Assembly: GCF_003991135.1 (NCBI RefSeq)
Contig: NZ_CP016379.1
Span: forward strand, 1-64,000
Origin: Anoxybacter fermentans
GTDB taxonomy: Bacteria; Bacillota; Halanaerobiia; DY22613
Direction of reading: 5' to 3'
Length of the DNA: 64,000 nucleotides
Under the pieces are notes generated by a model. It worked only from the letters and a program-made list of their open reading frames with translations. It had not been told where the DNA came from and did not search any database. Positions 1 to 64,000 of this stretch are shown piece after piece (the stretch's first letter is position 1; each line of letters starts with the position of its first letter). The translations under genes were made by a program, and so were the position numbers.

Positions 1-2995
<2,995 letters not shown>

Positions 2996-3043
2996 GAAGA
3001 TCCCAGTATGCAGTTTTGAAAGTACAGAGTTAGGAGAATGGTC

Positions 3044-3072
3044 TTGACAAAGTTGATGTGATGTAGTAGAAT
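3044..3072 (+). promoter_or_regulatory. Housekeeping-type promoter between 23S and 5S
   Basis: TTGACA (3044-3049), a 17-nt spacer and TAGAAT (3067-3072) form a near-consensus sigma-A promoter about 30 nt before the 5S gene. It would allow 5S, and in this operon tRNA-Asn and tRNA-Arg, to be transcribed apart from 16S-23S. The same promoter recurs at 8287-8315. Activity is inferred from sequence only. Confidence 0.7.
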
Positions 3073-3101
3073 AAGAGATGTGAATGAGAAAAGGTAATAA
3101 A

Positions 3102-3221
<120 letters not shown>

Positions 3222-3236
3222 CTTTTTAAATAGCAT

Positions 3237-3312
3237 TCCCCAATAGCTCAGCTGGTAGAGCAACTGGCTGTTAACCAGTGGGTCGCAGGTTCGAGTCCTG
3301 CTTGGGGAGCCA
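3237..3312 (+). tRNA. tRNA-Asn (GTT)
   Basis: A 76-nt cloverleaf. Acceptor arms TCCCCAA (3237-3243) and TTGGGGA (3302-3308) pair. The anticodon loop is CTGTTAA, giving anticodon GTT. The T loop is GGTTCGAGTCC and the 3' CCA is encoded (3310-3312). It is co-transcribed with the first 5S gene. Confidence 0.96.
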
Positions 3313-3318
3313 TTATGT

Positions 3319-3393
3319 GCCCTCGTAGCTCAGTGGATAGAGCACTGGCCTCCGGAGCCAGGCGCGTAGGTTCGATTCCTACCGAGGGTACCA
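3319..3393 (+). tRNA. tRNA-Arg (CCG)
   Basis: A 75-nt cloverleaf. The acceptor GCCCTCG (3319-3325) pairs with CGAGGGT. The anticodon stem CTGGC/GCCAG encloses CTCCGGA, giving anticodon CCG (codon CGG). The CCA is encoded at 3391-3393. It lies 6 nt after tRNA-Asn and is followed by a run of T residues but no separate hairpin. Confidence 0.95.
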
Positions 3394-3435
3394 TTTTTTT
3401 TGTCTTTAATTTTGACGAAATTTGTTGAAAACCTC

Positions 3436-3464
3436 TTGACAAGATAGTTGAGAGATGATAAGAT
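3436..3464 (+). promoter_or_regulatory. rRNA operon promoter (second operon)
   Basis: TTGACA (3436-3441), a 17-nt spacer and TAAGAT (3459-3464) form a sigma-A promoter about 115 nt before 16S. It lies in the 186-nt gap between tRNA-Arg and 16S. The second rRNA operon therefore probably has its own start in addition to any read-through. Confidence 0.7.
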
Positions 3465-3495
3465 AATGGATGTCGCGATGATAGCGACAGAAAAT

Positions 3496-3523
3496 GACCT
3501 TTGAAAAGTGAACAGCAATCAGC
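3496..3523 (+). other. 5' arm of the 16S processing stem
   Basis: This 28-nt stretch is complementary, with only a couple of mismatches, to 5171-5198 beyond the 16S gene. The pair would form the long duplex that loops out 16S pre-rRNA, the usual RNase III target. A second, perfect 22-bp palindrome (3551-3572) lies between this arm and the mature 16S end. Confidence 0.8.
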
Positions 3524-3579
3524 CAGAAGATTTCCTTTGAGTTAAGGAAATTAAGCACTTTAAAGTGCTTAAGATAGAT

Positions 3580-8238
<4,659 letters not shown>

Positions 8239-8286
8239 GAAGATCCCAGTATGCAGTTTTGAAAGTACAGAGTTAGGAGAATGGTC

Positions 8287-8315
8287 TTGACAAAGTTGAT
8301 GTGATGTAGTAGAAT
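8287..8315 (+). promoter_or_regulatory. Housekeeping-type promoter between 23S and 5S (second operon)
   Basis: Same TTGACA, 17-nt spacer, TAGAAT arrangement as at 3044-3072, ahead of the second 5S gene. Preservation in both operons may reflect gene conversion, selection, or both. Confidence 0.68.
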
Positions 8316-8344
8316 AAGAGATGTGAATGAGAAAAGGTAATAAA

Positions 8345-8464
<120 letters not shown>

Positions 8465-8472
8465 TTATTTTT

Positions 8473-8503
8473 AAACTCTACGCATATGCGTAGAGTTTTT
8501 TTG
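8473..8503 (+). terminator. rRNA operon terminator
   Basis: A perfect inverted repeat (AAACTCTACGCAT / ATGCGTAGAGTTT) is followed by a T run. This is a classic intrinsic terminator closing the second rRNA operon. Confidence 0.9.
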
Positions 8504-8549
8504 TGTTTAGGAAATTGTACTTTTTTATAGGTTATGAATAACAATATGG

Positions 8550-8767
8550 TTAAACTGTAAAAAGCTAATTTTAAACGCTATTGAAATTTTTCGCTAAATT
8601 GTTTTAGTGAGATTGAAAGAGAAATAAGGTCTCATATGAGGATGTGATAAGCTAATCAAGGGCCAGAAGGGCCCATTGATTAGTGTGCCTTATTTTGATT
8701 GAAATCGAATATTAGATGGTTTGAAGAATTTCTTTATAAAACGAAGAATTAGCTTTTTGCAGTAAAA
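8550..8767 (+). repeat. Dispersed palindromic repeat, copy A
   Basis: About 220 bp. The ends are inverted repeats (ACTGTAAAAAGCTAATTTT at the left, complementary to AGAATTAGCTTTTTGCAGT at the right). The two halves are complementary nearly throughout, and an apical hairpin (CTAATCAA...GGGCC/GGCCC...TTGATTAG) sits in the centre. Forward orientation. Related copies lie at 13976, 15398, 19594, 23441, 25087 and 51082. The rest of this gap, 8768-8934, shows nothing else I can name. Confidence 0.9.
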
Positions 8768-8934
8768 TAAGATTAAATGCCCGAAGGGCATTTGTTCTTT
8801 TAATTGAATGAGGTTAGTCAGTAGTTAAAAAGGATTTTGAAAATATTTGGTGAATGTAACTTTAAGGAATAGGATAATTCTATACAGAAGGACATAAGAT
8901 AAAGATGACAACTATTTGTAAGGAGGTTGTTAAA

Positions 8935-10332
8935 ATGAGTATTGTTTTTGCGGGACTTTCACCCCATCCGCCTCTTTTGATACCTGAAATAGGACGTAGA
9001 GATCGAGAACGGGTTTCTTTAACTGATCAGGCTTTAAAAAAATTAGCCGGACTATTAACTCAGTCTAAGCCAGACGTGCTTGTTATTATTAGTCCGCACG
9101 GGCCAGTTTTTTCCGATGCCATTGCAATTTTACATAAACATATACTTAAAGGAGACTTTGGGCAATTCGGTGCTCCTCATGTATCCTTTACTGAAGAAAT
9201 TGATCTGGAATTTATAACAGAGATTGAAAAGACATCTCGAGAACAGGATATCATGGTTGTGTTGATGGGTGATAAAGAATGTAAACAATATAATATTACA
9301 GGAAAACTGGATCATGGGGTTATGGTTCCTTTATATTATTTCAGGGAGTTTGGTCTTGATGCTCCTTTAGTACCTATAACAATGGGAATGCTCCCTTATG
9401 AAGATTTGTATCGCTTTGGAGCACTGCTTACAAAAGTTAGTAAAAAATTAGATAAAAAAATTGCAGTTATTGCCAGTGGTGATCTTTCTCATCGCTTGAC
9501 ACCTGAGGCACCTGCAGGGTACAATCCCCACGGAAAAGAATTTGATGAATTTCTGGTCAAAGCATTGAAAAAATATAAAGTTGAAGATTTATTTGAACTT
9601 GATCCAAAATTGATTGAAAAAGCAGGTGAGTGTGGGTTAAGGCCGATTATTATTATGTTGGGAGCTTTAGATGGACTAGAGGTGGATAGTGAAGTTATTT
9701 CATATGAAGGACCTTTTGGTGTTGGGTATTGTGTAGCTGCTTTTACACCAACTGATAAAGAAATACCTTCTAAAATTGATTTGCTATATAAAAAGCGGTC
9801 TGACCGTCTAAAGGGGATTCGCGAAAAAGAACACCCATTGGTTAGATTGGCCCGTCAAACTATTGCCAATCATCTTGAAGGGAAAAAGACATCTCCTCCA
9901 GAGGAACTAACCCCGGAGATGAAGAAAAAAGCAGGTGTATTTGTTTCAATAAAAAAACATGGGCAACTTAGAGGATGTATTGGAACGACTGCACCGACAC
10001 AGGAAAATGTGGCCCAGGAGGTTATCCAAAATGCCATAAGTGCTGCATTTTATGATCCTAGATTTTTCCCAATTGAAAAGGACGAGTTAGATGAGTTGAC
10101 AATTTCAGTTGATGTTTTGAGTGAACCTGAACCTATTGAAAGTATAAAAGAGTTGGACCCTGTCCGCTATGGTGTTATTGTAAAGCAGGGAAATAAAACT
10201 GGGTTACTCTTACCTGATTTAGAAGGAATTGATACTCCAGAACAACAGGTGGAAATTGCAAAACGAAAAGCAGGAATCATTACAGATGATAATATAAAGT
10301 TATACCGGTTTAAAGTAACCCGATATCATTAA
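8935..10332 (+). CDS. AmmeMemoRadiSam system fusion protein (extradiol dioxygenase-like + AMMECR1)
   Basis: A 465-residue two-domain protein. The N-terminal part (about 1-270, starting [18 protein letters not shown]) resembles the class III extradiol dioxygenase (LigB/Memo-type) fold. The C-terminal part (about 295-465) is AMMECR1, with the LRGCIGT signature and the downstream AFYDPRF segment. Fusions of this kind are known in the AmmeMemoRadiSam group, whose third member, a radical SAM enzyme, lies at 11580. The reaction of the system is not known to me. I chose the ATG at 8935 because AAGGAGG lies 9 nt before it; an upstream in-frame ATG at 8905 has no comparable site. An intrinsic terminator follows. 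Confidence 0.88.
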
Positions 10333-10338
10333 ATTTTT

Positions 10339-10374
10339 AAGAAGGTCATTAAAATTAAAATGGCCTTCTTTTAA
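10339..10374 (+). terminator. Intrinsic terminator
   Basis: AAGAAGGTCATT pairs with AATGGCCTTCTT around an 8-nt loop and is followed by TTTT. It separates the AMMECR1 fusion gene from the small transporter gene. Confidence 0.75.
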
Positions 10375-10405
10375 TGAGTGAAAAGAGAAAGGAGTGAATT
10401 ATAAA

Positions 10406-10825
10406 ATGAAGCAGGGCATATTTTTTGCATTGTTTGCAGCTTTTTTGTGGGGACTGGCTCCTATCTTAGAAAAGATAGGATTAGCAAAACTATCTCCGTT
10501 AGCTGGATTGACAGTAAGAAGTATTGGAATTACTTTGGTAATATTGATTCTGAATTTTTTTAAACCAACCTGGAAAGAACTTGGAGAGGTCGATTTTAAA
10601 TCAATTATTTTTATATTGCTTGGTGGTTTAATAGCTGGCTTGATTGCTCAGTGGATTTATTATCGCGCATTAAAATATATTGAAGCTTCCAGGGTAGCAC
10701 CTATTGTTGGTTCATATCCTTTTTTTGCTTTTATTTTAGGGATCTTAATTCTTGGGGAGAAGGTTACCTGGAATAAGATATTGGGTTCAATTTTCATTTT
10801 AATAGGAATTCTACTACTTAAATAG
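10406..10825 (+). CDS. Half-size EamA-family membrane protein
   Basis: A 139-residue protein with about five hydrophobic segments, one EamA (DMT superfamily) domain. It carries the typical N-terminal FLWGLAPILEK motif and the C-terminal LGEKVTWNKILGS motif. Full-length DMT exporters have two such domains, so this half-size form probably works as a dimer. Substrate unknown. The ATG at 10406 has a ribosome site (AAAGGAG) about 11 nt upstream. A GTG at 10394, inside that site, is less likely. The next gene starts 12 nt later, suggesting co-transcription. Confidence 0.82.
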   Translation: MKQGIFFALFAAFLWGLAPILEKIGLAKLSPLAGLTVRSIGITLVILILNFFKPTWKELGEVDFKSIIFILLGGLIAGLIAQWIYYRALKYIEASRVAPIVGSYPFFAFILGILILGEKVTWNKILGSIFILIGILLLK

Positions 10826-10837
10826 GAGAGATGAAAG

Positions 10838-11437
10838 ATGGAGACTGAAGTAAAATATATTGTCGATAGAAATATGGAAGAACTAGAAAAAGATCTAAAA
10901 ACTGCCTATAAAAATCTTATATATATAGGTGAGTTAAATTTGCCAGCAATTTATTATGATACTGATGATGGAAATTTAGCAAAGCAGAAAAATGCATTGC
11001 GGGCTAGAAAAGAAGGAGGAAAATGGATTGGGTGTTATAAAGCAGTGACTTCACAGGAAAGAAGATTTGTGGAAGAAGAAGTGGAGTTGACAGAAGAAGA
11101 ATTAAACCAGAATGATTGGTTTGTTAAACTCAAGCATTATCCACAGATTAAAAAGCTGGTAGGAGATAGTGAGGTCAAAGCTATTTTAAAAATTGATACC
11201 AGACGGAAAGTTTATCTATTAAAATTGGATAATTTACAGTTAGAGATTGTATTAGATTGGGTAAATTATCTGGATGGTGTGGCAGAGGAAAGGCGGTTAG
11301 AGGTGGAATTGAAAAAAGGGAATATTGAGAGTTTTAATGAGTTTTTAAACCAATTTGTGAAAAAGATTAGAGGATTAAAAGAAACAAATATCTCAAAATA
11401 TCAACGGGCCAGAGAACTATTAAACAGTTCCGCATAA
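10838..11437 (+). CDS. CYTH-domain protein (class IV adenylate cyclase/triphosphatase family)
   Basis: A 199-residue single-domain protein. The N-terminal ETEVK is the ExExK signature of CYTH (triphosphate tunnel) proteins, and further charged strands follow (ALRARKE, RRFVEEEVEL, RRLEVELKKG). Family members cleave or cyclise triphosphates (class IV adenylyl cyclase, thiamine triphosphatase, inorganic triphosphatase), and the sequence does not say which applies. It lies between a half-size EamA transporter and the AmmeMemoRadiSam radical SAM gene; a functional link is possible but unproven. The ribosome site GGAGAG lies just upstream. Confidence 0.82.
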   Translation: METEVKYIVDRNMEELEKDLKTAYKNLIYIGELNLPAIYYDTDDGNLAKQKNALRARKEGGKWIGCYKAVTSQERRFVEEEVELTEEELNQNDWFVKLKHYPQIKKLVGDSEVKAILKIDTRRKVYLLKLDNLQLEIVLDWVNYLDGVAEERRLEVELKKGNIESFNEFLNQFVKKIRGLKETNISKYQRARELLNSSA

Positions 11438-11579
11438 TTATGAATCATTAAATATTTATGCATAATTGAATATTTTTTTGGATTTTAAGCAGGAGATCAG
11501 AAATTTTTGCTGAATTATATTTATAGAATTTCGTTATACTAGATGGGATACGATTACAATAGTAAAGGTGGTCGTTCCC

Positions 11580-12554
11580 ATGAAAGCTCTCTATTATGAA
11601 AAATTAGAGGATGATTGTGTAAAATGTCAACTTTGCCCCCGGGAATGTATTTTAAAGCCCGATCAAAGGGGATATTGTCGGGCTAGAGAAAACCGTGACG
11701 GTGAACTGTATTCAACAATTTATGCCCAAATTTCTGCCATTGCCCTGGATCCTATTGAAAAAAAGCCTCTTTATCATTTTTATCCGGGAAGTGAAATTCT
11801 TTCAGTAGGTACGGTGGGTTGTAATTTAAGCTGCATGTTTTGTCAGAATTGGCATATAGCTCACGATAAAGCACCGACCCGCAAAGTTACGGGCAAAGAA
11901 CTGGTTGAACTGGCTTTACGCTATAATTCTATTGGGATTGCTTATACATATTCCGAACCGCTGATCTGGTACGAATATATTCTGGAGACATCCAAACTGG
12001 CACGGGAAGCTGGTTTGAAGAATGTTCTTGTTACAAATGGTTTTATTAATGAGGAACCATTGAAAGAATTACTCCAGTATATTGATGGAATAAATCTAGA
12101 TGTAAAGGCTTTCCACCGGAAATTTTATAAAGAAATTTGCGGTGGAGGAGATCTGGAGGTTATAAAAAAGACAGCGGTATTGACAGTAGAGAACTGTCAT
12201 CTTGAGGTTACAACACTATTAGTTCCGGGACTAAATGATGATCCAGAAGAAATTGAAAAATTATCTAAGTGGCTGGCTAGTTTAAGTCCGGATATTCCTT
12301 TTCATTTAAGCCGATATTTTCCTCAGTACAAAATGGATCTACCACCCACAGATGTAGAGAGTATGCTAGAGGCGAAGAAAGTTGCTGAGAAATATCTTAA
12401 TTATGTATATCTAGGAAATTTGACTAATGCAGATCGTAATACATATTGCTATCAATGTCATTATCCGGTGGTTAAGAGGAGTTGGCAAGTTGATGTTGAT
12501 TTAAAAGATGGCCATTGTCCCAGATGCGGAGTTAATATTCCGATTATTTTATAA
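11580..12554 (+). CDS. AmmeMemoRadiSam system radical SAM enzyme
   Basis: A 324-residue radical SAM protein related to pyruvate formate-lyase activating enzymes. The CxxxCxxC iron-sulfur motif is at Cys81-Cys85-Cys88 (GCNLSCMFC). An N-terminal Cys cluster (CVKCQLCPREC) and a C-terminal zinc-ribbon-like pair (CYQCHYP...CPRCG) flank the barrel. This layout matches the radical SAM partner of AMMECR1/Memo proteins, and the fusion partner lies at 8935. The ATG at 11580 follows AAAGGTGG with 9-nt spacing; an upstream GTG at 11568 overlaps the ribosome site and is unlikely. Confidence 0.88.
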   Translation: MKALYYEKLEDDCVKCQLCPRECILKPDQRGYCRARENRDGELYSTIYAQISAIALDPIEKKPLYHFYPGSEILSVGTVGCNLSCMFCQNWHIAHDKAPTRKVTGKELVELALRYNSIGIAYTYSEPLIWYEYILETSKLAREAGLKNVLVTNGFINEEPLKELLQYIDGINLDVKAFHRKFYKEICGGGDLEVIKKTAVLTVENCHLEVTTLLVPGLNDDPEEIEKLSKWLASLSPDIPFHLSRYFPQYKMDLPPTDVESMLEAKKVAEKYLNYVYLGNLTNADRNTYCYQCHYPVVKRSWQVDVDLKDGHCPRCGVNIPIIL

Positions 12555-12606
12555 ATTAGTATTTTTAAAAATAAAATAAACCAGTATAGAAGGAGGCGTA
12601 AATTTT

Positions 12607-13923
12607 ATGAAGAAACAAAAGGTAATTATTATGGGAGCCGCAGGTCGTGATTTCCACAACTTTAATACTTATTTTAGAAATAATGAAAATTATGAAGTAG
12701 TTGCTTTTACTGCTACTCAGATTCCTGATATTGAGGGCAGAAAATATCCTGCTGAATTAGCTGGTGAACTGTATCCTAATGGTATCCCAATTCATGCTGA
12801 AGAAGAATTGGTAGATTTAATTAAAGAGCATGATGTTGATCAGGTAGTATTTGCTTATAGTGATGTTCCACATGAGTATGTTATGAGCAAAGCTTCCATA
12901 GTACATGCAGCGGGTGCTGATTTTAGATTGTTGGGTCCGAGAAATACTATGATAGAAGCTAAAGTTCCTGTTATTGGTGTTTGTGCCGTTCGGACCGGTG
13001 TTGGTAAATCTCAAACTACCCGTAAAGTAATTAAAGAGCTCCAGGATATGGGTAAGAAAGTTGTTGCTATCCGTCACCCAATGCCTTATGGAGACCTGGT
13101 TGCTCAAACCTGTCAGCGTTTTGCTACTTTTGAAGATTTGGATCGCTATAATTGCACTATTGAAGAGCGTGAAGAGTATGAACCACATCTGGCTAATGGT
13201 GTAATTGTTTATGCCGGTGTAGATTATGAAAAGATTATCCGTGAAGCTGAAAAAGAAGCTGACGTAATTTTATGGGATGGCGGTAATAATGACTTCCCAT
13301 TCTATAAGACTGACTTGCTCTTTACTTTGGTTGACCCACATCGTCCAGGTCATGAATTAAGATATCATCCTGGTGAAACCAATCTGAGAATGGCTGATGT
13401 TGTAATTATTAATAAGATTGATTCTGCTTATCCAGAAAATATCGAAATTGTTCGTGAAAATATTAGAAAAGCTAATCCTAATGCAGCAATCATTGAAGCT
13501 GCTTCCCCAATCTTTGTAGAAGATCCAGAAATAATTGCTGGTAAGCGGGTTCTGGTTATCGAGGACGGTCCAACCTTAACTCATGGTGAGATGGAATATG
13601 GTGCTGGATTTATTGCAGCTCAAAAAGCTGGTGCGGCTGAAATAGTTGATCCACGTCCATATGCTGTAAGGTCTATTGCCGATACTTATAAGAAATATAA
13701 TCATCTCTCTTTGATTCTCCCAGCTATGGGTTATGGTGAAAAACAAATTAAAGATTTAGAAGAGACAATTAATGCTGTTGACTGTGATGCTGTTGTTATC
13801 GGTACTCCAATTGATTTAAGAAGAATTATAAATATTGACAAACCTACTACTCGTGTTAAGTATGAACTGCAAGAAATTGGAGAACCAACTATCCGTACTT
13901 TCCTGGAAAAATTAAACCTGTAA
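12607..13923 (+). CDS. COG2403-type P-loop protein (cyclic 2,3-diphosphoglycerate synthetase-like)
   Basis: A 438-residue cytosolic protein. It begins with a Rossmann-like segment (IIMGAAGRDFHNF), and a P-loop at residues 124-135 (GVCAVRTGVGKS) is followed by NKID at the expected place for a nucleotide-specificity motif. It belongs to the predicted GTPase group (COG2403) related to archaeal cyclic 2,3-diphosphoglycerate synthetase. Its true substrate in bacteria is not established, so I do not assign a reaction. The start is firm (AAGGAGG upstream). It is probably monocistronic, with a strong G+C hairpin just after the stop. Confidence 0.75.
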   Translation: MKKQKVIIMGAAGRDFHNFNTYFRNNENYEVVAFTATQIPDIEGRKYPAELAGELYPNGIPIHAEEELVDLIKEHDVDQVVFAYSDVPHEYVMSKASIVHAAGADFRLLGPRNTMIEAKVPVIGVCAVRTGVGKSQTTRKVIKELQDMGKKVVAIRHPMPYGDLVAQTCQRFATFEDLDRYNCTIEEREEYEPHLANGVIVYAGVDYEKIIREAEKEADVILWDGGNNDFPFYKTDLLFTLVDPHRPGHELRYHPGETNLRMADVVIINKIDSAYPENIEIVRENIRKANPNAAIIEAASPIFVEDPEIIAGKRVLVIEDGPTLTHGEMEYGAGFIAAQKAGAAEIVDPRPYAVRSIADTYKKYNHLSLILPAMGYGEKQIKDLEETINAVDCDAVVIGTPIDLRRIINIDKPTTRVKYELQEIGEPTIRTFLEKLNL

Positions 13924-13941
13924 ATATAGCAACTTAAACAA

Positions 13942-13969
13942 AAACCCCGGGAAAAACCCGGGGTTTAAT
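13942..13969 (+). terminator. Hairpin after the COG2403-type gene
   Basis: AAACCCCGGG pairs perfectly with CCCGGGGTTT around a 5-nt A loop. The downstream T run is short on the plus strand, so termination may be partial. The reverse strand has the longer T run. Confidence 0.65.
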
Positions 13970-13975
13970 AAATGA

Positions 13976-14184
13976 TTAAACTGCAAAAAGCTAATTTTTA
14001 GTGCCATAAAAATTACTCATTAAACTATCTTAGTGAAATTTCAGTCATCACAGAATATGATGAGCTAATCAAGGGTGATAAAGGATCCATTGATTAGTGT
14101 GCTTTATTTCAACTTGAAATCAAACTTTAGATAGTTCGAAAAATTTCTTTATGAAGCGAAAAATTAGCTTTTTACAGTAAAATC
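13976..14184 (+). repeat. Dispersed palindromic repeat, copy B
   Basis: Forward copy, about 209 bp, with the same ends (ACTGCAAAAAGCTAATTTT / TTAGCTTTTTACAGT) and a more diverged central hairpin. The outer flanks ATGATT/AATCAT also pair. The remaining gap to 14353 shows only AT-rich sequence and the ribosome site of tdh. Confidence 0.88.
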
Positions 14185-14353
14185 ATAAATTTAATTTCTA
14201 AAAAAAGTTAAAAGGGGCAAATAATTTTACGAATATTAAAGGAATTTAAATGAATTCACAGAAGTATTTTATGTAGAGAAAGATTCGTAAGTAGGTAGTA
14301 GAGTTGATATAAAATGAAGTGCTAGTGAGTTGGTTATTTAAAGGGGGAATAAT

Positions 14354-15397
14354 ATGACTAAAATGATGTGGGCGGTTGTAAAAACTAAACCCGCACCTGG
14401 AGGAGAATTGATCAAAATACCGATTCCTGAGATTGGACCGAAAGATGTATTGGTTAAAGTTGCTGCTACATCAATTTGTGGAACTGATTTTCATATTTAT
14501 GAATGGAATAAGTGGGCGGCAGAAACAATAAAAACACCTCAAGTTATGGGTCATGAGTTAGCAGGTTATGTAGTTAAAGTAGGTGAGCAGGTTACTTCAC
14601 TTAAAGAGGGTGATTTTATTTCTACTGAAACCCATATTCCATGTCTTGAATGTTACCAATGTAAGACTGGACGGATGCATATCTGTCAGGATATGAAAAT
14701 TTTTGGGGTACACCAGGATGGAGTTTTTGCTGAGTATGCTGTTGTACCTGAAGTTGTAGCCTGGAAGAATGATCCCGATATACCTCGTGAGTTAGCTTCT
14801 ATTCAAGAACCGCTGGGAAATGCTATCGATACCATTTTAACCGATGATATTGTAGGTAAAACTGTATTTATGCCAGGTGTAGGTCCATTGGGCCAATTAG
14901 GAATTCTAGTAGCTAAAGCCTGCGGTGTAGGGAAATTAATTGTTTCTGATATTAATCCATATCGACTTGAAAGGGCAAAAGAATTGGGCGCTGATGTCGT
15001 TCTTGATGCGACAAAGGATGATGTAGTAGAAACCATTATGGAAATTACTCAGGGAATTGGAGTAGATGTAGTAGCAGAGATGTCCGGCAGTCCAATTGCT
15101 CTTAAACAGGGATTGAAGGTTCTTACTCCGGGTGGCCGGCTTTCACTTCTGGGGCTATTTAATAAACCTGTAGATCTGGATTTGAACAATGATGTAATCT
15201 TTAAGGGGATTACAGTCCATGGAATAACCGGTAGAAGGATGTTTGAGACCTGGCATAAGACTGCTGGATTGATTAAATCTGGACGGGTTGATTTCAGTCG
15301 AGTAATCACTCATACCCTGCCATTGGAAAAATGGGAGGAAGGTATGAAATTGATGGAAAGCGGTAATTGTGGGAAGATTGTATTAACTGTTGATTGA
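14354..15397 (+). CDS. tdh: L-threonine 3-dehydrogenase
   Basis: A 347-residue zinc-dependent medium-chain dehydrogenase. It oxidises L-threonine with NAD+ to 2-amino-3-ketobutyrate. Catalytic-site residues are visible at Cys42 (SICGTDF) and His66-Glu67 (GHELAG). The four structural-zinc cysteines lie in the CLECYQCKTGRMHIC segment, and the NAD-binding glycines in GVGPLGQLG. The product is the substrate of Kbl, encoded next, so the pair forms the threonine-to-glycine route. The start has AAAGGGGG upstream. A dispersed repeat begins one base after the stop codon. Confidence 0.93.
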   Translation: MTKMMWAVVKTKPAPGGELIKIPIPEIGPKDVLVKVAATSICGTDFHIYEWNKWAAETIKTPQVMGHELAGYVVKVGEQVTSLKEGDFISTETHIPCLECYQCKTGRMHICQDMKIFGVHQDGVFAEYAVVPEVVAWKNDPDIPRELASIQEPLGNAIDTILTDDIVGKTVFMPGVGPLGQLGILVAKACGVGKLIVSDINPYRLERAKELGADVVLDATKDDVVETIMEITQGIGVDVVAEMSGSPIALKQGLKVLTPGGRLSLLGLFNKPVDLDLNNDVIFKGITVHGITGRRMFETWHKTAGLIKSGRVDFSRVITHTLPLEKWEEGMKLMESGNCGKIVLTVD

Positions 15398-15614
15398 TTA
15401 AACTGCAAAAAGCTAATTTTGAGCGACATAGAAATTTTTCGTTAAACCATCTTAGTGAGATTTCAGTCGAAATAAGGCCTCATCTGAGGATTGATGAGCT
15501 AATCAAGGGCCAGAAAGGCCCATTGATTAGTGTGCCTTATTTCGACTGAAATCGAACTTTAGATGGTTCGAAAAATTTCTCTTGAAGCGAAAAATTAGCT
15601 TTTTGTAGTAAAAT
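15398..15614 (+). repeat. Dispersed palindromic repeat, copy C
   Basis: Forward copy filling almost the whole tdh-kbl gap. It is the clearest example of self-complementarity: the reverse complement of the right half matches the left half over roughly 95 nt. The apical stem is CTAATCAA / TTGATTAG. It lies inside a probable tdh-kbl transcript, where it would form a very long hairpin. Confidence 0.92.
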
Positions 15615-15639
15615 AAAAAATTAGTGAGGTGTTAAACTA

Positions 15640-16824
15640 ATGAAAGATATTATGCAGTTTATCCCTGATGAGCTGGCGAGGTTAAAAGAGGAAGGTTTAT
15701 ATACCAATATTAAGACCCTGGAAAGTCCTCAGGGAGCCTGGGTAACCATTGATGGGAAGAAAAAACTAAACTTCTGTTCAAATAACTATCTGGGTCTGGC
15801 TAATCATCCTGAAATCCGGAAAGCTGCCAAGGAAGCTATTGATAAGTACGGTGTTGGTCCTGGTGCGGTTAGAACTATTGCCGGTACTATGAGTTTGCAT
15901 AAGGAGCTTGAGGAGAAGCTGGCCCGGTTTAAGAAAGTTGAAGCTACTATGGTCGTTCAATCCGGCTTTACTGCTAACTTATCGGTTATCCCGGCATTGG
16001 TTGGAAAGGGAGATATTATTTACAGTGATGAGTTGAATCATGCCAGTATCATTGATGGTTGCCGCCTTTCCAGAGCTGAGATTAAAGTTTATAAACACAA
16101 TGATATGGATTCTTTAGAAGAGCTATTAAAGGCAGATAAAGATCTGGACTGCCGGAAACTTATCGTAACAGACGGTGTTTTCAGTATGGATGGTGATATA
16201 GCACCATTGGATAAGATTGTGGAACTGGGTGAGAAATATGGTGCAATGACTATGGTTGATGATGCTCACGGTGAAGGAGTATTAGGTGAAGGCGGTCGAG
16301 GAATTGTAGATCACTTTGGCTTACATGGCCGCTGTGATGTAGAGGTTGGTACTTTCTCCAAAGCCCTGGGTGTTATGGGCGGATGTATTGCTGGTAAAAA
16401 AGAACTGATCGAGTATTTAAACCAGAAAGCCCGTCCATTCCTCTTTAGTTCTGCTCTAACTGTACCTGATACTGCTGCTGTAAGCAAAGCTGTTGATCTT
16501 TTGATGGAAAGTGAAGAATTAGTTCAACGCCTCTGGGATAACGGTAAATATTTCAAAGCTGAGATGCAGAAACTCGGTTTTGATACTGGTAAGAGTGAAA
16601 CCCCAATCACTCCTGTTATGATTGGTGATGCTAAGGTAGCTACTGAGTTTAGTAAACGCCTCTTTGATGAGGATATTTTTGCTACCAAGATTGGTTACCC
16701 AACTGTACCAAAGGGTAAGGCACGGATTCGTGTAATGATCTCTGCGGCCCATAGCAAAGAAGATTTGGATTTTGCTTTGGAGAAGTTTGCTAAAGTAGGT
16801 AAGGAGATGGGGTTGATTAAATAA
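15640..16824 (+). CDS. kbl: Glycine C-acetyltransferase (2-amino-3-ketobutyrate CoA ligase)
   Basis: A 394-residue PLP enzyme of the alpha-oxoamine synthase family. It splits 2-amino-3-ketobutyrate with CoA into glycine and acetyl-CoA. The PLP-binding Lys241 is in GTFSKALG, with the cofactor Asp in MVDDAHGEG. Length is normal. It works directly after Tdh. The 5-aminolevulinate or AONS (BioF) members of the family are alternatives, but tdh next door settles it. A GTGAGGTG ribosome site precedes the ATG and a strong terminator follows. Confidence 0.93.
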
Positions 16825-16841
16825 TTTTATACATGAAATAT

Positions 16842-16874
16842 CTACCCGGTATAAATACCGGGTAGTTTTTTTTT
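16842..16874 (+). terminator. Terminator after kbl
   Basis: CTACCCGGTA pairs perfectly with TACCGGGTAG around a TAAA loop, followed by nine T residues. Confidence 0.93.
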
Positions 16875-16905
16875 GAGATAAAATTGATCTTTTTTAAAAA
16901 AAATT

Positions 16906-16931
16906 TGAACTATTTTAGGGTTTATTCGTTA
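16906..16931 (+). promoter_or_regulatory. Candidate ECF-type promoter of the sigma operon
   Basis: TGAAC (16906-16910), a 16-nt spacer and CGTTA (16927-16931) match the -35/-10 pattern of extracytoplasmic-function sigma factors. It lies directly before the sigma gene, which suggests autoregulation. Transcription would start about 16937, so the ATG at 16938 would have no leader; this favours the later GTG start. Confidence 0.55.
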
Positions 16932-16967
16932 AAATAGATGAAGGAGTCAGAAAGGAAGGTGAAGGGA

Positions 16968-17507
16968 GTGGAAGTTAAGTGGATTCAACTGGCTAAACAG
17001 GGAGATGAAGAAGTTTTGACCAGAGTTGTGGATACATATTATCAGCAAATTTATCAATATATCAGCCGATTGATGGAAGATCAAATGTTGGCCCAGGATT
17101 TAACTCAGGAAACCTTTATAAAGATGCTCAAGGCTTTGCCCAGATATGATCCAAAGCGAGCAAAGTTTTCTACCTGGCTTTATACTATAGCAACCAATTT
17201 ATGTAGGGATTACTGGCGTAAGAAACAACCTGAAATGATGGAAACAGATGATTTGGATATTTTAACTGGTGGTTATCCAGGTGAACTTAAGAAATGGGAG
17301 GTTAAGCATCTGGTTCAGGATGCACTAAATATTTTGCCCTTTCGCCAGAGAATTCCGATTTATCTGGCTTATGTACAGGGAATGAGTTATGAAGAGATTG
17401 GAGAGATCTGTCGCTGTCCAGTGGGAACGGTAAGATCACGGATTCATTATGGTCTTAAAAAATTACGTCAATGGTTTGAGAAGATGGAGGTGAGTGAAAA
17501 AAGATGA
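16968..17507 (+). CDS. ECF-family RNA polymerase sigma factor
   Basis: About 180 residues. Sigma region 2 (YYQQIYQYISRLMEDQMLAQDLTQETF with the conserved DLTQETF) and sigma region 4 (YLAYVQGMSYEEIGEICRCPVGTVRSRIHYGLKKLR) are joined by a short linker. It directs RNA polymerase to a small regulon. I prefer the GTG at 16968, preceded by AAGGAAGG at about 8 nt. An ATG at 16938 has no ribosome site and falls at the predicted transcription start. The stop overlaps the next start by 4 nt, coupling it to its anti-sigma factor. Confidence 0.9.
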   Translation: MEVKWIQLAKQGDEEVLTRVVDTYYQQIYQYISRLMEDQMLAQDLTQETFIKMLKALPRYDPKRAKFSTWLYTIATNLCRDYWRKKQPEMMETDDLDILTGGYPGELKKWEVKHLVQDALNILPFRQRIPIYLAYVQGMSYEEIGEICRCPVGTVRSRIHYGLKKLRQWFEKMEVSEKR

Positions 17508-17956
17508 GAGAGTGTCTAACAGATGAGGAGATAATAACGTATCTTAATGGTCAGATAGTTGATCAAATGGAGCAAATACGATTTAGGGAACATTTAAGGG
17601 TATGTGGAAAATGTAAGGAAATGTTAGAAAGCTATGTTGCTGTAATTGAGCTTTTGCAATCGGATACATCTCTTGAACCAGAACCCGGGGCAAAGAAGAG
17701 ATTATTGAATTTAATGTTGGCACAGGGAAAAGAGCTTAAAAAAGAAAATTTAGTTAAGGTTAAGGAGAAAAAACGGCGATTTTGGAAGAAAGAAGTTCCA
17801 GTTTTGATTGGAACTATTGCGGTAATAGCTATTTTTTTAAAAGTTCTTTTTAACAGTGAGGTTGGGTTAGCCAAAATATGGCTTTATTTTGTTATCATAG
17901 GGACTTTTACATTACCCATTTTTTCATGGTGTCTTAAGGATTTAAAGGAGGAATAA
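17504..17956 (+). CDS. Zinc-finger (ZAS-type) membrane anti-sigma factor
   Basis: 150 residues. The N-terminal domain has the ZAS motif HxxxCxxC (HLRVCGKC), which binds zinc and clamps ECF sigma factors. Two hydrophobic segments follow (about 99-118 and 124-144), so the protein should hold the sigma factor at the membrane. It overlaps the sigma gene by ATGA and is followed 2 nt later by a zinc-ribbon membrane protein. The inducing signal is not evident. Confidence 0.87.
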   Translation: MRECLTDEEIITYLNGQIVDQMEQIRFREHLRVCGKCKEMLESYVAVIELLQSDTSLEPEPGAKKRLLNLMLAQGKELKKENLVKVKEKKRRFWKKEVPVLIGTIAVIAIFLKVLFNSEVGLAKIWLYFVIIGTFTLPIFSWCLKDLKEE

Positions 17957-17958
17957 AT

Positions 17959-18822
17959 ATGAGGAAAAAAGTGAAATATATTTTAATTGGATTGTTAAAT
18001 AATCAGGTCTGGACATTAATAATAGCAGGTCTTGCTGCATTGATTCTTCTGAGTTCAGCAATATATATAAGTCTGGCGAAAAAGGTAGAACAGAATTTTG
18101 ATCAGATAGTCTTTTCTGACCTGAAGCGAAGGTTTAATAGCATTTTGAACCAGGAAGATCCAAAAACAGCTTTTTATCAGGAAATGAAAAAATTTTTGGA
18201 AAAGTATTCATATTTTAAAGCTATATATATATCTGAGATGGAAAATGCTAATGAATCTGGAGCTAATAAAAGAGTAAAGGTAATCTGGGCAGTACCAGAA
18301 AAATTGGAAGGGCAGGTCTGGACTGAAAGAGGGTGGGATCATAGTATAGTAGAAGCTGTAGGAGGCCGAGGTAAATGGACATATAGTTACAGTGTAATTT
18401 CCCAAAAGGTAGAAGAGAATATGCCTGGGCATGAGGTAACATTAATAACTTCTGAATGGAGGGATTTGAATACATGGTTTGCCTATAGGCGACAAGCAGA
18501 ACATATACTAGAATGGTCTCTGGTGATTTATTGGCTAGCTCTGGCTTTCTGGGTCTATCAGGATGCAAGGAAACGTAAATATCATCCTTTACTATGGGGT
18601 GCACTTACTCTGGTTACTAATCTGGTGGGTCTTGTGATGTATCTTCTAATAAGGCCTGAACTGCAGATTTGTCCTCAGTGTTTTATTGAATTAGCAGAAG
18701 ATTATAATGTATGCCCGTACTGCGGTTATTGTTTAAAAGAACTGTGTAAACAATGCGGGCAGGGGTTAAAAGAAGAGTGGGAATATTGTCCACATTGTGG
18801 AGAAAAGAAGAGCAGCCTTTAG
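17959..18822 (+). CDS. Membrane protein with C-terminal double zinc ribbon
   Basis: 287 residues of unknown function. An N-terminal membrane segment (about 14-37) is followed by a probably extracytoplasmic domain of about 130 residues and then two more membrane segments (about 178-230; LVIYWLALAFWVYQDARKR). The C-terminus carries CxxC pairs (CPQC, CPYC, CKQC, CPHC) typical of a double zinc ribbon. It is third in the sigma/anti-sigma operon, 2 nt after the anti-sigma gene, so it may help sense the envelope signal; this is inference. Confidence 0.75.
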   Translation: MRKKVKYILIGLLNNQVWTLIIAGLAALILLSSAIYISLAKKVEQNFDQIVFSDLKRRFNSILNQEDPKTAFYQEMKKFLEKYSYFKAIYISEMENANESGANKRVKVIWAVPEKLEGQVWTERGWDHSIVEAVGGRGKWTYSYSVISQKVEENMPGHEVTLITSEWRDLNTWFAYRRQAEHILEWSLVIYWLALAFWVYQDARKRKYHPLLWGALTLVTNLVGLVMYLLIRPELQICPQCFIELAEDYNVCPYCGYCLKELCKQCGQGLKEEWEYCPHCGEKKSSL

Positions 18823-18848
18823 TTAATAGGTTGCTCTTCTTTGTTTTT
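18804..18848. terminator. Bidirectional terminator between convergent genes
   Basis: AAAGAAGAGCAGCCT pairs with AGGTTGCTCTTCTTT, with T-rich sequence on both sides. It overlaps the 3' ends of the plus-strand zinc-ribbon gene and the minus-strand CPBP gene and would serve both. Confidence 0.85.
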
Positions 18849-19563
18849 ACCAAAAGCCCCACCCAAAGATATAAAGGATAAAAGTTGCGTGGAAAAAAGC
18901 CTGTAAGATAGTGGAGGGAATGAGACTTTTACTCCGCCAGAAGAGATAGGTAGTAAAAAAACCAAGAACAATTCGTAAAAACAGATGGTAGATGTTAAAC
19001 TGTATATAAAAGATACCATAAATAATGGCATTTAAAAGTAGAGCTTGCCAGAGAGCCAGACGTTCTTTTAAAAAGGGAAATGTAAGTCCCCGAAAAAGTA
19101 GCTCTTCTGATAGAGATGGTATAATGGTCATGATGAATAGAATAATGAAGTAAACTAAACTAACGGCAATCTCTTCTGGACTGGTAACTTTTATCATAGG
19201 TCTAAGATTGGTATTGGTATAAACTAAAGGTAAATGTATAAAAAGGAGAACAAGTGGAATAATGGGCCAGCTGGCCTTAATGCCAATTTTGCTCATTACC
19301 CAAAACTTGCGTAAAGTCAGTCCCAAAAGTTTACTGTCGAGGGAACGACGATAGCATATTAAATAAAGTACGATGGGGATAAATAATAGTCTAATGGTGA
19401 TAAAAAATAGATAGTGGATAATCCTGGTCAAGAAGGGGCTTCCTTCAAAGATCAATTGTTGGGTCATTTCATAAATTCCGGCTAAAAAAAACCAAACTAT
19501 GTAGATAATGATCAAATCATTAAGGGATAAGAGTTGGGGTTTTGGTTGAAGATCTTTTGTCAT
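18847..19563 (-). CDS. CPBP-family membrane protein with degenerate active-site motifs
   Basis: 238 residues, mostly hydrophobic, about seven membrane segments. The first CPBP (CaaX-protease/bacteriocin-processing) motif EExxxR is intact (SEELLFRG). The second motif, usually FGxxH, reads YGIFY, so its His is missing. The third keeps His (FFHATF) but not the usual Asn. It may therefore be an inactive or divergent member. I start it at the ATG at 19563, preceded by GGAGAA; a longer frame runs into a dispersed repeat. Convergent with the sigma operon. Confidence 0.78.
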   Translation of the reverse strand: MTKDLQPKPQLLSLNDLIIIYIVWFFLAGIYEMTQQLIFEGSPFLTRIIHYLFFITIRLLFIPIVLYLICYRRSLDSKLLGLTLRKFWVMSKIGIKASWPIIPLVLLFIHLPLVYTNTNLRPMIKVTSPEEIAVSLVYFIILFIMTIIPSLSEELLFRGLTFPFLKERLALWQALLLNAIIYGIFYIQFNIYHLFLRIVLGFFTTYLFWRSKSLIPSTILQAFFHATFILYIFGWGFW

Positions 19564-19593
19564 GATTGATTCTCCTATTCTTAAAGAATTTAT

Positions 19594-19814
19594 GATTATA
19601 CTGCAATAAGCTAATTTTTCGCTTCTGGAGAAATTTTTCGAATCATCTAAAACTCGATTTCCGCCGAAATAAGGCTTCCTAATCAAAGGGCCCTCCTGGC
19701 CCTTAGAACTAGCTCATCACCTCCTGTGATAAGGCCTTATTTCGTCGGAAATCTCGTGAAGATTTGGCGAAAAATTTCTATGTCGCTCAAAATTAGCTTT
19801 TTGCAGTATAATCA
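19594..19814 (-). repeat. Dispersed palindromic repeat, copy D (reverse)
   Basis: Reverse copy in a divergent gap between the CPBP gene and the aldolase gene. Both ends carry GCAGTATAAT facing outward, so each arm could supply a -10 element for the gene on its side. The rest of the gap to 19942 shows only the aldolase ribosome site. Confidence 0.88.
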
Positions 19815-19942
19815 TTATTACTTTATTACTATTGGACATTTTCTTCAATATTCCTTTGCAGGAGTCCAGGTGAATATTAGAGAATAATGATATTATAGTG
19901 ATTATAATTTGTTTTTAAATAACGAAATAGAGGTGGAAGTAT

Positions 19943-20587
19943 ATGTTGATGCTAGAAGTTCGTAAAAAAGTGATTGAAACAGCACGGAAAATGCTCAAAT
20001 ATGGTTTAACTACGGGTACATTTGGAAATATCAGTATCAGGCATCAGGAAATTCTGGTGGCAATAACTCCTAGTGGTGTAGATTATGAATCAATGATTCC
20101 CGAAGATGTAGTGATTGTTGATTTAAATGGTCAGGTTATTGATGGAGATTTGAAGCCGTCTTCAGAAATGCCGATGCATCTGGCCCTGTATCGTAAAAGA
20201 GCTGATATACAGGCTGTAGTTCATACCCACTCTCCCTATGCTTCTGCTTTTGCTGTTTTGGGCCAGGAGATTCCCGTAGTATTGGCAGAGATGGCTTCTG
20301 TGGTTGGTGGTTCTGTAAAGGTAGCCCCTTATTGCCGGCCCGGTTCGGCAGAGATGGGGAGAGAAGTGGTACGCTGCCTGAGAGATCGGACAGGAGTGTT
20401 ATTGGCAAATCACGGAGTGGTTGCTATTGGTTCTACTGTTGATGAAGCATTAGGGGTAGCACAGGTTATTGAAGATAGTGCCCGTATTTATCAACTGGCA
20501 GTAGCTATGGGAAATCCGAGAATACTTCCAGAAGATGAGATTCGGGTGTTAAGAGAGCAATATATTAAACATTATGGGCAAAAATAA
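19943..20587 (+). CDS. Class II aldolase/adducin-family protein
   Basis: 214 residues, the size of L-fuculose-phosphate and related aldolases. Zinc ligands are visible in HTHSPYA and NHGVVAIG, and the catalytic Glu in PSSEMPMH. Such enzymes make dihydroxyacetone phosphate and an aldehyde from a sugar phosphate; related members handle methylthioribulose phosphate or phosphopentoses. The substrate cannot be chosen from sequence. It is the first gene of a tight four-gene run leading into cdaA, although a functional link with c-di-AMP is not obvious. Confidence 0.82.
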   Translation: MLMLEVRKKVIETARKMLKYGLTTGTFGNISIRHQEILVAITPSGVDYESMIPEDVVIVDLNGQVIDGDLKPSSEMPMHLALYRKRADIQAVVHTHSPYASAFAVLGQEIPVVLAEMASVVGGSVKVAPYCRPGSAEMGREVVRCLRDRTGVLLANHGVVAIGSTVDEALGVAQVIEDSARIYQLAVAMGNPRILPEDEIRVLREQYIKHYGQK

Positions 20588-20599
20588 GCGTAAGGACTG

Positions 20600-21415
20600 A
20601 TGGGAATGAATGTTCCACTGACCATTATTATCAATGTAATAGATATTCTTCTAGTGGCTTTTGTTTTTTATCGGTTGATTTTGCTAATCAAAGGGACAAG
20701 AGCTATTGAATTGATCAAAGGTCTTTTTGTGTTATTTCTGGCTTCAGCCATAAGTGCCAGGTTGCAACTTAACACCATTAACTGGCTTTTGCGTAATACT
20801 ATGACCATGGTCTTTGTGGCTTTGCCAATCGTCTTTCAACCTGAATTGAGACGGGCTTTAGAACAGATTGGAAGAGGAAGATTTTTTGGTCAGTCAGTCT
20901 TTCGGTTAGGATGTTCAGAGTTAAGTCAAATTATTTCGGATTTAACAGAGGTAGTTATGTTTTTTTCTAAAAATCGGATTGGTGCTCTAATTGTAATTGA
21001 AAGGGAAGTTGGATTACGAGATTATCTTGAGATGGGGATAGAATTGGATGCAAAATTGACAAAAGAACTTCTTGTATCCATCTTTCTCCCTGGTTCCCCC
21101 CTACATGATGGAGCGGTGATTATAAGACAGGATAGGATTAAGGCTGCCAGCTGTTTTCTTCCCTTATCGGATAATCCTCATCTAAATCCTACCTTTGGAA
21201 CCCGACATCGAGCAGCAGTTGGTGTTTCCGAAGATAGTGATGCGCTGGTTATTGTAGTCTCAGAAGAGACTGGTACCATATCATTAGCCTTTGAAGGTAA
21301 AATAAGACGATATTTAGATGAAATTAGTTTAAAAGAGAGATTATTTAACATCTTGACAAATCCCAATAAAGAAAAAGTATCCAGGTTTGGTTTAAATTGG
21401 AGGAAAAATAAATGA
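20600..21415 (+). CDS. cdaA: Diadenylate cyclase (CdaA type)
   Basis: 271 residues. Three N-terminal membrane segments (about 1-95) precede a DAC/DisA_N domain. The catalytic motifs DGA (170-172) and RHR (202-204) are intact. It makes the second messenger c-di-AMP from two ATP at the membrane and controls potassium and wall homeostasis in Firmicutes. In the usual order cdaA is followed by cdaR (ybbR) and glmM. Here ybbR overlaps by 4 nt, and glmM follows after one inserted gene. Confidence 0.95.
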   Translation: MGMNVPLTIIINVIDILLVAFVFYRLILLIKGTRAIELIKGLFVLFLASAISARLQLNTINWLLRNTMTMVFVALPIVFQPELRRALEQIGRGRFFGQSVFRLGCSELSQIISDLTEVVMFFSKNRIGALIVIEREVGLRDYLEMGIELDAKLTKELLVSIFLPGSPLHDGAVIIRQDRIKAASCFLPLSDNPHLNPTFGTRHRAAVGVSEDSDALVIVVSEETGTISLAFEGKIRRYLDEISLKERLFNILTNPNKEKVSRFGLNWRKNK

Positions 21416-21792
21416 GGAAATTTTTTGTAGGGAACATGAAATTAAAAATTTTTGCATTTCTTTTAGCTCTATTGGCCTGGATTTATGTTAACAGTTCTCC
21501 TGTATCCAGTCCGGGAATATGGAAACGGCAGATTATTCTTTCTGTTCAGTATAAAAATTTACGAAATGACTTGCGTTTAATAGAAAGTACAGATCAGGTT
21601 GAGTTGGTACTTTTCGAGGGAATTCATGCTTTTGTACCTGTTGAACCCATGCGGGCTTATGTGGATCTTGGTCAGATTGAAAAAGAAGGTCGCTATTTTC
21701 TTAAGATTCAGGTGGAATTACCAAAATGGATGAAATTAAAATATCAAAGGCCTGAATATGCGCTGATTCTTGTTGAAGAGGTGAAGAAATAG
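21412..21792 (+). CDS. Short YbbR-domain protein (CdaR-like)
   Basis: 126 residues. One N-terminal membrane anchor (MKLKIFAFLLALLAWIYVNS) and a single YbbR-like domain. CdaR proteins that regulate CdaA normally carry three or four YbbR domains, so this one is reduced. The 4-nt overlap with cdaA and the membrane anchor support a CdaA-regulatory role. No frameshift remnant is visible downstream, where the next gene begins immediately. Confidence 0.83.
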   Translation: MRKFFVGNMKLKIFAFLLALLAWIYVNSSPVSSPGIWKRQIILSVQYKNLRNDLRLIESTDQVELVLFEGIHAFVPVEPMRAYVDLGQIEKEGRYFLKIQVELPKWMKLKYQRPEYALILVEEVKK

Positions 21793-23394
21793 ATGCTGCG
21801 TTTACGGGAGGTTAAAATACCTATTGATGCAAAGCAGGATTTGGTCAAAGCAGTGACGAAAAAATTGAAGATCAAAGCAGGAGAGATTCGGGATCTGAGA
21901 ATCAAAAAACGTGCCATTGATGCTCGAAGGAAAAATAATATTAAGTTTGTATATATCGTTGATCTGATTTTAAAGGATGAAGAAAAGATTTTAAGAGAGC
22001 ATGCGAAAAATCCTTATCTTTCTGTTGTGGAACCTATCAGTGAAATAACCATCAATGGAGAAAATCCCCTTACGAATCCACCGATAATTGTGGGGGCTGG
22101 CCCGGCTGGGCTTTTTGCGGCCCTTTATCTGGCCCGATATGGATATAAACCCATACTCTTAGAACGAGGTCCTAAGGTAGAAGAACGGGTCAGAAGTATT
22201 GAGACTTTCTGGCAGAAGGGTGAATTAGATCCAGAATCTAATGTTCAGTTTGGTGAAGGTGGAGCTGGAACTTTTTCTGACGGTAAGTTAACCACCCGGG
22301 TAAGGGATGAGCGAATAGAAAATATTCTCAAAGACCTGGTGAAGGCAGGAGCTCCTGAAGAGATTTTGATTGATGCTCAACCCCATATTGGTACCGATCT
22401 CCTCCGACAGGTGATTAGAAATCTAAGAGAGGAGATTAAAAAACTTGGTGGACAAGTCAGGTTTAAGAGTAAGGTAACTGATCTGATAATTGAAGATGGT
22501 CAAATAAGGGGTGTAGTGATCAATGATAATGAGATATTAAATAGTGAAGTGGTGATGTTAGCCATTGGTCACAGTGCTAGAGACACATATGAGATGCTAA
22601 AGAGACGGGGAGTGGCAATGGAGCCGAAACCCTTCTCCATTGGGGTAAGGATTGAACATCCGCAGGAAATTGTGGATCAAAGTCAGTACGGGCCTTTTGC
22701 CGGGCACCCTAAATTAGGGCCAGCCACTTATCGGTTAAGTGAGAGGTTATCAGAATTAGATCGGGCCGTTTATACTTTTTGTATGTGTCCGGGAGGGTTG
22801 GTTATTGCTTCAGCTTCTGAGCCGGGTGGGGTTGTAACCAATGGAATGAGTTACCACGCCCGAAATTCAGGGATTGCTAATAGTGCCCTTGTGGTTAGTG
22901 TAAAACCTGATGATTTTCCATCCCGTGATCCGTTAGCAGGGGTGGAGTTCCAGAGAATCTGGGAAAGAAAAGCTTTTGAAATGGGCGGAGGAACCTACAG
23001 GGCTCCCGCCCAACTATTGGGAGATTTTTTGAAAGATAGACCCAGTAAAAATTTACAAGGTGATATTGAGCCAACCTATCTGCCAGGGGTGGTGGCAGCC
23101 AATTTGCAGGAGTGTTTACCTCCCTATGTAGTAACTGCTATAAAAAAAGTACTACCTATCTTTGATAGAAGAGTAAAGGGATTTGGTCGGCCCGGGACAA
23201 TTTTGACCGGGGTGGAAACCCGTACATCAGCACCTTTACGAATTAACCGTAATATGGAGATGGAATCTATCAGTCATAAGGGTCTGTATCCTTTAGGAGA
23301 AGGTGCTGGTTATGCCGGAGGTATAATGAGTGCAGCTTTAGATGGATTAAAGGGAGCGCTTGAGATTATGAAAAAATTTGCGCCATTTGATTAA
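21793..23394 (+). CDS. FAD-dependent oxidoreductase (COG2509 family)
   Basis: 533 residues. An N-terminal domain of about 95 residues precedes a dinucleotide-binding fold (IIVGAGPAGLFAALYLARYG) and a typical C-terminal GEGAGYAGGIMSAALDG segment that closes the FAD site. This is the uncharacterised NAD(FAD)-dependent dehydrogenase family often found near ybbR and glmM in Firmicutes. Substrate unknown. The ATG abuts the ybbR stop, so it is translated from the same message. Confidence 0.85.
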   Translation: MLRLREVKIPIDAKQDLVKAVTKKLKIKAGEIRDLRIKKRAIDARRKNNIKFVYIVDLILKDEEKILREHAKNPYLSVVEPISEITINGENPLTNPPIIVGAGPAGLFAALYLARYGYKPILLERGPKVEERVRSIETFWQKGELDPESNVQFGEGGAGTFSDGKLTTRVRDERIENILKDLVKAGAPEEILIDAQPHIGTDLLRQVIRNLREEIKKLGGQVRFKSKVTDLIIEDGQIRGVVINDNEILNSEVVMLAIGHSARDTYEMLKRRGVAMEPKPFSIGVRIEHPQEIVDQSQYGPFAGHPKLGPATYRLSERLSELDRAVYTFCMCPGGLVIASASEPGGVVTNGMSYHARNSGIANSALVVSVKPDDFPSRDPLAGVEFQRIWERKAFEMGGGTYRAPAQLLGDFLKDRPSKNLQGDIEPTYLPGVVAANLQECLPPYVVTAIKKVLPIFDRRVKGFGRPGTILTGVETRTSAPLRINRNMEMESISHKGLYPLGEGAGYAGGIMSAALDGLKGALEIMKKFAPFD

Positions 23395-23440
23395 ATTCTG
23401 TGATAGAAATTACGGAATTCAAATTTCTTTTTGATATAGG

Positions 23441-23624
23441 GTTAAACTGTAAAAAGCTAATTTTTCGCTTGAAGATAAATTTTTCGAACCATCTAAAAGT
23501 TTGATTTCAGTGACTTGATTAGCTCATCACCTCCTCATATGGGTCTTATTTCGCCTGAAATTTCGCCAAAATGGTTTGGTGAAAAATTTCTATGTCGCTC
23601 AAAATTAGCTTTTTGCAGTATAAT
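23441..23624 (-). repeat. Dispersed palindromic repeat, copy E (reverse, shortened)
   Basis: Reverse copy of about 184 bp. Both terminal inverted repeats are present but the central apical hairpin is missing, an internal deletion. The right end reads TTTTTGCAGTATAATTTATA, 32 nt before glmM, and could supply its -10 box. Confidence 0.88.
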
Positions 23625-23655
23625 TTATATAGATAATTATGGAGAGGTGGTTAGA

Positions 23656-25005
<1,350 letters not shown>

Positions 25006-25086
25006 ATTTTTTAAAAGAGAAAATTCCGTTAAAGGAGAAAAAATTGTTAACAGGATTGTATTATTCTGATATAATCTATATTAGGG

Positions 25087-25307
25087 TTAAACTGCAAAAA
25101 GCTAATTTTTCGCTTCTTGAGAAATTTTTCGAATTATCTAAAGCTCGATTTTCCGCCGAAATAAGGTTTTCTAATCAAAGGGTCCTTCTGGCCCTTAGAA
25201 CTAGCTCATCACCTCCTGTGATGAGGCCTTATTTCGTCGGAAATCTCGCTAAGATGATTTGACGAAAAATTTCTATGTTGCTCAAAATTAGCTTTTTGCA
25301 GTATAAT
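25087..25307 (-). repeat. Dispersed palindromic repeat, copy F (reverse)
   Basis: Full-length reverse copy between glmM and the glmS ribozyme. Its right end has TTGCTC, an 18-nt spacer and TATAAT (25302-25307), a plausible promoter for the glmS leader. Confidence 0.9.
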
Positions 25308-25395
25308 TAAAAGATAAATTTTTATTTTTTTAGAGAGGAGGTGAATTTGGAAGTTTAATTATATTAAGTAAAAAGGAGGAATGCTAATAATCTTA

Positions 25396-25557
25396 AAGCG
25401 CCAGGGCTTAAGCCGGAGTATTGACGGCTTAAGTTGACGAGGAAGAGGTTTATCGAGTTATCGGCGGATGCCTCTAGGCTTTTGCTGCAAGCCTTAAGTC
25501 CCTCCTTAAAACTTATGAGTGATCATAAGGACAAAGGGAGGGATGGCAGCAGACAAT
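25396..25557 (+). ncRNA. glmS ribozyme (glucosamine-6-phosphate-sensing)
   Basis: The leader contains the hallmark GCGCCAGGGCTTAAG start, the TTGACGAGGAAGAGG segment, the TTTATCGAG...TCGGCGGATGCC core and the GGCAGCAGACAATT end. Self-cleavage is expected between 25397 and 25398 (A|GCGCC). In this class the RNA cleaves itself when bound to glucosamine 6-phosphate, lowering glmS expression. It ends about 60 nt before the glmS start. Confidence 0.95.
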
Positions 25558-25619
25558 TGGATATTATCTTTGAAAAATAGTCATAATTTGATTTTCAGAT
25601 AAATGGAGGTATGGAATAA

Positions 25620-27446
25620 ATGTGTGGAATCGTAGGATATTTAGGAAATAAAGAGGCTGCTCAAATTCTGGTTGAAGGGTTAAAAAAGCTGGAATACCGT
25701 GGATATGATTCAGCTGGAATTGCTGTTTATAATGGTGAAGAAATTCAGGTAGTACGAAAGGTAGGAAAATTGGGTGAACTGGCTCAGGAGATTGAGTCAA
25801 AACCGCCTAAAGGTATAGTTGGAATTGGTCATACCCGCTGGGCGACTCATGGTAAACCTTCTACTGAAAATGCTCATCCACATTGTGATTGTACAGGAAA
25901 ATTTGTGGTAGTACACAATGGGATTATCGAAAACTACCTTTCTTTAAAAGAGAAATTAATTGCAGAAGGTCATAGATTTAGTTCTGATACAGATACAGAA
26001 GTTTTAGCTCACCTTTTGGAGAAATTTTACGATGGAAATCTGGTTGAAGCTGTGAAAAAAGTTGTTGCAATGATTGAGGGAGCATATGCATTTGTTGCCT
26101 TTACTGAACATGAGCCAGATCGTCTTGTGGCAGTGCGGGAAGATAGTCCTTTGATCGTTGGCTTGGGTGATGGAGAATATTTTGTTGCTTCCGATATCCC
26201 TGCTTTGTTAAAGCATACCAATCGGGTTTATATTCTGGATGATGGTGAAATGGCTGATTTGACCAGAGATGGTGTGAAATTAATGACGGTGACGGGAGAG
26301 CCTATAGACAAAGAAGTCTTTACTGTAGATTGGGATCCAGAGATGGCTGAAAAAGGCGGCTATGAGCATTTTATGTTAAAGGAGATTCATGAGCAGCCTG
26401 AAGCCCTGCGTCGTTTTCTTGTTGGTCGGCTTAATGATGAAAGTGTTCATTTAGAAGAATTGAATTTGAATCCTGAAGAGATAAAGAGCTATTCCCGAAT
26501 ATTTATTGTTGCCTGTGGTACGGCTTATCATTCTGGATTGGTAGGAAAATATGTGATTGAAAAGCTAGTCCGGATTCCGGTAGAAGTGGATATAGCTTCT
26601 GAGTTTAGATATCGCCAACCCTTAATTGATGAATCGACCCTGGTGATTGTGGTCAGCCAATCTGGTGAGACTGCCGATACACTGGCTGCTTTGCGGGAAG
26701 CTCAGGGACGTGGTGCAAAAGTTGTAGCTATTACTAATGTGGTGGGAAGTACCATTGCCAGAGAGGCAGATGAAGTGATGTATCTCAGGGTTGGCCCGGA
26801 GATTGCTGTTGCTTCAACCAAGGCCTATACTGCTATGGTGATGGCATTTTATCTCTTTGCTCTGTATCTCGGTCAGATTAGAGGAACTCTGGATACTGAG
26901 GAAATACAAAAGGCAATTGCTGCATTGAAGCAGATTCCTGAGCAAGTTAAGTGGATTATTGAGAATACAGAAAGTGAAATTCAGAAATTAGCTGAACAAT
27001 TTACCAAGCATGAAAATGCTTTCTTTATCGGCCGGAGTGTGGATTATACGGTTTCAATGGAGGGTTCCCTTAAGTTAAAAGAAATTTCCTATATCCATGC
27101 TGAAGCTTATGCTGCCGGGGAGTTGAAACACGGCACTCTGGCGTTGATTACTAATGGTGTTCCGGTAATAGCATTGGTAACTCAAGAGTCTGTGTATGAA
27201 AAGATGTTAAGTAATGTTCAGGAAGTTCGAGCCAGGGAAGCCTGGGTTATTGCTGTAGCCTTAGAGGGGGATGAGGAAATCAAAAAGTCTGCTGAGAATG
27301 TGTTGTATATTCCGCAGACTATGGAACTCTTTACTTCAGTTCTGGCTATTATTCCACTCCAGCTTCTGGCTTATTATGTTGCCAGATTGCGGGGCTGTGA
27401 TGTGGATCAACCACGGAATCTGGCCAAGTCAGTGACAGTGGAGTAA
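25620..27446 (+). CDS. glmS: Glutamine-fructose-6-phosphate aminotransferase
   Basis: 608 residues. Makes glucosamine 6-phosphate from fructose 6-phosphate and glutamine. The N-terminal glutaminase domain starts MCGIVGY with the nucleophile Cys2 exposed after Met removal. Two SIS domains follow (VACGTAYHSG, VVSQSGETADT), and the C-terminus [13 protein letters not shown] is standard. Controlled by the upstream ribozyme. Its last 91 bp recur twice downstream, at 28834 and 50851, bounding the defence island; the copy here encodes the expected protein end. Confidence 0.97.
   Translation: MCGIVGYLGNKEAAQILVEGLKKLEYRGYDSAGIAVYNGEEIQVVRKVGKLGELAQEIESKPPKGIVGIGHTRWATHGKPSTENAHPHCDCTGKFVVVHNGIIENYLSLKEKLIAEGHRFSSDTDTEVLAHLLEKFYDGNLVEAVKKVVAMIEGAYAFVAFTEHEPDRLVAVREDSPLIVGLGDGEYFVASDIPALLKHTNRVYILDDGEMADLTRDGVKLMTVTGEPIDKEVFTVDWDPEMAEKGGYEHFMLKEIHEQPEALRRFLVGRLNDESVHLEELNLNPEEIKSYSRIFIVACGTAYHSGLVGKYVIEKLVRIPVEVDIASEFRYRQPLIDESTLVIVVSQSGETADTLAALREAQGRGAKVVAITNVVGSTIAREADEVMYLRVGPEIAVASTKAYTAMVMAFYLFALYLGQIRGTLDTEEIQKAIAALKQIPEQVKWIIENTESEIQKLAEQFTKHENAFFIGRSVDYTVSMEGSLKLKEISYIHAEAYAAGELKHGTLALITNGVPVIALVTQESVYEKMLSNVQEVRAREAWVIAVALEGDEEIKKSAENVLYIPQTMELFTSVLAIIPLQLLAYYVARLRGCDVDQPRNLAKSVTVE
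27356..27446 (+). repeat. glmS 3'-end repeat, copy 1 (in glmS)
   Basis: The final 91 bp of glmS. It matches 28834-28924 and 50851-50941 in the same orientation over the same length, with scattered substitutions. This looks like an att-type core used for site-specific integration at the gene end while keeping the gene whole. Confidence 0.85.
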
Positions 27447-27452
27447 AGAATA

Positions 27453-27497
27453 AAAACTACTACTTCTGGTAATATTTCCAGGAGTAGTAGTTTTTCT
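27453..27497 (+). terminator. glmS terminator
   Basis: AAAACTACTACTTCTGG pairs with CCAGGAGTAGTAGTTTT, followed by further T residues, 7 nt after the glmS stop. Confidence 0.9.
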
Positions 27498-27707
27498 TTA
27501 AGTAGGCAATTTGGAGGAATTGAGGGATTGGGAATAATCTTTCAGATTGAACTAGAATGATAAATTGATTAGGAAGAGGTTAAAAGTTTATGACAAATAT
27601 TTAAATGTATAAGTTTAGAACTGTTTTAGAAAGCAATCGTATAGAATATTTGGCACTAAAAATAAAAATGCAAGGAAATGTTTATTGATGAGAACATATT
27701 TGATATA

Positions 27708-27728
27708 AACTTATGTAGAGTATAAGTT
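27708..27728. promoter_or_regulatory. Operator-like inverted repeat before the GIY-YIG gene
   Basis: AACTTAT and ATAAGTT are perfect inverted arms separated by 7 nt, 35 nt before the gene start. A related half-site (ATAAGTT) occurs about 115 nt earlier. No regulator is encoded nearby. The rest of the gap 27498-27762 is AT-rich with nothing else recognised. Confidence 0.35.
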
Positions 27729-27762
27729 CAATATTATTTTTATAGTATTGGAGTTGAGACAT

Positions 27763-28533
27763 ATGATTAACGATTTTGAATATATATGTGAAATTACGCC
27801 TGTTACGAATGCCGACGGAAAGCCTATTGAATACTTTCCTTATAAAAGATACAAAAATATTGCCAATAAAAAGTTGCATAAGTACGGTAAAGGGCCATTT
27901 TGCAAGTTCAGAATACCAGACAATATAAATAAGGCAGGCGTTTATATAATTAAGATTGGCGATAAAATAAAATATATTGGTGAATGCAAGGATTTAAGCG
28001 AACGATTTAATTCAGGATATGGACAGGTTTCTCCCCGCAATTGTTTTATTGGTGGGCAAGTAACTAATTGTAAAATTAATTCACATATTTTACAGGAAAT
28101 TAAAAAAGGTTCAAAGGTCCATTTGTTATTTTATGAAACAGAAAATCGAATTTTATTAGAAGAAAAACTTATTAAAACATACAAGCCTGAATGGAATGGT
28201 ACTTCAGATAAAGTAATTAGAAAATCTGAAGAGGTTACAAAGAATGAATATGAATATGAAAAGGTTAAGAAAGAGAAGAATATATTGCGGATGGGAAAAT
28301 ATGATCCATTGAAGGACTTTTTAAAGAATTGTAATGATAATAGTGTTAAACTAACTTATAAAGAAATTGAAAAAATAATAGATAATGTTCTTCCAGATTC
28401 AGCATATAAATATCGTGAATGGTGGGCCAATGAAGGTCATGTTCAGGCAAATGCCTGGTTAGATGCAGGTTGGAAGGTATATACTGTTGATTTGGGTAAT
28501 TATGTTGTATTTATGAAAGAAAGTGAGAGATGA
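27763..28533 (+). CDS. GIY-YIG nuclease-like protein with extra C-terminal domain
   Basis: 256 residues. A GIY-YIG fold lies at about 50-140: GVYIIKIGDKIKYIGE carries the GVY and YIG strands, followed by ERF and the late acidic/Asn pair (ENRILLEEKLIKTYKPEWNG). A separate C-terminal domain (about 185-256; KYDPLKDFLKN...YREWWANEGHVQANAWLDAGW) resembles a DUF found in predicted restriction-type proteins; I cannot name it with certainty. It is the only gene between glmS repeat copies 1 and 2, so it may form a small mobile unit. I use the ATG at 27763 (GGAG upstream). Confidence 0.75.
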   Translation: MINDFEYICEITPVTNADGKPIEYFPYKRYKNIANKKLHKYGKGPFCKFRIPDNINKAGVYIIKIGDKIKYIGECKDLSERFNSGYGQVSPRNCFIGGQVTNCKINSHILQEIKKGSKVHLLFYETENRILLEEKLIKTYKPEWNGTSDKVIRKSEEVTKNEYEYEKVKKEKNILRMGKYDPLKDFLKNCNDNSVKLTYKEIEKIIDNVLPDSAYKYREWWANEGHVQANAWLDAGWKVYTVDLGNYVVFMKESER

Positions 28534-28833
28534 TTTTTGTGACAGGCCCGGAATCTAAGCTTATGGATAGCCCTTATTTTGTGCCTGAATAGGACAACTG
28601 TACTTAAAACCGGGTATACTCAAGGAAATAATATTGAAAGCAATGACTCTGATGCTTATCCTAAGAGTTAGTCGAGGGTTTGTAGTATTAAAGAAAATCT
28701 CATTAAAGAAAAATTTAGTTAGGTAACAGTTTAGTTTAAGATGATTATTTTTGTGGGGTTTAGAAAAGGGATTCTGTAAAGAAATGAAAAATATTTGTAT
28801 AGGAGCAGATAAGAAAGGTGGAGTTGAAACGTA
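28534..28833. other. Intergenic region of island unit 1
   Basis: 300 bp between the GIY-YIG gene and the second glmS repeat. No convincing reading frame, RNA or repeat seen on either strand; possibly decayed sequence. Confidence 0.5.
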
Positions 28834-28924
28834 ACTCCAGTTTTTGGCTTATTATGTTGCCAGATTACGAGGCTGTAATGTGGATCAGTTGCGGAATCTG
28901 GCTAAATCAGTGACAGTGGAGTAA
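28834..28924 (+). repeat. glmS 3'-end repeat, copy 2
   Basis: A 91-bp near copy of the glmS 3' end including the stop. It is the most diverged copy (for example ATTACGAGG for ATTGCGGGG, and TTGCGGAA for CCACGGAA). It has no upstream glmS sequence, so it is a displaced fragment. It separates the GIY-YIG unit from the BREX unit. Confidence 0.88.
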
Positions 28925-28943
28925 GGGTAGAAAAGTTTACTTG

Positions 28944-28998
28944 AAAATCATGGGTGGAATGCAGGCGGTAGCCTGTATTCCACCCATGATTTTTTTAT
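28944..28998 (+). terminator. Strong terminator after glmS repeat copy 2
   Basis: ATCATGGGTGGAATGCAGG pairs with CCTGTATTCCACCCATGAT and is followed by seven T residues. It resembles a glmS-type terminator carried with the gene fragment and insulates the BREX operon from upstream transcription. Confidence 0.9.
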
Positions 28999-29207
28999 GA
29001 TGGTATGTACGGCTAGTATAATCTCCTATTTTCTACTAATCCCAAATGAATTAAATAATAGGAAATATCAAGGCTTGGACAGCGTTGGGGTTGCTGTAGA
29101 TCAGTTCAGCCTTATGCTTGTTTATGATTCATTACAAAGTAAGATAAGCGGTTAAAATACCAGTCATGCCTTTTTAACAATTTAATAAATATTTATTTAT
29201 ATATTTC

Positions 29208-29235
29208 TTGTATTTGGATGTAAAAATGATATAAT
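29208..29235 (+). promoter_or_regulatory. Promoter of the BREX operon
   Basis: TTGTAT (29208-29213), a 16-nt spacer and TATAAT (29230-29235) lie 49 nt before brxA. No other gap of promoter size occurs until after brxL, so this may drive the whole 20-kb operon. No BrxR-type regulator gene is present. Confidence 0.6.
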
Positions 29236-29283
29236 ATAATTAAAGTAAAAAGTGGACCGATAAATGAGGTGATATGGAATAAT

Positions 29284-29880
29284 ATGACAAAATATAAGTC
29301 GACAATTAAATCAATGGCATTTTTGTACTTAGAATTAAAAAAGGCTTCAGGCCTTTATTTACAAGGTTTAAAAGTAGATGAAATAAAGAAAAAAGCAGTA
29401 GAAGAAAATATTTTTTTATTGAACACAGAGAGCAGAATTAAAGAAATTGCTTCAACAGTTATTAAAAGACTGCAAGTACTGGATGAATTTTTGCTCTGGA
29501 AGATTACTAATGGAAGTTTGGAGACAAGCAAACAAATAGCCCTATATGCCATAATGAAAACTGACAGATTATTTTTTGAATTTATGCAGGAAGTTTATCG
29601 AGAGAAGTATTTGCTGATGGACTATATTATTAACGATAAAGATTTTAGTGTTTTCTTTCAAAGAAAATCGGAACAGAGTGACCAGGTTGCATCATGGAAA
29701 GATTATACTTTTTATAAACTAAAGCAGGTATATAAAAGAATCCTTGTAGAAGCAGGCTTTGCCAAAAAGAATAAAAAGAATTTAGAAATTATAAAACCTA
29801 TCATGGAAGAAGAAGTAATAGAACACTTAAAAAATAAAGGAGATCAGATTTATTTACAAGCAATGTTGGGAGAGGTGTAA
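29284..29880 (+). CDS. brxA: BREX protein BrxA
   Basis: 198 residues, the first gene of a type 1 BREX phage-defence operon. BrxA (DUF1819 family) is a small helical DNA-binding protein of the system. Identification rests on the SRIKEIASTVIKRLQVLDE region, the length, and its fixed place before brxB. I use the ATG at 29284, 11 nt after GAGGTGAT; a GTG at 29269 lies inside that ribosome site. It abuts brxB. Confidence 0.85.
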   Translation: MTKYKSTIKSMAFLYLELKKASGLYLQGLKVDEIKKKAVEENIFLLNTESRIKEIASTVIKRLQVLDEFLLWKITNGSLETSKQIALYAIMKTDRLFFEFMQEVYREKYLLMDYIINDKDFSVFFQRKSEQSDQVASWKDYTFYKLKQVYKRILVEAGFAKKNKKNLEIIKPIMEEEVIEHLKNKGDQIYLQAMLGEV

Positions 29881-30462
29881 ATGATGAATATCTATGAAAG
29901 GCTTAATGCAATTCGTTCTAAAATTATGGAAAAGAGGTTTAGGGAGAATAAAGGCTTAGGAAATGAGATAGGATTTTATATTTTTGACTATGATCCAAAG
30001 GATGAGATGCTTGTAAGAGAACATATAGCATTTTTAAAGCAGAAAATAAACACTGATAATTCAGAAATTAGAATCAAGGAATTTGATTTATATGAAATTA
30101 TGTTAGAAATATTAGAAAACAAGGGATATTTAGAAAAAGTCTTTGAAATGGAAGAAAAAAAGGGAACCAATGCGATATTAAAACCAATCAAAAATACATT
30201 GAGGCTTACTCAAAAAAATGATCTGGTTGTTGAGTATATCAGACAGAGGGTCGAACAAAATGACATTGTGTTTTTAACGGGAGTAGGAAAAGTATGGCCT
30301 ATTATTCGTTCTCATACGATTTTAAATGCTTTGCATTCTGTGATTGATTATGTACCTGTGGTAATGTTTTATCCTGGCACTTATTCAGGTCAGGATTTGT
30401 GTCTGTTTGATGAAATTATGGATCAAAATTATTACAGAGCATTTAAACTCATTGAAAGATAA
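29881..30462 (+). CDS. brxB: BREX protein BrxB
   Basis: 193 residues, DUF1788-like. It begins directly after the brxA stop (TAAATG), so it is translationally coupled. The conserved features are the central IFDYDPKDE region and the C-terminal FYPGTYSGQDLCLFDEI segment ending in NYYRAFKL. Its molecular role in BREX is not well defined. Two adjacent ATG codons make the start uncertain by one residue. Confidence 0.86.
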   Translation: MMNIYERLNAIRSKIMEKRFRENKGLGNEIGFYIFDYDPKDEMLVREHIAFLKQKINTDNSEIRIKEFDLYEIMLEILENKGYLEKVFEMEEKKGTNAILKPIKNTLRLTQKNDLVVEYIRQRVEQNDIVFLTGVGKVWPIIRSHTILNALHSVIDYVPVVMFYPGTYSGQDLCLFDEIMDQNYYRAFKLIER

Positions 30463-30478
30463 AAGGAAGGTGAAAAAT

Positions 30479-33400
30479 GTGGTGAAACTTAGAGAATTGT
30501 TTAATAAAGACATTGAAAGGGATATTAAAGGAGTTATTAAAATTGGACAGGATGATGATGCCAATATCTATCAAGAGTTGGAAGAATATGTAGTAACAAG
30601 AGAATTGGGTAAACATTTCAGCACCTTTTTTGAAGCTTATAAAAAAAGTATTAACAATTATACTGATAAGATGGGAGTCTGGATTTCCGGTTTCTTCGGG
30701 AGTGGTAAATCCCACTTCTTAAAAATATTATCTTATTTGCTTGCCAACAAAGAAGTAAAGGGTAAAAAGGCTGTATCTTATTTTGATGATAAAATTAACG
30801 ACCCAATGGTGCTTGCTGATATGAAGATGGCCGGAGATGTTAGTGCAGACGTCATTCTATTTAATATTGATTCTAAATCTGATTCTGACTCTAAAGTTAA
30901 TAAAGAGTCTATTGTAAAAGTATTCAACAAAGTATTTGATGAAATGCAGGGATTTTCTGGTTCACTACCCTGGGTTGCCGATATGGAAAGGAAACTTGTA
31001 AAAGAGGGTTTATATGAAGATTTTAAAAGAAGATTTGAAGAGCTGGCTGGAAGCCCATGGGAGGATGCCAGGGAAGATTTTTATTTTGAAGAAGATAATA
31101 TTGTTAAAGCACTGGCTGATACCACGAAAATGAGTATTGATGCAGCTAGACAGTGGTATAACAAAGCGGAAGAAAACTATTTTTTAAGTGTTGAAAAATT
31201 TGCTAAAAAGGTAAAAGAATACATTGAATCAAAAGGTGGCGATCACCATGTTATTTTTCTGGTGGATGAAATGGGACAATACATTGGTGATGATGCCGGT
31301 TTAATGCTAAACCTTCAAACTGTTGTTGAGGATTTGGGAACTTACTGTGGAGGAAAGGCATGGGTTATCGTAACCTCCCAGCAGGATATTGACTCCATTA
31401 CAAGGGTGAAGGGAAATGATTTTTCGAAGATTCAGGGTAGATTCAATACAAGATTGAATCTTTCCAGTGCCAATGTGGATGAGGTAATTAAAAAGCGTAT
31501 TTTGCTTAAAAAAGATGTTGCCAGAGATACACTGAAACTTCTTTATGTGGAGAAAGAGGCAATTTTGAAAAATCTCATTACATTTTCAGCAGATACGGCT
31601 GAAATGAAGACTTATAAATCAGTAGATGATTTTATAGAAGTTTATCCTTTTATTCCATATCAATTTAATCTGTTGCAGTCTGTATTTACAGCAATAAGAA
31701 TACACGGTGCCAGTGGCAAGCATCTTTCAGAAGGGGAAAGATCCCTTTTAAGTGCCTTTCAGGAAGCTGCGATTCGTTATGCCGATCATGAGGTTGGAAC
31801 TTTAATACCTTTTTCAGCCTTTTATGAAACCATTGAGGCATTCTTAGATTCCAATATACGCACGGTTATTCTCCATGCCCAGGATAATGACAGACTTACA
31901 GATAGGGATATAGAGGTACTTAAAGTTTTATTCTTAATTAAATATGTCAAAGAAATGCCTGCTAATATAGAAAATATTGCTACTTTGATGGTGAGTCATA
32001 TTGATGATGATAAGATTGAACTTAAAAAGGAAATAGAAGAATCCCTTAAAAGACTTCTTAAAGAAACCCTTATTCAAAAGTATGGTGATGAATATATTTT
32101 TCTGACTCACGAAGAGCAGGGGGTCAATAGGGAGATTCAGAATATTCCGATAGATATAGGTGAAATTATTCTAAAGATCGGTGAAGAGATATTTAACGGA
32201 ATTTATGACGAAAAGAAGTTTAGATACAATACCAGATATCATTTTGATTTTAACAAAATAATAGACAACAGACTGTTGTCATCACAGAAAAGTGAGATTG
32301 GTGTAAAAATTATTACCCCTTACTTTGATACAGGGGAAGAATTGACAGATTATGAATTAAAAATGATGTCAGCAGGGGAAAACAACCTGATAATTAAACT
32401 CCCTTCTGATACTACTGTATTGGAAGAAATGGAGGATATCCTAAAGATCGAAACATACCTAAGGAAAAGCGGTGCTTCTTCTATAGAGACAATAGAAGAA
32501 ATAAAAAGCAGAAAATCAAGGGAAGTTGCTGAAAGAAAGGAAAGAGTCAAGACCCTGCTTGTAGAAGCATTAAAAGAGGCAGATTTTTATGTAAACATGC
32601 AAAAACTTGATATCAAATCAAAAAATCCAGTGGAAAGAATCAACAGTGGATTGAAAGTTCTTATTGATAATTTATACAATAAATTAAATTATATTACGCA
32701 TTTTATTGAAAGTACAAAAGATTTACAGGATCTTTTGATGGAAAATGATATGCAGTTGAAACTAACAGACGATGATGATGTTCCCAATAAATTTGCCTTA
32801 GAAGAAGTCAAACATTATATTGAAATAAATACACAAAGGAATATACTTATAACATTAAAGTCTATCATTACATTATACTCCAAAGCACCTTATGGCTGGA
32901 GAGAGTTAGATATCATTGGATTAATCATTAAATTGTTTAAATCTCAGGAAATTAAACTCCAACTTGGAGGGGATTATCTTAGTACATCAGATAAAAATAT
33001 TATCCAATATATGACTAAGCGGGATTATATTGAAAGGTTAATTATTAAAAAAAGAACGAAGACAGATAAAAAATACATTAACAATGCGAGAGACTTGGCA
33101 AGAGAAATATTTGGCTATATGACTGTACCGGATGATGAAGATGGTTTGATGAACAAATTTAAGGAATTATCAAAAGAAGAGTTGTCGGAGATTAATAGAC
33201 TGTTAGTTTACTATGAAAACTTTAATTATCCTGGGAAAGAAGTATTAGAAAATGGCAGAGAATTGTTTGAAGAAATTTTAAGAATTTATGATGCAGTGGA
33301 GTTTTACGAAAAACTGTATGAACTGAAAGACCAGATGTTGGATTATGAAGATGATGTTTTTGATGTAAAAAAATTCTTTGAAAATCAAAAAGAATATTTT

Positions 33401-34030
33401 GATAGAGCTTTAGAGCAATTAAATGTTTATGAGAGGAATAAATCATATATAGTAGATAGTGAAACAATTAAGATTGTACAGGAAATAGAAGAAATCGTAA
33501 AATCACAAAAACCCTATTCGCAAATATTAAAACTTCCTCATCTTATAGCTGAATTTGAAAACAGGTTTTCAGAATTGTTAAAAGAAGAATGTAGACCTAT
33601 CCGAAATGTTATTGAAAGTAATTATCAAAAGGTTAAGGATGAACTTAACTTATATGACTTTAAAGATGAATTATATCCAAAATTCGAAGCAGAATTTAAT
33701 AACCTGTTCAATCGGTTAAATTTTGCAAATAACTTTTATGAAGCCATTGCCATGAAAGATGAGTCAGACAGGCTGAAAATACGTTGTTTTGAAGAAATAG
33801 AGAAGAAAAAAAGGGAATTAAAAGAACAAGATACCGAACAGTCAACAACGGTTAGTGATGGAGATACACCGGAATATATGTCCAAAAAGATTGTTAATAT
33901 CAGCATAGCCAACATTCTTCACAGTACCTGGACGATAGAGACCGAAGATGATATAGAAGAACTTCTGCAGCATATAAGACAACAGTTGAAAAAAGAACTG
34001 AAAGAAAATATTGTACTGAAACTGATTTAG
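30479..34030 (+). CDS. brxC: BREX ATPase BrxC (PglY-like)
   Basis: About 1183 residues. A large AAA-like ATPase with Walker A GSGKS at residues 74-78 and Walker B in [16 protein letters not shown] near 260. The C-terminal half is charged and helical, with probable coiled coils. BrxC is a core BREX component and acts with BrxB and PglZ. Two GTG codons at 30479 and 30482 follow AAAGGAAGG; I take 30479. An earlier in-frame ATG (30407) would overlap brxB by 56 nt and lacks a ribosome site. Confidence 0.9.
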
Positions 34031-34044
34031 AGGAGAGGAGATTC

Positions 34045-37000
34045 ATGAATAAGGCGGCTATTAAAAACTTTGCCATAAGGGCAAGAAGAAAACTGATTGA
34101 AGAAGTTACCCAAAAAGCCTATGAAATCGGGATAACAAAAGACGATATTTATGATATAGAAACTTTTGAAGATGGGTTTAGAGTCAAAGGAAGAGAAAAC
34201 AGCAGAATATTTAAGAAGTATGAAATCAAACAGAGAGAAAAGTTAATCCAAAATATTAAAGAAAAAGGCTTTGACCAGGTAATGGAAGAAGTTGCCTACA
34301 CATGGTTTAATCGTTTTATTGCTCTTCGATTCATGGAAGTGAATAACTATCTACCCACCGGTGTTAGAGTACTTTCTTCAATAGAAAAAGGAAAAACTGA
34401 GCCGGATATTATCAAAGAAGCATCAAATGTTGATCTGGAGGTTGACAGAGAAATTATCTATAATCTGCAGATCAATAATAAAACAGAAGAACTGTACAAG
34501 TACCTTCTTATCAAACAATGCAATCAGTTGGGGAAAATAATGCCGTCGGTATTTGAGGAAATATCCGATTATACAGAACTCCTTCTCCCTGATAACTTGC
34601 TTTCTAAAGATTCTGTCATCAGAGATTTAGTGGAGAGCATTGAGGAATATGATTGGAAAATAGAGTTAGATGAAGAGGAACAGAAATTAGAAGAAGAAAA
34701 AGGTGAACACGGTATAGAAATTATAGGTTGGCTGTATCAGTACTATATTTCTGAAAAGAAAGATGAAGTATTCGCAGGGCTCAGGAAAAACAAAAAGATT
34801 ACAAAGGAAAATATTCCGGCTGCTACCCAACTTTTTACTCCAAAATGGATAGTCAAATATATGGTAGAAAACTCTTTAGGAAGACTATGGTTAGAATCTC
34901 ATCCTAATGAAAAATTAAAAGAAAAATGGAAGTATTATCTGGAAGAAGCAGAGCAGGACCCTGAAGTTAAAAAGCAGCTGGAAGAACTGAAAAATCCCAA
35001 CTTGAGTCCCGAAGACATAAAGGTATTGGACCCTGCCATGGGAAGTGGCCATATTCTTGTTTATGCTTTTGATGTATTGTATGACATTTATTTAAGTGCG
35101 GGATATTCAGAAAGGGAAATACCAACACTTATTTTAGAAAAAAACCTATATGGCCTTGATATCGATGATAGGGCAGGCCAATTGGCGGCTTTTGCCCTTT
35201 TAATGAAAGCAAGAAGCAAAAATAGAAGGATATTCAGGTACAGGCCGAAGTTGAATTTATGTTCAATTCAGGAAAGTAACGACATTCCCAGGGAAGCAGT
35301 AGATTATTTGGTAAAAGAAGATGAAAATTTGAGAAAAGATGTGGAATATTTAATCAATATATTTCATGATGCAAAGGAATACGGCTCTATACTAGATGTG
35401 AAGGAAATTGATTTTGATTCGATTGAGAAGAGATTAGAGGAAATTAGAGATGTAGAAACATTAGATTTATTTGAACTTCGGTATAAAGAAATAATATTAG
35501 AAAAAATTCCTTTTCTTATTAAACAAGGAAAAATAATGAGTGAAAAATATTGTGTGGTTTGTACTAATCCACCTTATATGGGAAATAGAGGTATGAATAA
35601 TAATTTATCTGATTATTTAAAGAAGTGCTTTTTTGATTCTAAACATGATTTATATTCGGTTTTTATTGAAAAATGTATTAAATATTCATGTGAAAATATG
35701 TATATTAGTATGATAACTCAACATTCGTGGATGTTTTTATCCAAATTTGAGAATATTAGAAAAAAAATTATTAATAATAATATAATATTGTCTATGGTAC
35801 ACTTAGGTACAAAAGCGTTTGAAGAAATTGGAGGAGAAGTAGTACAGTCAACAGTATTTGTTATTAAAAAATTTAATATTCAATATTATAAGACTACATA
35901 TTTAAAACTTACAAACTATAAAAATTCAGCAGAAAAAGAAAAAGAATTTTTTAATATTAATAATAGGTATGTTACTCGAAATATTACATTTAATAAAATA
36001 CCTGGTTCACCAATAGCATATTGGATAAATGAAAATTTCAGGAATCTTTTTGTAACAGAAAAATTACTAGGAGAAATTGAAATGCCTGTAGAGGGTATAA
36101 AAACAGGTAACAATAATTTGTTTTTAAGACTATGGTATGAAGTAAATTATAATAATATATATCATAAAATTTTTAATAAAAATAAAAGCTTATATAAGTG
36201 GTTTCCTATTGCAAAAGGTGGAGATTACAGAAAATGGTATGGCAATAATGAATATGTAGTTAATTGGTACAATAATGGAGAAGAATTAATAAATTATCCT
36301 AATTCAACAGTATCACATAAAGATTTATTTTTTACTGATGCTATAACTTGGAGTTATATTTGTTCATATAAGATATCAATACGATATTTAGGAAAGGAAT
36401 ATTTGTATAATAACAAAGGTCCATGTTGTTATATTCGAAATCAAAAGAATATATTTTATTTAATGGCATTATTAAATTCAGTAGTAGGTGATACTATTCT
36501 AAACATACTTGCACCTACTTTAGATTATAAACCCGGCAATTTAAAAAATGTTCCAGTAAAAATAATTAAAGATAATAAAATTTTAAATCAAATCGATTTA
36601 ATAACAAAAAACTGTTGGGAAATTTCTAAAAATGATTGGGACTCATTTGAAACTTCATGGGATTTCAAAAAACATCCTTTATTAACTTATAAAGGTAATG
36701 CACCTACAGTAGAAGAAGCTTTCAATAATTGGTCTGACTTTACGGAAAAACAGTTTAATCAACTTAAAGCAAACGAAGAAGAATTGAATCGCATTTTTAT
36801 TGAAATCTACGGTTTACAAGATGAACTTACCCCTGAAGTTGATGATAAAGATATTACCATTCGTAAGGCAGCTAGGGAAAGAGATATCAAATCCTTCATA
36901 TCCTATGCAGTAGGCTGTATGTTTGGTCGTTATTCTTTGGATGAAGAAGGACTTATCTATGCAGGTGGAGATTTTAAAGATTACTTTAAATTTGAAAATG

Positions 37001-37683
37001 GAGAATGGCAGATAAAAACAAAAGAAGGTTGGAAGAAGTCTTCTATTGATATAGCAGGGGATAATGTTATTCCTATTGTTGATGATGATTATTTTGAAGA
37101 TGATATCGTCAACCGATTTGTTGAGTTTGTTAAAGTTGTCTTTGGTGAGGAGACATTAGAGGAAAATTTGGACTATATAGCAGAAACCTTAGGAAAGAAA
37201 AGTAATGAAACTTCAAGACAGGCTATCAGAAGATACTTCTTAAAAGGTTTTTATAAAGACCATGTAAAAACATATAAAAAACGTCCGATTTACTGGCTTT
37301 TTGACAGTGGCAAAGAAAACGGATTTAAAGCGTTAATCTACATGCACCGCTATGATCCTTCTACTATTGCAAGAGTGCGGACCGATTATTTGCATAGATT
37401 GCAGAAAAAATACGAGGCAGAAATCAAGCATTTAGATATACTTATTGATTCAGATATATCAAAGAAAGAAGAAATAGTGGCTAGAAAAAGAAAAGAAAAG
37501 ATTATGAAACAAATTATGGAATGTAGAGTTTACGACCAGATCATAGCCCATATTGCCAATCAAAAAATTGAGATTGACCTGGATGATGGAGTTAAAGTCA
37601 ACTATGCCAAATTCCAGGGAGTAGAAATTCCCCAGGGAGAAGGCAAGAAACCTTTAAAAGCAAACCTATTGGCGGAGATATAA
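34045..37683 (+). CDS. pglX: BREX adenine-specific DNA methyltransferase PglX
   Basis: 1212 residues. Methylates adenine in host DNA at the BREX site and marks self. The SAM-binding motif DPAMGSGH starts at residue 329 and the catalytic motif NPPY is at 508-511. The region after NPPY to about residue 890, where target recognition lies, is much richer in A+T than the flanks, as if exchanged by recombination. The reading frame is intact. A gap of 70 nt with a T9 run precedes the type III cassette. Confidence 0.93.
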
Positions 37684-37753
37684 TTGCAGCCGAACGTTAT
37701 GCTTTTAAATTTTTTTTTACCAAATAAAAAATATTAGGCTGGAGGTGAGGAGT

Positions 37754-38842
37754 GTGAAAGACTATACGGTGAAAATTAAACCATTGACTCCTTTGTGGAC
37801 AGGAGATGCAAATAGAAGGGGCAATGCAGTGAGGGAGACAGGAATAATTGGCAGTTTACGGTGGTGGTACGAAGCTTTGGTAAAGGGATTAGGAGGAACT
37901 TCGTGTGATCCCACAGACATAAAATGTAATGGCGAGAATCACTGTGATGTCTGTGAACTTTTTGGTTGCACCGGCTGGGCAAGAAAGTTTAGGTTAGAGG
38001 TTAGTCTGGAGGGAGAGAATCCAAGTTGGGAATTTTTGGATGGAAAGATAGGTACCAGGCGAAAGCATAATAAAGTGAAAAAATTTCTTGTAAGAAATTT
38101 TTCCGGTTTTGTGACAAAAGGATTAATAGTTATTACTTTTATTCCTTTAAGAAAAATCGAATTAAGTGAATGGGAACTGTTAAACAGGACATTAAATATA
38201 ATTGAAGATTATGGGGCTCTGGGAGCACGGACTTCCCAGGGAAATGGAGTAATAAAGATTGTTGAGAATAATTTACCTGTAAAACAAAATAAAATTGATT
38301 TGGTTACAAAAGGGAAAAGTGTTGATCAACCTATTCTTAAAGATTTCTTTTTCTATAAATTTCGAATTAAATTTGCTGATACAATTGAAAATTTGATAAA
38401 GCTAAAGGTATTCTGGACACATGCACCTCTACATAATTCCTTCAAAGAAAATTGGGAGCAGTGGGAGAGAGCGTGGCACACATATGAATTTTTACCTATA
38501 GCTTTTCATGTAAGGGATGCTATAAGACCTCTCATTAAAGATAAGGCAGAGCGCCACAAGGTATTCGGAGAGTGTGGTAAAGGTTCTCGGGTTTTTGTTT
38601 CTCATGGTTATAAGATTGATGAAAAAAAGGTAGAAGTTAGAATATTCGGATATGGTGTTAATGAGGAAATAAAGAAAAAAATAAAGAATAATTTTAATAG
38701 ACAATTAAAAGAAAAACTGTTTCAAGAAAATGAGTGCATCCAAAAACTAAAAGATTGTTCATTACAAAAAGAAAAAACAGGAAAGGAAATAATTCAAGAA
38801 TTGAAAAATGAATTGGAGGTGGTGCTGGATGATGGTACATGA
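37754..38842 (+). CDS. Type III-B CRISPR RAMP protein Cmr1-like
   Basis: 362 residues. The N-terminal LTPLWTGDANRR and GIIGSLRWWYEALVKGLGG segments match Cmr1 (RAMP superfamily), followed by a Cys-rich insert and CELFGCTGWARKF. A glycine-rich loop, LGARTSQGNG, lies near residue 160. Cmr1 caps the target-binding end of Cmr effector complexes. I start it at the GTG at 37754, 8 nt after GGAGG. It opens the cassette inserted between pglX and pglZ and overlaps the next gene by 14 nt. Confidence 0.87.
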   Translation: MKDYTVKIKPLTPLWTGDANRRGNAVRETGIIGSLRWWYEALVKGLGGTSCDPTDIKCNGENHCDVCELFGCTGWARKFRLEVSLEGENPSWEFLDGKIGTRRKHNKVKKFLVRNFSGFVTKGLIVITFIPLRKIELSEWELLNRTLNIIEDYGALGARTSQGNGVIKIVENNLPVKQNKIDLVTKGKSVDQPILKDFFFYKFRIKFADTIENLIKLKVFWTHAPLHNSFKENWEQWERAWHTYEFLPIAFHVRDAIRPLIKDKAERHKVFGECGKGSRVFVSHGYKIDEKKVEVRIFGYGVNEEIKKKIKNNFNRQLKEKLFQENECIQKLKDCSLQKEKTGKEIIQELKNELEVVLDDGT

Positions 38843-39680
38843 TTATTATCTTTCGGTAGCCTATCTAGAAAACAAGCTGGATAAACAGAAAGTGGAACTT
38901 GGCAAAAAGAAGAAAGAGATGTTAAAAAATATAAGTAAAGATAAAAATTTTACCGAATTTTACCCTTCGTTTGATGATTTAAAATATTTGCCACAAAATT
39001 CTGTGCTTATAAAAATCTCTTTTACACTGAAAAAACCCTACATAAGTAAAAACGAGGGCGAGTTTCATATTGTTTACGTAAAAGAGAAGGATAAAAAAGA
39101 GGTTAAAATCTTTGAGAATCCAATTGTAAGGGATAAGTTTACCGGCTTATCTGTGGTGAGACCCACTGCCTGGAAGGGGCATTTGAGATTTGCTGCTGAA
39201 ATGGTTAAAAAAGACGAGACGGAAAAGAAAAAGATTATCAGAAGGCTTTTTGGATCAAAAACGGATGAAGATGAAGCATTAAAGGGAAGATTGTATTTCT
39301 TTTCTACTTTCTTTAGGAATGAATCTGAGAGAGATGTTATAACTCCCTTAAAGAGGGATACCAGGACTCCAGTGCCGAAAAGAGCGCCGATAAATCTAGA
39401 ACTGATGAAGATAGGTGCAAAAGGAGAGTTATATTTGCTTTATTTTCCATATCCAAAAGGGGAGAATTACAAAGATAGAGAAGTAGAAGAAGATCTAAAA
39501 TTTCTGGCCGAGGCCCTTAAATTGATGTTTTATACCTACGGTTTTTCAGCCAAAAAAACAGCTGGTTTTGGTGTGGTTGATCCAATAGATGAGGATAAAA
39601 TAGAGATTGTGCCGGAAAACTTTAAGGAATATTTTTCTGTTATTTACCGCCTTCATGATGGAAGAGAAGGAGGTGCTTGA
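38829..39680 (+). CDS. RAMP-superfamily protein (Cmr6-like?)
   Basis: 283 residues. RAMP features: an early strand with TAWKGHLRFAAEM (the substrate-loop Lys-Gly-x-Leu-Arg) and a C-terminal glycine-rich loop, YGFSAKKTAGFG. The G-x-S/G-A-K-K/T-A-G-x-G pattern is closest to Cmr6, but the family is too divergent for a firm name. It overlaps Cmr1 by 14 nt and ends one base before the Csx11 start, so it belongs to one complex. The ATG at 38829 follows GGAGGTGG. Confidence 0.72.
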   Translation: MMVHDYYLSVAYLENKLDKQKVELGKKKKEMLKNISKDKNFTEFYPSFDDLKYLPQNSVLIKISFTLKKPYISKNEGEFHIVYVKEKDKKEVKIFENPIVRDKFTGLSVVRPTAWKGHLRFAAEMVKKDETEKKKIIRRLFGSKTDEDEALKGRLYFFSTFFRNESERDVITPLKRDTRTPVPKRAPINLELMKIGAKGELYLLYFPYPKGENYKDREVEEDLKFLAEALKLMFYTYGFSAKKTAGFGVVDPIDEDKIEIVPENFKEYFSVIYRLHDGREGGA

Positions 39681-39681
39681 A

Positions 39682-42591
39682 ATGGCGGTAGGGGAAATGC
39701 TAAAAAAAATTAAAGAGGAACAGCCTCAAATCTTAACTGGGGAAATAGGTGCCCTACTGCATGATATTGGCAAGTGCCATCCTGATTTTATATGGAAAAA
39801 CTCTCGAGAGGGTGGAAAGGATTTTCAACACGGAAAAATTGATAAATTTCTCAAATTTGAACTGGTGGATTTGCTACGACATAGGAAATTCAGCTTTGGA
39901 AGTAAGGAGAAACTTTCTGACATCTATTCTGTCATAACCGAACATCATAATGATAGTTATAGTAATGACTTAATTAATTTAGTGCGAAATTGCGACCAAC
40001 TTGATTCGGCTGACGACAAAGGTGTAGTGCGGAAGGAACAATCTATAAATAGTATAATCATCAGTACTCCATTCGGTTATCCAAAAGAAATAGTAGACTT
40101 AAACGGCCTTAAAAGTCGACTGAGTGAGCTAGAAGAAAGATTAATAGGGATACTTAAGGATTATATTGCTAGCAGAATATCTTTAAGAGAATTTCGAAAA
40201 TTAATAATGGATAATCTCAAGGTAACCTTTTCTCATGCCCTGGGAGAAACCAGAATTCCAGCAAATGATGTGACATTATGGGACCATTCCTATTCAACTG
40301 CTTCACTTTTTAAATCCGTATTGTGTTACATAGTCTTAAGTGAAGACTCTGATTTAAAGGGGTTAAAGTGGAGAATTTTTGGTGTATGCTGGGATGGATT
40401 AGGGTTTATTGAAAAAGGGAGAAAAATTGCCGACATCCTGACCCGCAGACAGATTATTAAGGATATCAAGGAAAAATTAAAAGAAATGTTTGAAGTTGAG
40501 TACCCTGTTGGAAATGCAGTATACGAAGATATAAATGGGATATATTTTACCTTTCCTGCCTTGGAAGAGAGCAAGGCAGTACGGCTTGCACGTGAATGTG
40601 CAAGTGTTGGATTGAAGGAAATATTTCAAATAAGCGATCAGGAAATATGGCCCTTTTTCACTTTAAGCAGAGCTTCTCGAAGCCTTACTATTCTTGGTAG
40701 AGAATTGAAGTTTGCTTCGGAAAAGAGAAATATACCAAAAATGAGCCCTACTCTTTTTGTAAAAGGAGAAGAAAGTAGAGAAAGTAAACAAGAGTTAATA
40801 GATTATTCTCTAGAAATATTGCTTAAACAAGAAGAAATATGTAAAGAGAATGAAAACTGTAAAAAATATTGTGATATTTGTCCTATTTGCAAGATAAGAA
40901 GTAAAGATCACAAGAAAGAAATGTGTATTAAATGTAATGAAAGACGAAAAGGAAGACTGAACAGCTGGCTGGAAAATAGGATAGACAGAACCATCTGGAC
41001 AGATGAAGTTGCCGACATAAACAATCGTGTGGCTCTTCTTACTTTAAGTTTCAACCTAGATAAATGGCTGGATGGAAAGCTGGTAGAAACTATTTATTCC
41101 CAAACCTTTGAAGATTGGAGAAATGGTAAAAAGTATCAAAAGAAAAAAATAATAAATATTTTAAATAGTTATAACATTGAACAACCAGGGGATTCTTACA
41201 TAAATGCTTTAAAAATAGCAGAGTGGATAAGCAAAAATCCTTTTAGAACAGAGGTAAAACCTTTGTTAGAATGCTTTTTGGAAGATGGAAGTTTAAATAA
41301 TATACATACAATTGATGTTATTCATAATCCACAAACGATATTAACTTATTTCTTTACCCAAAACCCTTCACCCGCTCGGCTGTCGAGGATTTGGCAGGAA
41401 ACCGGGGAATTTTGGGCTGAGGTTCTAAAGAGATTGACATCAGGGACAAGGTGGAAGAGACTGCGGTTTGAAATAGATTTTTCACAGTTAAAATTGAAAA
41501 AAGATATTGAAAAAAATACCCCCTACATTCTGAAATTTAATGATTTAGAGCCGGATACTCTGCTTGTTTTGCACACTGAAAAAGGCAAGTTTTTCACTAT
41601 AGAATCGCTTGAGAAGTTCAGCACAGGAGAAGTAAAAGGCCTGGCAGCGGTGCAAAAGATGTTAAAAGAAGAAGGTTTTTGCTGGCTTGCCCGGGAAGAT
41701 AACCCTGCCGAAAATTTGCTTGTTGAAAATAAAGCAAGTAAACAGTCTGTAGAGGAGAATAATTTCGTTGCAGAAGACTACTATCCTTTTATTGAAATAG
41801 TAAGAACTCCTTTATTGTTTCAGATCATAGTTCCAGCCCTTGATGCTGTAAAAATTTTGGAAATGATAACAACCATGTTTAATGAGAGGTTTGGAAAGGT
41901 TATCGGAAAACTACCACTAAATGCAGGGCTGCTGGTGGCTAACAGGAAATTCCCCTTATATCTGCTGCTTGAAGCAGGAAAAAGAGTCTTACGGAGCAAG
42001 GAATTCCAGGAGCCAGTATTGCTGGACCCGTGGTGGGATATCAGCAATGTGAAAAAAGATAAGTTTTACAGTTTTTACCCCCTGAAAAAACTTAATGGAG
42101 ATGAGCATTACACCCTGGATGATATTGTTCCTCTTTCTAAGGGAAAAGCATATGCATTATATCCCGGTTACTTTGATTTTGAACTGTTGGGTGGCAATGA
42201 AGATCGGTATAAGCTTGCATATAAGGATAAAAGGCGTGTTCAGGAGGATTATAAACTGTTTTCAAGGAGGCCATATTACCTTTATCAATTCAAACAAATG
42301 GTGGATTTATGGGAGATATTAAGAAATAACCTTTCGACTACTCAGATTAACTTTATTGAACGGGCAATTACAGAAAAGATAAAAGAGTGGAAAGGAGTTG
42401 AAGATTTCTGTAAAAAAGATGTTTTCAGGGGATATGTAACAGCAACTTTACAGGATGCTTTCGGAGACAGGTGGTTTAAATTACGTGAGGAGACGCGTTG
42501 TTTTATATTGAATTCTGCTATGAATAATCTTTTGCTTGATACTATTATGCTTTTCAGGCACGTAATCAAAGACAGGGAGGTAGATGTGTAA
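39682..42591 (+). CDS. csx11: Csx11/Cas10-like large subunit with HD domain
   Basis: 969 residues. The N-terminal HD nuclease domain has LLHDIGKCH (His27-Asp28), TEHH and CDQLDSADD. A Cys cluster at about 393-430 (CDICPICK ... CIKCNER) is the zinc finger typical of Cas10. The C-terminal part (RTPLLFQIIVPALDAV..., YPGYFDFELLGG) matches my memory of Csx11, a divergent Cas10. I see no GGDD in the palm-like region; GGNED near the end is not in that context. DNA cutting by HD is therefore plausible, cyclic-oligoadenylate synthesis is not. The start has AAGGAGGTG; the stop overlaps cmr4 by 1 nt. Confidence 0.82.
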   Translation: MAVGEMLKKIKEEQPQILTGEIGALLHDIGKCHPDFIWKNSREGGKDFQHGKIDKFLKFELVDLLRHRKFSFGSKEKLSDIYSVITEHHNDSYSNDLINLVRNCDQLDSADDKGVVRKEQSINSIIISTPFGYPKEIVDLNGLKSRLSELEERLIGILKDYIASRISLREFRKLIMDNLKVTFSHALGETRIPANDVTLWDHSYSTASLFKSVLCYIVLSEDSDLKGLKWRIFGVCWDGLGFIEKGRKIADILTRRQIIKDIKEKLKEMFEVEYPVGNAVYEDINGIYFTFPALEESKAVRLARECASVGLKEIFQISDQEIWPFFTLSRASRSLTILGRELKFASEKRNIPKMSPTLFVKGEESRESKQELIDYSLEILLKQEEICKENENCKKYCDICPICKIRSKDHKKEMCIKCNERRKGRLNSWLENRIDRTIWTDEVADINNRVALLTLSFNLDKWLDGKLVETIYSQTFEDWRNGKKYQKKKIINILNSYNIEQPGDSYINALKIAEWISKNPFRTEVKPLLECFLEDGSLNNIHTIDVIHNPQTILTYFFTQNPSPARLSRIWQETGEFWAEVLKRLTSGTRWKRLRFEIDFSQLKLKKDIEKNTPYILKFNDLEPDTLLVLHTEKGKFFTIESLEKFSTGEVKGLAAVQKMLKEEGFCWLAREDNPAENLLVENKASKQSVEENNFVAEDYYPFIEIVRTPLLFQIIVPALDAVKILEMITTMFNERFGKVIGKLPLNAGLLVANRKFPLYLLLEAGKRVLRSKEFQEPVLLDPWWDISNVKKDKFYSFYPLKKLNGDEHYTLDDIVPLSKGKAYALYPGYFDFELLGGNEDRYKLAYKDKRRVQEDYKLFSRRPYYLYQFKQMVDLWEILRNNLSTTQINFIERAITEKIKEWKGVEDFCKKDVFRGYVTATLQDAFGDRWFKLREETRCFILNSAMNNLLLDTIMLFRHVIKDREVDV

Positions 42592-43520
42592 TGGAAATAA
42601 GAAAATATCTTGGAAAAGCTCTTGACCCCATTCATATAGGGGCGGGAGGATATAGACTGGGCCGGGTGGACAATACTATCGTCAGGGAGCCGGCGACAGA
42701 TGTACCTAAGATACCCGGCACTTCCCTGGCAGGAGCGATAAGAGAATACGCAACTTTTTATCTGCAGGAAAAAGATGAAAAATGCAAAAACCAAAACGAC
42801 GAGGGGGAAAAAAGAAGGTGTGCTGAAGAAAAGGCAAAAGAATATTTTGGCGACGAAAAAAGGCAAGGAATGCTGCGGTTTTATGACGCCCAGATTCTTT
42901 TTTTTCCTGTATCGTCTATCAATGGTACTGTCTGGATAACTACTAAAGATTTGATTAAATATTGGTTGGGTGATATAAAAAATTCTGATGGAGAAGAAAT
43001 AAAAATTCCGAGAGACATTGAAGATGAAGCCTATATCATCAGATGGGTTAATGATAAAAAACCGGACAAACTAAACCTTGGCTGGCTTTTATTAGTAGTC
43101 GGGAGCCAGTTTAACGATGATAATTCAGAGATTATTACGCTTCCTTTAGAGCTAAAAGATTTTATCAAAAAAATCGTATTAGTTTCTGATAAGCTATTTT
43201 CCCACATAGTAAATGACAATCTTGAGGTAAGGACTTCTGTTAGAATTGATTCCACAACAGGAACTGCAGCAGAAGGGGCCCTCTTTACTTACGAGGCTAT
43301 ACCGAGGGGGACAGTGTTTGGTTTTGAAATAATTGAAGATAAACGTCGAGGTGAGAAGAATGAAGTTGATGGAATGATAAAGGCAGCTTTTAAATATTTA
43401 AAGCTCCTTGGTGTCGGAGGAATGGGAACCCGGGGGTTTGGGAGGCTTGAAATATTGTGGCCACCTGTCGACAGCGAGAAAAAGATTGAGAAAAGGGAAG
43501 GTGAAGGCGATAATGACTAA
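42591..43520 (+). CDS. cmr4: Type III-B CRISPR RAMP protein Cmr4
   Basis: 309 residues. The backbone RAMP of Cmr complexes; several copies line the guide RNA and cut target RNA every six nucleotides. PIHIGAGG, IPGTSLAGAIRE and the C-terminal GVGGMGTRGFGRLE are standard. Asp27 in GRVDNTIVRE sits where the catalytic Asp of Cmr4 lies, so RNA cleavage is probably retained. It starts inside the stop of the large-subunit gene (TAATG) and overlaps cmr5 by 8 nt. Confidence 0.9.
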   Translation: MEIRKYLGKALDPIHIGAGGYRLGRVDNTIVREPATDVPKIPGTSLAGAIREYATFYLQEKDEKCKNQNDEGEKRRCAEEKAKEYFGDEKRQGMLRFYDAQILFFPVSSINGTVWITTKDLIKYWLGDIKNSDGEEIKIPRDIEDEAYIIRWVNDKKPDKLNLGWLLLVVGSQFNDDNSEIITLPLELKDFIKKIVLVSDKLFSHIVNDNLEVRTSVRIDSTTGTAAEGALFTYEAIPRGTVFGFEIIEDKRRGEKNEVDGMIKAAFKYLKLLGVGGMGTRGFGRLEILWPPVDSEKKIEKREGEGDND

Positions 43521-43911
43521 TCTTGATTATTATTGCATGAAGTATGGTCAGAAAATAGGAAGTATGGGAGATGAAAAGAAAGTCAAGGAGATTCTTAATA
43601 ATATCCGAAAAGCTTTAGGCGTTCTTAAAGAAGATGGAATATATGCAATGTTTTTGTGGCTTGAAGATAAAGATAAAGGGAAGATTAGAAAGCAAGGGCT
43701 TTTACCTTTATTGAATGACGGTAATATAAAAACAATGTTTATTGACAAAAAAGATAACTTTTCTGAGACTTTTGAAGGTTTATGTTCAACAATTAAAGAT
43801 ATAGCAAAGGATATAGATAAAGTTTTATTACTAAAAAAAATTTTGGAGCGCACTCTGACTTATGCTTTGTATCACGCTAAAGTCAGGGCGGGTGAAAAAA
43901 ATGTGGACTAA
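43513..43911 (+). CDS. cmr5: Small subunit Cmr5-like (Cas11 group)
   Basis: 132 residues, almost entirely helical, with a Lys-rich surface. Length, helix content and place between Cmr4 and the last RAMP identify it as the small subunit that forms the second filament of a type III complex (IRKALGVLKEDGIYAMFLWLE and KVRAGEK at the end). Overlaps both neighbours (8 nt and 11 nt). The start at 43513 follows GAAGGTGA. Confidence 0.8.
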   Translation: MTNLDYYCMKYGQKIGSMGDEKKVKEILNNIRKALGVLKEDGIYAMFLWLEDKDKGKIRKQGLLPLLNDGNIKTMFIDKKDNFSETFEGLCSTIKDIAKDIDKVLLLKKILERTLTYALYHAKVRAGEKNVD

Positions 43912-44887
43912 ACTTGAATTGATATATGAGTTGGATAGTCCTTTGCATATAGGTTACCTGCCGTTTACAGGTTCTGTCGTATCTCCTACTAGGTACTATG
44001 TTCCCGGCAAAAATTTATGGGGTGCTGTAACGAGGCTGGCTACGGAATATCTGTTTGCAGAACCTACAGGAGAAGATTACCGGCGGGTTGGAGAGGAAGT
44101 TAAAAAACATTTCCGGTTTTCTTATTTCTATATTCTTGATGGGGAAACGATATATTACCCCTGTTACAGTGAAGAGGGATTGATTTATGGAAATGAAGAA
44201 AAAATAACTAAAGCCGAATTTGAATACAGATTTATTGGGAGCAGGGTCTCAACGGCCATTGACAGGGAGTTGGGTTCAGCAAAGCATGAAAGCCTGCATG
44301 AGATCGAATTTATAAATCACAAATACATGGATAAAAAAGGTAATATCAAGAACACCAAAATTATCGGGGCTGTTTGGGTAAATGGGTCCGCTAGGCTGCC
44401 TTTACAGGATAGAAATGTAGAGTTTAAAATTAAAGATGATGGGGTATATGTTGACCATTTTAATCTATTGCAAGAGCTAATCCTTGGGGGAGAGCAGAAT
44501 TACGGTTTTGGTAGAGTAAGACTTTACTGTATAAACAAGGGTAAGAATATGTTTCCCGTAGAAGATAATTTAAATAAAGATAAAATAATAGTAACCGTAA
44601 AAAAGGGTAACCCTGTTCTTTCTCATGTTAAAATTATTAACAACTACAAAAACAACAAATTAATCCCCTTTCGGGGAGATATAGAACTGTTAAGCGGCAG
44701 GGAATACTCTAATAAAGAAAAAGAACGATTTAAAGAAGCTGGTAAACGTATTGTTCCGCCAGAGTATTATTTTTCTCCTGGAACAGTTTTTTTGATGGAT
44801 GATCAAGATGATAAGGATGGAGAAGAGTTTATTCTGAGCTGGAGTGGAATTATGGATAGAAAAGTTTCAGAGAATAATTCAGATTGA
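43901..44887 (+). CDS. RAMP-superfamily protein (Cas5-group or Cmr6/Cmr3 position)
   Basis: 328 residues. RAMP signs: YELDSPLHIGYLPFTGS near the start, YYVPGKNLWGAVTRLATEYL as the P-G-x-x-L/W-G segment, and ILGGEQNYGFGRVRL as the glycine-rich loop. It completes the six-gene effector set. With Cmr1, Cmr4 and Cmr5 assigned, this and the gene at 38829 must fill the Cmr3 and Cmr6 roles, but I cannot say which is which. Starts 11 nt inside cmr5; pglZ follows after 24 nt. Confidence 0.72.
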   Translation: MWTKLELIYELDSPLHIGYLPFTGSVVSPTRYYVPGKNLWGAVTRLATEYLFAEPTGEDYRRVGEEVKKHFRFSYFYILDGETIYYPCYSEEGLIYGNEEKITKAEFEYRFIGSRVSTAIDRELGSAKHESLHEIEFINHKYMDKKGNIKNTKIIGAVWVNGSARLPLQDRNVEFKIKDDGVYVDHFNLLQELILGGEQNYGFGRVRLYCINKGKNMFPVEDNLNKDKIIVTVKKGNPVLSHVKIINNYKNNKLIPFRGDIELLSGREYSNKEKERFKEAGKRIVPPEYYFSPGTVFLMDDQDDKDGEEFILSWSGIMDRKVSENNSD

Positions 44888-44911
44888 TTTGAATACAGGT
44901 GGGTGACTAAA

Positions 44912-47467
44912 ATGAACTTAAATGAGATAAAGAAAAAATTAGAAGAACATTTCAGTAAAGAACCTACTGGGGGGAAAAAAAGACATATTGTTTTCTGGTA
45001 TGACGAAGAAAGAGAGTTTGTTGAAGATATTGACGAATTGCAGTTGGAAAATGCCAGGATTTTAAAACTTAAAGATAACAACGCTTTTTTCATCAAGTAC
45101 CAATTGGAAAAAGTAGATACAGAATCTAATTATCTCATATACTCTCCTAACCGAAAGCCAGAGTCGAGGGAGAACTGGCTTCTGGATATATTAAATTACA
45201 GCATGGAATTTTCAGCAGATAAAGCAGATGTGATTATGACAGATTTTGGAATAAAAGAATCGTCTCTTAAGAGGGTATTTAAAAAGTACCTTAAGTTTTT
45301 TGGAAATAAAGAAAGATATAAAAAATTTGCTTCTTACAATATTGAAAAATTTACTGAAGAAAAGGTGGATATCGCTGTCCTTTCTGTTTTATGCAAACTT
45401 CCTGTGGCTGATTTTGAACTTGTTGTAAAAAAGGTTCTTATGGGGGAAGTTGAAGAGGAAAATAAGTTAATAGAAACAATCAGAAATTTTGGGGATTTAG
45501 ATGCCTTTTGGAAGCTTGTAGAAAGAAGATACGGTTATGCTTTTGAAGAAAAATCTTTAGAAAAACTTATTATCATGTTTTTGGTTACCCATTTAAGTTA
45601 CAATTTAGAGGAAGATTTGCCAGAAACATGGCAGAAGTTTGTATCTATAAAAAAATCTAATTGTATTGTATTTGTCAGCAATTTTATGAACCATGCAGTT
45701 GACAGCAAAATTTATGATCTTTTTGCAGATAGAGTGGAAAAAATATTAAATGTAAAAGATTATGTAAATAAGTGGGATATAGAGAAGTACATAAACTGTG
45801 ACACTTTTAGAGTTTTTGATGAAATAATTATATCAAAGTTAATTAATAATTTGCTTGATGATATAGGTGAGTTTGAAAGATATCGAAAAATTATAAATAA
45901 TAGAAAGACGAGTCATTGGTTTAATCAAAAAAAATATGAATATGAAGCTCTGTATTATGCTTTAGAAGTTCTTGAAATGGAAAGAAGAATGGGAAAGGTT
46001 ATCAGAGGGCAAATGGCTTTTGAATTGATAGAAAACTATACAAAAGAATACTATTTAATGGATCAATTTTACAGGAAATTCTATTTGTCATATGATAAAA
46101 TAAAGAATAAAGAGCCTTTTGAAAAATTGGCAGAAAAAATAGAAAACACTTATACTCACTGGTACTTAAATGAATTATCGATAAAATGGTCAAGGGCAGT
46201 TGAGAATGAACTGTATGAAAACTATGTGTTGATTGGAATTCCCCAGCAGAAGGATTTTTATGAGGATTATATTTCTTCATATGTAAAAAATGGTGAAAGG
46301 GTATTTGTCATTATTTCTGATGCATTGAGATACGAGGCTGGTAAAGAGCTGATTAACCTTTTAAATAAAGAACTAAGGGGTGCTGCTGAAATACACTTTA
46401 TGCAGGGAGTCGTTCCTTCCACTACTAAATTTGGTATGGCAAGTTTGTTGCCCCGTAGAAGTATCGATATAAATGAAAAGGCAGAAGTTTTAGTGGATGG
46501 TATAAATACACAGGGAACAAACAACCGGGCAAGGATATTATTGAATTATTGTGAGGATGCTTTAGCTATACAATATCATGATTTGATGGATATGAAGAGA
46601 ACTGAATATAAAGAAACCTTCGACGGTAAAAAGCTCATTTATATCTACCATAATGCAATCGATGCAGTAGGAGATAAAAGTTTAACGGAAAGAGAAGTAT
46701 TTGAAGCTGTTGAAAAGGCTTTGAAAGACTTGATTAATTTAGTTAAAAAGCTTGTCAATAATGTTAGTGCTACCAATATTTTTATCACTGCAGACCATGG
46801 TTTTATTTACAGAAGATTTCCGCTAAATGAAAGTGATAAAGTTGGTAAAAGCAATATCAAAGCAATAGATGAAGGAAGAAGATTTGTGCTGACTGATTCC
46901 AGTGACCATTTGGAAGATACTTTATCAATTTCTATGAGATATATTTTGGGAGAACAGACGAATTTGAGAGTTATCGTGCCAAAAGGAGTCATTCGATATA
47001 AAATTCAAGGAGCGGGGGCCAACTATGTACACGGTGGAGTTTCCCTGCAGGAAATTATAATACCCGTGATTAAGTTTAAAAACATCAGAAAAAATGAATA
47101 TAGGGCTTCTAAAGTTGAAGTGAAGTTAACAAATATTTCAAGAAAAATTACTAATAGGATTACTTATTTGGAATTCTTCCAGACTGAGAAAGTAGAAGAT
47201 AAGAAAGTACCTTTGAGACTGAAACTTTATTTTGTTGATGAAGATGGCAATAAAATATCTAATGAGAATATCATAATTGCAGACAGTCGATCTTCATGTC
47301 CTGAAGAACGTACTTTTAGAGAAAAGTTTACCCTTAAAGATATGCCTTATGATAAAACCAAAAAATATTATTTAATTTTGGAAGACGAGGATGAACCTGT
47401 AGAAAAAATATATGAAAAGATTCCCTTTACAATAGATTTAATTATCAGTGACGATTTTGGTTTTTAA
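44912..47467 (+). CDS. pglZ: BREX alkaline-phosphatase-like protein PglZ
   Basis: 851 residues. A core BREX protein with an alkaline-phosphatase superfamily fold. Metal-site motifs are SDALRYEAG (Asp470) and TADHGF (Asp628-His629). A C-terminal beta-rich extension (about 720-851) follows. Same family and length as PglZ of type 1 BREX. In the standard order it directly follows pglX; here the type III cassette intervenes. ATG at 44912 preferred; GTG at 44903 lies in the ribosome site. Confidence 0.92.
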   Translation: MNLNEIKKKLEEHFSKEPTGGKKRHIVFWYDEEREFVEDIDELQLENARILKLKDNNAFFIKYQLEKVDTESNYLIYSPNRKPESRENWLLDILNYSMEFSADKADVIMTDFGIKESSLKRVFKKYLKFFGNKERYKKFASYNIEKFTEEKVDIAVLSVLCKLPVADFELVVKKVLMGEVEEENKLIETIRNFGDLDAFWKLVERRYGYAFEEKSLEKLIIMFLVTHLSYNLEEDLPETWQKFVSIKKSNCIVFVSNFMNHAVDSKIYDLFADRVEKILNVKDYVNKWDIEKYINCDTFRVFDEIIISKLINNLLDDIGEFERYRKIINNRKTSHWFNQKKYEYEALYYALEVLEMERRMGKVIRGQMAFELIENYTKEYYLMDQFYRKFYLSYDKIKNKEPFEKLAEKIENTYTHWYLNELSIKWSRAVENELYENYVLIGIPQQKDFYEDYISSYVKNGERVFVIISDALRYEAGKELINLLNKELRGAAEIHFMQGVVPSTTKFGMASLLPRRSIDINEKAEVLVDGINTQGTNNRARILLNYCEDALAIQYHDLMDMKRTEYKETFDGKKLIYIYHNAIDAVGDKSLTEREVFEAVEKALKDLINLVKKLVNNVSATNIFITADHGFIYRRFPLNESDKVGKSNIKAIDEGRRFVLTDSSDHLEDTLSISMRYILGEQTNLRVIVPKGVIRYKIQGAGANYVHGGVSLQEIIIPVIKFKNIRKNEYRASKVEVKLTNISRKITNRITYLEFFQTEKVEDKKVPLRLKLYFVDEDGNKISNENIIIADSRSSCPEERTFREKFTLKDMPYDKTKKYYLILEDEDEPVEKIYEKIPFTIDLIISDDFGF

Positions 47468-47486
47468 TAAATATTAGGCAGGTGAA

Positions 47487-49541
47487 ATGAACATGGATAA
47501 GTCAGATAAAACTTCAAACCTAAATGAAAAACTGAATAAATACTTTCCGGGAAGAGTTGTGCGAAAAGATTTGACAAAAAAAATAAAAGAAGGAGCAAAT
47601 GTTCCGGTTTATGTGTTGGAATATTTGCTCGGTATGTATTGTGCCACGGATGATGAAGATAGCATCAATGATGGTGTGGAGAGGGTAAAAAATATACTTG
47701 CTCAAAATTTTGTTCGTCCAGATGAAGCAGAAAAGGTTAAATCCAAAATTCGTGAAATGGGGTTGTATACTGTAATTGATAAAGTAACAGTGAAACTTAA
47801 TGAAAAGAAGGATATTTATGAGGCTGAGTTTTCGAACTTAGGCCTGAAAGGTGTAGAGATAGCCCCCCATTATGTCAGGGAATATGAGAAACTACTGACT
47901 GGTGGAATATGGTGTATTTTAAAAATTAGTTATTATTATGATGAAGAATTAAGAGATGTAAATCCTTTTAAAATAGATAACCTTAAACCCATTCAAATGC
48001 CTAATTTAGATATAGAAGAGATATTTAATAGGCGTAGATACTTTACTAAAGATGAATGGATAGATGTACTATTAAGATCCATTGGTATGGAGCCTACCCA
48101 ATTAGAAGAAAAAGTAAAGTGGCATTTGCTGGCTCGTATGATTCCACTGGTAGAGAACAACTATAATCTTTGTGAATTAGGGCCACGGGGTACAGGGAAA
48201 TCCCATATATATAAAGAAATATCTCCTTATTCAATCTTGATATCAGGCGGGCAAACTACAGTGGCAAATCTATTTTATAACATGTCCACAAGAAAGATAG
48301 GACTGGTTGGATTATGGGATGTGGTTGCTTTTGATGAGGTAGCAGGCATAACTTTTAAGGATAAAGATGGAATTCAAATAATGAAAGATTACATGGCTTC
48401 TGGTTCTTTTGCACGGGGAAAAGAAGAAAAAAATGCTTCAGCTTCTATGGTATTTGTAGGGAATATCAATCAAAGTGTTAACGTTTTGCTGAAAACTTCT
48501 CACTTATTTGATCCCTTTCCTGAAGCAATGGCCTATGATACTGCCTTTTTAGACAGAATGCACTATTACATTCCCGGATGGGAGATTCCTAAATACAGGC
48601 CAGAATATTTTACCAATGAATACGGATTTATTACAGATTATATAGCAGAGTTTTTCAGAGAAATGAGGAAAAGATCATTTTCTGATGCTCTGGATAAATA
48701 TTTTATTTTAGGAAATAACCTCAACCAAAGAGATGTAATAGCGGTAAGAAAGACTGTTTCAGGTTTGGTAAAACTTATCTATCCAAACGGGGAATTTGAA
48801 AAGAAAGATATAGAGGAAATATTAAGGTATGCTTTGGTCGGAAGAAGGAGAGTAAAAGAACAGTTAAAAAAAATTGGTGGTATGGAATTTTATGATGTTC
48901 ATTTTTCTTATATAGATAAAGAAACTTTTCAGGAGGAATTTGTATCAGTACCAGAACAGGGTGGAAGCAAACTGATTCCAGAAGGAATGGGAAAACCGGG
49001 CCATGTTTACACGGTTGCTCGTGGCGATTCTGGTATGATCGGTGTATTCAAAATTGAAACAGAAGTTGTGCCAGGTTCAGGAAAGTTCGAAAGAACTGGA
49101 CTTGGTTCAAGTAGAGATGCAAAGGAAAGTATCAATATTGCTTTTAATTATTTTAAAGCAAACAAAAAAAATATTAGCGGAAGTATATCATTAAATAACA
49201 ATGATTTTCTGATGCATATCCAAGATCTTCAGGGGATAGGTATGACGTCAGAATTGGCTTTAGCTGCTTTTATTGCATTGTGCTCGGGCGCATTAAAAAA
49301 ACCTGTTCAGAGTCAACTGGTTGTACTGGGTTCTATGAGTATTGGTGGGACAATCAATAAAGTTGAAGAATTGGCAAATGTATTGCAAGTTTGCTTTGAT
49401 GCCGGTGCGAAAAAGGTGCTGCTTCCCATGGCTTCTGCTACTGATATTGGTTCAGTTCCGCCGGAATTGTTTGCAAAATTCCAGATATCTTTCTATCAAA
49501 GCCCTGAAGATGCTGTGTTTAAGGCATTAGGGGTTGAGTAG
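47487..49541 (+). CDS. brxL: BREX Lon-like ATPase BrxL
   Basis: 684 residues. AAA+ ATPase with Walker A GPRGTGKS (232-239) and a Lon-protease-like C-terminal domain (LGSMSIGGTINKVEELANVLQ ... KVLLPMASATDIGSVP). Presence of BrxL defines type 1 BREX; it is required for phage defence but not for methylation. The ATG at 47487 is close to its ribosome site and the ATG at 47493 is an equally good choice. Last gene of the operon. Confidence 0.92.
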   Translation: MNMDKSDKTSNLNEKLNKYFPGRVVRKDLTKKIKEGANVPVYVLEYLLGMYCATDDEDSINDGVERVKNILAQNFVRPDEAEKVKSKIREMGLYTVIDKVTVKLNEKKDIYEAEFSNLGLKGVEIAPHYVREYEKLLTGGIWCILKISYYYDEELRDVNPFKIDNLKPIQMPNLDIEEIFNRRRYFTKDEWIDVLLRSIGMEPTQLEEKVKWHLLARMIPLVENNYNLCELGPRGTGKSHIYKEISPYSILISGGQTTVANLFYNMSTRKIGLVGLWDVVAFDEVAGITFKDKDGIQIMKDYMASGSFARGKEEKNASASMVFVGNINQSVNVLLKTSHLFDPFPEAMAYDTAFLDRMHYYIPGWEIPKYRPEYFTNEYGFITDYIAEFFREMRKRSFSDALDKYFILGNNLNQRDVIAVRKTVSGLVKLIYPNGEFEKKDIEEILRYALVGRRRVKEQLKKIGGMEFYDVHFSYIDKETFQEEFVSVPEQGGSKLIPEGMGKPGHVYTVARGDSGMIGVFKIETEVVPGSGKFERTGLGSSRDAKESINIAFNYFKANKKNISGSISLNNNDFLMHIQDLQGIGMTSELALAAFIALCSGALKKPVQSQLVVLGSMSIGGTINKVEELANVLQVCFDAGAKKVLLPMASATDIGSVPPELFAKFQISFYQSPEDAVFKALGVE

Positions 49542-49755
49542 ATTTGTTTAAATTGTATTTAAAATATGGCTTGGTAACAGCTTAGGGACAAAGGAAGAAA
49601 TGATTAATTTTATCCTATGATAATTTTATTGATGACAGTGATAATTCAATAAATGAGATAATCAGGTGTGAGGTCGATGAAAATAATCGACTTCAAGAGA
49701 TTGGCAACTGATTAAAAAACTTTTATCAAAATGCTTTAAGTTAAGGAGGAATATT
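49542..49755. other. Gap after brxL
   Basis: 214 bp. A small hairpin (GAGGTCGAT / ATCGACTTC, 49670-49694) has no T run and is not a clear terminator. Nothing else recognised except the AAGGAGG site of the next gene. Confidence 0.5.
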
Positions 49756-50808
49756 ATGGATAGGAATTTTGTTAATATTATAGGTTATCAATTTGAAAAG
49801 GTGCATACAGGTGTTTTGAGATGGTTGCTCGACTCAAAAAATAGAGTAGTTTCCATAGAACAGAAATATGAGATATTGAAAAGAATATATAGAATATGCG
49901 GGAAAAAAATTGATTTTGACCAGCATGAAATAGCAAACATAACTTGCATTCCTGAATATTCGTTTGGTAGAAGGAGAAAGATTGACCTGGTTGTTAAAAT
50001 TGATTTATTTAAAAATTGTACAAAATATTTAGTCATAGAAATGAAGGTTGATTCAATACCTTATGAAAGACAGTTAGAAGGTACATATATTGATTTTATG
50101 CAGAATAAGAATTGTGATAATAATGATGTAATCTTCTTATTATTTTTATTTGGTGCTTCGCAAGTTTGGAAAGGGCTAAATCCACAGGGCTTTGTTGTGT
50201 TTAGATTAAATGAAATTATTGAAGTTTTTTCGAAATTGGATATAAATGAAAATATTTATCGAGATTGGATCAAAGCTTTAAAAGAAGAAGATATAAGAAA
50301 AAATAATATTGAGTTGAATATAGATAAAACAAAGAATATTTGGGATGGAGACTACTGGAAGGACAAAGGTTATAGAATATGGTTTCCACTGTTTTATTAC
50401 ATATACAATGAGTTAAGAAAAACTTCTAAAAGATTTGAAGAATGGGATATATATAGTGGCCAGAACAATCCTGTTATGAACTGGAGTAAAGGATGGCTTG
50501 AAAAGAATTTCTTTGGAAGCAAAATTTATTTTTATTGGGAGTTTAACTATGAAGCTTTTGTATTGAAGGTCATGTTAGATGAAGAAAATAAAATGTCTCA
50601 AAACAATTTAAAGAAGTTAAGAAGTAAAATTGTAAAAATTTGTGAACCAGAAAGCAATGGTATAGGATATCAAACTCAAAACAGATACGGAACATATAAT
50701 TCTATATATAAGTGGAAATTTAATTTTAAGGAAAAAAGTTTTTCTGAGATAATGATAGAAACTGATAGGATTCTTGACCGGATACATCCCCAATTGGAAT
50801 CTCTTTGA
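49756..50808 (+). CDS. PD-(D/E)XK nuclease-like protein
   Basis: 350 residues. The core RRRKIDLVVKIDLF ... YLVIEMKVDS has the Asp-(x)n-Glu-x-Lys arrangement of PD-(D/E)XK nucleases (residues about 75-105), followed by a helix with the QLEGTYIDFM region. The C-terminal 170 residues are rich in aromatic and basic residues and not assigned. It is the last gene before glmS repeat copy 3, so it belongs to the island. It may be an independent defence gene or a BREX accessory. Strong AAGGAGG site. Confidence 0.75.
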   Translation: MDRNFVNIIGYQFEKVHTGVLRWLLDSKNRVVSIEQKYEILKRIYRICGKKIDFDQHEIANITCIPEYSFGRRRKIDLVVKIDLFKNCTKYLVIEMKVDSIPYERQLEGTYIDFMQNKNCDNNDVIFLLFLFGASQVWKGLNPQGFVVFRLNEIIEVFSKLDINENIYRDWIKALKEEDIRKNNIELNIDKTKNIWDGDYWKDKGYRIWFPLFYYIYNELRKTSKRFEEWDIYSGQNNPVMNWSKGWLEKNFFGSKIYFYWEFNYEAFVLKVMLDEENKMSQNNLKKLRSKIVKICEPESNGIGYQTQNRYGTYNSIYKWKFNFKEKSFSEIMIETDRILDRIHPQLESL

Positions 50809-50818
50809 TTTTTGCTAA

Positions 50819-50941
<123 letters not shown>

Positions 50942-50980
50942 GAGAAATAAAAATCACTCTTCTTAGTATACCATTACTAG

Positions 50981-51023
50981 GCACTAGTTTCTTCTTCAAC
51001 TGGAGAAGGGCTAGTGCTTTTAT
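50981..51023 (+). terminator. Terminator after glmS repeat copy 3
   Basis: GCACTAG and CTTCT pair with AGAAG and CTAGTGC in an interrupted stem followed by TTTTAT. Its place matches that of the terminators behind the other two glmS ends. Confidence 0.7.
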
Positions 51024-51081
51024 AGTTTGAGCCTAACATAATCTTGAATAGCTTTTGCCAAGTTTTTAAGTTTATAAATGA

Positions 51082-51300
51082 TTAAACTGCAAAAAGCTAA
51101 TTTTGAGCGACATAGAAATTTTTCGTTAAATCTTCTTAGTGAGATTTCAGTTGAAATAAGGCCTCATCACAGAATGTGATGAGCTAATCAAGGGCCAGGA
51201 GGGCCCATTGATTAGTGTGCCTTATTTCGACTGAAATCGAACTTTAGATGGTTCGAAAAATTTCTCTTGAAGCGAAAAATTGGCTTTTTGCAGTAAAATC
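51082..51300 (+). repeat. Dispersed palindromic repeat, copy G
   Basis: Full-length forward copy just outside the island, between its distal boundary and the dehydratase gene. Closest to copy C (same GAGCGACATAGAAATTTTTC left arm). Confidence 0.92.
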
Positions 51301-51369
51301 ATAAATAAAATACTGAAAATAAAGAAGGAATTTTTACGACAAAAGCGAATTAAAACAATAAATGAAACT

Positions 51370-51390
51370 ATGTTTTATTATATAAAACAT
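51370..51390. promoter_or_regulatory. Operator-like palindrome 1
   Basis: A perfect palindrome with 9-bp arms (core TGTTTTATTATATAAAACA, 51371-51389). It lies 49 nt after the start of an AAGAAGGAATTTTTA motif (51322). It matches the 19-bp pattern of the dyads at 51562 and 57902. Confidence 0.55.
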
Positions 51391-51561
51391 TAAAAATATT
51401 AAAATGAATGACTTTATGAAAAATTGCTTTACGAAAATGATGGAACAGTCAGAATGGTAAGTATGTATATACAGAGAAAATTATAAAATTTCATAAAATT
51501 CTTTTTATAAAAGAAGGATTTTTAAAGAGAAAAGAGAAATAATACATCGATATAAAAACAG

Positions 51562-51580
51562 TGTTTCATATAGCAAAACA
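51562..51580. promoter_or_regulatory. Operator-like dyad 2
   Basis: TGTTTCATATAGCAAAACA, 36 nt before the dehydratase start codon and 51 nt after an AAGAAGGATTTTTA motif (51511). The whole leader block from about 51470 to 51597 is similar to the leader at 57810-57940. Confidence 0.55.
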
Positions 51581-51615
51581 ACAAGGTTTTACTAAACAAA
51601 AGAGGTGGAAAAACT

Positions 51616-53340
51616 TTGTTAAAAAGTAAAAAAATTAGAAAGATAGGGCCAGAAATTGACGCTTTAAGGATGGGTATGGATTGGCAAGTAGAAGATTTAG
51701 ATAAAAAACAGGTTATTATTGCAAGTACATATGGATACAGCCATCCAGGGAGTTTTCATTTAGATAAATTGGTAGAAGCAGTAGTAAAAACTATTGATAC
51801 CCATGGAGGCAAGGGAGCGCCATCAACTGTTACCGATATTTGTGATGGAATTGCTCAGGGCCATGATGGAATGAACTATTCCCTGGTTTCCAGGGAAATG
51901 ATTGCAAATATGGTGGAGATTCAAGCCCTGGCTGCACCATATGATGGGATGGTTTTAATATCTTCCTGTGACAAGTCGGTTCCTGCCCATTTGATGGCCG
52001 CTGCTCGTATCGGTTTGCCGGCAATTCATATCCCTGGTGGTTCGATGATTCCTGGCCCTGATGGGTTAACTTTAGAGGAGATTGGTAAATATTACGCCCA
52101 ACTAAAGCGAAATGAGATTAGTGAGGAAGAATTTAGAATATATCAACAGACAGCTTGCCCTTCATGTGGAGCATGTCAGTTTATGGGGACTGCGGCTACG
52201 ATGCAGGTGATGGCTGAGGCACTGGGTTTAGCCTTACCAGGTTCTGCACTAATTCCTGTAGATAATTCAGCTTTGATTGAGATGGCACAAACTGCGGCCA
52301 TTTATCTTTTACGAATGATTGATCAGGGAATTACTCCACGGGATATTTTGACTCAAGAGGCTTTTGAAAATGCCATTATGGTCCATGCCGCGATTGGTGG
52401 CTCAACTAATGCCCTGCTGCACTTACCGGCGATAGCTCATGAGTTAGGTTTGAACATTGATGCAGACCTTTTTGATCGATTACACCGGAAGATTCCCTAT
52501 TTAAGTAATATCAAACCCAGTGGTGTATATCCAACCCAGTATTTCTGGTATGCTGGTGGGGTTCCGAAGATTATGGAGGAAATTAAAGAGTTTCTTCATT
52601 TAGATGTTATGACTATAACAGGTAAGACTTTAGGAGAAAATCTTTCCAATCTGGATGTTTTTAAGTATTTGCGTTTTATGAATGAAAAACCAGCAATAAT
52701 GCCTGAATCAGAAAAGGTGATTTTGTCGAAGAAAAGTCCTATTCAATCATCCGGTGCTATTGCGATTTTGAGGGGTAATCTAGCTCCTCTTGGAGCGGTA
52801 GTAAAACATTCTGCCGTCGATCCTGCCATGTATCACTTTATAGGCAAGGCTAAAGTTTATAATAGCGAGGAAGATGCTTTAGCTGCAGTTTTGAATAAAA
52901 CTGTACAACCAGGTGATGCTGTAGTTATCCGCTATGAAGGTCCTAAAGGATCTGGTATGCCGGAGATGTTCTATACTACTGAAGCTATTGCTTCTGATTC
53001 TGAATTGGTTAAATCTACTGCGTTAATTACTGATGGTCGCTTTTCGGGAGCGACCAGAGGGCCAGCTATAGGTCATGTATCACCAGAGGCAGTTGAAGGT
53101 GGTCCAATCGCTCTGGTAGAAGATGGCGACCTGATTGAAATAGATATTATTAACCGTTCTATTAATATTATTGGTATTGCTGGTGAGCGAAAAGATCCAT
53201 CAGAAATTGAGTCTATTCTGGCTAAACGCCGTCAGTACTGGGAAAAACCTAAATTCAGATATAACCAAGGTGCTTTGGGGATTTATACCCGATGGGCGAC
53301 TTCAGCTATTGAGGGTGCATATATTAAAATCAGAGAATGA
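51616..53340 (+). CDS. IlvD/Edd-family dehydratase (probably sugar acid)
   Basis: 574 residues. Iron-sulfur dehydratase with cluster cysteines in SSCDKSVPAH and CPSCGACQFMGTA, and the C-terminal TDGRFSGATRGPAIGHVSPEA site. IlvD itself makes 2-oxoacids in valine and isoleucine synthesis; relatives dehydrate gluconate, xylonate or arabinonate. No other ilv genes are near, while TRAP transporters, a hydroxyacid dehydrogenase and a KDG-type kinase are, so a sugar-acid substrate is more likely. The start is TTG at 51616 with GAGGTGG at 8 nt. Confidence 0.83.
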   Translation: MLKSKKIRKIGPEIDALRMGMDWQVEDLDKKQVIIASTYGYSHPGSFHLDKLVEAVVKTIDTHGGKGAPSTVTDICDGIAQGHDGMNYSLVSREMIANMVEIQALAAPYDGMVLISSCDKSVPAHLMAAARIGLPAIHIPGGSMIPGPDGLTLEEIGKYYAQLKRNEISEEEFRIYQQTACPSCGACQFMGTAATMQVMAEALGLALPGSALIPVDNSALIEMAQTAAIYLLRMIDQGITPRDILTQEAFENAIMVHAAIGGSTNALLHLPAIAHELGLNIDADLFDRLHRKIPYLSNIKPSGVYPTQYFWYAGGVPKIMEEIKEFLHLDVMTITGKTLGENLSNLDVFKYLRFMNEKPAIMPESEKVILSKKSPIQSSGAIAILRGNLAPLGAVVKHSAVDPAMYHFIGKAKVYNSEEDALAAVLNKTVQPGDAVVIRYEGPKGSGMPEMFYTTEAIASDSELVKSTALITDGRFSGATRGPAIGHVSPEAVEGGPIALVEDGDLIEIDIINRSINIIGIAGERKDPSEIESILAKRRQYWEKPKFRYNQGALGIYTRWATSAIEGAYIKIRE

Positions 53341-53383
53341 ATCTGGTATTAATCCCCAAAGAGGGAACATATAAAAAATAATT

Positions 53384-54779
53384 GGGTTTATAATTAATGT
53401 TGTGAAGAAAAAATTATAAAAAATAAAAAGGCATTTGCTGGCTCCGTTGAATTAATTAAGTTGCGAACTAAAAACCAAAGAAAGGAGTCCAGCAAATGCA
53501 ATATAATAATATCATAAAATTTCTTGATTTGCCAGACATTATTGCAACTGAAATTATTTCAACGGAGGACAGATATATTTTTATTGCTGAAGCAAAGAAA
53601 AATCACATTGTGTGTCCTCAGTGTGGTAATATCACTAATAAAATCCATGATACAAAATGGCAAAATATTAGAGACATCCCCATAAGAGGTAAACTAGTAA
53701 TCATTAGACTTCTAAAGAAAAGATATCGTTGTCCTTATTGTCATAAGAGGGGTATCCCTGAAAAATATGAAAGTATTGATAAATATGCCCGTAAAACCAA
53801 ACGCTTTGATAAATATATTGCTAAAGAGACTGTCAGTAAGGATTATTCTAAAGTTGCTAGAGAAAACGGGTTAAGTTATACAGCTGTTAATAATGCAGTT
53901 AAAAAAGTAGTTGACCCTCTTATCAAACAACAAATTTCAAAACTTAGTCAATTAAAAGCCATCAGTATCGATGAATTTGCAGTTTTAAAACGCCATAAAT
54001 ATGGAGTTAGCATTACAGATCCAATTAATCGGGAGTTAATTGACATTTTACCTACTCGCAAAAAGGATGATTTAATTGACTACTTTAATTGTTGGGAAGA
54101 TGAGCAAAGACGACAGATTCAATCAATCTCTATGGATATGTGGCGGCCGTTCAAAGCAGTAGCAGATGTAGCATTTACTCATGCAAAAATTGTTATAGAT
54201 AAATTTCACCTTGTAACTTTAATGAACAGAGCCCTTGATGAAGTTAGAAAACAAGTTCAACAAACAGTAAATAATCATCAGAGAAGAAAGTTTTTTCAAA
54301 GTCGTTTATTACTCCAAAAACGAGCTGAAGAACTGACAGACGAAGAACATGAAAAGCTCATCGAATTATTTGAACTCAGTCCAGCTCTAGAAAAGGCCTG
54401 GGAATTAAAAGAGGAATTCAGAGACCTATTGCAGCTAGATGATGTGAAAGAAGCCACCAGAGCTCTAAAAAGGTGGTATAAAGAAGTAATAAAAAGCAAG
54501 CTGATGCCTTTTTACCAGGTAAAAAAGATAATACAAAGATGGGAAGAAAAAATACTAAATTATTTTAAGACTAAGATAACCAATGGCTTTGCTGAGGGTA
54601 TCAATAACAAGATTAAATTGATCAAAAGGATTGGATATGGTGTTCCAAATGTTATGAATCTAAGGAGAAGAGTATTTAATGCAATGTTAAGTTATTAAAT
54701 TTAAATGTTTATTTCAAAATCAATTTACCAATCAATTCAACGGAGCCAACTTATCTTTCACAACATTTGACGGAGAGCC
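53384..54779 (+). mobile_element. ISL3-family insertion sequence, 1396 bp
   Basis: A complete element flanked by an 8-bp direct target duplication AAATAATT (53376-53383 and 54780-54787), the size expected for ISL3. The ends are imperfect inverted repeats (left GGGTTTATAATTAATGTTGTG, right GGCTCTCCGTCAAATGTTGTG when read inward). A perfect sub-terminal inverted repeat, GGCTCCGTTGAATT, lies at 53440-53453 and 54734-54747. One intact transposase gene is inside. It splits a probable dehydratase-TRAP gene run. Confidence 0.9.
53496..54698 (+). CDS. ISL3-family transposase
   Basis: 400 residues. The N-terminal zinc-binding region (CPQCGN ... CPYCHKRG) and helix-turn-helix are followed by the DDE catalytic domain. 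The likely triad is Asp159 (SIDEF), Asp214 (SMDMW) and Glu367 (FAEGINNKIK). The reading frame is intact, so the element may be active. Ribosome site AAAGGAG upstream of the ATG. Confidence 0.95.
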   Translation: MQYNNIIKFLDLPDIIATEIISTEDRYIFIAEAKKNHIVCPQCGNITNKIHDTKWQNIRDIPIRGKLVIIRLLKKRYRCPYCHKRGIPEKYESIDKYARKTKRFDKYIAKETVSKDYSKVARENGLSYTAVNNAVKKVVDPLIKQQISKLSQLKAISIDEFAVLKRHKYGVSITDPINRELIDILPTRKKDDLIDYFNCWEDEQRRQIQSISMDMWRPFKAVADVAFTHAKIVIDKFHLVTLMNRALDEVRKQVQQTVNNHQRRKFFQSRLLLQKRAEELTDEEHEKLIELFELSPALEKAWELKEEFRDLLQLDDVKEATRALKRWYKEVIKSKLMPFYQVKKIIQRWEEKILNYFKTKITNGFAEGINNKIKLIKRIGYGVPNVMNLRRRVFNAMLSY

Positions 54780-54888
54780 AAATAATTTTATTCAGGAGGT
54801 GATTTTAGAGATAGAAGATGCAACTATAATTTGAGGTTTAGAAATTTTTATAAGATTGATTAAATTATTATACGGGGAGGGTAAAAAA

Positions 54889-55899
54889 ATGAGAAACAGA
54901 TTTTATATAATTACTTCACTTGCATTATTATTGGTTTTTGGTTTAAGTGCACTTGGAATGGCTAAGGGAGAGTATCATATAAATATAGGTATAGGTTTAA
55001 ATGACAAATCTGCGCAATACAAATCATTAGTATATTTTAAAGAATTGGTTGAAAAAAATAGTGATGGAAGGATTAAAATAGATATTTATCATTCAAGCCA
55101 ATTAGGTGATGACCGTGAAATGATGGAAGCGTTACAACTTGGAGTTCAAGAGATGACCTGTCCGTCTACTGCTCCAATTGCTCCATTTGTGAATGAATTT
55201 AAGGTATTCGATCTTCCGTTTTTATTTCCTTCTAACGAGGCAGCGGATTATGTATTAGATGGACCAGTAGGACAAAAATTATTAGATAAATTAGCGGATA
55301 TCGGAATAATAGGGTTGGCATATTGGGAAAATGGGTATCGTCATTTAACTAATAGTGTACGTCCAGTACAGTCTCCAGAAGATGTCAAAGGATTAAAAAT
55401 CAGAACTATGGAAAATCCTATTCATTTAGCAGCCTGGAGAGAGTTAGGAGCTAATCCTACTCCTATGGCATTTGGTGAGGTATTTTCAGCTATGCAACAG
55501 GGAGTAGTTGATGGTCAGGAAAATCCCTGGGGCACAATTTATTTACAAAACTTTTATGAAGTTCAAAAATATGCAACAGATACCGGTCATGTTTATTCTC
55601 CTTTTGTCTTAATGATTTCCAAGAAATTCTGGGATAAGTTGCCATCTGACTTACAGAAGGTAATAAAAGATGCTGCTATTAAATCTAAGTACTATAACCG
55701 CAAATTAAATCGTGAAATGAACGCTGAATATCTTGAAAAACTTAAGACTAAAATGCATGTTACTATTTTAACTCCTGAACAAAGAGCTGAGTTTAAGAAA
55801 GCTGTTCAACCTGTGTATGAAAAATTTGCTGATGAGATTGGACGCGATTTAATTAAAGAAGTTCAGCAACAAATTGAAGAATTCCAAAGTAAAAAATAA
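54889..55899 (+). CDS. TRAP transporter substrate-binding protein (DctP), system 1
   Basis: 336 residues. A hydrophobic signal sequence (FYIITSLALLLVFGLSALGMA) precedes a DctP-type domain; the family signature AMQQGVVDGQENPWGT lies near residue 205. It binds an organic acid outside the membrane and hands it to the DctQM permease. Start ATG 54889 with GGGGAGGG upstream; the insertion sequence ends only 110 nt before it, so the original promoter may have been lost or replaced. Confidence 0.93.
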   Translation: MRNRFYIITSLALLLVFGLSALGMAKGEYHINIGIGLNDKSAQYKSLVYFKELVEKNSDGRIKIDIYHSSQLGDDREMMEALQLGVQEMTCPSTAPIAPFVNEFKVFDLPFLFPSNEAADYVLDGPVGQKLLDKLADIGIIGLAYWENGYRHLTNSVRPVQSPEDVKGLKIRTMENPIHLAAWRELGANPTPMAFGEVFSAMQQGVVDGQENPWGTIYLQNFYEVQKYATDTGHVYSPFVLMISKKFWDKLPSDLQKVIKDAAIKSKYYNRKLNREMNAEYLEKLKTKMHVTILTPEQRAEFKKAVQPVYEKFADEIGRDLIKEVQQQIEEFQSKK

Positions 55900-55904
55900 T
55901 AATT

Positions 55905-55948
55905 TTAAGATCGTATGGAGGGAGATTATTCCCTCCATACGATCTTAA
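55905..55948 (+). terminator. Intercistronic hairpin between dctP and dctQ, system 1
   Basis: A perfect 19-bp stem (TTAAGATCGTATGGAGGGA and its complement) with a short loop, immediately after dctP. No long T run, so it may stabilise or attenuate rather than fully terminate; this would raise DctP over the permease. Confidence 0.7.
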
Positions 55949-55964
55949 ATAAGGGGAGTGTGAA

Positions 55965-56471
55965 ATGAAAAACAAAAATTTACTTACAGTAATCACGAAC
56001 ATTTATAAAGGAATAATAGTTATATTAACATTTCTTATGTTTGTGATTGTTGGTGCCAATGTTTTTATGAGATATGTTTTAAATAATTCTTTAGGCTGGG
56101 CCGACGAATTATCTCGATTCATCTTTATTTGGGTTTCTTTTTTAGGGGCAGTACTGGCATATCATAGTAATGAACATATAGGGTTAGATATTGTAGTCAA
56201 ATTGATTCCTTCAAAAAAAATACAATTAATCTTTCGGTTAATTGGCGATTTAGGTGTTTTATTGGTAATTATTTTTTTAACATACTATGGTTGGGTAGTA
56301 GCTAGCTCAGCAACTAATCTTTCGCCAGCATTATATATACCAATGAAATTTGTTTATATGATTATTCCAGTAAGTGCTTTTCTTATGGGTTTAATAAATA
56401 TCAAGAAAATAATTCATACCTTAAAATTGCTAAAAAATTATAGTTTTGGTCAGGTTCAAAGAGAGGTGTGA
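55965..56471 (+). CDS. TRAP transporter small permease (DctQ), system 1
   Basis: 168 residues with four membrane segments and the typical LGWADELSRFIFIWVSFLGA motif. Small permease subunit that pairs with DctM. Start has AAGGGGAGTG. Followed 4 nt later by dctM. Confidence 0.92.
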   Translation: MKNKNLLTVITNIYKGIIVILTFLMFVIVGANVFMRYVLNNSLGWADELSRFIFIWVSFLGAVLAYHSNEHIGLDIVVKLIPSKKIQLIFRLIGDLGVLLVIIFLTYYGWVVASSATNLSPALYIPMKFVYMIIPVSAFLMGLINIKKIIHTLKLLKNYSFGQVQREV

Positions 56472-56475
56472 AATT

Positions 56476-57756
56476 ATGCTATGGTTATTTTTAGGTACAC
56501 TATTTTTATTTGTTTTTCTGGGTATACCAGTTGTATTTAGTTTAGGTTTATCTAATCTGGTTATTATGCATACCATGGATATACCCTATATGGTTCTAGC
56601 TCAAAAAATGATTTCTGGAATGAATAACTTTCCTCTGTTAGCAATTCCCTTTTTTATGTTTGTCGGTGAAATTATGAATCGAGGAGGTATTGCAAAAAAG
56701 TTAGTGGATTTTGCTGACGCATTAGTTGGATATATAACGGGGGGACTGGGGCATGTTAATATTTTGGCAAGTATGTTTTTTGGAGGAATTTCAGGTTCAG
56801 CTATAGCTGATACTGCTGCCATTGGAGGTTTGCTAGTACCTCCAATGATCAAACAAAAATACCCAGCTGATTATTCAGCTGCTGTTACTGCATCATCGGC
56901 AGTAATTGGAATTATTATTCCTCCCAGTATTCCTTTTATTTTATATGGTATTATTACTAATACATCTATTGCTCGCCTATTTTTGGGAGGTATTATTCCT
57001 GGAATTTTGGTTGGTTTTGCTTTAATGGTGACAACATACTTTACAAGTAAAAAGTATGGTTATGGTATTAAAGAAACAGAAAAAGCTAGTTTTAGTTTTA
57101 AACGGGTTTGGTCAACTTTTAAGCAAGCCTGGTTGGCTTTAAGTATTCCGGTTATAGTAGTGGGTGGAATCTTAGGAGGAGTTTTTACTGCGACTGAAGC
57201 AGGGGTTGTTGCTGCTTTTGTTTCTCTAATTTTGGGATTATTTGTTTATAAAGAAATTGAAATTAAGGATATACCAGGTATTTTTTTGAATACTGCTAAA
57301 ACTACTGCTGTAGTTTTGTTTTTGTGTGGAATGGCTATGGTAACAGCATGGCTTTTAACAATAGCACGTGTACCTTTTGCTTTAGCTAAATTGTTAACGT
57401 CTATAACTACCTCTCCTTTAGGAGTTCTGTTGATTACAAATGTTTTATTGTTCCTTGTCGGTTTTGTTATGGATTTAACTCCTGCTATGTTGATACTTGC
57501 TCCAATACTTTTACCTATTATCAAATCGGTAGGAATTGATCCCGTTTATTTTGGGGTTATTATGTCTATTAATTTGGGGATTGGTTTAATTACTCCGCCT
57601 GTAGGAACAGTATTATATGTTGCCTGTGGAGTAGCTAATATAAAACTGGAAGAATTGGTTCGGGCTATTTTACCATTCCTGATTACCTTATTAATTGTTT
57701 TAATTATTCTAATTATTTTCCCACAGTTGGTAATGTTTATTCCTAGTTTGTACTAA
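56476..57756 (+). CDS. TRAP transporter large permease (DctM), system 1
   Basis: 426 residues, about 12 membrane segments. Family motifs LAIPFFMFVGEIMNRGGIA, GGISGSAIADTAAIG and TPPVGTVLYVACG are clear. Uses the sodium gradient to import the bound acid. ATG at 56476 with GAGAGGTGTG; an earlier in-frame start overlaps dctQ and is not needed. Confidence 0.94.
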   Translation: MLWLFLGTLFLFVFLGIPVVFSLGLSNLVIMHTMDIPYMVLAQKMISGMNNFPLLAIPFFMFVGEIMNRGGIAKKLVDFADALVGYITGGLGHVNILASMFFGGISGSAIADTAAIGGLLVPPMIKQKYPADYSAAVTASSAVIGIIIPPSIPFILYGIITNTSIARLFLGGIIPGILVGFALMVTTYFTSKKYGYGIKETEKASFSFKRVWSTFKQAWLALSIPVIVVGGILGGVFTATEAGVVAAFVSLILGLFVYKEIEIKDIPGIFLNTAKTTAVVLFLCGMAMVTAWLLTIARVPFALAKLLTSITTSPLGVLLITNVLLFLVGFVMDLTPAMLILAPILLPIIKSVGIDPVYFGVIMSINLGIGLITPPVGTVLYVACGVANIKLEELVRAILPFLITLLIVLIILIIFPQLVMFIPSLY

Positions 57757-58121
57757 AGTGGAGGGTAGGCTGACGATTAATGAAAAAGAGTAAAATATTA
57801 AGGGGTATATGCAGAGAAAATTAAAATTTCATAAATTTCTTTAAAATCAAAGAAGGAATTTTAAGAAGAAGAGAGAAATAATATATTGAAATAAAAAACA
57901 GTGTTTCATATAACAAAACAAAAAGATTTTGCTGAACAAGTAAGGGTGCATGTATCAAATCGCGAGGATAGATTAGAAGTCATTATGGGGATAGTAGTCT
58001 AAAAAACGTACTGATATTAAAGAGTATAGGGGGTGATTAACTGGATACAAGACAAAGATAAATTCACATTAATGTAGGAAAAGTATTAAACAATGAAAAA
58101 TCATAAGGGGGTATAAAAATA
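57757..58121. other. Leader region of TRAP system 2
   Basis: 365 bp. The block 57810-57940 resembles the dehydratase leader (51470-51597), including AAGAAGGAATTTTAA (57850) and the operator-like dyad. The remaining 58000-58121 shows no gene; some short frames look like noise. The DctP ribosome site ends it. Confidence 0.6.
57902..57920. promoter_or_regulatory. Operator-like dyad 3
   Basis: TGTTTCATATAACAAAACA, differing at one base from dyad 2 (51562) and sharing TGTTT(T/C)AT and AAAACA with palindrome 1. It lies 52 nt after an AAGAAGGAATTTT motif, as in the other two. Confidence 0.55.
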
Positions 58122-59117
58122 ATGAATGCCAGATTTTTTAAAATTATAGGGTTAACATTACTTTTAATATTTGTATTAAGTAGTTTTGTTGGTGCAACAA
58201 CTCTTAAGATTGCTAACTATTATGCAGTAGATCACCCTGTAAATCAAGCGTTACAAAATAAGTTTAAACCTATGGTTGAAGAAGGAACAAATGGCAAAAT
58301 AAAAGTATACATTTTTCCCAATAATCAATTAGGAGCTGAACAGGAATTTATCGAAGGTGTACAATTAGGAACTATTGAGATGGCTATGACAGGTAATATG
58401 TGGGAAAATACTGTTCCTCAATTCAGGATAATGCAGTTACCTTATATGTTTGTTAATTATGAACATGCTGATGCTGTATTGAATGGTCCTATCGGTGAAA
58501 AGATTTATAAATATTTAGAACCTTTAAATGTTAAAGTTTTAGCTTCTTTTCCTAATGGATTTAGAGTTATATCAAACAATAAGCGTCCAATTAGAACTAT
58601 TGAGGACTGCAAAGATATTAAGCTACGCGTTTTCCAGGGTGAAACCATTATAAAAGAAATGAAAGCTTTAGGTTTTAGTACTGTAGTTCTGCCATTTAGT
58701 GAAATCTTTACTGCTTTACAACAAGGAGTAGTAGATGGACAGGATAATCCACTTGCTACTGCTTATTATGCAGGATGGTATGATGTACAAAAATATGTAT
58801 CAATTACTAACCATATGTATAGTCCTGGATATATAGTTATAAACAAAGGTGTTTGGGATCGCCTTTCTGAAGATGAGAAGGAAATTATTAAGAAGGCTGC
58901 TCAGGTTACATCTGAAGCGATATTAAATGCGGTTCGAAGCCAGGAGGATCAAATTATCAAAGAGATCACTAATAAAGGTGTGGTAGTAACTTACCCAGAT
59001 CTTAAACCATTTATGGAACGTGTTAAACCTATTGTAAATGAGTTTATTGAAGAGTATCCAGAAACAAAAGACATTATTGATGATATTCAAGAATTAAGTC
59101 AAAAATATCTCCAATAA
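58122..59117 (+). CDS. TRAP transporter substrate-binding protein (DctP), system 2
   Basis: 331 residues. Signal sequence IIGLTLLLIFVLSSFVGAT, then a DctP domain with LPYMFVNYEHADAVLNGPIG and ALQQGVVDGQDNPLAT. Clearly different from system 1 in sequence, so probably a different or overlapping substrate. Start ATG 58122 after AAGGGGG. Confidence 0.93.
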   Translation: MNARFFKIIGLTLLLIFVLSSFVGATTLKIANYYAVDHPVNQALQNKFKPMVEEGTNGKIKVYIFPNNQLGAEQEFIEGVQLGTIEMAMTGNMWENTVPQFRIMQLPYMFVNYEHADAVLNGPIGEKIYKYLEPLNVKVLASFPNGFRVISNNKRPIRTIEDCKDIKLRVFQGETIIKEMKALGFSTVVLPFSEIFTALQQGVVDGQDNPLATAYYAGWYDVQKYVSITNHMYSPGYIVINKGVWDRLSEDEKEIIKKAAQVTSEAILNAVRSQEDQIIKEITNKGVVVTYPDLKPFMERVKPIVNEFIEEYPETKDIIDDIQELSQKYLQ

Positions 59118-59135
59118 ATGTTTAATAATAAGCAG

Positions 59136-59170
59136 GTCAGGTGTTGGTTTTAAACCAACACCTGACTTTT
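59136..59170 (+). terminator. Intercistronic hairpin between dctP and dctQ, system 2
   Basis: GTCAGGTGTTGGTTT pairs with AAACCAACACCTGAC, followed by TTTT. Same place as the hairpin in system 1 but unrelated in sequence; likely partial terminator or mRNA stabiliser. Confidence 0.75.
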
Positions 59171-59186
59171 GGAAAGGAGTATAGTT

Positions 59187-59684
59187 ATGAAAAGAATTTT
59201 AAATTATATGTATAAAATAGTTGATATTATCATGATCAGTACATTGATAGTTATGGTAAGTTCCATTTTTGTTAATGTGATTGCCCGGTATTTTGGTATG
59301 GCCTTTACCTGGATAGATGAAATAAGTAGATTGACCTTTGTTTGGATGTCTTTTATGGCTATAGTTGCCGGTCTGCAAAAAGGTTTACATCCTTCTTTTA
59401 CTGTACTTTTGGAGAGAACTAATGGAATATGGACTAAAATATTATTATCAATTATTAATATTTTGATTTTAGTATTTTTGGTTTATTTATTAAAAGGCGG
59501 TATTAATTATATTTCACGAGCTTACATTCAAAAAACAGCTATTTTGGGTATTTCTGTTGCATGGAAATATGCAGCGGTTCCTTTTGCAACTGTTATGATG
59601 ATTATAGAAGTAATAAAAGAACTTATATTAGTCTGGAAAAAAGATGTGATTGAAATTGAGCGAAAAACTGAGGAGGTGGTTTAA
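59187..59684 (+). CDS. TRAP transporter small permease (DctQ), system 2
   Basis: 165 residues, four membrane segments, motif FTWIDEISRLTFVWMSFMA. I use the ATG at 59187 with AAAGGAG 8 nt before; an earlier frame start at 59169 overlaps that site. Its stop is followed directly by the TTG start of dctM. Confidence 0.92.
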   Translation: MKRILNYMYKIVDIIMISTLIVMVSSIFVNVIARYFGMAFTWIDEISRLTFVWMSFMAIVAGLQKGLHPSFTVLLERTNGIWTKILLSIINILILVFLVYLLKGGINYISRAYIQKTAILGISVAWKYAAVPFATVMMIIEVIKELILVWKKDVIEIERKTEEVV

Positions 59685-60959
59685 TTGGCGGTAATTTTGA
59701 CCTTTTTAGGTTCCTTAATAGGGTTTACTATTTTGGGGGTGCCAATAGGTTTTGCAATCGGATTGACTGCAATTATTTTAATGTTCTTTATAGGTTTGCC
59801 TGAACCGATGGTACTAGCGAGAAGATTAGTGACAGGAGTAGATGTTTATACATTATTAGCAATTCCTTTCTTTATGTTAGCTGGAGAGATTATGAACAGA
59901 GCAGGGTTGGTACATGACATTCTTAAATTTGCTAATGCTATAGTTGGCCGTTTAAAAGGTGGCTTAGCTTATGTAAATGTAATAGGAAGTATGTTGTTTG
60001 CTGGAATTAGTGGATCTGCTGTTGCTGATACTGCTGCTTTAGGTTCATTAGAGATACCTATGATGGAAAAAGACGGCTATGATAAGCCGTTTGCCTCAGC
60101 TATTACTGCTGCTTCTGCGGTGATTGGTCCAATAATTCCACCCAGTATTCCTATGATTATATTAGGATCTATCGCCCAGATATCTATTGCTAAATTATTT
60201 TTGGGTGGTGCTATACCAGGAATATTAATAGGATTGTCTCTTCTTGCAATATCTTATTTCATTGCTAAAAAAAGGGACTATCCTGTAAGTGAACGTGTCA
60301 ATTTTAAAGAGTTTCTCCAGGTTTTCAAAAAAACCATTTGGGCTTTGATCTTACCATTGATTATTTTGGGCGGAATTATAGGGGGAATTTTTACTGCTAC
60401 CGAGGCTGGTGCTGTAGCTGTTATCTATGCTATTATTATTTCATTTACTGTATATAAAGTGAAGCTTAAAGATTTTCCAGAGATATTAAAAGGAGCTGCT
60501 TTAAATACAGGAGTAGTTATGTTAGTTTGCGGTGCTGCTATGGCTTTAACATGGTACCTTGCAGTAGCCCAAGTGCCGCAGAATTTAACTATATTTTTAA
60601 TGAATCTAACTCAAAATAAATTAGTCTTTCTTTTGGTTTTGAATATATTGTTATTTTTTGTTGGGATGGTTATTGATTTGACTCCTGCCTTATTCCTATT
60701 GGTTCCTATTTTATTACCTGTTAGTAATGCTTATGGTGTTGATCCTATTCACTTTGGTGTTATCATGGTTGCTAATTTATGTATTGGTTTGATAACCCCT
60801 CCTGTAGGTACTGTTTTGTATGTCACTACTTCTATTTCCAAGGTTAAATTAGAAAAATTAGTTAAAGAATTATTACCAATGTATCTTATATTATTTATCG
60901 TATTAATGTTAATTACTTACGTACCTTCGCTTGTTCTATGGTTGCCATCATTAATTTAG
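59685..60959 (+). CDS. TRAP transporter large permease (DctM), system 2
   Basis: 424 residues, about 12 membrane segments, with LAIPFFMLAGEIMNRAGLV, AGISGSAVADTAALG and TPPVGTVLYVTTS. Starts at TTG 59685, immediately after the dctQ stop, with GAGGAGGTGG upstream. Followed 19 nt later by the larA-like gene, so likely one operon. Confidence 0.94.
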   Translation: MAVILTFLGSLIGFTILGVPIGFAIGLTAIILMFFIGLPEPMVLARRLVTGVDVYTLLAIPFFMLAGEIMNRAGLVHDILKFANAIVGRLKGGLAYVNVIGSMLFAGISGSAVADTAALGSLEIPMMEKDGYDKPFASAITAASAVIGPIIPPSIPMIILGSIAQISIAKLFLGGAIPGILIGLSLLAISYFIAKKRDYPVSERVNFKEFLQVFKKTIWALILPLIILGGIIGGIFTATEAGAVAVIYAIIISFTVYKVKLKDFPEILKGAALNTGVVMLVCGAAMALTWYLAVAQVPQNLTIFLMNLTQNKLVFLLVLNILLFFVGMVIDLTPALFLLVPILLPVSNAYGVDPIHFGVIMVANLCIGLITPPVGTVLYVTTSISKVKLEKLVKELLPMYLILFIVLMLITYVPSLVLWLPSLI

Positions 60960-60978
60960 ATCAGGGAGTTGGTTTATA

Positions 60979-62241
60979 ATGAAGTTGAATTTTTACTATT
61001 CAGGGATTAGAGGGGTTGAAATACCTGATAAAAATCTTCTAGGGGTATTCAAACCTAAGGTAAGTGATAATAATTTTGAAATAGAGAAATTGGTTTGGGA
61101 AGCTCTTCAAAATCCTATTGGTACTAATAAATTAGATCAAGAAGTAAAACCAGGAGATAAGATATTAATTCTATCTGATGATAATACCCGTGCTACTCCT
61201 GTTGATAAGATTTTAAAGGTTTTATTACCCTATCTTCATGAATTGGGGATTAAAAAAGAAGATATTATTATTTTGATGGCAGTGGGTACTCATCGGCCTA
61301 TGAATCAAAGGGAATTAGTTGCTAAATTGGGGCAGCGAATAGTTGATGAATATAAAGTAGTTAATCATCTTTGGAATAAAAAAGAGGAAAACATTTACTA
61401 TGGAAAGACTTCAAAAGGTATAGAGGTGTGGGGAAATAAATTACTGCGGGAGGCTGATTATGTCATTGGATTAGGACATATAGTACCTCATAGAGTGGCT
61501 GGTTTCTCCGGTGGAGGAAAAATTGCTCAACCAGGGGTATCGACCGGTAAAACAACCGGTGAGACCCATTGGCTTAGTGCTTTAGTCCCCGGTTCTGAGA
61601 TTATGGGTAAAAGAGATAACCCGGTAAGAGAGCAGATAGATGAATCAGCCAGGTTGATGGGATTAAATTTTATCATTAATGTTGTACAGGATTTAAAGGG
61701 AAAAGTTGTGGGGGTATTTGCTGGTGATTTTATTGCTGCTCATAGGGCTGGATGTGCTTTGGCTAAAGAAGTATATGGGGTCAGGATTCCAAAAGCTGAT
61801 ATAGTTATTACTGATTCATATCCGGCTGATATCGAACTATGGCAGGCAGCGAAAGGAATCTATTCTTCTGAATTAGTGGTTAAAGAAAATGGTTATGTTA
61901 TTTTAGTAACGCCCTGTCCAGAAGGGGTATCAAAAGCTCATCCTGAAATTGAGAAATTTGGATATCTATCTTTAGAAGAGGTAAAAAAGCTTGTAGAAAA
62001 TAAAGAGTTGCAAGAATTGAGTGTAGCTGCCCATTTAGTTCATGTAGGTAGGGTTATCAAAGAAAAAGCTCATGGAATTATGGTTTGTCCAAATATTTCT
62101 GATGAACTTAAAGAAAAATTAGGCTTTATTCCAGCTGCTTCTGTACAGGAAGCACTGTCGTATGCTTTAAATAAAAAAGGAAAAGATGCTTCTATTGTTG
62201 TTATGTTACATGCAGGAGAGATTTTACCTATTAATAATTAA
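60979..62241 (+). CDS. LarA-family (nickel-pincer lactate racemase-like) enzyme
   Basis: 420 residues. Key residues of lactate racemase LarA are all present: His105 (GTHRPM), His171 (VPHRVAG), Lys181 (GGGK, the cofactor-anchoring Lys) and His197 (THW), each three residues below the numbering of the Lactobacillus plantarum enzyme. It should use the nickel-pincer cofactor and racemise or epimerise a 2-hydroxyacid. LarB, LarC and LarE, which make the cofactor, are not in the window. The TRAP and dehydrogenase neighbours suggest a hydroxyacid other than lactate. Confidence 0.88.
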   Translation: MKLNFYYSGIRGVEIPDKNLLGVFKPKVSDNNFEIEKLVWEALQNPIGTNKLDQEVKPGDKILILSDDNTRATPVDKILKVLLPYLHELGIKKEDIIILMAVGTHRPMNQRELVAKLGQRIVDEYKVVNHLWNKKEENIYYGKTSKGIEVWGNKLLREADYVIGLGHIVPHRVAGFSGGGKIAQPGVSTGKTTGETHWLSALVPGSEIMGKRDNPVREQIDESARLMGLNFIINVVQDLKGKVVGVFAGDFIAAHRAGCALAKEVYGVRIPKADIVITDSYPADIELWQAAKGIYSSELVVKENGYVILVTPCPEGVSKAHPEIEKFGYLSLEEVKKLVENKELQELSVAAHLVHVGRVIKEKAHGIMVCPNISDELKEKLGFIPAASVQEALSYALNKKGKDASIVVMLHAGEILPINN

Positions 62242-62256
62242 AAAGGAGGAATCATT

Positions 62257-63231
62257 ATGTCCAAATTTAAAGTTTTAGTAACTGATTATGAATATGAAAC
62301 TCTGGAATATGAAGAGAAAGTACTAGCAGAGATTGATGCTGAGTTGCTAAAAGCTCAATGTAAGACAGAAGAAGAAGTTATAGAAGCAGCTCAGGGTGTA
62401 GATGGCCTATTGGTTCAATATGCTCCAATAGGTAGAAAAGTTTTTGAATCATTACCCCAATTAAAGGTTGTTGCCCGTTACGGGGTAGGGGTTGATGTAG
62501 TCGATTTAGAAGCGGCTACTGAACATGGAGTTTGTGTGGTTAATGTGCCAGATTACTGTGAGGATGAGGTATCTGACCATGCTTTTGCTTTATTAATGGC
62601 CTGTGCTAGAAAGATAGTTTTACTTAATAATGATGTTAAAGGCGGAAACTGGGACTTCAATATTTCCCGACCAGTTTATCGTTTGCGGGGTAGGACACTG
62701 GGTATTGTAGGATTTGGGAAGATACCCCGTAGGTTGGCAGAGAAAGCTAAACCATTTGGATTTGAGATAATTGTTTATGACCCATTTGTAGATGAAAAGG
62801 TAGAAAAAGAATATGGAGTAAAATTGGTTGAATTGGATGAATTGATGAAGAGATCGGACTTTGTCTCAGTTCATGCCCCATTGAATGAAAATACAAAACA
62901 TATGATTGGTGCTCGAGAACTGGGCCTTATGAAAGAGTCTGCCTTTATAATTAACACAGCCCGGGGAGCGGTGATTGATGAAAAAGCTTTAATTGAGACT
63001 TTGAAAAATAAAAAAATTGCTGGAGCTGCCCTGGATGTAGCTGAACAAGAGCCAATTGCAAAAGATAATCCATTATTGGATATGGATAATGTAATTATTA
63101 CTCCTCATGTTGGCTGGTATTCTGAAGAAGCACAGATAGAATTGCAGACTAAAGCAGCCCGGGGAGTAGCTGATGTACTTATAGGTAAAAAACCTGAATA
63201 TTTAGTAAATAAAGAGGTTTGGAATAAATAA
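62257..63231 (+). CDS. D-isomer-specific 2-hydroxyacid dehydrogenase
   Basis: 324 residues. An NAD(P)-binding domain (GRTLGIVGFGKIPRRLAEKA) sits inside a split substrate domain. The catalytic Arg (NTARGAVID), Glu (VAEQEPI) and His (ITPHVGWYS) are intact. Interconverts a 2-oxoacid and a D-2-hydroxyacid. Closest in appearance to phosphoglycerate dehydrogenase- or CtBP-like members, but without a regulatory domain. It lies 15 nt after the larA-like gene; together they could epimerise and oxidise a hydroxyacid. AAAGGAGG precedes the ATG. Confidence 0.9.
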   Translation: MSKFKVLVTDYEYETLEYEEKVLAEIDAELLKAQCKTEEEVIEAAQGVDGLLVQYAPIGRKVFESLPQLKVVARYGVGVDVVDLEAATEHGVCVVNVPDYCEDEVSDHAFALLMACARKIVLLNNDVKGGNWDFNISRPVYRLRGRTLGIVGFGKIPRRLAEKAKPFGFEIIVYDPFVDEKVEKEYGVKLVELDELMKRSDFVSVHAPLNENTKHMIGARELGLMKESAFIINTARGAVIDEKALIETLKNKKIAGAALDVAEQEPIAKDNPLLDMDNVIITPHVGWYSEEAQIELQTKAARGVADVLIGKKPEYLVNKEVWNK

Positions 63232-63252
63232 TTATACAAGTTAGAGGTGATA

Positions 63253-64000
63253 GTGGTGCTTGATGTAGTAACATTAGGAGAAACAATGGTAATGATGAAT
63301 CCTCAGGAGAGTGGTTCACTGAAATATGTTAATCAATTCACAAAACAATTGGGTGGGGCTGAGTCCAATTTTGCTATTGGATTGGCCCGGCTGGGTATTA
63401 AAGTAGGATGGATCAGTCGATTAGGGAATGATAGTTTTGGTGATTATATTGAGGCATTTATCAGAGGTGAAGGAGTAGATGTTTCCCGGGTTAAGCGTGA
63501 TGATAAACATCCAACAGGTTTGATGATTAAAGAAAGACGAGGGTTGGGTGAAAGTAAGGTATATTATTACCGCCATAATTCTGCAGCAAGTCATATGGAA
63601 CCTGATGATCTGGATGAAGAATATATAAGTCAGGCCAAATATCTGCATTTAACAGGAATTACCCCTGCTTTAAGTGATTCTTGCAGAGAGGTAGTTTATA
63701 AAGCAATTGAAATAGCCCATAAATATGGTTTAAAAGTTACATTTGACCCCAATTTAAGATTAAAATTGTGGAGTAAAGAAGAGATGAGGCGAGTTATTTT
63801 AGATATTTGTAGCAAAGTGGATATTGTTTTACCGGGCTTGAGTGAGGGTAAAATATTGTTAGAGATGGAGAAACCGGAAGAGATTATAGACGGTTTTTTA
63901 AAGCTAGGTCCCAAAATTGTTGTGCTTAAAGTAGGAGAAAAGGGAGCCATAGTGGCTACCAAAGAAGATAAACATTATGTACCGGGATATACCTTAAAAA
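63253..64000 (+). CDS. PfkB-family sugar kinase, 2-keto-3-deoxygluconate kinase type (partial)
   Basis: The first 249 codons of a gene cut by the window end. The N-terminus (DVVTLGETMVMMNP) and GGAESNFAIGLARLG, then WISRLGNDSFGDYI, are typical of PfkB/ribokinase carbohydrate kinases; VTFDPNLRLKLWS is typical of KDG kinases. The C-terminal ATP/anion-hole motif lies beyond the window. It would phosphorylate 2-keto-3-deoxygluconate, fitting the upstream dehydratase. The start is GTG at 63253 or 63256 after AGAGGTGA. Confidence 0.85.
   Translation, partial: MVLDVVTLGETMVMMNPQESGSLKYVNQFTKQLGGAESNFAIGLARLGIKVGWISRLGNDSFGDYIEAFIRGEGVDVSRVKRDDKHPTGLMIKERRGLGESKVYYYRHNSAASHMEPDDLDEEYISQAKYLHLTGITPALSDSCREVVYKAIEIAHKYGLKVTFDPNLRLKLWSKEEMRRVILDICSKVDIVLPGLSEGKILLEMEKPEEIIDGFLKLGPKIVVLKVGEKGAIVATKEDKHYVPGYTLK

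Follow-up and report, generated by a model that had tools for sequence, protein, structure and literature searches.

BREX operons often carry a second defence module in the interval between pglX and pglZ. The cargo published for this slot includes BrxU and PARIS (PMC11341690). The Salmonella BREX-PARIS island (PMC11341690) is a precedent for expression of both modules from one promoter; there, BREX defence was no weaker once the embedded PARIS genes had been deleted, and methylation stayed near wild type. PARIS in the slot has been proposed to respond to phage proteins that block BREX (PMC12839542, PMC11341690).

The locus described here lies in the window, that is, the whole stretch of 64,000 nucleotides of Anoxybacter fermentans DNA that was analysed. 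Like Salmonella BREX-PARIS and the BREX-BrxU locus of E. fergusonii pEFER, it has another defence module lodged among its BREX genes. However, PARIS is an abortive-infection pair and BrxU a type IV restriction enzyme, whereas the cargo in the window is an RNA-guided complex. The range of pglX-pglZ cargo now includes a complete, RNA-guided, multi-subunit CRISPR effector. Stand-alone type III-C operons, such as those of Archaeoglobales (L072), Marinimicrobia (L063) and the Anabaena plasmid pANACY.02, match the cassette in all six genes and in their order, but no BREX was found adjoining them, whereas the window cassette sits inside BREX-1.

The BREX-1 operon and its III-C cassette

The BREX type 1 operon extends over 29284-49541 on the + strand. 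Its six core genes are all open and follow each other as brxA, brxB, brxC, pglX, pglZ and brxL, which is the gene content and order of type 1. Between pglX and pglZ lies a six-gene type III-C effector operon (37754-44887) with the order cmr1-cmr6-csx11/cas10c-cmr4-cmr5-cmr3. Gene starts were picked by ribosome-binding-site (RBS) context, a choice of the analyst.

25386-25553, glmS ribozyme, ahead of the glmS gene (25620-27446)
27348-27446, + strand, glmS 3' end, native copy (repeat family D1; gene 25620-27446, Pfam SIS/GATase)
28826-28924, + strand, glmS 3' end, copy 2, left flank of the BREX/III-C block (82% over 99 nt; 76/87 nt)
28947-28990, + strand, strong terminator-like hairpin ahead of the BREX operon (stem of 20 pairs followed by a T run)
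29284-29880, + strand, brxA (Pfam PF08849, 209.7 bits; ATG at 29284)
29881-30462, + strand, brxB (Pfam PF08747)
30407-34030, + strand, brxC (Pfam PF25796, PF25791, PF25792; start anywhere in 30407-30482)
34045-37683, + strand, pglX, BREX-1 adenine methyltransferase (NCBIfam NF033452, 1496 bits, cut-off 500)
37754-38842, + strand, cmr1 (NCBIfam TIGR01894, 93.2 bits, cut-off 28.65; start by RBS context)
38829-39680, + strand, cmr6 (PADLOC Cmr6; start by RBS context)
39682-42591, + strand, csx11/cas10c, III-C large subunit with HD domain (TIGR02682, 666.6 bits, cut-off 248.95; PADLOC Cas10c)
42591-43520, + strand, cmr4 (TIGR02580, 130.8 bits, cut-off 87; VDN motif present)
43513-43911, + strand, cmr5 (PADLOC Cmr5; start by RBS context)
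43901-44887, + strand, cmr3 (PADLOC Cmr3)
44912-47467, + strand, pglZ type A (TIGR02687, 731.1 bits, cut-off 270.35; ATG at 44912, start by RBS context)
47487-49541, + strand, brxL (Pfam PF13337, PF20442)
49756-50808, + strand, PD-(D/E)XK nuclease-like gene (PF14281), inside the island, outside the homology to L143/L160 (see below)
50843-50941, + strand, glmS 3' end, copy 3, right flank of the island (94% over 99 nt; 81/87 nt)

A preliminary description of this DNA had placed a type III CRISPR effector inside an intact, canonically ordered BREX-1 operon, and profile matches for all core genes bear this out. Cmr1, Csx11, Cmr4 and Cmr5 had been recognised correctly; the two RAMPs left unnamed at that time are Cmr6 and Cmr3, so that the module is complete. 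Its subtype is III-C. NCBIfam gave no match for Cmr5 or Cmr3, and both were named by PADLOC. The spacings first reported were reproduced with the RBS-chosen starts: 70 nt separate pglX from cmr1 and 24 nt separate cmr3 from the pglZ ATG, the overlaps are 14 nt (cmr1/cmr6), 1 nt (csx11/cmr4), 8 nt (cmr4/cmr5) and 11 nt (cmr5/cmr3), and cmr6 abuts csx11, a single base lying between its stop (39680) and the csx11 ATG (39682). The gene order is that of 44/44 complete cassettes found among 60 other Csx11 loci.

Csx11 has a Cas10-like fold and retains an HD motif, HDIGK. The cyclase motif GGDD is absent, as are GGDE and GGDN, from the window protein and from the other 19 Csx11 of the alignment (20 sequences, the Marinimicrobia protein having been dropped). 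Absence of the cyclase motif from the large subunit is a criterion for III-C (PMC11229360). Type III-B, in which a Cmr2-type Cas10 has an active cyclase, was rejected, the large subunit being a Csx11 that lacks GGDD. The VDN/VDM motif of Cmr4 is present in 13/13 aligned rows. With open reading frames and with the HD and Cmr4 motifs retained, the cassette looks functional, as judged from its sequence. A sequence search for a solved Csx11 structure (E 0.01) returned none with a 4-row profile, and only weak partial matches with a 20-row profile.

No terminator-like site was found on the + strand in the pglX-cmr1 or cmr3-pglZ junction, and a strong one stands upstream of the operon, at 28947-28990. 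Co-transcription of BREX and III-C, as first proposed, is thus plausible. The RNA fold across the pglX-cmr1 gap was in no way notable (z 0.13). Promoter-like sites were no more frequent than in shuffled sequence, so the cassette may have a promoter of its own.

Copies of the glmS 3' end stand on both sides of the BREX/III-C block, as in an integrated genomic island. Mis-assembly was considered and discarded: the source genome is a single contig of 3,557,532 bases, so the two junctions are not contig joins, and the boundaries sit within stretches homologous to other genomes.

Slot boundaries and exchange of cargo

The nearest BREX relatives found are in two genomes of the same phylum, G362 (locus L143) and G274 (locus L160), with core proteins of 71-95% amino-acid identity. 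At the DNA level (blastn), the flanks are 82-86% identical up to 37680-37684 and again from 44848, and homology ends at 49543, just past brxL. Two boundaries delimit the exchanged cargo:

37684, left boundary, where homology to L143/L160 stops (37680-37684), at the pglX stop codon
44848, right boundary, where homology to L143/L160 resumes, within the last 12 codons of cmr3

These two BREX-1 operons are like the window in their core and slot boundaries, but differ in cargo, which consists of genes for a PHP/SMC-like ATPase (881 aa) and for a Schlafen AlbA_2 protein (387 aa). Because homology breaks off and resumes around the cassette, and the nearest relatives hold different cargo, III-C appears to be cargo that can be exchanged, in a slot already known; it lies on the same strand, between pglX and pglZ, and other cargo is found at the same boundaries. 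The pglX stop codon and the cmr3 tail ahead of pglZ show where modules are exchanged. Among 26 related pglX-pglZ slots, 17 are empty and nine contain an ORF of at least 80 aa; pglX is broken in some relatives. The best relatives of the cassette (51-70% per gene, 12 loci compared) belong to other organisms, which argues that cassette and BREX had separate histories.

We consider it probable that the complete III-C operon in the BREX-1 slot is transcribed together with BREX but works by a mechanism of its own, as a second layer of defence, and that it is swappable cargo. Independent co-residence appears likelier than an evolved joint machine, since the nearest BREX slots take exchangeable cargo.

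The end of cmr3 leaves room for a different history. The stop and the 12 codons before it (44849-44884) are DNA common to BREX relatives devoid of cmr genes, and an in-frame MDRKVSEKDSD-like stretch precedes pglZ in G362 and G274 and is missing in the cargo-less loci L144 and L146. The 12 codons could be either captured leader DNA, or the true end of cmr3 with a remnant in G362 and G274. It is possible, though rather doubtful, that III-C, expressed with BREX as a single island, is functionally tied to it as an RNA-sensing HD-nuclease back-up for phages with DNA that gets past BREX or blocks it, in a lineage that once carried III-C more widely; the MDRKVSEKDSD-like stretch would then be a cmr3 tail left over after the Schlafen and ATPase genes replaced III-C. 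Closely related BREX cores with III-C versus Schlafen/ATPase offer a natural comparison between cargo that rides along and cargo that works with BREX.

Search for the arrangement elsewhere

Recurrence was the test proposed at the outset for a true combined system. BREX homologues were found beside 0/60 other Csx11 loci in the stretch examined, which for 32 of the 60 reaches 3.5 kb or more in each direction. Similarly, cmr genes were found in 0/26 related pglX-pglZ slots, one of the slot comparisons having covered, of the cmr genes, cmr1 and cmr4. The 26 slots come from 28 of the 32 other genomes with PglX (G069, G089, G207 and G325 being left out), minus L161, which has no PglZ match, and L186, whose contig ends in pglX. 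The sampling was limited to 1052 genome slots and one scan of genome contigs; a weak match in G408 (E 3.7e-4, under the cut-off and with stops) falls outside the loci compared.

Csx11 relatives were found neither in viral contigs nor in phages. Plasmids gave three distant matches among 72,556 records, and PglX matches were present in 310 plasmid records. Within 8 kb, neither the first Csx11 match (H1) nor the third (H3), which contains transposase genes inside its cassette, has a gene named BREX. The neighbourhood of the second (H2) is annotated almost wholly as 'hypothetical protein' and is hence little informative.

III-C inside BREX is thus seen in this window alone among the loci searched, in a cargo slot that was itself already known, and a recurrent composite BREX/III-C system is not supported so far by these comparisons. 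We regard as unlikely the proposal that BREX and III-C have a trigger or a regulator in common or belong to one complex, one half licensing or backing up the other. The short gaps of 70 and 24 nt and the common strand would suit it, as would the cmr3 3' end and the pglZ leader lying on one DNA stretch, and the suspected answer of PARIS to BREX-blocking phage proteins. However, besides the two negative searches, the nearest BREX carries unrelated cargo, and the PARIS deletion in Salmonella spares BREX defence. Layered defence, one of the readings first offered, is still the best.

Guide supply and proposed mode of action

A search of the window, of the interval 64-184 kb and of the final 20 kb of the contig found no CRISPR array. 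The same genome has arrays at 715-741 kb and Cas6 at 856 kb; guides would have to come in trans. The repeat type of the arrays is GTTTGTAGCCTACCTATGAGGAATTGAAAC, and it resembles repeats adjoining the III-C operons of relatives. Cas1 was not found in the genome and, with no array nearby, the CRISPR memory may be frozen.

As a separate layer, the locus would work as follows. Transcription from upstream of brxA would make both systems together, each then acting on its own. PglX would methylate host sites, and unmethylated phage DNA would be blocked. The Cmr1-6/Csx11 complex would take crRNAs made in trans and bind phage transcripts, which Cmr4 would cut while the HD nuclease of Csx11 acts on nearby DNA, presumably with no cyclic-oligonucleotide signal. 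III-C could in this way still be effective against phages able to evade BREX or to inhibit it, and would be one of several modules moving in and out of the slot.

Rather than being a working layer, the cassette could be a passive passenger, recombined into the slot and doing little for want of cognate guides or adaptation. The missing Cas1 and the distant arrays point that way, as do three further type III loci that could share the guides. We find this improbable, however: the six ORFs are open with their overlaps retained, neither the HD motif nor that of Cmr4 has been lost, and the genome has Cas6 as well as arrays whose repeat fits. The arrays could, however, in reality serve the three other type III effectors, a second III-C, a III-A and a III-F. 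At the other Csx11 loci, a CRISPR array lies within the stretch examined in 16 of 60 cases.

The III-C module between pglX and pglZ

The type 1 BREX operon was intact from brxA to brxL (29284-49541 of the window), and the slot between the pglX stop (37683) and the pglZ start (44912) held six genes on the same strand. Cmr1, Csx11 and Cmr4 were identified by NCBIfam, each above the curated cut-off, and PADLOC named Cmr6, Cmr5 and Cmr3 and called the large subunit Cas10c. Because the two resources together recognise all six genes, the cassette (37754-44887, order cmr1-cmr6-csx11-cmr4-cmr5-cmr3) is, as judged from sequence, a complete type III-C effector module. An intact operon with six inserted genes, as in the preliminary description, was thus confirmed, and the gene spacings reported there are correct, given start codons with ribosome-binding sites. 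By tblastn, all six genes were present in 44 of 60 other Csx11 loci, and these 44 all had the window's order on a single strand. The annotated III-C cassette of the Anabaena plasmid pANACY.02 follows the same gene plan. On cyanobacterial plasmids (L187, 371-5289; L228) the cassette adjoins a divergent operon, which in the Anabaena annotation comprises ThiF, Mov34/MPN/PAD-1 and prokaryotic E2 ligase family genes.

The module looks functional from its motifs. Csx11 of the window keeps an HD motif (LLHDIGK, then HH), missing from two of the relatives compared. The GGDD-type cyclase motif was absent from this Csx11 and from 19 other aligned Csx11. In Cmr4, the aspartate of the VDN/VDM motif, presumably catalytic, was retained in 13/13 aligned rows. 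In the PDB, the predicted Csx11 structure (mean pLDDT 84.1) was closest to Cas10 from Csm and Cmr complexes, with a best E of 4.9e-10 at about 10% identity. According to PMC11229360, cyclase sites are missing in III-C, the HD domain is found in half of III-C, and III-C may act without cyclic-oligoadenylate signalling. The csx11 match in the Marinimicrobia locus L063 (10001-12847) contained a stop codon on straight translation.

Occurrence of the arrangement

The slot is already known as a cargo site. According to PMC11341690, pglX and pglZ occur together in about 9000 of 12,000 genomes, with genes between them in about 7000; among about 2000 genomes whose slot has known defence genes, 15.98% have BrxU and 2.21% PARIS. 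CRISPR cargo may already be tallied in a supplementary figure of that paper. 'Cmr' and 'Cas10' were absent from the main text of a BREX accessory-gene survey (PMC12839542). No paper combining pglZ and csx11 was found in the literature searched, and III-C inside the BREX slot was not described, by title and abstract start, among the matches listed.

The preliminary description had proposed searching for recurrence of a cmr block between pglX and pglZ, and none emerged from either side. The Csx11 set comprised 22 loci from 21 other phylum genomes (398 searched), 35 named genome-contig loci, four further loci and the genome's own second copy, giving 60 after two duplicates were dropped. BREX homologues were found beside Csx11 in 0/60, in the flanking DNA examined (tblastn, E 1e-4); at least 3.5 kb of flank was available on both sides of csx11 in 32 loci and on at least one side in 52, the remaining eight being of little informative value on BREX. 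PglX was present in 33/398 genomes, the window's included (E 1e-100). Slots were examined in 28 of the 32 others, 26 of which had pglX and pglZ together: 17 slots lacked any ORF of at least 80 aa, nine contained one, and cmr genes were found in 0/26. Csx11 occurred in 22/398 genomes and together with PglX in four (chance expectation 1.8), lying at a separate place from PglX in the three other genomes. The III-C module is a new passenger, seen once, in a known BREX slot, and therein lies the novelty.

Cargo in other slots included AAA_35 ATPases (L147, 11905-13155; L151, 11713-13290), a nucleotidyltransferase/HepT toxin-antitoxin-like pair (L155, 6647-7316) and a 535-aa gene without assigned family (L185, 4147-5754).

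Cargo exchange and the probable island at glmS

The nearest BREX relatives, in genomes G362 (locus L143) and G274 (L160), share 71-95% identity with the window in their core proteins, and their slot carries genes for an 881-aa PHP/SMC-like ATPase and a 387-aa Schlafen AlbA_2 protein. Around the slot, DNA identity to the window is 82-86%, dropping to 69-72% within the variable central part of pglX. Homology ends on the left at 37680-37684, at the pglX stop, and restarts on the right at 44848, within cmr3; the last 12 cmr3 codons and stop are the DNA preceding pglZ in these cmr-less relatives. This segment is absent from the cargo-less relatives L144 and L146. It may be a leader that the cassette picked up or, in the relatives that have it, what is left of an older cmr3. 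Best relatives of the cassette (51-70% identity per gene, among 12 loci compared) came from records of Archaeoglobales, Methanoxibalbensis, Marinimicrobia and Thermincola. Since BREX matches G362 and G274 and the cassette matches these lineages, the two halves have, on sequence similarity, different nearest relatives. G+C content was 36.2% in the cassette, and 31.4 and 33.2% in the BREX parts.

Copies of the glmS 3' end in the window
27348-27446, glmS 3' end, first copy
28826-28924, repeat, second copy, 82% over 99 nt
50843-50941, repeat, third copy, 94% over 99 nt

A DUF7662 gene (27748-28533) lies between copies one and two, and the BREX/III-C block with a PD-(D/E)XK gene between copies two and three. 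A repeated gene end has the appearance of site-specific island insertion there. The block itself looks like an inserted island, and the three copies look like two tandem insertions at glmS. The roughly 18 kb that follow glmS showed no such copy in any of 10 other genomes from the class, and none of the scanned genes within the island could be recognised as an integrase. To its right, an ISL3-family transposase gene (53496-54698) lies between one ilvD-like gene and genes for TRAP transporters.

Expression and guide supply

It is quite probable that the BREX and III-C genes share transcription starting upstream of brxA, with the two systems acting separately: BREX would target unmethylated phage DNA, and the Cmr/Csx11 complex phage transcripts and nearby DNA. 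We infer co-expression, guide use and independence alike. Neither the pglX-cmr1 nor the cmr3-pglZ junction contains a + strand terminator-like site, and the block is set apart from glmS by a strong site of this kind at 28947-28990. Matches to promoter-like sites were no more frequent than in shuffled sequence. A precedent for single-promoter expression is the Salmonella BREX-PARIS island, driven, according to PMC11341690, by a promoter upstream of brxA. Deletion of the PARIS genes there did not reduce BREX defence, which increased about tenfold by plating, and methylation stayed close to the wild-type level; this agrees with independent layers.

A search for CRISPR arrays (exact 20-mers, at least three repeats) across the window, 64-184 kb and the contig's final 20 kb came up empty. 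Cas1 (PF01867) had no match in the genome, the same search being positive in 9/14 control genomes. A single Cas6 lies at 856 kb, and short arrays cluster at about 715-741 kb (G000:C1, L107-L109). One repeat family of this cluster, GTTTGTAGCCTACCTATGAGGAATTGAAAC, closely resembles array repeats in the vicinity of the L044 and L175 III-C operons; the repeats of three other Csx11/III-C loci (L051, L053, L065) are similar to it. As Cas6, arrays and a III-C-like repeat exist elsewhere in the genome, guides for the embedded module could possibly be supplied in trans. A second repeat family resembles a three-repeat array beside a III-A system that includes Csx1 (637-645 kb, L163); we infer the pairing of each array with a particular effector. 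The genome also carries a second, distant III-C operon (132.7-141.1 kb, L037) and a III-F effector (2.614-2.618 Mb, L164), which makes four type III effector loci, counting the embedded one. The array cluster spans about 25 kb, with many short arrays and at least three repeat families interleaved; leader-like and end-like sequences recur in it, in a genome without detected Cas1.
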